Shown here: piece by piece, positions 1 to 41,032 of the stretch
Numbering within the stretch: the stretch's first letter is position 1
How the letters are laid out: each line of letters starts with the position of its first letter
Assembly (NCBI GenBank): GCA_902984215.1
Contig: CADWAF010005394.1
Location: 1-41,032 of the forward strand
Direction of reading: 5' to 3'
DNA length: 41,032 nucleotides
Source of the DNA: Willaertia magna
Lineage: Eukaryota; Heterolobosea; Eutetramitea; Acrasida; Naegleriidae
Notes under the pieces: generated by a model
What the model saw: only the letters and a program-made list of their open reading frames with translations
What the model was told of the DNA's origin: nothing
Databases searched by the model: none
Translations under genes and position numbers: made by a program

Positions 1-460
1 AAATTTGAATTTTTTTTTTAAAAATATTTTTTTATTTTTTAAAAAGCAGTATAAATTTATACTACTTTTGTTAATTTTTTATTCATTAAAATATTAGCAA
101 AAACAGTATAAATTTATACTGTTTTTTGTTTTTTGTTGAATAAAAAGAGTATAAATTTATACTCTTTTATTTTATTTTTAAAATTATAAAAACTGTATAA
201 ATTTATACTCTTTAAACTAAAATTTTTTATGCTCTTCACAAAAAATTGTAGTTAAAACAATAATAAACTTTCATAATTAAATTAAGCACATCTAAAACAG
301 TGTTTTAAAAAAAAAAGAAATTTTTGAAAAAAAGTTATTTTAAGATTGTTCTAAAAGATGTTTTATTGAAGTCTTTTTTGTTTTATTTTTGCATAAACAA
401 TCGGAAAACTGTATATAATTTTAAGAAATTTCACTATGGAACTGCTAAGATTAAAATATT
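1..460 (+). repeat. Left copy of the inverted terminal repeat
   Basis: Read left to right, this segment matches the reverse complement of 40620-40968 over most of its length. Matched landmarks, in order, are the AAATTTGAATTTTTT start, four palindromes, the string TTCTAAAAGAT, the string GGAAAACTGTATAT and the string ACTATGGAACTG. The left copy is longer because about 100 bases (roughly 248-350) have no counterpart on the right. Substitutions are scattered through the match, so these are diverged copies rather than a recent duplication or an assembly fold-back. No coding frame is visible. It may be the end of a mobile element, a dispersed subterminal repeat or the terminus of a linear molecule. 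Confidence 0.8.
48..208. repeat. Four spaced palindromes with a TATAAATTTATA core (left)
   Basis: The 14-base palindrome GTATAAATTTATAC occurs at 49-62, 106-119, 149-162 and 195-208, a spacing of 43-57 bases. The perfect self-complementarity extends further in individual copies: 22 bases at 102-123 and 26 bases at 143-168. The outer arm bases differ between copies (ACA/TGT in one, AAGA/TCTT in another) while staying complementary within each copy. This indicates selection or copying for the palindrome itself, as a hairpin or a dimeric protein-binding site. An array of TATA-like elements is an alternative. Confidence 0.85.
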
Positions 461-1520
461 ATTTTATATTAATAATTTACTAAACTAAAATAAAATTCTC
501 TCAACATCAAATTCTATAGCAACAATTTGCTTGTAAAAAAGAAGATATTTTAAAATTAAATGAATCAACTTAATTTTCTTATAAGAAAGGATATTTTTTA
601 ATATTTGAATAATTATTTAAAATAATTTTTTAAACTGAAAACATTATTTTTTATAATATACTTTTTTATAAGTGCCAAATAAATATTGATTTATTTATTT
701 TACTTTAATTTATCATCTATGAGACATTAAAATAAATATTGTGAAATTTTATTTTTAATATAATATATATCAAAGTTTACATGATAATGATAATATTTTT
801 GTATTATATATTATAAATATAATTTCAAACAAAGCTTCCTCTAAAGTTTTAAAAGTATTATTTTTTATTATTTTTACTAATAATTTATTAACTCTCTCTT
901 AATTTCTTTATTTAATGTTTTTATGTTTTGATAATTTGATAATTTAATTTTTAACAAAATTTATTATTACTTAAAGTTACTATAAATTTTCTTATATATC
1001 TTACTTCTTATTAGTTTAGAAAATGTTATTAAAAAGAGTAAATATAATATTAAAAAAGATACTTTTAATTTTTTTATTAATTTTAAATTTCACATCGATC
1101 TCATTATTTAAAAATAAATTAAAACTTTTTATTAAAATATACTTAATTTTTTATTTAATCTCTAATTTTTTTTTCTTTTTGTTTATCTTTATTTTTAATT
1201 TTCATACTATTTCCCAAAACTATAATAAACGCTTTGAGTTTTTTATTACAACTTTTTTTAAACTATTTTAAAATAGCAAAGTTTTAAACTTTTTTCAAAC
1301 TATTTTAAAATGGCAAAGTTTTAAACTCAATTTTAAAACTGGTAACCATAAATTTTTTTTTAAATCAATTTAAAACTTTATTAATCAATTTAACAAATAA
1401 AGCAAGCAAATTTAAAAATAAAAAAAATATTTTAAAATTAGTACAAATAAAAATAAAATAAAATCATCAATTTTAAAAAAAAATCAAAAAAAATCAAAAA
1501 AAATTAAAAAATAGTAATTT
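461..1520. other. AT-rich stretch, no recognisable gene
   Basis: This interval is dominated by A and T runs. An 82-codon open frame at 1023-1271 encodes almost only Leu, Ile, Phe, Asn and Lys and looks compositional. The only internal structure I see is the short tandem duplication at 1260-1327. The minus strand near 1000-1300 carries short protein-like runs broken by many stops and may be the tail of the decayed region that follows. Confidence 0.6.
1260..1327. repeat. 37-bp tandem duplication
   Basis: The 31-base stretch at 1260-1290 recurs at 1297-1327 with one difference (TAGCAAAG against TGGCAAAG), a period of 37 bases. It contains the palindromic string TATTTTAAAATA. It is a simple local duplication with no sign of coding use. 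Confidence 0.8.
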
Positions 1521-1529
1521 TAATTACTA

Positions 1530-2880
1530 TTGATACTTCAGTAAATATTAATAAAACAAAACATAAAAATCCTCCTGGTTATGTAAAAAGAATAAATATG
1601 AAGATAAATAATATAAATATAAATTTTAAAATTATCTAAAGAGGCTGGGCTTGTTGAGTTGTTTTATTTTTTTTGTGTTATTTTTGAAAAATTTTGGTAA
1701 ACTAATTTTTTTGGTTCCTTTTTTTTGTAATTGATTAATTTAAAAGTGTAAATATTTGCTTTAAGAGCATTTTTAAATATTAATGACATAAAAATCGCTA
1801 ATTTAATTTTGTAATTCATAAGAAAAAGTTATATTATTACTTTTTTTATTATAGAAAAAAATAGTTGTTTTTGAATTATTTTTAAATATATATTGATCTT
1901 GTCAATAGTGGTATTTGTAGTGGTTGTTATAGTAATGTTTATAGAAATTGTAGTTATTATATTATTTTTTTTAATATTGTCGCTTAAAAATATAAGATTT
2001 AAAAATTTATCAGTATTAAATTTTTAACTATTATTTATATTATTATTTATGCTTTTATTTGTAGTACTATTTGAAGTTTTATATAGTATTTTATTTTTAA
2101 AATCAACAAAAATCTTTAATTTTTCGTCTTTATAAAAAGATTAAGATATTATTAAAGTTGAAAGATTATTTTCAGTAATTAAAATAATAGTTTTAATAGA
2201 AAAAATAATATAATTATTTCATTAATTTGCAATTTCTTGTTATTATTTTTATTATTATTAAAACCATAATTATTTTTACTTAATTGTGTTTCTTTATATT
2301 TAGGTATATTTTTATTATTTGTATAGCTTTTAATAGTTTATTTACTTTTATTTAACTGAAGTTCATTATTTTTTTTATTTTTTTCATCTTCATCTTTCTC
2401 TTCTTTATCTTTATCTTTTTCATTTTTATTATCTTTACTATTTATTACACTTTTAACAATTTTTTTAAATAAACTCATAACAAAAATTTTATAATAAAAA
2501 TCTTCTAATTTAGTTTAAATTTTTTGAATGTTTGTTATTTATAAATTAAGTTTTTTAAATTGTAATCTTACATTTATAAATTTTTTACTAACAATATATT
2601 TAACATTATATAATTTTTTCAAAAACTCATTCTTCTTTCTAATTTTTTCCGCAACCTCATTTTTAAACTTTTTCTACTTCTTTACTTCTTTAATATTCAT
2701 AAAAGTAACCTTTGTATTTATGATTAAGCATTTATAGTTTATAAATTATTTAATGAGTTTTTATATTTAAATAAAACATTAAATTATAAATCTTATCCAT
2801 AAATAACATCCTTTCCTACAAACAATCAAATAAAAAAATGTCTAATTATTATTAATTAATAATAAATAGTATCTTTATCT
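1530..2880 (-). pseudogene. Decayed reading frame of unknown family
   Basis: On the minus strand one frame runs from about 2880 to 2179 with protein-like content, broken by about eight TAA and two TAG codons and no TGA. Stops that I placed are at 2674-2676, 2539-2541, 2515-2517, 2338-2340 and 2179-2181. Within it an ATG at 2478 opens a 46-codon piece starting MSLFKKIVKSVINSKD, followed by a Lys/Asp/Glu-rich run. Upstream is a CRKGCYLW string and a Lys-rich helix-like segment near 2540-2670. After 2179 the protein-like reading shifts frame and continues with further stops to about 1530. The pattern fits an old gene losing Gln codons to C-to-T change, probably belonging to the flanking element. 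I do not recognise the family. Confidence 0.5.
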
Positions 2881-3080
2881 AAATTAATATAAAAAGTATC
2901 ATAATTAATGATTTTTTTAAATTTAGTTTAATCAATTTTCTCTAAAATACAAAGTAATAACAAGTTATAATATAATTTGTTTTTAGTTATATGTATATAA
3001 ATATCTTATATTTTTTTATTTGTCAATACTTTTATTATTATTATCTTTTTTCTTTTCTTTTATTTGCTCTTTTATTGTTG

Positions 3081-3152
3081 ACTGTAGAATGGATTGTAGA
3101 GTAAATTATAGAGTGGCTATGAAGTAGATTATAAAATTAATTGTAAGATTGG
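3081..3152. repeat. 12-bp minisatellite inside the decayed region
   Basis: About six imperfect units of 11-14 bases follow one another; examples are ATTGTAGAGTAA and ATTATAGAGTGG. The period of about 12 equals four codons. On the minus strand the units and the following Lys-rich segment read as protein-like sequence with a single stop. This fits a short amino-acid repeat in a former coding region. Confidence 0.6.
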
Positions 3153-3446
3153 CTTAGAGGTTATTTTATAGTTATTTTTTTATCAATTTTTTTTCCTTAT
3201 TGATATCCTTATAATTGTTTTACTTGATGGTAGTTGATTTATGAGTATTTTTATTAAAGCTTAAATTAAAATAATAAAATTCTTCATTATTTTTTACTTT
3301 TTTTAATATTTCTTCTTTTTCTTCTTCTTTTTCTTCTTTTTATCGGGTTGACAAATATTAATATTTTTTATTATCATTTAGTTCAATTTTACTATTTTTA
3401 TTATATTTTATCTTCTTTCTTAGTCTTAACTACATTTTTTTTAAAT

Positions 3447-4520
3447 TCAAAATAAAAATAAAAAAAGAAATTTAATAAAAAAAAAAACATAAATAGAAAT
3501 TGTTTTATTATTTATTTTGGACAAATTAAGATTTAAAATCATTTTAATATATTTTGTATAACAATATTTTAGAGTTTGTTTTATAAATTTAATTATAAAT
3601 ACAATATCCTTCTTATCTTCCTTAATTTCTTTATAAACTGCATCTACTTTATTTTTATTTTGTTTAGTTTTTTCTTTTTTGATTATTAAGAAAGAATATG
3701 AATTAAAAATAAAAATTTTAATAATTTTAAAATAATAATTCAAATTTCTAAAAAAATAATTAGTTTTATTTTTTTTAAAAGTAATCTCATTAATTTTTAA
3801 GTTAATTTTGTTATTAATTTTATTAATCAATACAAAAATATCTTTAATATCATATTCCAAACAAACCTTTGCCTTATTTTTAGTATTAAGATACATTATT
3901 TTAAAAAATATCAATAACGCACAATTAAGTATAGATTCAATATATTTAGTAAATTTATTATCTTTTCTATTTTCAATTTTCTTTGCAATCTGATTGTTTA
4001 AAAAATTTATAATAATAAAACAACAATAACTATAATTATGAACAAACACTTTAAAATCAAATATAATACTAACCATTTCAAACTCTTTTTGAAACAACTA
4101 ATCAAAATATTATTTATATTATTAATACTAACAATTATTTCTATTTGTTTGCCTATATTAAATATTATAAACATAAGATAATCAATATATTAGAAATTTT
4201 TTAAATTTTATATTTTTTCTATTTGATATTTTATTATTATAATTTGTAAAAAAATTAAAAAAAGTGATAATACTTTTTTTATGTAAATGCTTTAATTTTT
4301 TTTAAGTTTTCCAATAATTATAAAAAATATAATTAAAAGTGGCGATGTTTGAAATTAAATATTTAATAATTCCACCTTTATTCATATAATCCACAAATCT
4401 TTCCAGATTTAAATCAAAATTAAAATATACATCAACAAATACTTCTTCTAATTGTTTAAAAAAAGACTTTGAAAAATTAGTTTCCTTTTTATTTATAATA
4501 TTTTCTTCTTTTTTGTACAC
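3447..4520 (-). pseudogene. Decayed minus-strand frame, possible Sec7/ARF-GEF-like remnant
   Basis: Two open pieces, 4302-4520 (72 codons) and 3447-4097 (216 codons), lie in the same minus-strand frame. Only a cluster of TAA/TAG codons and one TGA (about 4100-4304) separates them, so they look like one broken gene. The upstream piece contains a run reading VDVYFNFDLNLERFVDYMNK. It resembles the conserved N-terminal segment of large Sec7-family ARF exchange factors, where a Tyr-x-Asn-Tyr-Asp...Leu-Phe-Glu pattern is typical. That resemblance is from memory and short. The downstream piece is rich in Lys, Asn, Ile and Phe and is not recognised. No catalytic Sec7 domain is visible. Both pieces are more AT-rich than the central genes. 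Confidence 0.4.
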
Positions 4521-5140
4521 ACATATTAAATTTGTCTTTGAATAAATTTATAGTATTACAGAATCATTAAGGTTGTAAAAATGAGTTATTAATTTGTTGG
4601 GGTTTAAATAATTTTTGATTATTTATATAAATTTTTTCTTGTATAACCAAAAAAAAATTTTTTTAACTATATTTTAATCAGTTTCAGCAATTTTTTTGTT
4701 TTTTTTCTTTTTTTTTTAAATTTTTTACTTTTTGAAAATTTTTTTAATATAAGTTTTTTAACTTTTATTAAATTTTGGACAATAAAAATATTTTTTATAT
4801 TTTCATTATTATTGTCTTTTATAATTTTTTTTTATTATTTTCTTCAAGTACATTTTTATAATTTTTTTATTATTCTTTGTTGTGCTTTTTTTTTATTGAT
4901 TATTTTTGTTGTAAAAGTTTTGTTTATTATTATTTGTTTAATTGTAGTAATTTTTTTTTAGTAAATATATTAATTTTTGTTATACTTTGTTTATTTATTT
5001 TATCTAAAATCTTAAAGGTGTTTATTTTTTGGGAATAAATAATAATTTATTAGAAAATACTTTAATATTAAAAAACTAGTTTTATTATTTGTAGGCATTT
5101 TTTTATTTATTTTTTAATTATTTTTTAATACCTCAACTAT

Positions 5141-5497
5141 CTATTAATAACCTTCTTAATAAAATATATATTATCAGCAATTTTGACAAAAACTAGAAAT
5201 TTTAAGTTAAAAATAATTTTATAAAAATAAATATCAATTTACACATCTTTTTCATTATAATTGAAAAAACTATTTTAATTTTTTTAATATAATATATTAG
5301 CAATAATAAATAAGGAGTTAAGATAGTTTTTTTAATTATAATAAAAAAGATTTAAAGTATTACTATAATTTAAAAAATAAATTAAATAATATTTGTTTAT
5401 AAAAATTATATTTTATTTTTATTTTTCTATTAATAATCTTCCTAATAAGTACACCATAGTAGTATTAATGAAAACTAAATATTTTAAGTTAAAAATA
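5141..5497. repeat. Pair of diverged ~70-bp direct repeats
   Basis: Copies at 5141-5215 and 5427-5497 share CTATTAATAA at one end and TTTTAAGTTAAAAATA at the other, with a recognisable but diverged middle. Between them, AAAAAACTATTTTAA (near 5267) and its near-complement TTAAGATAGTTTTTT (near 5318) could pair as a 15-bp stem with one mismatch. This is a modest remnant of a duplicated unit. Confidence 0.6.
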
Positions 5498-6850
5498 TGT
5501 CAATAAAAATTATAAAAAAATAAAAACCCTCAAAAATCAAAAATTATATAAAACCTTAATATTAATCAAATTAAAAAATATTCTCATTTTTATAATTTTT
5601 TATACAAAAAATTTCATCATTTTTGTAATTTTTTATATTAAACTTAAACTTATATTTATATTAAACTTAAACTCAAAATTTAATTTAAATATTAATTTAT
5701 TATTATTTAATTATTTACAATAATTATAAACTTTACAATAACAACAATAAGAATCTTTAAATGAAATTAATGTTGTGATTAATAAATTAATTAATATTTA
5801 TAATCAAAATAATAATTTATTACATAATTTATTAATTACAAACAATTAAAACAATATTAAAATCTTTAATATTTTAATTAATTTTATTATAATAATTATA
5901 ATAAAAAATTTATAAAATAGTTTATAAAATAATAATAATAATAATATTACAAAAAAATACTATTATTAATAATAATTTTTCTATAAGATTTTTAAATATA
6001 AATTTATTTAATTAAAATTTATAAAATTTAAATAATTTTTATAATAGATTTACTATTTTAATAAAATTAAAACACTCTATTTTATTAAATTTAAACAAAA
6101 ATTATTAAAATTTTAATATTACAAAATTTATAAATACTTTATTTATTGATTTAAATAATATTTTAATTAATAATAATAATTTTAATAATATTATAATTAA
6201 TTTATTAAATATAACTTCATTAAAATTTATTAATAATAATGAATTTAAATTAAATTTTTTAATGATTTTAAATTATATTTAAAATTTTAAAAAACTTTAC
6301 ATTTAATTGATTTTTTAATTTTTTTTAAATTATGTAAAGAATTTATTGTAAATAATAATTTATTATTAAATAATAATTCCTAATAATAAATTTTTTAATT
6401 GTATAATAGTAATTTTTTAACTATATAATTATAAAAAATAAAAAATAAAAATAAATCTTTTTTTTAATTTTTCTTTAATATTATTAATATTTTTAATAAA
6501 TTTAATATCTTTCTGTAATATATATTAATAATAAAATAATAATTATTTAATAATTTTCATCCTTTATTAAGAATTATATTCTTTATTTTTAATTATTTCT
6601 TATAATTTATTTTTTATTTTATTAAAATAAAAAATGTAATTATTAATTATTTTTTTATAATTTTTTTTCACTTAAAAATTTTTATTTTTTAATTTAATTA
6701 TAATATTTAAATTTAATTACAACGTTTATATTTAAATATAATGTTTATAATTAAATATAATATTAATAAATTAAACATAATATTTAAAAAAAATTATTAA
6801 AGTTTATAATAATTTTTTATTTTAATAATTATTATTAAAATTATAATTAA

Positions 6851-7108
6851 GTCTTAGATAATATAATTAATTTTATTAATAATTTAAAAGTTAAAGTTGA
6901 CAAAGATTATAATTTAAATATTAATTTAAATAGATTACTATATAATTTAAATATTAAAATTAATTTTAATAATCAAATTATAAAAGTTATAATATTTAAT
7001 TATTTTAATTTAAAAGTAATTGATAATAATAATAATAATAGTTATTTTTGTAATAAATTTAATATTAATGATTTAAAAAAATTAATTGATAATAATAATA
7101 GAAATTAA
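6851..7108 (+). pseudogene. Asn-rich open stretch lacking a start codon
   Basis: An 85-codon run between a TAA at 6848 and a TAA at 7106 contains no ATG near its beginning. It reads as an Asn/Ile/Lys/Leu-rich peptide with Asp, Val, Tyr and one Cys (SYFCNKFN near the end) and a run of five Asn. Such residues are unexpected in pure A/T noise, and the run stands out from its surroundings. A similar 57-codon open run lies at 6109-6282. I take these as fragments of decayed coding sequence, with chance as the alternative. Confidence 0.3.
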
Positions 7109-8721
7109 AAGAAATATAAAAAAAATTAATAAATTTTATAATTATTGTAAACTTATATTTTTATATATTTATATTTTTGTATTTTTGTATTTTGTATTAA
7201 TATTATATATTTATATATAATTTATTATTGTTTTTAATTTATTTTTTTTTATATTTATATTATTGTAATTTAATTAATTTTTGTAGTACTTTAAATTTAT
7301 AATTTTAATTATTTTTTATTTTTGTTTAAATTTTTATAATATTTATAATAATTTTTATTATTATATTGATTTTTGTATACAAATATTAATAAATAAATAA
7401 GTTACAATATAATAGTTCAGTAATTTTTATAAATATTTACAAAAAAAATAAATAAAAATAATTAACTATATTATAATTTTTTATTTATCAGTATTTTATT
7501 ATACAAAGACTAAAAATAATAATTATAAATTCATATTTACTTAATAAAATAAACATAAGCTCATGTTTATTATACTTAAACTTATAATAACTATTAAATT
7601 TTTTTAATTTTTTTATTATTTACATTAATATTAAAGTAAACATATTATAATTTATTTTTATATTAACATTTTAATACATAATAATCTAATAGAATAAAAA
7701 TAAATTTATAGTTACTATATTTAATATTATGAGCTCATTATTATTATATTTGGATTTTTAATAATTAATATAATTTATTTAATATTATATATATTATAAT
7801 TTTTTATTTATTAATATTTTATTATATAAAAACCAAATAAAACTTTATTAAATTTATATTAACTTTCATATTTATTTTTAACAACCTTTAAATTTTTTTA
7901 ATTTATATTTATAAATTTTACTTAATATAATAATAACTCTATTAAAAATTATCATTTTTATATTATTATCTCCTTTTAATTTTTTATTTAATTTATTTTT
8001 TATCTTTTTTTTAATAAATAAACATAAATATATAAAATCTTTTTTTAATAATCAAAGTTTTTTTTAAAATATATATATATATTTAATATTATATTTAATA
8101 TATAATAATATTTTTAGTTAATTTATTTTATTATAATTATTAATTAAATTAACCTTATTTAAATCAAAATCTTTCTTTAATTTATTAATATTTATTAATA
8201 TTTTTTTAATATTTTTTTTTTTATTATTTAGTTTAACAAAAGTAAATAATAATAAAAAAGAAAAGAAAATATTAAAAAAAAATTGATTTAATAATAAAAA
8301 AATTAAATTAAATAATTTATTACTTTTATTATTTATAAAATAATCTTTTTTAAATCTTTTTTTTTAAATTTTTATTTATTTAATTATAAAATTTGAAAAA
8401 ATAATCAATAAAATTATTTGAAATATTAAAAAAAAAATTTAATATTTTAATTTCTTTGTTTGTTTATTAAAATAATTAAAAAATTAATAAAGTTATATTA
8501 TTTAATAATAAAGTTGAAATAATGTTTGAAAAATTAATAATTAATAATGTTTAAATATTTTTTTAAAATTAATTATTTTTTTACAATTTTTAATAAAATA
8601 TTATAATAAAAGATATAATAAAAATAATTATTATCAATATTAATAATTATTAATAAAATTTATTATAATAAAATAATATATTTTATTGTTAATATTAAAT
8701 ATATTATGAATATTTATTATA

Positions 8722-8844
8722 TTTAAATAATTTATTAATAAATATTTTAATATATTTTATTAAAAATAATTCTATTTTTTAATAAAAAAATAATTTTAAA
8801 TAATTTATTAATAAATATTTTAATATATTTTATTAAAAATAATT
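8722..8844. repeat. Perfect 50-bp direct repeat in the AT desert
   Basis: The 50 bases at 8722-8771 recur without change at 8795-8844, giving a 73-base period. In a tract with this much random A/T drift, perfect identity over 50 bases implies a recent local duplication. Confidence 0.8.
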
Positions 8845-10936
8845 TTTTAAAATATATAAAAAATATTATTTTTTAAAAAAATTATTAATAATAGATATAA
8901 AAAAAATAATTTTATTTACTTTATTAATAATTATATTATATTTATATTATTTTTCATTAATTTTTAAAATTTATTTTGTTTTTATTTATTTATAAAATTT
9001 ATTAATATTTTTAAATTATAAATTTTTAATAACGATTTATTTTATAATTATATTTTTTTATTTTTTTATTTTTTTATAATTTATAAAACTTTATTATTTT
9101 TATTTGTTATAAAATTTTTAATTATAAAAAGTTGTATATTTTTTTATTTATGTTATGAAATTTTATTTATTATTTTTTAGATTATAAATTTTTATTATTT
9201 TTAATTTTATTAAATTATAAAACTATATATACAATAATTTTCAATATTAAATTTACTTTTATTATTAATAATTTTATTATAAAATTAATTTTTTTTAATT
9301 AATTTTTAATGTTTTCTATTGTTTTTAATAAATTTATATATAATAATATATTAAATTTTATTGTTATTATTAATTTTATTAATATAACTATTTTTATTAA
9401 TATTATTACTCTTACAATTATAATTATTTTTATTATAAGAAGATTTTAAAATAATTTTTTTAAATTATTTATCTATTTTATTAATTAACTAATTTTTTTA
9501 TTTATTAAGTTTTGTTATTAATTAAAATTTAAATGATTTTTAAAAATTAATAATAATAAAAATTATTAATTAAAATAGAAATTTAATTTTTAAAGATTAT
9601 TAATTATAATAATTATGATGTAATTTATTTTTATAATTAATTTTTAATAAAAATATATTTATTTTATTGTTTATTATATTTATATTAAAAATTTATAAAG
9701 CTAAAAAAATTTACAAAAATTTTAATAAATTTAATTCATAATTATATATAATATTTATAAAAAATATATTATTTTTTATTTTGTAAATTTATTTTAAATT
9801 TTTTTTATTAATTATAAAATTTTTACAAAAATTTTAAAAATATTTTATAAACTAAAAATTTTAATAAGTTTAAAGGATAATTATAAATAATAAAAATAAA
9901 TATTCTATTAATAAAGTTTAAAATAATATTTTTATTTAATAATTAATCATATAGTCAATTAAAATGAGAAAATTATTAAAAATTATTAAAATTTTTATGT
10001 AACATTTTCTTTTAAGGTAAAAAAAATATTAATAATATAAAAAAAATTAAGATATAATATATTTTTAATGATAAAAATTATTTTTTGTTTTTAAAATATT
10101 TAAAAAATAAATAATAATATTATAAATTTATAAAATTAAAAACAACTTATCATAATTTAATAATTAAAAAAAATAATATTAATTTGAAAAATATTTTTTA
10201 TTATAAATTTAAATCATATTTAACTTTATTACTTCTAAAATATTTAAAAAACAAAAATAATAAACAAAAAAAATTTTTAAACATTTATTAATAAATTTAA
10301 TACTAATTAAAAATTATAAAACAACTAAAATTACTTATTATTCAATAATTATAAACAATAACTACAACAAAATTATATTATATTTTTTATTATAAACATA
10401 AAATCCACAAACTATAAATCATAAAATTAAAACATCAAAATATAAATTTTTTTCTTTTAAAATTTTTTTAGTTTCTTTTTTTTTAATAATTTTTTTAATT
10501 TCTTCTTCTTTTAAAATTTCCTTAAATTTTTCTTTATCATTTAAAATTTCTTTAATTTAATAAAAAAATCATTATTTTTAATTTTAAAATTTTAACGGTT
10601 TCTTTTATTTTAAATATTTCTAAGTTTCTTTTATTTTTACTACAATTTTTTCAATTCAAATTATAATTCTTTTTTAATTAACTCATTTAATTTATCTTTT
10701 AAATAAACTAAATTATTAATATTTACATTTTACATTTAATTATAGTAATAAAAAAAATTAAATTATTTATTACTAAATATATTGTATATAGTTTATTATT
10801 AAAGATGTTGTGCAAAGTTTCAATTTTATTTTATTAAAACAAAATACTTTATCTTATTTAATAAAAAAAATTAAAGTAGAAATTATTGAATAAAATTTTA
10901 AACAAATAAAAATATTTATTCCAATATTTACAGTAG

Positions 10937-13900
10937 CTACTTATTGTTATAATATCTATGATTATAAACTACTACATCATCCTCTTCTTCTCTTTCTACT
11001 TGAGAGGCTTCACTACTTTCGCTTTCAGTTTTTACATTAGTTTCCTCTTCTTTCATATTTACTGTTATTCCTACTTGTTGTTGAGGAATAGAAGGTTGCT
11101 TAATATTTGTATCATTTTTAATTGTATCATTTGCATTTGGAGCAACATTGATTGTATCATTCACTTGTGTTTTTGGTTCATTTTCAAGGAAATTACCAAC
11201 ATTATGAAACATATCCCCCAATTCCTTTTTATCTACTTCTTTCATGTATTCTTCTTCACGTTTTTGAGCATCAGTTTTATTGGTGACTGTAGGTTCTTTG
11301 TTTTGAGTAGTAACTGTTCTATTTTCTATATTGTTATTTGTTGTTCCAGTTGTTTTAAATGGATTATCAAATGAAAACCTTTCGCCTTTAACTTCATATA
11401 AAAGGACAATAAAAGGTAGAATTCCTAACCCAATTGATAAAATTCCTAATACTAATAAAACTATACCAAAATCATTAACTGAGTCAGCTGTACTAGAAAT
11501 AAAAGTGATATCAGATTGTGGGCAATAAATTAAAACTTCTGATAAAGACCTTTCACCACCATAAATATATTTAGTAACATTTGAAAAAGTCACTGGTAAA
11601 TCATTTATCTTCTTTATCAAAGGTCTAGATGAACCGGAAGAAATATAATATGGATCAATACAATATAATTGTTCACGTAATCTATTTTGAAAATTAGAAC
11701 TTGTACTACCGTAATGTAATTTATCATCAGAATTTTGAGGTAATTGTGAACAACAAGCCTTAACTTCCTTAGAAATTATTAATTTGTTTGGAATAAAGTC
11801 TACAGTACTCTTATCTAAAGATAGAAGAGAAGATAATTCTGATCCTTGCAAAATTGTAAGTATGAGAAATGTAATTGTAAATACTAAACCAAATAATATA
11901 ATAGCACCACCCCAAATAGAAACTGCAATACGTCTTCTCTTAATTTTTTGATCATTAGTGAGTGCTGAATATTTTTCTGGTTGTATACAGCAACTATCCA
12001 TGGATATACCAATTGTAAACATAAATAATGGTGTGGAAAATTTACTTTGATTTTTGTTAGTGTTATCTGTTAATCCAATAATATCTATATCAACACCTAA
12101 TACACAATAAGTCAAAACTACAAACAAATGAACAACATAAACGATCAAAAGTATTCCAAACACTACAGCTATTGTAATCCATATTGGGAATAAAAATTCA
12201 TTCAATAATGTACCACTGAGGGCTACAGGACTGTCTACTCTATAAGAAGAATCAAATGAATAAATGGAAGAACTTGTGGTTGTATAAGTATTGTTTAAAT
12301 ACTTTGGAACAATAACCATCATTTCATAATCATAAGAATTTTTGCTATTTTTCAAAAGTCTTTCTGTTATTGGTAAATTTATATCATATCTTACTATTTT
12401 ATATGGAGAACTAGAGTATACATATTCCATTGTAGATATTGACATAGGATACGTTTCTACGTTATCTTTTGTTTGAATTATTAACATTGGAATAATATTC
12501 TTATATATATTTAAGCTAGATTCTAATTGCATTTCAATCATTATACTTTTGGATAAATATTTTCTTTCAATTTCAAACTTTGATTGATTTAAATAGTAAA
12601 TAGACCCTAATGTAAATTGAAGGGAATCAGGTAAAAGAAATGAACTATATGATTTGTAATTATAATTATAACTTAATGAGACATAACTAGTCAAAGAAGG
12701 GGAACACATTAAACTATTTGGTAGTTCTGATCCTTCAATTGGGTGATACATAATGTATAGTATGCTACCTGATACATCAAATCTTTCTTTTGAAATTAAA
12801 ACAAATGGTTTAGAAGATATACTACTTGCATTTACATTATCATTATAATAAACAGTAGTTCCAAAAGTATTGAAAATAAATCTTACATCAAATCTACTTG
12901 CAGTATTAGGATCAGAGAAAGAAATACGTGGTGATTTAAGATGATAATTTTGTGTTGTTGGTTTGTCTCCAAATCTTAAATATATTTCATATAATCTATA
13001 TTTCAAGTTTAAAGTAGAACTATCAAAACTTAAATAAAGAGAACTTGGATCTTCATTCAATACAAAACTAGGAAACGTTATCATCATATAAGTATCTGAA
13101 TAAGAGAATAAGGTTGTTGATAATAAAGGAGAATTAACTCCTCTAGTAAGAGTAAATTTAGGTTCGATAACTTGAGTATTAATAATAACATAACTCTTTG
13201 AATCAGTATATTTTCCATCAATAAATAATGCAAATTTCCAAATACCAATATCATTATTACTATTAATAGGAATAATATTTGTAACTGTTAATTGTCTATA
13301 TCCATCATTTGTATTAATCCTGGTATTTGTGCAATTGAATGTAGCTACTATTTGATCAGATTGGGTGGCAACAAAAGAAAGACGTTTTGAAAAACTATTT
13401 ACAGATGAAAGTGACCCTCTATAAGCAACTAAAACAATTTTCGAAGGGGTATAATGTAATTTTCCATCATTGTCAGTTGCCAAAATTGTATTTGTTATTT
13501 GGGCAGTAACAAAAATTGAGTTAGTATTGGAAGCTTTAGGTATGTTAACATAAAAATAATAATTTCCATTATAATTTCCATTAAATCTATAATTTTGAGT
13601 ATTATTCAAGTTTAAAACTGGTGGATTTGTGTACATTTCAGGAGTAGTAAAAGTTAAAGTAAAATCAAGGAAAGGAGGACAATCAGTGAAAAACATTAAA
13701 ACATTCCCTGGAAATGCATTTACTAAATTAACCATCATTGATTGTGTTGCTAAAGTTTTAGAAGTAAATGAATTTGAACCTTTCCAAACTAATGGCATTT
13801 GATTATAATTATCAACAAATACTATAAAATCATTATTAGATGGAGATGTAAAGGCAGGATATTTTAATTCTATATTTTGTGGAGTTACATCTCTACTTCC

Positions 13901-15487
13901 AAAAGATTTAATATAAAATCCATATCCTTCTGTAAATGTAACTTGTTTAATATTATTATAAATTTGTGTAATATCATTGACAATCGTTAATTGCTTTTTA
14001 AATAATTTAATTCTATAATTAATAATTTTTAGTGTTGCAACATTTGTAAATTTCATATAAAGTTTAGTAGGTGAAAATGAATTACAATCTAATAAACTAG
14101 ATGGAATAGTAAAATAAAGTACGTATTGATTTTGTGACACTGATACAAAATCACTATTTTTAAAATCAATATTTACTTTTTGATTACCTTTTGAAGAAAA
14201 TACATTTAATGTTCCTTTTGTTAAAGAATTATATTGTGCACTATCAATAATTAGATTAAATTGTAAATAATATGTTGGTATTTCTTCATTAATAACTAAT
14301 GGTATAAAATCATAAATGTACAAATCAGAAACACTTAATAATAAATTACTTGAAATTGGATAATCAATATTTTGTGGAATATAATTAATTGTTCTATTAT
14401 ATAATACCATTTTACTTGTAGCACTATTATCATTATTATTCATTTCAAAAGCATCTTCTAAACTAGTAACAGAAAAAACAATATCATTAAAATTATAATC
14501 CGATGTAAATTTATCATTGATACTATAAGAAGTATTTAAATAAATAATATCATCTTTACTTAAATTAATATTTACCATATCTACTTTAACTAAACTATAT
14601 CCATTATATTTTACTGAATAATTTTGGTCAATAATTAAGTTATCAGTCTGTCCATTTAATTTATTTATCTTAACAATATTTGTAATATTAAAATCAATAT
14701 ATGTCAATAATGATGAACTAATTGTAAATTGAATTGATGGACCAACATCTAATGCATTATTTTGAATTTGAATAAGTTGATTAAATGTTGTACGAGCATT
14801 TCCAAATGGATCATTATCAATTACTGATCTAACAGTTGATAATTCTATAAAAGAATCTAAAACTATTAATTGTAAATCTAAAATAGTACTATTCTTTGGT
14901 ATAGTACATAAATTTAATACAATAGATGCCAAACATAATTGTGGTCCACTTGAAATGTTATCAATCAATAATTGATTTGATCCTTGATTTAAAGGTAATG
15001 TTGTAGGATAAATTGGATTATTACTGGATTTTGCCAAAGTATTAGTAGCACATGATGATTTTGACAAACAGTTTGTATTACTCGAACTAATTTGAAAATT
15101 GTTAATTGAATAAAGTAATAAGTTATTATTTAAGGTTAAATTTGTTGAACTTGTATATGAATTAACTGTTGAGGTACAATAAGTAAATAAATAATTGAAA
15201 GTAACATCTGGAGTAAGTTTTGAATAAATAATTTTGCGTTGATTTAAATCAATAAATGATGGATCAATTTGGAAATCTGCGATCAAGTTATTTACATTAC
15301 TATTAATACATGAAGGTTTATCTTGATTACAAATAGATCTACCTGGATTTAAACCATTTTGAAATGTAGTTATAGTTAAAGAAGTTGATGAACAAGTAGT
15401 TATTGTTTGAGAAGATACAAAAGTATAAAGAAAGTACAAGATGATTAGAAAGCAAGGTAATAGAAATCCGATGCGTTTCAGTTTCAT
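10937..15487 (-). CDS. Large membrane protein with long extracellular region, unknown family
   Basis: A 1516-residue single-exon frame. It starts with a basic n-region and hydrophobic core (MKLKRIGFLLPCFLIILYFL, then ...SSQT), a good signal peptide. About 1070 residues follow, rich in Ser, Thr, Asn and Tyr, with many N-glycosylation sequons and scattered Cys, as expected for a lumenal or surface domain. Three transmembrane segments then appear at roughly residues 1096-1132, 1189-1212 and 1337-1363. The Cys-containing loop between the second and third would be extracellular. The tail is hydrophilic and Glu/Lys-rich, ending in acidic runs. I recognise no named domain. It could be a surface receptor or adhesin; the topology is inferred from hydropathy only. 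It is the first intact gene beside the AT desert, and its base composition matches the gene island rather than the flank. Confidence 0.85.
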   Translation of the reverse strand: MKLKRIGFLLPCFLIILYFLYTFVSSQTITTCSSTSLTITTFQNGLNPGRSICNQDKPSCINSNVNNLIADFQIDPSFIDLNQRKIIYSKLTPDVTFNYLFTYCTSTVNSYTSSTNLTLNNNLLLYSINNFQISSSNTNCLSKSSCATNTLAKSSNNPIYPTTLPLNQGSNQLLIDNISSGPQLCLASIVLNLCTIPKNSTILDLQLIVLDSFIELSTVRSVIDNDPFGNARTTFNQLIQIQNNALDVGPSIQFTISSSLLTYIDFNITNIVKINKLNGQTDNLIIDQNYSVKYNGYSLVKVDMVNINLSKDDIIYLNTSYSINDKFTSDYNFNDIVFSVTSLEDAFEMNNNDNSATSKMVLYNRTINYIPQNIDYPISSNLLLSVSDLYIYDFIPLVINEEIPTYYLQFNLIIDSAQYNSLTKGTLNVFSSKGNQKVNIDFKNSDFVSVSQNQYVLYFTIPSSLLDCNSFSPTKLYMKFTNVATLKIINYRIKLFKKQLTIVNDITQIYNNIKQVTFTEGYGFYIKSFGSRDVTPQNIELKYPAFTSPSNNDFIVFVDNYNQMPLVWKGSNSFTSKTLATQSMMVNLVNAFPGNVLMFFTDCPPFLDFTLTFTTPEMYTNPPVLNLNNTQNYRFNGNYNGNYYFYVNIPKASNTNSIFVTAQITNTILATDNDGKLHYTPSKIVLVAYRGSLSSVNSFSKRLSFVATQSDQIVATFNCTNTRINTNDGYRQLTVTNIIPINSNNDIGIWKFALFIDGKYTDSKSYVIINTQVIEPKFTLTRGVNSPLLSTTLFSYSDTYMMITFPSFVLNEDPSSLYLSFDSSTLNLKYRLYEIYLRFGDKPTTQNYHLKSPRISFSDPNTASRFDVRFIFNTFGTTVYYNDNVNASSISSKPFVLISKERFDVSGSILYIMYHPIEGSELPNSLMCSPSLTSYVSLSYNYNYKSYSSFLLPDSLQFTLGSIYYLNQSKFEIERKYLSKSIMIEMQLESSLNIYKNIIPMLIIQTKDNVETYPMSISTMEYVYSSSPYKIVRYDINLPITERLLKNSKNSYDYEMMVIVPKYLNNTYTTTSSSIYSFDSSYRVDSPVALSGTLLNEFLFPIWITIAVVFGILLIVYVVHLFVVLTYCVLGVDIDIIGLTDNTNKNQSKFSTPLFMFTIGISMDSCCIQPEKYSALTNDQKIKRRRIAVSIWGGAIILFGLVFTITFLILTILQGSELSSLLSLDKSTVDFIPNKLIISKEVKACCSQLPQNSDDKLHYGSTSSNFQNRLREQLYCIDPYYISSGSSRPLIKKINDLPVTFSNVTKYIYGGERSLSEVLIYCPQSDITFISSTADSVNDFGIVLLVLGILSIGLGILPFIVLLYEVKGERFSFDNPFKTTGTTNNNIENRTVTTQNKEPTVTNKTDAQKREEEYMKEVDKKELGDMFHNVGNFLENEPKTQVNDTINVAPNANDTIKNDTNIKQPSIPQQQVGITVNMKEEETNVKTESESSEASQVEREEEDDVVVYNHRYYNNK

Positions 15488-15667
15488 ATCCTATCACTAG
15501 TTTTTTTCTATTAATTTCTATTGGAACAGAACCTTGCCATGAACTTTAAAATTGATGTCTATAAACCAGCATGAAATTGGCAAACCCAAAAGCCAATTAT
15601 AATCGCCAACCAATGTTGTGGAACCACATTTCATCTTTCTAACAAAATGGCAACACCATAAACTTTC

Positions 15668-15889
15668 ATTTTTTGTGGCTTGATTGGGTACCTCTGGGTC
15701 GCGTGTTCGATGCCTCGTCCCGTCTGACTCTGGAATCCTGCAAACTCAAGTCGTCATTGGAGCAATAACCTAAAAGCAATCATTTCTGTTAAACGAATAA
15801 TCACAGAAAGTCCAAATCGACTGTTCCAACACCCTGTACTGGTGTTGGTTAATATAATAAATCATCCCTTAATTTTTTGTGGCTTGATT
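15668..15889 (+). mobile_element. Short insertion with 18-bp target-site duplications (SINE-like)
   Basis: The 18-base string ATTTTTTGTGGCTTGATT occurs at 15668-15685 and again, identically, at 15872-15889. Between them lie 186 bases that are clearly richer in G and C than the surrounding intergenic DNA. The insert begins GGGTACCTCTGGGTCGCG and contains GTGTTCGATGCC, close to the polymerase III B-box consensus GGTTCGANTCC. It ends in an A/T-rich stretch. A long T-rich target-site duplication plus a B-box-like motif is what target-primed insertion of a SINE leaves. There is no clear poly-A tail and I cannot place a convincing A-box, so the family is unknown. It sits between two divergently placed minus-strand genes' 5' and 3' ends and disrupts no visible coding frame. 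Confidence 0.6.
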
Positions 15890-16004
15890 AAATTTAATGT
15901 TACAATAGAATAATTATTTATTTTAAAAGTACATTCGTTTGTATTGCAGTAAATAATTACAATTTGTTTGTAATTATTAATGTACAATTATTTAAATTTA
16001 AATA

Positions 16005-16901
16005 TTAATTTAATAAATCAAAAATGGATATTGAGGTTCTTTCTTTTTTGGATGATGATTTATTTCCGTCGAAAGTAGAAGATACGTTTGGTGATGTTTT
16101 ATGTTGAGATGATTCAGAAGAGCAGTCCATTAAGTTGTCGTTTCTGTTACTTCCATTAACATTGGAGTAATTATTAACTATATGTAAAGTAGGGTTTTGT
16201 AAAGTATTTAAAACTGGTAAATTATAAATAGATTGTGACACTGGACTGGAAGGTGTGGAAGCTGTTGAAGAATAGTAATCTGAGCTAAAATCATTATCTG
16301 AATATGCGAGTCCAGTTGGAGATGAGTTTGAAGACATTGAAGGTACTACAGGTGAGTAAGTATTAACTGGATGATATTCTTGACTTTTTCTTTTCATTTG
16401 TTGAATGATTTCCATTTCTCTACTTTTTCTTCTCTTTTCATTTTCCTTCTTTCTTTTTACTTTTAATTTACCATCTTGGCCTTTCTCAAGAGTTTGAAGG
16501 TAAAAGAGACAAGCCAATTTCTTTGGACTTTTCTTTTTTTCAATTCTTTGATTGCCATTTTCTGACAATTGTAAAGTTGGTGGATCTTCTAATAAAGGGG
16601 AAATAGAACCAGTTGAAATAGTTGGAGAGTTGTAATATGGAGGAAGGTTAGGGGAATGAATTAATGAATCTTGATAAGCAGAGGGTGGAGATCTTTGTGA
16701 ATGTACTTGAGGTGAAGGTGGTGCCTTATCAAAATTAAAACATTCAATCTTCATCCCCTTTTTATTAAAATGTTGATTATTAGAAATAGTGGTGTAATGA
16801 CATTGCTCTGAAACAGCCCATGAATTTGGTATTACTTGTTGTTTTGGTGGAGAGATCACAAGAGAAGGGGGTGATCTAAATGATTCATTATAATTTGACA
16901 T
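16005..16901 (-). CDS. Ser/Pro-rich protein with a basic helix, unknown function
   Basis: A 298-residue frame with many SP and SPP motifs in the first third (for example SPPSLVISPP and APPSPQ). These are potential proline-directed kinase sites. A strongly basic segment lies at roughly residues 125-175 (KKSPKKLACLFYLQTLEKG, then KRKKENEKRRKSRE) and could form a nuclear localisation signal or nucleic-acid-binding helix. A Ser/Asn-rich disordered tail ends in a short hydrophobic motif, SIFDLLN. No folded domain is recognised. A regulatory nuclear protein is a reasonable guess. It is transcribed divergently from the RBR ligase gene, with 345 bases between the two starts. Start and stop are unambiguous within the frame, but a spliced extension cannot be excluded. 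Confidence 0.7.
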   Translation of the reverse strand: MSNYNESFRSPPSLVISPPKQQVIPNSWAVSEQCHYTTISNNQHFNKKGMKIECFNFDKAPPSPQVHSQRSPPSAYQDSLIHSPNLPPYYNSPTISTGSISPLLEDPPTLQLSENGNQRIEKKKSPKKLACLFYLQTLEKGQDGKLKVKRKKENEKRRKSREMEIIQQMKRKSQEYHPVNTYSPVVPSMSSNSSPTGLAYSDNDFSSDYYSSTASTPSSPVSQSIYNLPVLNTLQNPTLHIVNNYSNVNGSNRNDNLMDCSSESSQHKTSPNVSSTFDGNKSSSKKERTSISIFDLLN

Positions 16902-17246
16902 ACTTTTGAATATATTTTTTCTTCAACAATAAGTTAAGATATTTTCCCCTCAAATACTAGTTTTTTTAAGAGAAAGAACTTAAAAGTTTTTTGATCCAAC
17001 CCACAGCCACAAAGTTATGTAATATGTCAATACATTGAAGAAAACTGCCCTATATATCCTTTATAACCATTCCAAATCGGATGTGTTAATGTGACTACTC
17101 CTTGTTAAACAAATAACGCGTGATTTGAGTGTGACAATAATTGTAGTTGTAATGTAGTGCCTTTTTAATGCTAAATCTCAGAATGCCAGTTTTTACAACA
17201 AATAAAAAGTGCAATTTCAAAAATAAAAATTAAAAGAAAATAAAAA
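16902..17246. other. Divergent promoter interval
   Basis: 345 bases separate the start of the Ser/Pro-rich gene (minus) from the start of the RBR ligase (plus), so both promoters must lie here. The interval contains T-rich and A-rich runs close to each start. I see no clear TATA box, operator or RNA gene. Confidence 0.5.
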
Positions 17247-19222
17247 ATGAACCAAAATGAAATTAAAAAGAGTAACAAATCCGCAAAGAGACAGGAAATG
17301 ATTTTGAGTTTATCTTCAATGTTTCCTGAAACTGAATTAGATTTAATTTATAGTGTTTTAGTTCAAGTAAATAATGATGAATCTCAAGCTATTGAATTAT
17401 TATTACAATTGACAGAAGGTGGTGAAAGTGAAAAGAATGATAAAGAAAAGGTAGAACAAGAAGATAGCGAAGAAGAAATAGAACAAGAAGAAGAAGAGAA
17501 TTTATCAGAAGAAAATATTGAACTAAATGAAGATGACTATCAAGATGAATTAGAAGAAGAAGAAGAACAAGTTTATGAAATGGATGAAAATGGTGAAATT
17601 GTTTTAGATCAAGAAGAAAATCTAGATGATTTATCTCCTTCTCCAAAACCAATAATGAATAAGAAAATTCAAGAAGAATCATTTGATTCTAAAATGAAAA
17701 GATTTTTAGTTTTAAGTGAAAGTGATTTATTATTAGATCAAGAAAAGGAAATTAAAAAAATTAAAGAAACATTACAATTAAAACATAAATATTATATTGA
17801 AAGTTTATTAAAAGTATATAATTGGAATTCAGAGAAATTAATTTTAGATTTTGGTGATCATGGATTAGAATATATTTTAAAGAAATGTGGATTATTAGTT
17901 GATAATAATTTAAATGATAATTTAAATGATATTGGTACATGTGATGCATGTTATTCAGATGATTGTAAATTAATACCATATAAAGTATGTGGACATTCAT
18001 TTTGTAAAGTTTGTTGGAGAAGTTATTTAGATGAACAAATTGAGAAGGGTACAATTAATGAATTAAAAATTAAATGTATGGATTACAGTTGTAAAGCATT
18101 ATTAAGTGAGAATTTTATTTTAAAATTTTATAAACAAAAAGAAGATGCTAAAACAATGAATAGATTTATTAAAAGTAAAATTGATAATTATGTTTCACAA
18201 CATTTTAGATTGAAATGGTGTCCTTTACCTCATTGTGGTAGATGTATTAAGAAATTAGTTGATGGTAATTTATATTATGTTAAATGTTTTTGTGATTCTG
18301 AATTTTGTTTTCATTGTAGTGAAGAACCTCATTATCCAGCAAGTTGTGAAATGTTTATTGATTTTATTAAAAGATCAAAAGAAGATAGTTTAAGTATTAA
18401 ATTTATTAAAGAAACTTCACAACAATGTCCTCATTGTAAAGTATTTGTTAACAAGGAAATTGGTTGTGATCATATTACATGTAAGTGTGGTGCTCACTTT
18501 TGTTAGTAAGTATTTATTTATATTTGAATATAATTTAATTGTATTTTAGTGTTTGTGGATCTGATTGGAATGGACATGCATATGGTTCATGTTATGAAAT
18601 TATGGCAAAGAAAAAAGCTGCCAAGAAATCACAAGAAGAAGAAATAGATTTATTAGCAAATGATTTATTTGAAAGTTTTATTATTAGATATAATCAACAT
18701 AGACGTTGGTTAGAAGAACAAAAACAATCACAATATTTAAGAACTAAATTAATTCAATGTAAACTTAGAGCAATTGAATCTTTAGCCTTAATTGAAAGTG
18801 ATTTTAAGTTTTTATATCAAGCATTAAGTACTATCATTAGATCAAGAAGATTAATGAAATCTTGTTATATTTTTGCTTTTTATGCATTTGGTTTAGAGAA
18901 ATTAAAGAAAGAATATGAAAAACCAAAAATTGAGTTTGTTCCAAAAAGTAAAGAAAATTTGAGAGTGAAATATGCAAAGGAAATTAGAGTTTTAGAAACA
19001 TATGGTGCTTTATTTGATAATCATTTAACTAATTTAGAGAAATTTGTTGGTAAATTATTAACAATTTTTGAAACATTTATTACTCGTGCATTTGATCAAC
19101 AAAAGTTTACAAAAACTAAATTAGAAATGAATAATTTAATGGATTTAATTACTAAACAACAAGATAATGTTATTCATGTAATTAGTCAAATGGAAATGAA
19201 AGAATTAGAAAATACAAAATAA
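17247..19222 (+). CDS. Ariadne-type RBR E3 ubiquitin ligase
   Basis: Two exons, 17247-18505 and 18550-19222, joined across a 44-base GTAAGT...TTTTAG intron, give 643 residues. The intron splits a Tyr codon inside RING2. Order of domains: a UBA/CUE-like N-terminal helix bundle (about residues 20-55); a very acidic Glu/Asp linker; RING1 from about residue 230 (CDACYSDDC...CGHSFC); an IBR domain (about 305-365); RING2 (CPHCKVFVNKEIGCDH, then HFCYVCGSDW); and an Ariadne domain with the LMKSCYIFAFY segment. The likely catalytic Cys that accepts ubiquitin from E2 is Cys407 in the GCDH motif, by analogy with HHARI. In this family the Ariadne domain autoinhibits RING2 until a neddylated cullin binds. 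Without the splice the protein would stop before the RING2 zinc site is complete. Family assignment is strong; the substrate is unknown. Confidence 0.93.
18506..18549 (+). other. 44-bp intron of the RBR ligase
   Basis: GTAAGT donor and ATTTTAG acceptor. Removing it restores the RING2 reading HFC-Y-VCGSDW across the junction, as the family requires. It is the clearest template for intron size and signals in this window. Confidence 0.9.
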
Positions 19223-20101
19223 TTATTCTTCATCTAATAAATAATCAAATACAAAAGGTTTTCCTACAATTTTATCTTGCTTATTTCCAATCACACTAAC
19301 ACCATTAATGAATACTATATCTCTATTATCATCATAATGAACTCCTCTTCCATTATGACAATGTCCAAAGATGTGGAATTTTAAATTTGTAAAATAATTA
19401 GGGTCATCAATTACTTTTGTTAATTCTGAATTTCCTCGAGATTTACCTGAATGTACAATATCTAAGTTTCCTTTTTTTGAAGGTATATGTGTCAGTAAAA
19501 TATTTACATTCTTTGGTATTATATTGTCATATTCTTTTTGTTGTAATGAATCTCTCATTAATGGTATTAAAGATGACATTGCACTATTTTTAAATCTTTT
19601 ACCATAAATATTAATTTTATTTTCAATTGTAATTAATTCATTTAATAAATAATAATAAGTTGCATTTAATTTCTTTTCTTTTTTATAATTTTTTATCATG
19701 GAATTAATTTTATACTTTACAATAATATCAGATGACCATTCGTGATTCCCTGGAATTAAAATGATATATTTGTACAAATGATCACAATTAGTAAATAAAT
19801 ATTCCATAAAACTTTCAATTTCTTTTGGCATTCCAACATTTGTAAAATCTCCACAATGTATCAAAACATCTCCTTGAGGTAAAGGATTAGGTAATAAATC
19901 ATGTAATTGATGTGTATCCGATATTACAACAAATCTAAGAAATGATTTGTTTGTGTCAGTAATTATATTGCTATCTTGTACAGTTTCGTCACCATTAATT
20001 AATGTAATTTGATCATTATTATCAATGCTATTTGTTAAATTAGATGTTATTTGAATGTATTCATGATTGTCATTCATAACCATTTGAATTGTTTTTTTCA
20101 T
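19223..20101 (-). CDS. MPPED-like calcineurin-family metallophosphoesterase
   Basis: A 292-residue frame with the full set of metallophosphoesterase motifs: SDTHQ near residue 60, GDFTN (the GD-x-x metal ligand), PGNHEW, LLTHIPS and GHCHNG near the C-terminus. The order and spacing, with short loops and FVVISDTH at the start of the fold, match the MPPED1/MPPED2 (UPF0046) group of cytosolic phosphodiesterases rather than PP1/PP2A phosphatases. The first 50 residues are Asn/Thr-rich and probably disordered. Family members hydrolyse cyclic nucleotide or other phosphodiester substrates weakly in vitro; the substrate here is unknown. Its stop codon directly touches the stop of the convergent RBR gene with no bases between, so the two 3' UTRs must overlap. 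Confidence 0.9.
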   Translation of the reverse strand: MKKTIQMVMNDNHEYIQITSNLTNSIDNNDQITLINGDETVQDSNIITDTNKSFLRFVVISDTHQLHDLLPNPLPQGDVLIHCGDFTNVGMPKEIESFMEYLFTNCDHLYKYIILIPGNHEWSSDIIVKYKINSMIKNYKKEKKLNATYYYLLNELITIENKINIYGKRFKNSAMSSLIPLMRDSLQQKEYDNIIPKNVNILLTHIPSKKGNLDIVHSGKSRGNSELTKVIDDPNYFTNLKFHIFGHCHNGRGVHYDDNRDIVFINGVSVIGNKQDKIVGKPFVFDYLLDEE

Positions 20102-20192
20102 TTTTTTGTAACGTTTAGTTCCATTAGAGAATCAGCAAAGAACTGTGTAATAACAAACCATAATGTTTATTTTGTACGTAATTACACAAAGG

Positions 20193-20447
20193 TTAATAAC
20201 GGTTCATATCTAATTTTTTATCATCTTTGTCATTCAGTTTGTTTTCAATTTCTTTTTGCAAGTCTTTTGTTCCCTTCTCATTCCAATCACTGGTCATTCC
20301 TCTGTGAGAATTATTATCTTCTGCCAAACCTTGATTTGAAGCAATATTTGTTCCTGATGTAAAGTTATTATGCGGTCTAGTTGAATCATCTCCACCAGGG
20401 GTGATACCTTTGCTTCTCTTGAGTACTTTGTCTTTGACTAAATCCAT
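20193..20447 (-). CDS. Small hydrophilic protein, unknown function
   Basis: An 84-residue frame starting MDLVKDKVLKRSKG. It is rich in Asp, Asn, Lys and Gly with no hydrophobic segment, and ends in a charged stretch (KDLQKEIENKLNDKDDKK). Balanced amino-acid use and isolation between two real minus-strand genes support it as coding. Flanking spacers are 91 bases (to the phosphoesterase start) and 102 bases (to the IFRD stop). The sequence suggests a disordered or late-embryogenesis-like polypeptide, but I do not recognise a family. Confidence 0.6.
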   Translation of the reverse strand: MDLVKDKVLKRSKGITPGGDDSTRPHNNFTSGTNIASNQGLAEDNNSHRGMTSDWNEKGTKDLQKEIENKLNDKDDKKLDMNRY

Positions 20448-20549
20448 TGTTTTTAATTTTTATTTAAATTTTAAAATATTTTAATACTTAGTTTACAAAA
20501 CTATAATTATCTTTTTAAAAATATTAAAAATTATAAATTAAGAAATTAT

Positions 20550-21848
20550 TTATTCTTGATGTACAAATGATGAAAATTGTCTAGTTAATTTGTTTTTCTG
20601 TAGTGTATCTAATTTATCAAATTGAGAATTCTTTGATAAAAACATTTTCTTATAATTTGCATCTAATTTAATATTTGAATTCTCTGATGCTAAAGCTAAA
20701 TCACCAACACCAAATATTTCTTGTACAGAATGATTATATTTCAAATGTGTCAATAATCCACCTTTTAATAATTTCTTAAATGAATGATATTGTATTAATC
20801 TATTCCAACTTTCAAATGATAAAGTAAATCCACTAACATTTATCTTTTCAATAGGAGATACTCCATGTTGAACAGTTTCTAAATAATCTCTATAAGCACC
20901 TCTTTGAGAAGCCTTTTCTTTCTTAGAAATTGATTTTCCAGAAATATTTGCAATTTCATTCATTTCACCAATAATATCATCTAAATCACTACTACTAATA
21001 ACATCATCAATAACATCTAATTGATGACATGCTTCAAAAAGTAAAGCAAATGCTTGACCAACAGCTAATTTAATATTTAAACTATTAGTATTCATCATTT
21101 TGTTCTTTAAAACATCTTTTACTCTTGAAAATAACATACTAACAATATAATTAGCTGGAATCATTGATGCCAAAATTGACCAAGCATTAATACTACTTGC
21201 AACTACTTCATCATCTTTATCTTTCCAATAATTATTCATTAAAATATTTAAAACATTATTTTCACTTTCAATTAATAAATCTTCTGGAGAATTATCCATA
21301 AATTGCATTATTGCATAATTGAAAATAGCATCACATCTTACTTCAGTAGATTTACCATATGCGGCATCAGCATATTGAAGTAATAAATCTTTCATCTTAT
21401 TTGCAGTTTCAATTGATAAATAAATAGTATCTGAATGAGAAGCATTTAATGAACGAGTAAATGTATCTGTTGGTTGTTTAGAACCTCCTAATGTTACACT
21501 GAGTAATGAAAATACATTAAAGCTTAATTGAAGTTCATTAGAGGTTGTAGCCTTTTGACAACAGAACATGGCTCCGCTAGATAGTGACTCTAAATTATTA
21601 TATAATAAATCAATGGAATAATGTTTTTGTAAGATTTTGGTAATTGATTCTAATGCTTCTATTCTTGTAGCACTAGCCTTTTCGGTTAAGTTTTCAATTG
21701 AATCTCTAAAACTATCACCATAAGTTTCTAGAACATTTATTGAAGAAACAGTTGAACTGACTGAACTTAATGTATCATCATCTTCGGAACTGTAACCACC
21801 ATTCTTTTGTCTTTCTTCTTTAATTTCTTTTCTTGTTTTTTTACCCAT
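20550..21848 (-). CDS. IFRD (interferon-related developmental regulator) family protein
   Basis: A 432-residue frame. Residues 1-35 are charged and Ser-rich (MGKKTRKEIKEERQKNGG). An ARM/HEAT-like helical N-terminal domain follows (about 45-310), with LETYGDSFRDSIENLTEKAS resembling the start of the IFRD domain. The C-terminal IFRD segment is present: SKKEKASQRGAYRDYLETVQ, then ISGF-like and SFESWNRLIQYHSFKKLL. It corresponds to the KDKRKQR...FRD...DSWVKK pattern of human IFRD1/IFRD2. Family members act in transcriptional co-regulation and on translationally idle ribosomes; the function in this organism is not known. Length is close to animal IFRD proteins (about 440-450). It is transcribed divergently from the prolyl-hydroxylase-like gene. 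Confidence 0.88.
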   Translation of the reverse strand: MGKKTRKEIKEERQKNGGYSSEDDDTLSSVSSTVSSINVLETYGDSFRDSIENLTEKASATRIEALESITKILQKHYSIDLLYNNLESLSSGAMFCCQKATTSNELQLSFNVFSLLSVTLGGSKQPTDTFTRSLNASHSDTIYLSIETANKMKDLLLQYADAAYGKSTEVRCDAIFNYAIMQFMDNSPEDLLIESENNVLNILMNNYWKDKDDEVVASSINAWSILASMIPANYIVSMLFSRVKDVLKNKMMNTNSLNIKLAVGQAFALLFEACHQLDVIDDVISSSDLDDIIGEMNEIANISGKSISKKEKASQRGAYRDYLETVQHGVSPIEKINVSGFTLSFESWNRLIQYHSFKKLLKGGLLTHLKYNHSVQEIFGVGDLALASENSNIKLDANYKKMFLSKNSQFDKLDTLQKNKLTRQFSSFVHQE

Positions 21849-22308
21849 CTTTTATTCTTTTCAGTTATTATCGAAAGCCTATTAGTTCAAAAAGTTAGTT
21901 AAATAAAAAACTAAACTATATACTACGCTAAGTTAACTCTAGTTGTTGTTAAGAATTTTTTTTCAAAATTCGCATTTCAATATCCTCGTCCAAAAAGTTT
22001 ATTTTATAGGGTTGGATTTGGAAACAATTATAAAAAAACACGGCTTTTTTTAGCATCTTAATTTTGTTTGTGTTTTTGGTTGAAGGTAAGAAAGTTTTAA
22101 TTCAAACTTTGTAGAAATTAAGTTCAATGCCTCGCATGAGTTGACTTTTAAAACAAATTAAAGACAAGAAATTTGGTGAGCACTTCAAAATATACAAAAA
22201 AACTAACGTAGATATGTGGCGGTATTAGAATAGCATTTCAGTTTTGAGTTGTGGAAACTGTCAATTTACTACTTTTTGTAATTGACACAAATAACAAAAC
22301 AAAAAAGA
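21849..22308. other. 460-bp divergent promoter interval
   Basis: This lies between the starts of the IFRD gene (minus) and the oxygenase gene (plus). It contains poly-T and poly-A runs and a few G/C-bearing patches near 22000-22140. I find no RNA gene, repeat or small coding frame. Confidence 0.45.
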
Positions 22309-23196
22309 ATGAACGACAGTATTAAAGTTAATAAATTAAACAATGGAGTATTGTTATTTGAAAATGTACTTTCAGAAGAAGAATGTAAAATAATTATTGA
22401 TCATGCAGAACAAACCGGTTTTAAAACAGTCCCACCAACTGGTGGAAGACAATTAGTTTGGTCAGGAATTGAAGCTTCTAATGTTAGAAATAATCAAAGA
22501 ATAATTGAAGAACATACAGAATTTACAATTGAGTGGAGTAATAAAATTTTACAAAGAATTAAACAAGAATTATCCTCTGATTTAGAGTTTAGATTTGATA
22601 TTTTACCAACAGAAGTGAATGCCGCTGACGTTTGTCCAACAAGAGAAAAGGCTAAAGAATGGAAGATCAGTAGTGTCAGCGATAAATTCAGAATGTATAA
22701 ATATGAGAAGAAACAACATTTTTTAATGCATTTTGATGGTACAAATAGAAGATTAAGTACAAAACTAAACGAAGATCTAAAACCAATGGAACAATTTGTA
22801 GAACAAAGCTTTTTAACAATGTTAATTTATTTAAATAACGTTGAAGAAGGTGGTGACACCCAATTCTTTGACAATTTAACTAAAGTAGAAACATTCAACA
22901 TTAAACCTAAAAGAGGTTCAGCTGTGATTTTCTTACATGAATTGCTACACCAAGGAAATGATGTTCTAAAGGGATGTAAATATTTACTGAGAACTGATAT
23001 TTGTTACAAAAAGAAGAGAAAATTAATAGAACAAATAGATCCAAAACATTCCTTCATAAGCAATTTAGCCTTTAATAAAAACGATACAACAAAGAAGACA
23101 AAACAAAAGAAAGGCACAAAGGCTAATAGTGAAATGTACTGTATAACCGAATGGCAGAGAATGTATCATCCTTCATGTAAACAATACACAGATTAA
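22309..23196 (+). CDS. Prolyl-4-hydroxylase-like 2-oxoglutarate/Fe(II) oxygenase
   Basis: The first ATG (22309) gives 295 residues; the open frame extends 27 bases further upstream but without an ATG. The double-stranded beta-helix carries the iron triad: HFD in KKQHFLMHFDGTNRR (His-x-Asp) and a distal His in FLHELLHQG. A downstream basic residue in GCKYLLRTDICY would bind 2-oxoglutarate. FLTMLIYLNNVEEGGDTQFF is a classic P4H core strand pattern. The family hydroxylates prolyl or other residues using oxygen and 2-oxoglutarate. There is no signal peptide, so it is more likely cytosolic or nuclear than an ER collagen hydroxylase. The C-terminal Lys-rich stretch (KKTKQKKGTK) could be a nuclear signal. 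The substrate is unknown. Confidence 0.88.
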   Translation: MNDSIKVNKLNNGVLLFENVLSEEECKIIIDHAEQTGFKTVPPTGGRQLVWSGIEASNVRNNQRIIEEHTEFTIEWSNKILQRIKQELSSDLEFRFDILPTEVNAADVCPTREKAKEWKISSVSDKFRMYKYEKKQHFLMHFDGTNRRLSTKLNEDLKPMEQFVEQSFLTMLIYLNNVEEGGDTQFFDNLTKVETFNIKPKRGSAVIFLHELLHQGNDVLKGCKYLLRTDICYKKKRKLIEQIDPKHSFISNLAFNKNDTTKKTKQKKGTKANSEMYCITEWQRMYHPSCKQYTD

Positions 23197-23524
23197 AGTC
23201 ATTTTACCTTCCTTCACAAGATCTTACAGTACCCATTTGTTCTTTTGGTTTTCGCTCTAACCCTCATTGGGGTGTTTTAATGGTTCACTTATTACATTTA
23301 AACTCTAAAAACCCCATTTAAATTACCAATAATTTATCCTGACAAATTTCTTTATTCTTCATTTGACACTTGATTCTTCCTCACAGGTTAAATTTATTGC
23401 CTTGTGAACAACAAGCGAAAGAAGTAGCCTATTCAAAAGTCTTCCTTGTGGATAATTAAAATATTCGCCAGCAGAACTAAAACATTATCCAAAAAAACAA
23501 CCAAATTAACTTAGTAGAAAAACA
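23197..23524. other. Intergenic, no gene seen
   Basis: 328 bases lie between the oxygenase stop and the next plus-strand frame. They hold the oxygenase 3' end and presumably the next promoter. No conserved motif or RNA gene is recognised. Confidence 0.4.
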
Positions 23525-23974
23525 ATGAAAGCAAATCAAAGCAAACATGAAAGTACAAGAAAGAAGTGTTTAAACTTTTCTTTAAACTGCAATCAGATGG
23601 GAAAAACGAAAAAACAAAGAATTGTGAATTTTAATAAATTAAAGAGAGATATACAGCAATCTTTTACAATAGTAAAAGAAACCAATATAATTAAAGATAA
23701 ACCTAACCAACCAAGCTTCCCACTTTTATTGCTTCAATTACTAACTAGTCAACCTCAACGAAATAATCAACAAACAATTAATTTTAAAGATATTAAAACG
23801 AGTACTAACGAATTGGACAACTTACTTCTACAAAACACAACTAATAATAATGCAATAAGGTTTAATAACGATGTTTCCAACAGTATACGGACAAACCACG
23901 ATTCAACAACATCTACTTCCATTCATCATTATCTGCAGTTGGCTACAAGAAGCCAATCATGTGATCACTGTTAG
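23525..23974 (+). CDS. Basic hypothetical protein
   Basis: A 149-codon frame. The upstream Met gives MKANQSKHESTRKK, but the second Met at 23597 (MGKTKKQRIVNFNKLKRD) gives a more protein-like start and may be the true one. The N-terminal 30 residues from that Met are strongly basic. A short hydrophobic run (SFPLLLLQLLTSQ) follows, then an Asn/Thr/Ser-rich disordered tail. No domain is recognised; a small nucleolar or ribosome-associated protein is possible. No intron is evident. It converges with the PI3K gene, with 195 bases between the stops. Confidence 0.5.
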   Translation: MKANQSKHESTRKKCLNFSLNCNQMGKTKKQRIVNFNKLKRDIQQSFTIVKETNIIKDKPNQPSFPLLLLQLLTSQPQRNNQQTINFKDIKTSTNELDNLLLQNTTNNNAIRFNNDVSNSIRTNHDSTTSTSIHHYLQLATRSQSCDHC

Positions 23975-24169
23975 TTTATATTCAGGCTAATTTATTGAAA
24001 ACCACAAATGGATTTCCCTAAAACTCTCTTGTCAATAATAAAAAAGGAAAGACATTTTACAAAAGCGAAGAGTCCAAACGTTATTCTCCAAATAGTTTAT
24101 TCTCTAACCAATCTATCACCAAAACTACATGATCGCAAATAAACAAGTGTTAATGAAAGTATAATACAT

Positions 24170-27100
24170 TTATTTTCTGTGGGCGATGATGTGAACCATA
24201 TCATTGATACGTGCACGTGTATTTGATAATGATTCCTTTATCTTTTCTTTGAATATTTCGTTTGCTTCTTCTGTTGTAGCCTTTAATACTAAACATTTTC
24301 TTAACCACGATACATCTTCAATACTACACAATTCTGGAATACCTGTACCCAACATTAGAGTAAACAAGGTAATAATCATGTGACCATATTTTCTTAAAAT
24401 ATTGTAAGCTTTACAACCTAAATCAGCAAACTTATTAAACATTACACTATTTTCATTACCCATAACATAAGCATACATAGGTGTAAATACGAAAGGAGTA
24501 GTTTCACGTTTAATACCTGCAAAAGTTTTAAAGTGACCAAGGAAGTGACCAAAATCAATGTGGAACAAATCACCTCTTTTAGTAATCATAATATTATCAT
24601 TGTGTCTATCACCAATACCCAAGACATAAGTAGCAGAGCAATAACCAGCACATGAATGTACGAAATTGTTAACAACTGTATCCCACTCTTCATCGCTATT
24701 GAATTTCTTTAACCATTTAGCAATTGGATCTGCTTTAAATGCACCACTAGCACCACCACGTTCAGCAGTAATATTTGCAATAGTTTGACTGTTCAAAACA
24801 ATTTCAATCATACCTGTCATTTCACCTGTACAAATACAACCATATGGTTGCATGTGTAAATCTAATCCTTCTTTCTTCCATAAAGTATCCATGACCTTAA
24901 GAACTTGCAATGTTAGTAAATCTTGTCTCAAATCATCACCTGCCTTAAACATAACTTTAATATCATCTCCAGTTTCATCAGCATTCTTAAAACATAACCA
25001 CAATGGTCTTTTGGCGCTGTCCATGACTTTACATTTTTCTGGGATAATACCAATAACTTCCATACGTGGAGATAATGGAAGTTTATATTTAGGTGGTTGT
25101 TTTAAGTCCTTTAGTAAATTAACTAATGCATCATTAACAGTTGTTTTCTTTTCGTGTTTAATTTTAATTGCAATCTCTAATAACTGTTCTAACACACCGT
25201 TTTGTTTTAACAATTCTCTTCTGTGACCACCAGAATTTAATAAATATTCTTCTAAAATCAAACCGTGTCTTTCTCTAACAGTTGGTACGTGCATTTCAGC
25301 CTTCAAATGCCAAAAGAGAATATGACCAATAATGTGTGTAGATCTTAAACCTCTTTGTAATAAAAATCTTGAAAGACTATTATCATGGTATAACTCGTAT
25401 TTAAGGGTTTGAACTAATTGTAACAAGAAATCACACAATTGGTTATCATCCATTTCATTTAATCTTTCAGCAGCATATTGTCTTACTCTGGCATCAGCAA
25501 AGTTATAATCAAACAATTCAAGAGCATCAATTGGGTGCATTGGTTTCCATTTTGACATTAAAGAGTGAGCAATAAATCTCGCCTGTGGATGTCTCCAAGG
25601 AACAGAAAGTAAAAATTTAGGTAACGCTTTTGGATTTTCAACTAAGCTTTCTCTATTAGACCAAATAATCCATTTTTCAATTTCGCTCAATTCATGTAAA
25701 GGGTCTGTATCAATAATATCTGATAATTTCTTTTGTAATTCTTCGCCTTGTGGCATTTCAGTCTTAAAATGTTCGTTAAGAGTCTTTTCAAAAGAAATAT
25801 AACGTTTAGCCATCTTTTTTGGTGGTTGACCTCTTGGATAAGCAACAGGTAAAGAATATTTATCAAATGAATAACTAATAACATATGGTGTTTCATCTGT
25901 ACCTATATTTTCAGCAACAACACTAATTGGTTGAGCAGAATCATCTGGCCACATTTTTGATGCATAATTACCTTGTTTTAAGAAACCTTTATAATCAATC
26001 ATTGTAGTAATAACATAACCTAATGGTACATCTTTAGATGTTACATGTTGTATTGTTGTACTTGTACTACCTTTAGAATTAGTTAAAACTCTTGCATAAA
26101 TAGTAAAACATAATTTAGTTTCTCTTGGTATATCTGAAATTAAAATATCATCAAATGTAATAAATTGATTCCATCTAGGAGATCTATTAAAAGGTACTAA
26201 CTTTGTAATCTTAGGTCTAGTTAATAAAGTACCTCCATGATATAATTCACAACAAATAAATAAATAAGTATCATCTAATTGAGTAGTATTTAATGCGTGA
26301 CTATCTAAATTATCTACTCCAACAATTTTTACTCTTAAATTCTTTACTAAATCCCATAAACTAATTGATTGCATTTTGGCCCAATCCTTTCCAATAAATC
26401 TAACTTTGTCATGAAGTAATTTCTCTTCTCTTTCATATTTAAAATCATAAGATACAGTTTTCAATATAACATCTCTTGGATCTAATTCAGCTTTAACTGT
26501 TTCTTTATCTAATAATGTTAAACTTGGTTTTACTCCTTTTTTCATACATTTTCTAATAATATCAAATTCAATCATCTTATTTGAACCATACATATATTCT
26601 GCAGTACCTGCTGCTTTTAAAACCCAATCTTCTTTACTTCTTTTCAATTGATGCGCTTGATTAAATTTATGTAAGAAACTTTCCGCAAAATCATCAGCAC
26701 TAGTATTACATACATCACATTCTACAGTCTTTGAAATCTTTGATCCTACTAAATTACAATTAACGTTAATTAAAATCTTTTTGGTATCATTTGGTGTTAT
26801 TGGTTCAACAGAAAGAAAGACTGGAGGTAAAAAGGCTTCTCTTTCTTCTAAATTTTGAGTACTCTTTTCAAAATATTGAATACTACTTTTTTAAATATCA
26901 TCTTGTTAATTAATAAACTTACTTTTTTACGGTTTCTCGGAAGGTTTGTACTTCTTCAGAGTTGGAGCACCAATCTCTGGAAGGTCCTAAAATAATTTCA
27001 ATTTCTTTTAAGATTTCCTCTCTAGTGGAAGCTGAAGCTAAACGTTTGGATGTCTAATACAGTTGTTGAGATATTCTTTACTGATCCGGCTCATTAAAAT

Positions 27101-27282
27101 TATGTACTTACTTCGTCATCTTCTTCTAGGATTTTACGATAAAATTGTTCATCTCTGTTGGTTTTGGTTTTTGATTCTAAACGTTTGATTGCTGCTTCGT
27201 AAATTGCGTCTGTTGGTTTTTCTTCAGTACTTTCATTCTGTTCCACAACAACTTCATCATCATAATTATCCTCAGCAGGCAT
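24170..27282 (-). CDS. Class I phosphoinositide 3-kinase catalytic subunit (p110-like)
   Basis: Three exons on the minus strand (27112-27282, 26923-27053, 24170-26882), split by introns of 58 and 40 bases, give 1004 residues. An acidic N-terminus is followed by a Ras-binding domain (about 120-235, ending RKCMKKGVKPSLTLLDKE). Then come a C2 domain (about 275-370), a helical PIK domain (from about 498, EKWIIWSNRE) and the kinase domain. Kinase motifs are GDDLRQD near residue 750, the catalytic loop GDRHNDNIMI near 859 and HIDFGHF near 871. The activation loop has a KRETTPF motif like the KRER of class I enzymes. The enzyme makes PtdIns(3,4,5)P3 at the plasma membrane. Class I is inferred from the Ras-binding domain and loop; an N-terminal adaptor-binding domain is not evident. 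Without the splices the first 179 residues are missed. Confidence 0.92.
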
Positions 27283-27416
27283 TTTTTATTTTAATAATAA
27301 AAGATTGACAAGTGAATTTAAAGTTTTGTAAAAAAACATGTAAAGTCAAAAATTGCCAGACAGAACCCTTCTTTTATTTACAGATTTTGGGTACAATTGT
27401 GACACAATCATAGTAT

Positions 27417-27627
27417 TTATCTTTGGTTTCTTCTAACATCTTGTCCCTCTACAACCCTTGTTTTTAAACCGGTTACTCCATGATCTTTTTTATTAAGTTA
27501 TAAAAATTATTTTAAAACTAAAGCATTACCTACCTTCTCTTACTTCAGCTGAGTGTACTTCATTTCTCTCTGCCAAAATCTTGGACTTAATACTCATTGG
27601 TAAACGCTTTGGTTTAGTTTTTGCCAT
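27417..27627 (-). CDS. Two-exon 53-residue basic protein
   Basis: Exon 1 is 27534-27627 (31 codons plus one base) and exon 2 is 27417-27484. They are separated by a 49-base intron with a GTAGGT donor and an AAAAAAG acceptor. The product begins MAKTKPKRLPMSIKSKILAE and ends in GLKTRVVEGQDVRRNQR. The unspliced frame stops soon after the donor, so the splice is required for the longer protein. The sequence is dense, basic and not low-complexity, which argues for a real conserved small protein, perhaps ribosome- or RNA-associated. I cannot name the family. An alternative donor (GTAAGA) lies 10 bases upstream. Confidence 0.5.
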
Positions 27628-28352
27628 GTTTTTTTAATTGTTTTTTATATTTAGTTGTTTAAAAATTAGTTTTTATATTTAAACTAAATTAAACCAAAGT
27701 CACAACCATAGACTGGAAGAGGTTTTGTAATTTTCTTGGAAGGAATACTTAGTCTTTTGTCAGACAATAGAAGTCATTTGCTAATCCTTTAAGTAAACTT
27801 TGCTTTTTGGTCAACTACCTTTCTTAATGCTTTTAAACTGGCGGGGAGTTGCAGCCCTAAACTGCGCATCAACCAAACTAATCACCTGAAGGGATTTTGT
27901 TTTTAAAAATCTCTCAACTACCTCCTTCTTATTGCAGACAAAGGATTGCATTACGTGCAGTATAAGAGTGAAAAAGGCTCACGTTTTGTTTTCACTTATT
28001 TTTGTAGTTTGCTTGAGTTCTATTAGAATGCTGAAAGGAAGCATTACGTGTTCCAGAAAAGACAGAAATTAAGTCTTTAGCGAGCTGTGCTTTGATTGGG
28101 GATTCTTTGCGTTGTTGATTGAATAAAAATAACTTATTCACCGGTGAATTCCAATCGGCCGTACAAAAAAATTAAATTTTAATCGATTAACTGAAAAAAA
28201 AAGGTTTAACACATTTTTTTTAAAAATTATATCCCTCCACAACCACTCTCTCCTGTAGCGTTATCTAATTGTTACCTTTGGTAATATCCTAAAGACTAGA
28301 CTAACCTATTTTTTTACCGATACAATACTAATCAGAGGTCCATTAAATTATA
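27628..28352. other. 725-bp divergent intergenic region
   Basis: This region separates the 53-residue gene (minus) from the MYB gene (plus). It includes a relatively G/C-bearing patch at about 27840-28160 and A/T runs near both starts. The MYB gene therefore has a long upstream region. I see no tRNA, no open frame of note and no repeat. Confidence 0.4.
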
Positions 28353-30269
28353 ATGCTTTACGAAATGAATTTCGAAACAAAAATACCAAAGAACACTTCA
28401 TTAGACGATTTATTTGCAATGTTTAACACCAGTGGTAACAATTATTCTTTTAATCCACATGAAGATGAAGATATTACAGACTTTCTTAGTTCAAGTCCAC
28501 CAACAAATGAAGAATTAACCGGCTTTTACTGCAACAAAGATGAAGATGATTTAATACAATCCTCTTCTACCTTAACACTAATTGATTCTAAACAGCAATC
28601 AATGCGAAGAACATCTTCGGCAACATCACTTTCTGGATTATCTTTAGAAAATATTATGGGTGATTGTACCCCAATGTCTGAAGATATTCAAAAACAATTA
28701 CAAGACGAATCAATTAATACTAATATTTCCACTCCTATCACTATTCCATCTTCTACACCTTCCTTTAATCCTTTAAGTTTTAATCCTTCACTATTACTAA
28801 AGCCTAGAGGTTTTGGTATTGATATTAGAGATCAATTCTCACTATTAAAATTCAACAAACAATTTGAATTTTTAAATAATGCCAATAATAATACTAATAA
28901 TAACACATCCCCAAGTATAGCTTCTCTTTCTCCAACTTCAACTTTACTAAAAGATGCTATTACTTCAACGATAGAAAATAATAAGTCTGAAATGCTAGAG
29001 GAAAAGGACAATAACGAAAATATTGCTGTAACAACAAATGAAGATGATTCAAATGGAAAAGTACCACAAGGATATAAAATAATAGACGGTGAAATGTATA
29101 ATGATAGAGGATATAAAATTTGTGGATTTATGAATCAACATAATAGACCATGTCAAAGAATAGGAAAGTGTCCTTTCCATGATAGGTTAAAGAAGAATAA
29201 AGAAAGTGAGAAAAATACTTCCTTACCTACAACGGGTGCGGGAATAATTGCAGCACAAGATTCTATTGAACCAGAGCAATTACCTATTTCTTCGTCCGTA
29301 ATTGAAAAGAAGTCTAAAAAGAAGAAAGAAGTTACCACCACTTGTGAAGCAACAGAGAAACCATCCACTAAAAAGCCTTACAAACAAGGTTGGACAAAAG
29401 AAGAACATATAAAGTTTTTAAAAGGCCTAGAATTACATGGTAAAGGTTCTTGGAAGGAAATAAGTCAAATTGTTGGAACTAGAACACCTACACAAATTCA
29501 ATCACATGCCCAAAAATACTTTTTGAGACAAAAACAACAAAAGAAGAATAAGAGAAGTATACATGATTTCACAATGGATGACCTGAAAAAACAATTAACT
29601 ACTTCGTCTTCTACTTCTTCCTTGGATAGTACAGTAAGCAGTGATGCGTTAAGTACTGTTTCTGAAAAGACAACTCACAAGAGAAAGAGAAACAAGAAGA
29701 CATCCAAGAGTAAGGAAAATGTTGTTGCTTTGGTAAAAGAAGAGCCTATTAAAGAAGTGGAACCTGTAGTTGAGCAAATAATTGTAAAAGAAGAAGCAAT
29801 TCCTACATTTGACGAAACAATGTTCAAGAATGAGATATTTGGCGAAACATTCACTGGTAGTAATACTGATGCCTCATCTATTTTAAAGCAATTTGGACTA
29901 TCACCACCAAAACAAACTGGAAATAGCTACATTGAATTAATACAAAAGTTACACAACTTGAAGACTTATACAAACAATAATATCAATACAACAGTCACAC
30001 CTGTTTCTAATGCCCCTGTATTTAATCCAACCACATTGCCAAAAGCACCTATTTTCCCATCATTCGATGATTTTGTATCATTTGATGAAATGGATTTCCG
30101 CAATGACAATAACAATGGTTCGCTGCTTAATACAAGTACAGAAAAGAATAATAATCTCAATGACCTGTATGATGCTTGGGACATTGAAACAAATCTTTTT
30201 GACACTGATCCATTTGCACAACCATTCAATAAGAAACAAAAGATGATAAATAAGCCGTTCTTTCAATAA
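28353..30269 (+). CDS. SHAQKYF-class MYB transcription factor with a Cys/His motif
   Basis: A 638-residue single-exon frame. Most of it is Asn/Ser/Thr-rich and acidic low-complexity sequence, as in many protist transcription factors. A single MYB/SANT repeat spans about residues 343-392 with WTKEEHIKFLKGLELHG, GSWKEISQIVGTRTPTQIQ and the diagnostic SHAQKYF at 384-390. SHAQKYF single-repeat proteins bind I-box/GATA-like or TATCC-type DNA elements in plants and Dictyostelium. About 90 residues upstream, residues 257-276 read CGFMNQHNRPCQRIGKCPFH. This C-x9-C-x5-C-x2-H arrangement looks zinc-binding and precedes a basic segment. The gene is probably nuclear and regulated from its long upstream region. 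A second in-frame Met at codon 5 is an alternative start. Confidence 0.88.
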   Translation: MLYEMNFETKIPKNTSLDDLFAMFNTSGNNYSFNPHEDEDITDFLSSSPPTNEELTGFYCNKDEDDLIQSSSTLTLIDSKQQSMRRTSSATSLSGLSLENIMGDCTPMSEDIQKQLQDESINTNISTPITIPSSTPSFNPLSFNPSLLLKPRGFGIDIRDQFSLLKFNKQFEFLNNANNNTNNNTSPSIASLSPTSTLLKDAITSTIENNKSEMLEEKDNNENIAVTTNEDDSNGKVPQGYKIIDGEMYNDRGYKICGFMNQHNRPCQRIGKCPFHDRLKKNKESEKNTSLPTTGAGIIAAQDSIEPEQLPISSSVIEKKSKKKKEVTTTCEATEKPSTKKPYKQGWTKEEHIKFLKGLELHGKGSWKEISQIVGTRTPTQIQSHAQKYFLRQKQQKKNKRSIHDFTMDDLKKQLTTSSSTSSLDSTVSSDALSTVSEKTTHKRKRNKKTSKSKENVVALVKEEPIKEVEPVVEQIIVKEEAIPTFDETMFKNEIFGETFTGSNTDASSILKQFGLSPPKQTGNSYIELIQKLHNLKTYTNNNINTTVTPVSNAPVFNPTTLPKAPIFPSFDDFVSFDEMDFRNDNNNGSLLNTSTEKNNNLNDLYDAWDIETNLFDTDPFAQPFNKKQKMINKPFFQ

Positions 30270-30578
30270 AATAATTTATTAAGTTCAATAGTTTTTTATT
30301 ATAATTTTTGTAGAGCTGATTTATTCTTTTGGCAATAAAAACAAATTTATAAATGTTAACAATTCCAGAGAGTAAAATTGATCAATTAATCAGTGTTGCT
30401 TTGCATTCCGATTCAATCCACAACAGCTTATTGTTTTCTTCCATCTTATTTTGGCAAACTTGCAATAAATAACATCTCCTCCATACTTTGGCTCTGCTCC
30501 TTTATTCACTTTGTAAAAAAAAAATTTAAAACCTTTCCCCTTCTCCGTTATTCACACTTTTAAAAAAAATATAACAAG
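30270..30578. other. Intergenic, V-ATPase promoter region
   Basis: 309 bases lie between the MYB stop and the V-ATPase start. They contain A/T runs and a C/T-rich patch at 30470-30560 just upstream of the ATG. No RNA gene or repeat is visible. Confidence 0.4.
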
Positions 30579-32408
30579 ATGATGAGAAGAGATACCCAAG
30601 AGAGTCAATATGGTGATATTTTGTCCGTCTCAGGTCCAGTCGTCGTAGCTGAAAAGATGGAAGGAGCAGCTATGTATGAATTAGTTCGTGTTGGTACTCA
30701 AGAATTAGTTGGTGAAATCATTCGTTTAGAAGGAGATACAGCAACAATTCAAGTTTACGAAGAAACATCAGGATTAACAGTTGGAGATCCTGTATTAAGA
30801 ACTGGACAACCATTATCAGTTGCATTAGGTCCAGGTATCATGGGTAGTATTTTCGACGGTATCCAACGTCCATTAGAAGTTATCTATAAACAATGTAATG
30901 ATATTTATATTCCTAGAGGTATTAACGTAAATTCTTTAGATATGAATAAACAATGGCATTTCAATCCAACAAACTTTGAAGTTGGAGATAAAATAACTGG
31001 AGGTGATATTTTTGGAGAAGTTGAAGAAAACAATTTAATTAATCATAGAATTTTATTACATCCACATGCTATGGGTGAAATTACTTATATCGCTCCAGAA
31101 GGTAATTATACTTTAGAAGATACTGTTTTAGAAATTGAATTTAATGGTATTAAAAGATCATTTACTATGGTTCAACATTGGCCTGTACGTCAACCTCGTC
31201 CTGTTATTGAGAAATTAGCAGGTGATTATCCTCTTTTAACTGGACAACGTGTTTTAGACGCTGTTTTCCCTTCTGTTCAAGGTGGTACTTGTGCAATTCC
31301 AGGTGCTTTTGGTTGTGGTAAAACTGTTATTTCCCAAGCAATTTCTAAATTCTCTAATTCTGATGCTATTATTTATGTTGGTTGTGGTGAAAGAGGTAAT
31401 GAAATGGCTGAAGTACTTATGGAATTCCCTGAATTAACTGTTACTAATAAGAAGACTGGTAAAGAAGAAAATATTATGAACAGAACTTGTTTAGTTGCTA
31501 ATACATCAAATATGCCTGTCGCTGCTAGAGAAGCTTCAATTTATACTGGTATTACACTTTCCGAATATTTCAGAGATATGGGTTTAGATGTTTCTATGAT
31601 GGCTGACTCTACTTCTCGTTGGGCTGAAGCTTTAAGAGAAATTTCTGGTCGTTTAGCTGAGATGCCTGCTGATTCAGGTTATCCTGCATATTTAGGTGCT
31701 CGTTTAGCTTCTTTCTACGAACGTGCTGGTAAAGTTCGTTGTATTGGTAATCCAGGTAGAACTGGTAGTATTACTGTTGTCGGAGCTGTTTCTCCACCTG
31801 GTGGTGACTTTTCTGATCCAGTTACTGCATCTACTTTAGCTATTGTTCAAGTCTTTTGGGGTTTAGATAAGAAATTAGCTCAAAGAAAGCACTTTCCTTC
31901 AGTCAATTGGTTGTTATCTTATTCTAAATATATGAAGAGTTTAGAACCTTTCTATGAAAAGGTAGATCCTGAATTTATTCGTTTAAGAACTGTTATGAGT
32001 ACTATATTGCAACAAGAAGAAGATTTAACTGAAATTGTCCAATTAGTTGGTAAGGATTCTCTCCCAGAAAATGATAAGGTTACATTAGAAGTTGCTAAAC
32101 TTTTAAGAGAAGATTTCTTACAACAAAACTCTTTCACTACTTATGACAAATATTGTCCTTTCTTCAAGACTATTTTGATGTTACGTAACTTTATTAAATT
32201 CTATGAAGAAGCTCAAAAGGCTGTTCAAGAATCAGGTGCAGGTAAGGTTACATGGAGTACAATCAAACAAGCAATGCCAGATATCCTTTATAAATTATCT
32301 TCACAAAAGTTTATTGAACCAAGTGAAGGAGAAGAAAAAGTTAAGAAGGGATTAAATGATCTCCATACTGAAATTCTTAATTCTTTCAAGAACTTAGACG
32401 AAGAGTAA
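30579..32408 (+). CDS. V-type proton ATPase catalytic subunit A
   Basis: A 609-residue intronless frame, the usual length for this subunit (about 610-620). It has a beta-barrel N-terminus ([19 protein letters not shown]), the non-homologous insert typical of V-ATPase A (about 115-200), and the Walker A motif GAFGCGKT at 242-249. The signature [12 protein letters not shown] and [11 protein letters not shown] follow. The protein is the ATP-hydrolysing subunit of the cytosolic V1 sector and drives proton pumping into endosomes, contractile vacuoles and lysosomes. Codon use here is the least AT-biased in the window (more GGT, GCT, CGT and TTC), as expected for a highly expressed gene. Two adjacent Met codons begin the frame. 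It converges with the RCC1-like gene, 81 bases apart. Confidence 0.97.
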
Positions 32409-32489
32409 ATAACACATTTTTGTACCACCACAATAAATTAAGTTTTGTAAATATTTAATTCTTTATTTATTTACTAATTTTGTAATCTG

Positions 32490-33479
32490 TTAAAATTGCT
32501 GCAGCAGCAATAAATTAACATGTTTCTTTTGAGGATTGAAATTGAGTTTAGTAAAACTATCCAAGTAATATACAGGGTAAATGTCATCAAGGTACTCTTT
32601 GCAATTCTTACTTTCAAATATTTTGTTAGATCTGTTTCCAGAAAGTCCTGTGAAATACAAATTGTTATCCTTAGTTCTAACGATATTATAATAACAAAAT
32701 GAGCTAAAAACAGATTTGATATGTGGAATTGTTAGCATTACTTTGGTGAATGTTGTCACGTCTTCACTATTGTAACCTAAGCCCAAACAACCATCAATAT
32801 TGCATCCTGTGCCAAACAATTCATTAAATTCATTAATAATTAATGTTCCAGAGCTAAAGCAAGAGATTTTTTTAACTTTAAAAGATAAATTAACTTTTGT
32901 AATTTCTGTTATCTTTTTTTGTTCATTCCCTAAACCCATTTGACCACTTCCATTACTTCCAATTCCATAAATATCTCCGTATTTATCTAGAATTATCACA
33001 TGATTATTTCCACATTGTAAATCCATTAAATTTAAATTATTATCAATTACATTAAACTCTTCTTCTTTATAAGTATTTTGTAAATATAAATTATTTTGTC
33101 CAATCACATAAATATTATCACTCAAAGTAACTACAATTAATAAATTATACCCTCCTCTAATCCATTTAATTTTGTCACAAATACAATGTTCTAATTTAGT
33201 AAATTTCTTTACAAATAACTCGTTTGTTAAAAAGCCAGAATAATAAATTTCATTTTCATCATTCATAAAGAACGAAGAGGAAGTGCCACATGTTATCTTT
33301 TCAATCATTTTCCAATTTCCAACCACTTTGCTAAATTCATTATTCATCAATGAGTGATCATTTCCTAATTGCCCATTAGTGTTACTTCCATAACCTATTA
33401 TTTCATTATCACTTGTACACAAAATGAAATGTGAAAAACCATAAGCTATTGCTTTGATTTCAGTATTTGATGACAACAT
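32490..33479 (-). CDS. RCC1-repeat protein
   Basis: A 329-residue frame with repeated blades of an RCC1 beta-propeller: YGSNTNGQLGN near residue 30, GIGSNGSGQMGLGN near the middle, GTGCNIDGCLGLGYN after it, and a degenerate LYFTGLSGN blade at the end. RCC1 itself is a Ran exchange factor, but many RCC1-repeat proteins are not; nothing here shows which. Only about five or six blades are visible, so it is short for a complete seven-blade propeller. The frame stays open for 17 codons upstream of the first ATG with propeller-like sequence (GNFKIEETKSIPITL) but has no ATG there, so the true N-terminus may be missing or in an undetected exon. Confidence 0.8.
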   Translation of the reverse strand: MLSSNTEIKAIAYGFSHFILCTSDNEIIGYGSNTNGQLGNDHSLMNNEFSKVVGNWKMIEKITCGTSSSFFMNDENEIYYSGFLTNELFVKKFTKLEHCICDKIKWIRGGYNLLIVVTLSDNIYVIGQNNLYLQNTYKEEEFNVIDNNLNLMDLQCGNNHVIILDKYGDIYGIGSNGSGQMGLGNEQKKITEITKVNLSFKVKKISCFSSGTLIINEFNELFGTGCNIDGCLGLGYNSEDVTTFTKVMLTIPHIKSVFSSFCYYNIVRTKDNNLYFTGLSGNRSNKIFESKNCKEYLDDIYPVYYLDSFTKLNFNPQKKHVNLLLLQQF

Positions 33480-33617
33480 GAGTGTTATTGGAATAGACTT
33501 TGTTTCTTCAATTTTAAAATTTCCATTTTTTTAAATAATTAAAATAATTTTTACAAAGATTTTTTAATAATAATTTTACACTCTATAGTTTTCTTAATTG
33601 ACTGATTCTAAAATCCT

Positions 33618-34514
33618 TTACATCAAAATGCAACAACCATCCTTTCCTGTATTTGCACTATTACCACCTCCAGTGTTACCTCCACCACCTGTCTTAGCTC
33701 CCTTTGAAAAACGTACTTGTAAAGCCTTTTGGAAGATTTCATCAACACCCTTTCTCGTACGAGCAGATGTTTCAATGTAACATGTTGCACCAATTTCTTT
33801 AGCTAATTTTTCACCTTCTTCTGCTGTTAGTAAATGTTCTCCGTTTTTCTCTAATTTTTGTACAAAATCGTTATCATCTCTTAAATCGGCCTTGGTTGCT
33901 ACTAAAACAATAGGAGTACCTTTAGAATATTCATTTAATTCTTTTAACCACTTCTCTTTAACGTTATCATATGATGATTTACTACTAATTGAATAACAAA
34001 CAATAAAAACATTAGTATTTGGATAAGAAAGATATCTAAGTCTATCATATTCCTATAATAATATTTAAAATTAATTATCGGATTCGGATCCAAAAAATTA
34101 AATAATACCTACTTCTTGACCTGCAGTATCCCATAAACTTAACCTAACAACTTGATCGTTAAATTTTACATTAGTATCATAGCTAGAAGATAAATAAAAA
34201 TCTGTAAATTTTTTTGGGTCTTAAAAATGGGAAAAACTTACTTATCAAAAACAGTCTTTTTAATTTTTGTTATTTAACAACATGTTGAAAAAACACTTAC
34301 TGGAATATAATCTTCCGGAAATTCATTGTTGACATAGACCATGAGTAAACAAGTTTTACCTGATGGGTTAGGAAGAGAGAAAAAGAAGAATAAATTTCGT
34401 TATATTTAATATATTAATGGCGTGCATGAAATTAATTAACTGTTTCAGAAATTTTTACTTACCAACAGCACCATCTCCAACAGCTACTACTTTGCATGTT
34501 TCTTTGTTTGACAT
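33618..34514 (-). CDS. Rac/Rho-family small GTPase (five exons)
   Basis: Five exons on the minus strand: 34463-34514, 34301-34359, 34242-34255, 34113-34182 and 33618-34052. Together they give 209 residues. The G-boxes are complete: P-loop GDGAVGKT (13-20), switch I effector PTVFDNY with Thr38, DTAGQE at 60-65, TKADL and ETSA. The PTVFDNY effector and the DLRDDNDFVQKL insert-region sequence place it in the Rho family, closest in appearance to Rac. The C-terminus is a Gly/Asn-rich linker ending in GCCILM, so CILM is a prenylation box that would anchor it to membranes. Exon 3 is only 14 bases and encodes the core of switch I. Rho GTPases control actin and pair naturally with PI3K signalling. Confidence 0.93.
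34242..34255 (-). other. 14-bp micro-exon of the Rho GTPase
   Basis: This exon encodes TVFD and the first two bases of the Asn codon. It lies between a 45-base and a 59-base intron with good GTAAGT donors. Skipping it would remove the switch I threonine and shift the frame. The assignment is forced by the invariant PTVFDNY motif. Confidence 0.9.
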
Positions 34515-34838
34515 TTTTCAGTTGCTCTATTTTTTTTATGTTTCTTTCCCTGTCACTGTCATTGTCCATCAAAAAGTGTTGGCCGATTGAAATTAAGGAA
34601 CTTGGGTAACAATTCGCCAGTACCAAAATGCAAACCAAAACAAACAAAAATTGGTGTTATTTATTCCAACTTTAATTTATGTCTTTTCATTTCCTACCAA
34701 TGACATGTATATTCCTACCAACTATAAAGGATGTTGTTTGAGGGAATTACTTCACACCAAGAAAAAAAATTTAAACTCTTCCCTCGCCAACACAAAACAG
34801 CCGGCTCTACTTATTCTGAAAGGAAATCTACAGAAAAA

Positions 34839-35603
34839 ATGATTATGCCTTTTATGAAGAGAAGGTTTTACACGGCTACGGAAGTTTCAGAACATAATTT
34901 TAAGGATGATTGTTGGGTGTCGTTCATGGGAAAGGTATATAACGTTACCAGTCTAATTATTGAACATAAAGGTAAGAGTATTAATTTAATGCTTTCGGGA
35001 TAAACTAAGGGAGTTATTGTACTAGATTGTAAATTAATCGATCCTATAGTACTAAATGGGGGAAGAGACATTACTCATTGGTTTGATAAAGAGACTGGGG
35101 ATATAAGGAAATGGATTGACCCAATAACAAATGAAAGATGTTACTACACACCAATGGGTAGATTTCTTCACATTCCCTTACCTTCTTATGAGCCAGAAAC
35201 TACAAAAGAACCAGTACCAACAACGCCTTGGTGGAAAGATGATGGTAAATATATGATAGGAAAACTATCTAAAAAAACAAGGATTATTAGAATTGTTAAC
35301 ACTTTAACTCATGACGAGCATGAACTAGAGGTTTGTTCTGAAGAGACTTTAAAAGAAATATTAGACAGATATTTGCATTTTAATAGTCACGCTGGCAGCT
35401 ACACTTGGAAAAGATTGGGAGAGGACTTGGATATGGGTAAGTTTACTCTTTTTAATTTAATTAAAAGAAAAAAATAAGAGAAAACTTTGGAAGAAAATGG
35501 GATTCGGGATGAAGATAAGGAATTCGAAGAGCTTGGAATAAACGATAATTTTTACAGACCTGCTCTTCACTTGTACTATAATGATGATTTGACTATTGGA
35601 TAG
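34839..35603 (+). CDS. CYB5D1-like cytochrome b5 domain protein (ciliary)
   Basis: Three exons, 34839-34971, 35014-35436 and 35479-35603, with two 42-base introns, give 226 residues. Human CYB5D1 is 228 by my recollection. Matching blocks include RRFYTATEVSEHN near the start, WVSFMGKVYNVTSL, DITHWFD, DIRKWIDPIT, TPMGRFLHIP, TRIIRIVNTLTHDEH, YLHFNSHAGSYTWK, TLEENGIRDED and LHLYYNDDLT at the end. CYB5D1 proteins are associated with the axoneme and radial-spoke function in ciliated organisms, so this gene implies a flagellated stage. The canonical HPGG haem motif is not present, but the later His (DITHWF) is. The frame is open upstream to an ATG at 34731; the start at 34839 is preferred by family length. 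Confidence 0.92.
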
Positions 35604-35689
35604 AAAACGTTAAAAATAAAGATTGTTTACGTTAGTTACTTTCACTTCGCGCCAAAAAATTTTGCTTAATTAAAAGCAATAACAAATAA

Positions 35690-36723
35690 ATGCAACGAAA
35701 AAAAAGATATGGGCATATATTGTTTCAAGACGAAAGAATAGAATCAAAAGAAATAAGAGAGGATCAGAAAGAAGAGGATATAAGGGAAAACGATGGGTAT
35801 TGTACGTATTGTAATTCATTATTTACTGAAAATAATTTTTTGTAGGGAATTACTCAGAGGTTTCCTTAGAAAATTCTGAAGATGATTTAAATGCACAAGA
35901 ATATCCAGAGCTTATAGATGAACTAAGGAGGCAATTAGCTGATTTAGTTAACGGAGAAGGAGAGGAAAATGATAATAACAACTCTGAAGAAAATAAATTT
36001 GTAGAAGAAAACAATAATGAAGAGAGTGGGGTGAATGGATATTTAAAACAATACCAAGATTTACTGGAGAAAAGACATCCAAAAATTGGAAAATCTCCCT
36101 CTAAAGAAGAAGAAACAGAATTTGAAAAACATACCATGGAGATAGATCAAAGACTTAATAAACTTCATGAGGCAATTTTACAACAAGAGCCAAAAAAACG
36201 TGTATTACAAAGGAAAATATCGAATAACAGAAGGACAGTAACAACATCTGGAGGGGAGAAAGGAAGTACAAGTTCTGTGTATATAGCAAACAACAAACCT
36301 TACTCCAATGATCCTGAAAAACAAAGACTTAGATATTTAGTAGCTAAATTTCAAGGAGAGTATGAAAATGCAAGGGCTAGAGAGAAAAAGGCAATAGAAA
36401 TTGCTTCAGTTTTTCATAAACAAATGTTGAGCTATGAGCAACAAGTTAATTTACTAAGGAAAAGTAATTTGGATAAAGAGAGGCAAGTTGTTGAATTAAG
36501 AGAAATGATTGATGAATTGAATGGTGCTTTAGAAAGAGCAAATGTTGGAAATGAAACTCAAAACTTAACTAAAAATTTAATTGACAGAATGATGAATAAT
36601 TATTCTTCAATTGTAGAGTCCCTTACCTCAAAGAAGGAGCTTATAGACGTTATTGAAAAACAAAAAGAAGAATTACAACAACATTCCAAATTATTAAAAA
36701 AACTAACTACCAACCAACAATAA
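35690..36723 (+). CDS. Coiled-coil protein of unknown function
   Basis: Two exons, 35690-35801 and 35846-36723, separated by a 44-base intron (GTACGT donor, TTTTTTGTAG acceptor), give 329 residues. The phase fits only this donor; the neighbouring GTATTG would shift the frame. The N-terminal third is acidic and Glu/Asn-rich. Heptad-like charged helices dominate afterwards (about residues 200-325), with KQRLRYLVAKFQGEYENARA, REKKAIEIASVFHKQ and LRKSNLDKERQVVELREM. The C-terminus is Lys/Gln-rich. It looks like a structural or scaffold coiled coil. It lies 86 bases downstream of the CYB5D1 gene in the same direction, so a flagellar role is possible, but no domain proves it. Confidence 0.8.
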
Positions 36724-36876
36724 AAAGTGTTGCATGCATAGCTAGGCCAAATAACAATTATTACTTTTCACTATCCTCTTTACTTTTCTAACCATTCGTA
36801 TCCTATGTGTGATTTTCAACAAGCTATAAATGTAATTTCGTATTTACAAAAACGTTAAAAAAAATACAAGAAAAAG

Positions 36877-38853
36877 ATGAGAGCCTTTGATGATTATGAA
36901 TTATATGAGAATGGTAGAAGGTTTTTGATTGTACCCAAAGTAGTACAACAATCTTCTACATCATCTACATCTACCGGTACATCAGGACAAAGTGAAGTTA
37001 AAAGAAAAGTACCTGATTATGAACATTTATGTCTTATTGATAGAGATACTCAATTAATATCTAAATTATCTATTGATCCAAATAATGAAGTAGTCAAAAC
37101 CACTTTATTTAAAAAGATGAGAACAATGACTCGTATCTTTGGTATTATTGGATCCATTAAATTACTTTCCGGTACCTTTTTAGTTGTTTTATTAGAAAGA
37201 GAATATATAGGAATGATTAATAAACATAAAATCTATAAAATTAAAAAGATTCAATTTATTCCATTTAAACCTTCTAAATTTAAAATTCAAACAGAAGAAC
37301 AAAAAGAAAAAGAAATTCAATACATTGAAATGATGAATAAAGTAATTGTAGAAGATAATAGTTTTTATTTTAGTTATACTTTAGATTTAACAAATAGATT
37401 TCAACGTACATTTTCAACAAATGAAGGATTAGATAATATTAATTTACAAGGTTGGAAGAATGCACATCCAAACTATTTTTGGAATAAATATTTATTACAA
37501 CAATTTATTTCTAAACAAATGGATGGATTTATTATTCCAATGATACGTGGTATTGTTGAAATGAAGAATATAGTTGTAAATAATATTAGTTTTTTATTTG
37601 GTATTATTTCTAGAACTAGTTCTAAACGTGCTGGTGCTAGATATATTATGAGAGGTTCTGATGAAAAGGGTCATGTTGCTAATTTTGTTGAAAGTGAACA
37701 ATTTATTTATTATAATTCTATTTTAACTAGTTTCTTACAAATTAGAGGTTCAATTCCTTTAATTTGGTCTCAAGAAGCTAATTTAAAATATACTCCTGAA
37801 ATTAAATTCTTAACTGATAAAGAAAAACAATTAAAAGCATTTCATAATCATTTTAATTCAATTTTAAAAGAATATCAAAATAATATTACTGCAATTAATT
37901 TATGTAAAAAGACTGGTCAAGAAAGTAGATTAAGTGAATTATATACAAATTATGTTAAAAATGTTAATCAAGTTAATTATGTTCATTTTGATTTTCATAA
38001 TGAATGTAAGAATCATGATTATACAAAATTATACACAATGTTTTTACCTCAAATTGTTAAAAGTATGAAAGATATTAAATTCTTTTCAGTTTCTTTAGGA
38101 AATAATAATTCTACTTGGATTCCAGATGACAATAATGAATTTAATACAATTGGTAAAACAATGTCTACTCCATTATTTGATACAAATGAATGGGAAGATG
38201 ATGAAGATTCTATTAATAATCCATATAGTGATAATAATAACAGATCATTAAGGGTACAACAACAAAAAAGTATGAATAGTAATAGTAGTACCAGTTTATT
38301 AGATTTTGGAGATGTTAATATTCCAAATTTAACAAATAATGTATCCCAACCTAATTTATTGAACTTTGTAGATGATGATGATCCATTTATGACAAACACT
38401 AATAATGTTAAAGTATTAGAAAATCAAAATGGTACTTTCCGTGTCAATTGTATTGATTGTTGTGATAGAACTAATTATATTGAAACATTTATTGCAAAAT
38501 ATTTATTAATTGAACAGTTGTATAGATTATCTATTATTAAAAAAAGAGATGTTAAATTAGAAGAATTAGGTAATTTAGAACAAGAATTTAGACAATTTTG
38601 GTTAGAAAATGGTGATAAAATATCAATACTCTACAGTGGCACCGGAGCTTTAAAATTTCATAAAAGTGTTCAAGGTTTATTAACTGATGGTGTTAATTCT
38701 GCAAAGAGATATTTCCTTAATAATTTTAAAGATACTGAAAGACAAAAATCTATTAATTTAGTTTTAGGTTTATTAGATGTTAATAATCAACAAGAAGAAG
38801 AGGAAGAATCTAATAATCCAGCTGAAATTGTAAAAGATTTGTTAATATTTTAA
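36877..38853 (+). CDS. Sac-domain phosphoinositide phosphatase
   Basis: A 658-residue intronless frame. The Sac N-terminal region (about residues 10-130) includes FGIIGSIKLLSGTFLVVLLE. The central domain has NRFQRTFS, WNKYLL, IPMIRGIVEMKN, ISRTSSKRAGARYIMRGSDEKG and GSIPLIWSQEA. The catalytic CX5R motif is CIDCCDRTN, with Cys525 and Arg531; most relatives have CxDCLDRTN. The family removes phosphates from PtdIns(4)P, PtdIns(3)P or PtdIns(3,5)P2. Unlike Sac1, no transmembrane pair follows the domain: the tail is an acidic Gln/Glu/Asn run. A roughly 90-residue Asn/Asp/Ser-rich insert (about 417-509) sits immediately before the catalytic loop. This is a soluble Sac protein, with Fig4- or Sac3-like identity uncertain. 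Confidence 0.93.
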   Translation: MRAFDDYELYENGRRFLIVPKVVQQSSTSSTSTGTSGQSEVKRKVPDYEHLCLIDRDTQLISKLSIDPNNEVVKTTLFKKMRTMTRIFGIIGSIKLLSGTFLVVLLEREYIGMINKHKIYKIKKIQFIPFKPSKFKIQTEEQKEKEIQYIEMMNKVIVEDNSFYFSYTLDLTNRFQRTFSTNEGLDNINLQGWKNAHPNYFWNKYLLQQFISKQMDGFIIPMIRGIVEMKNIVVNNISFLFGIISRTSSKRAGARYIMRGSDEKGHVANFVESEQFIYYNSILTSFLQIRGSIPLIWSQEANLKYTPEIKFLTDKEKQLKAFHNHFNSILKEYQNNITAINLCKKTGQESRLSELYTNYVKNVNQVNYVHFDFHNECKNHDYTKLYTMFLPQIVKSMKDIKFFSVSLGNNNSTWIPDDNNEFNTIGKTMSTPLFDTNEWEDDEDSINNPYSDNNNRSLRVQQQKSMNSNSSTSLLDFGDVNIPNLTNNVSQPNLLNFVDDDDPFMTNTNNVKVLENQNGTFRVNCIDCCDRTNYIETFIAKYLLIEQLYRLSIIKKRDVKLEELGNLEQEFRQFWLENGDKISILYSGTGALKFHKSVQGLLTDGVNSAKRYFLNNFKDTERQKSINLVLGLLDVNNQQEEEEESNNPAEIVKDLLIF

Positions 38854-40619
38854 ATAAATGTAGTTTTTTTAACATTTTAAATGTTAATATTATTACAATT
38901 TTTATTTTTTAATTAAAGTTTTTAAAGTTTTATTTTCAATTTTTTTATTAATAAAATGTCATTTACTTTAATTGTAGTTTTATTTTACATTTTATTTTTT
39001 AATTATAAATATTTTTTACTTTTTCCTTTAATTTACTATTTATTACGTTTATTTTATTTTGAACTTTTAAATATTTATTAATATAAAAATATATTTCATA
39101 TTTTATAACAACTAATAACTTATTTAAATTATTACAACTTTTTTTTAATTAAATATACATTCTTTAATTATTATATTTTTATATTTTTAATATAAATATA
39201 TATCTACAAAATATATTGTAAAATAAATAAAAAATATAACATTTAATAACTATACAATAAAAACTCAATTTGCTTATAAATTATATTTATATTATCAAAT
39301 ATAAAATAAGTTCTAATAAAATTATAATTTATAAATAAAATATTGTTAATTTTTATTAAAAGTAAAAAAGTAGAAATATTTTATATAAATATAATAAATA
39401 AATTAAAAATTTTATTATTAATAAAATTATTACAAAAATATTAATATTTTAAAAAACTTTTATTTTTTTAACAATTTCATTATAATTTTTAAAAAAATTA
39501 TAAATTATTTTCTCTTATTTTATATAAATTATTATTTTATAAAAATTATTAATTTTTTATTTTTTTATTTATAATAATTAATAAATTTTATACAAACTTA
39601 TACTAAATTTATAAAACATAATAATAATCTAATTATTTATAATTATTAAATAATATAATAATATAAATATTTTATATAAGTATTGTTTAATAATTTTATA
39701 ATATTTAAATCTAATAAAATATTTATTAAAGATTAGTATTTTAATTTAATAAATAAAGAAATAACTTTTTAATAAAATACAAGCTATCAGTTTAATTAAA
39801 TTTAATAAATAAAAAAAGTTACTTTAATAAATATTAGAATTGTTTTAATAAAATTAATAATTTAGAATTTTTTTAAAAATATTTAATTCATTTTTTAAAA
39901 AAAATTAATATAAATTTTTATAACTTTTTATTTTAAATATATTTATCTTAGATTAAAAGTTTTATTTTTAATATTTTAAAACAAAAATTAATAATAATAA
40001 AAAATAATAATTTTTTTAATTAAAAAATATATTTAATTTTATTTTAAAATTATAATGGTTAAAATAAAAAAAATAATAATTTTTTTAATTATTAATTTTA
40101 TATTAATTTTTAATATTTTTTAATAATAATAATAAATAAGTAACAAAATTATTATTTAATAAAAAAACATTTTAATTTATTAAATTTTATATAATTATTT
40201 TATTTACAGATTTTATAAATTATAGTTTATTTAAAGTTTAAATATGATTAATAAATAAATAATATTTAAAAAATAATAAATTTATTATTAAAATATTAAA
40301 AATTTAATCAAAAAAATAATATTATTAAAGGTTTATTTTTTGAAAATAATAATAATTTATATACAGAAAAATATTAAAATTATTAAAAAAAAAAGTAATA
40401 TAATTATAAGATAATTATTAAAATAATTATTTTTAAATAATATTAAATTATTTTTTTTAATAATTAAAATTTTAAAATTTTTTTAAATCATTTTATAAAT
40501 ATTAAAAAATATAATTTATTATTTGTATTTATAAAATAAAATAAATATTTTTTAATTTAAAAATTTTATTTTTTAAGATTATTAAAAGTTAATATTATAT
40601 TTTTATATTAAATTTTAAT
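38854..40619. other. Right AT-rich flank, no gene
   Basis: About 1.8 kb of A/T runs with only scattered C and G begins right after the Sac stop codon. No open frame of interest, RNA gene or insertion is recognisable. A short direct repeat (AAAATAATAATTTTTTTAATT at about 40001 and 40070) is the only internal structure. The sharp composition step at the Sac 3' end mirrors the step at 10.9 kb on the left. Confidence 0.7.
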
Positions 40620-40968
40620 ATTTTATTATACTTAACAGTTCCATAGTAACTATATTTAAAATCATATACAGTTTTCCAATTATTTATGTAAAAATAGAAC
40701 AAAAAAGTTTAATAAAATATCTTTTAGAACAGGTTTTTGTAAAAAGTATAAAAATTTTTAGCTCAAAGAGTATAAATTTATATAGTTTTTGTAATTTTAA
40801 AAAAAAAAAGAGTATAAATTTATACTTTTTAAAGTCAACAAAAATAATAAAAGCAATATAAATTTATATTGCTTTTGCTAATATTTTGATAAAAAATTAA
40901 CAAAAGCAATATAAATTTATATTGTTTTTTAAAAAATAAAAAAATATTTTTAAAAAAAATTCAAATTT
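40620..40968 (-). repeat. Right copy of the inverted terminal repeat
   Basis: In reverse complement this segment aligns with 1-460, starting at the AAATTTGAATTTTTT landmark (reading inward from 40968) and ending at the ACTATGGAACTG landmark near 40636-40647. It lacks the ~100-base segment found at about 248-350 of the left copy. About 64 bases of A/T sequence lie outside it to the window end. Divergence between the copies is spread through the sequence. Confidence 0.8.
40771..40924. repeat. Four spaced palindromes with a TATAAATTTATA core (right)
   Basis: Cores lie at 40771-40782, 40811-40826 (16-base palindrome), 40849-40876 (28-base perfect palindrome) and 40907-40924 (18-base). Two copies carry AA/TT where the left copies have AG/CT next to the core: GCAATATA...TATATTGC here, ACAGTATA...TATACTGT there. 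Each change is matched on the opposite arm, so the palindromic form is kept while the sequence drifts. Confidence 0.85.
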
Positions 40969-41032
40969 AAATTTTTTTTTTATTAAATAATTTTTTAAAT
41001 TTTTTTTAGTTTCTTTTTATTTATATGATTTG

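What the first reader, a model, noticed from the sequence alone, without database searches (positions are those of the whole stretch)
1..41032. Inverted copies of one ~350-460 bp repeat bound the whole window
The left end (1-460) and right end (40620-40968) are diverged inverted copies of the same sequence, with matching landmarks in the same order. Everything else, including 28 kb of ordinary host genes, lies between. Three readings compete. The window may be an island between two members of a dispersed repeat family. It may be one very large element with terminal inverted repeats that has taken up host genes. Or it may be a linear minichromosome or episome with inverted ends. Ordinary housekeeping genes in the middle and divergence between the ends favour the first reading, but the placement at both extremes is striking.
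Basis: partly seen in the sequence, partly recalled or inferred. Interest (0 to 1): 0.75.

Follow-up and report, generated by a model that had tools for sequence, protein, structure and literature searches.

The report
Contig ending in two transposon copies
The matching inverted ends are the cut-off tails of two copies of one ordinary jumping-gene family, where the genome assembly happened to break, so the window is neither a giant mobile element nor a tiny chromosome.

Summary
In detail: window 1-449 and 40631-41032 are inverted copies of one sequence (86% over 245 bases, 277 bits; best of 200 shuffles 54). The reading changes, because the window is an entire contig (C859) of a 19.24 Mb, 894-contig draft genome. 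The repeat is the 3' end of a TIR DNA transposon about 6.6 kb long. Its sharp edge...CACTATGGAACTGCTAAG, faces INTO the window at both ends, so both element bodies lie outside. Apparently complete copies elsewhere carry the inverse motif at their other end, and 6 of 7 have a 5-base target duplication (2 of 42 cross pairs); most hold relics of a DNA-methylase-like gene and an unclassified gene. All 18 termini found near contig starts, and all 23 near contig ends of known length, have the body off the contig; two other contigs are bounded as the window is. The assembly most likely broke inside transposon copies. Giant element and linear minichromosome are rejected; two independent insertions of a dispersed family fits. 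Ordinary as a finding; the element family is possibly new. In passing, window 450-5400 shows extreme C-to-T and G-to-A decay.

The parts
1..449 (+). 3' end of transposon copy A, cut at the contig start; its body lies to the left, outside the window
   Evidence: sharp edge at 449; other copies continue into a shared body on the position-1 side
432..449 (+). terminal inverted repeat motif CACTATGGAACTGCTAAG of copy A, facing inward
450..454 (+). presumed half of the 5-base target-site duplication (ATTAA); the partner half is not in the window
   Evidence: 5-base TSD shown on other copies; bases read; inferred here
48..209 (.). 16-base palindrome AGTATAAATTTATACT at 48-63, 105-120 and 148-163 (exact) and 194-209 (one mismatch); four related sites with 0-2 mismatches in copy B at 40769-40923: subterminal repeats of the element
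   Evidence: similar palindromes near the element's 5' end
450..5400 (+). AT-decayed relative (14.4% GC) of gene-bearing sequence on C192 and C835, beside which or into which copy A inserted; homology to C192 begins within 4 bases of the element edge
5400..10900 (.). AT desert, 6.6% GC overall
10937..38853 (.). ordinary host gene block (28.6% GC): 1516-aa membrane-type protein, Ariadne-type IBR ubiquitin ligase, metallophosphatase, IFRD, 2OG oxygenase, PI3-kinase, Myb, V-ATPase A, RCC1-like, cytochrome b5 fragment, Sac-domain phosphatase
   Evidence: 'membrane type' of the 1516-aa ORF is judged from its sequence, it has no Pfam match
38900..40625 (.). AT desert, about 6% GC
40626..40630 (-). 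presumed half of the target-site duplication of copy B (TATAA in element orientation)
   Evidence: inferred
40631..41032 (-). 3' end of transposon copy B, cut at the contig end; its body lies to the right, outside the window; lacks about 100 bases against copy A

Best explanation
The window is one contig of a fragmented draft genome. Each end lies within the last 400-450 bases of a separate copy of one dispersed TIR DNA transposon, about 6.6 kb long when full length. The two copies inserted independently, in opposite orientations, about 40 kb apart, each with its 3' end toward the window. The assembly stopped inside each copy, so both contig ends show the same sequence, inverted. Shown: copies, edge, termini, TSD of other copies, orientation, assembly polarity. 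Inferred: that repetitiveness rather than some other property of the element stopped the assembler, that A and B were separate events, and that the element moved by cut-and-paste with the unclassified protein as transposase.
For: Window = contig C859, 1-41032. 42 matches of at least 250 bits: the window's two plus 40 elsewhere in 37 other contigs; only 40 of 136 candidates were scored, so a lower bound. Long shared bodies on the position-1 side, e.g. C604 against C415 77% over 3060, and C604 against C389 in blocks of 2626, 1771 and 1565 (76-80%). Conserved terminus in 33 of 36 lined-up edges; L015 has a deletion in it, L010 breaks off early, L027's contig ends first; 5 of 39 matching pieces that stop before position 420 were dropped. 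Inverse motif at the other end in C604 (twice), C389, C636, C52, C78, C56, and degraded in C343. 5-base TSD in 6 of 7 apparently complete copies, 2 of 42 cross pairs. Terminus motif with up to 3 mismatches: 154 in the genome, 27 for the pattern read backwards. Of 98 termini with up to 2 mismatches, 18 lie within 600 bases of a contig start and all 18 have the body off the contig (2.7 expected at random in either orientation); of the 61 on contigs of known length, 23 lie within 600 bases of the contig end, all body-off. C794 and C411 are bounded at both ends as C859 is. C192 runs on, without the element, past the point where copy A sits. A window protein (P0001, IFRD) is listed on a contig of 409514 bases in the protein database.
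Against: No raw reads or longer assembly could be searched, so the junctions at 1 and 41032 were not crossed directly. The two window copies have only one end each, so their own TSD cannot be checked. One of 7 apparently complete copies (C343) has no TSD. The 20 contig lengths were fetched for minus-strand termini by choice, so the right-end count is partly selected; the left-end count is not. C636 has a 3' end that runs off the contig the other way, with the inner edge outward; it is not among the 98 because its terminus is cut off. Copies are 74-96% identical to the left copy, so it is not fully clear why an assembler stops 1 to about 560 bases inside; AT-rich palindromes may contribute.
Confidence: 0.95

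Rival explanations
1. One very large mobile element with terminal inverted repeats that has taken up 28 kb of host genes: the window itself is the element.
For: Inverted copies at both ends; giant TIR elements with cargo are known in eukaryotes, for example the 180-kb Teratorn (PMC5601938, seen only in a search listing).
Against: The defined termini (CTAAG edge) face inward, at 449 and 40631, so the ends of such an element would point the wrong way. Apparently complete copies elsewhere are 0.5-6.7 kb. The gene block was not searched for in other contigs.
Confidence: 0.02
2. Linear minichromosome or episome with inverted terminal repeats.
For: Repeat at both physical ends of the assembled sequence.
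Against: In C604, C389, C415, C566, C114 and others the same sequence continues for kilobases outward. The window's last 64 bases are also element sequence. A window protein is listed on a 409514-base contig. 38 contigs, the window among them, end in this way, 35 of them at one end only as far as lengths are known.
Confidence: 0.01
3. Composite mobility: copies A and B together could move the 41 kb between them.
For: Inverted pair of the same element, as in bacterial composite transposons (recalled).
Against: A and B are 14-17% diverged, so not a recent pair. Inverted neighbours are expected when a family leaves about 100 termini in 19 Mb. Whether the gene block has a second copy was not searched.
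Confidence: 0.02

Closest known systems
TIR (cut-and-paste) DNA transposons with 5-base TSDs: hAT5 group and Transib
   Same: Short TIRs, 5-base TSD, dispersed copies, internally deleted derivatives. hAT families with 5-base TSDs are mentioned in a passage of PMC12730594; the 5 bases of Transib are recalled.
   Different: Termini CTTAG...CTAAG, not the 5'-CA..TG-3' that a passage of PMC12730594 gives for most of the CMCT clade, which includes Transib. The candidate transposase matches no Pfam family.
Methyltransferase-bearing eukaryotic DNA transposons (Mariner-2_PGv, Mariner-1_OLpv of large viruses)
   Same: A transposon that also encodes a DNA methyltransferase, seen in passages of PMC3627910.
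   Different: Those are Tc/mariner elements with an endonuclease; here a 5-base TSD, an N6_N4-type methylase match (PF01555) and an unclassified partner gene.
KDZ and other DNA transposons that carry a TET/JBP dioxygenase gene
   Same: DNA-modifying enzyme within a DNA transposon, seen in passages of PMC12730594.
   Different: Methylase rather than dioxygenase; TSD 5 bases rather than the 8 of Zisupton.
Assembly fragmentation at transposable elements
   Same: Contig fragmentation at interspersed repeats, described in passages of PMC7757076.
   Different: None in kind; here the element is AT-rich and carries palindromes.

Membership tests
TIR DNA transposon | inverted terminal repeats at both ends of one element | tested here: met
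   About 17-base inverse motifs at both ends of C604, C389, C78 and C56, degraded in C343, with 1-4 mismatches in C797 and C317
TIR DNA transposon | target-site duplication of fixed length | tested here: met
   5 bases in 6 of 7 apparently complete copies; 2 of 42 cross pairs; other lengths from 2 to 9 at most 2 of 7
TIR DNA transposon | many dispersed copies plus internally deleted forms | tested here: met
   short forms of 528, 685 and 3050 bases with both ends
TIR DNA transposon | DDE/DDD transposase | tested here: inconclusive
   Invariant acidic positions in the alignment of six sequences of the partner protein, but no Pfam family, one weak PDB match judged chance (E 0.29) and a poor model (pLDDT 44)
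Transib / CMCT clade | 5'-CA..TG-3' termini | tested here: not met
   Termini CTTAG..CTAAG or T-for-C variants
hAT5 | hAT transposase domains | tested here: inconclusive
   Pfam scans of the element ORF pieces and of a diverged relative show none, but the body copies seen are decayed
DIRS or LTR retrotransposon | reverse transcriptase inside the element | tested here: not met
   None of 80 RVT_1 matches lies in C604:37947-44516 or C389:1701-8399; one below the cut-off lies at C162:2560-2910, upstream of a 3' end in that contig, not examined
Polinton or virophage-like element | 6-base TSD (recalled); relatives in viral contigs | tested here: not met
   TSD is 5 bases; no relative of the partner protein in IMG/VR contigs in two single-protein scans that find close relatives only
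Giant TIR element equal to the window | termini face outward at the window's extremes | tested here: not met
   They face inward, at 449 and 40631
Linear minichromosome | the sequence ends at the repeat | tested here: not met
   Other copies continue outward for kilobases; reads at the window's own ends are not available, and telomere repeats were not searched for

The most novel reading that the evidence does not exclude
The element family is a so far unnamed superfamily of eukaryotic TIR transposons with a 5-base TSD. Its two recognised genes point outward from the centre: an unclassified putative transposase, with only six relatives found among 5.8 billion proteins at that search's sensitivity, and an N6/N4-type DNA methylase that travels with it, perhaps to mark or protect its own palindromic subterminal sites.
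Probability: 0.3. Interest if true: 0.45.

Novelty: new member of a known kind. Interest (0 to 1): 0.2.

Why it matters
It removes a tempting but wrong reading (giant element or minichromosome) and gives the cause: contigs of this draft often stop inside one transposon family, so inverted repeats at contig ends are expected. The family itself is worth a classification: in 2013 the authors of PMC3627910 wrote that, to their knowledge, methyltransferases in transposons had not been reported before (passage); what has been reported since was only lightly searched here.

Tried and rejected
Giant TIR element, minichromosome and composite element: rejected or left unlikely as above. DIRS-like retrotransposon: my first idea when the methylase appeared; dropped for lack of reverse transcriptase in the complete copies and because of the TSD. 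LTR: dropped because the two ends of one element carry inverted, not direct, motifs. Joining C858 to C859: C858 also ends in a 3' terminus with the body outward, so the two are not the two ends of one element. Matching the window's single TSD halves to other contig ends: not attempted, since 5 AT-rich bases match too easily. Fold search: not run, because the model had mean pLDDT 44. Naming the host species: not achieved; the rRNA search (RF01960) did not complete, and the protein look-ups returned no species names. That the host is a eukaryote follows from the genes.

Full report
WHAT IS THERE. The two ends of the window are inverted copies of one sequence: 86% over 245 bases and 83% over a further block of 117, with about 100 bases missing from the right copy. 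The best score, 277 bits, compares with at most 53.6 in 200 shuffles of the right end and at most 56.3 in 200 random pieces of the window's AT deserts. The genes between are ordinary host genes.

THE WINDOW IS A CONTIG. The window is contig C859, 1-41032, of a genome of 19240052 bases in 894 contigs. 'Both extremes' therefore means both ends of an assembly contig. Of the contigs whose length I listed, none is shorter than 10104 bases, as if shorter ones had been left out (inference).

THE REPEAT IS THE TAIL OF A TRANSPOSON. One search lists 42 matches of at least 250 bits: the window's two and 40 more in 37 other contigs, a lower bound since 40 of 136 candidates were scored. Several copies share long flanking sequence on the side of position 1. 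C604 and C415 are alike over 3060 bases (77%), and C604, C389, C566, C114, C317, C56 and C424 over roughly 1-4 kb. On the other side similarity mostly stops at a sharp edge. In 33 of 36 lined-up edges the sequence ends in ...CACTATGGAACTGCTAAG or a close variant, followed by differing bases (L015 has a deletion in the motif, L010 breaks off earlier, L027's contig ends first; 5 of 39 matching pieces that stop before position 420 were not lined up).

TWO ENDS AND A TARGET DUPLICATION. The inverse, CTTAGCAGTTCCATAGT or a variant, sits where the shared body begins in C604, C389 and C636, and also in C52, C78, C56 and, degraded, C343. C604:37947-44516 (6570 bases) and C389:1701-8399 (6699) have both ends; forms of 3050, 685 and 528 bases are shorter. 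In 6 of 7 apparently complete copies the 5 bases before one end equal the 5 after the other; the seventh, C343, does not match. Cross pairings match in 2 of 42, and no other length from 2 to 9 exceeds 2 of 7. These are the hallmarks of a TIR DNA transposon. No body copy that I saw has both genes open: most gene relics hold stops. One gene codes for a protein with no Pfam match, whose six relatives (P0003-P0008) carry no informative name; the other has a piece matching the N6_N4 methylase family, at E 0.0045 in L023, below the curated cut-off, and at 4.1e-6, just over the cut-off, in a diverged relative. The two relics lie inside the same pair of termini in C604, C389, C797 and C317, pointing outward.

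WHY BOTH WINDOW ENDS LOOK ALIKE. In the window the termini are at 449 (facing right) and 40631 (facing left). The bodies are thus off the window at both sides. The genome holds 154 terminus motifs with up to 3 mismatches, against 27 for the same pattern read backwards. Of the 98 with up to 2 mismatches, 18 lie within 600 bases of a contig start, where 2.7 are expected; all 18 have the body off the contig. Of the 61 on contigs of known length, 23 lie within 600 bases of the contig end, again all body-off; 20 of those lengths were fetched for minus-strand termini, so this half is partly selected. One copy, in C636, runs off its contig the other way round; its terminus is cut off and it is not among the 98. 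Breaks fall 1 to about 560 bases inside the element. C794 and C411 are bounded on both sides in the same way as the window. Interspersed repeats such as transposons as a cause of contig fragmentation are described in PMC7757076 (passages).

INSERTION SITE. The left copy abuts a relative of sequence on C192: homology between window and C192 begins within 4 bases of the element edge, and C192 runs on there without the element. The same comparison shows strong decay of the window copy: 55.6% of C read T and 57.8% of G read A, with each other change at 0.4-3.3%. Against C835 the bias is the same but weaker: 45.5% and 49.7%, with A-to-G at 5.7% and T-to-C at 4.4%.

VERDICT. Two insertions of a dispersed TIR transposon, made to look special by where the assembly stopped. 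Host species and transposon superfamily remain unnamed: the rRNA search did not complete, the candidate transposase has no Pfam family and no credible PDB relative, and its model is poor. Paper searches did not turn up this family, but they were few, keyword-based, and the library is partial.

Noticed in passing
window 450-5400 against L030 (C192:9001-16982) and L031 (C835): A decayed relative of gene-bearing sequence: relative to C192, 55.6% of 615 C read T and 57.8% of 538 G read A, while other changes are 0.4-3.3%, with no clear next-base preference (CA .58, CT .54, CC .58, CG .63). RIP-like hypermutation or unrepaired deamination; the raw ratio of about 19:1 fits the roughly 5% GC of the deserts. 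Weaker against C835.
   Followed up: partly
window 5400-10900 and 38900-40630: Long AT deserts of about 6% GC between gene block and transposon ends.
   Followed up: no
C604, C389, C797, C317; diverged relatives in C715, C662, C430, C259 and elsewhere: A DNA-methylase-like gene and an unclassified gene recur on the same contigs in this element and in more distant relatives in this genome.
   Followed up: partly
genome G000, 80 RVT_1 matches: Reverse transcriptase genes are common, six with open frames over 800 aa: possibly active or recent retrotransposons besides this family.
   Followed up: no
window 17247-19222: The Ariadne-type ligase is split over two open frames, probably by a short intron near 18500-18540.
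   Followed up: no
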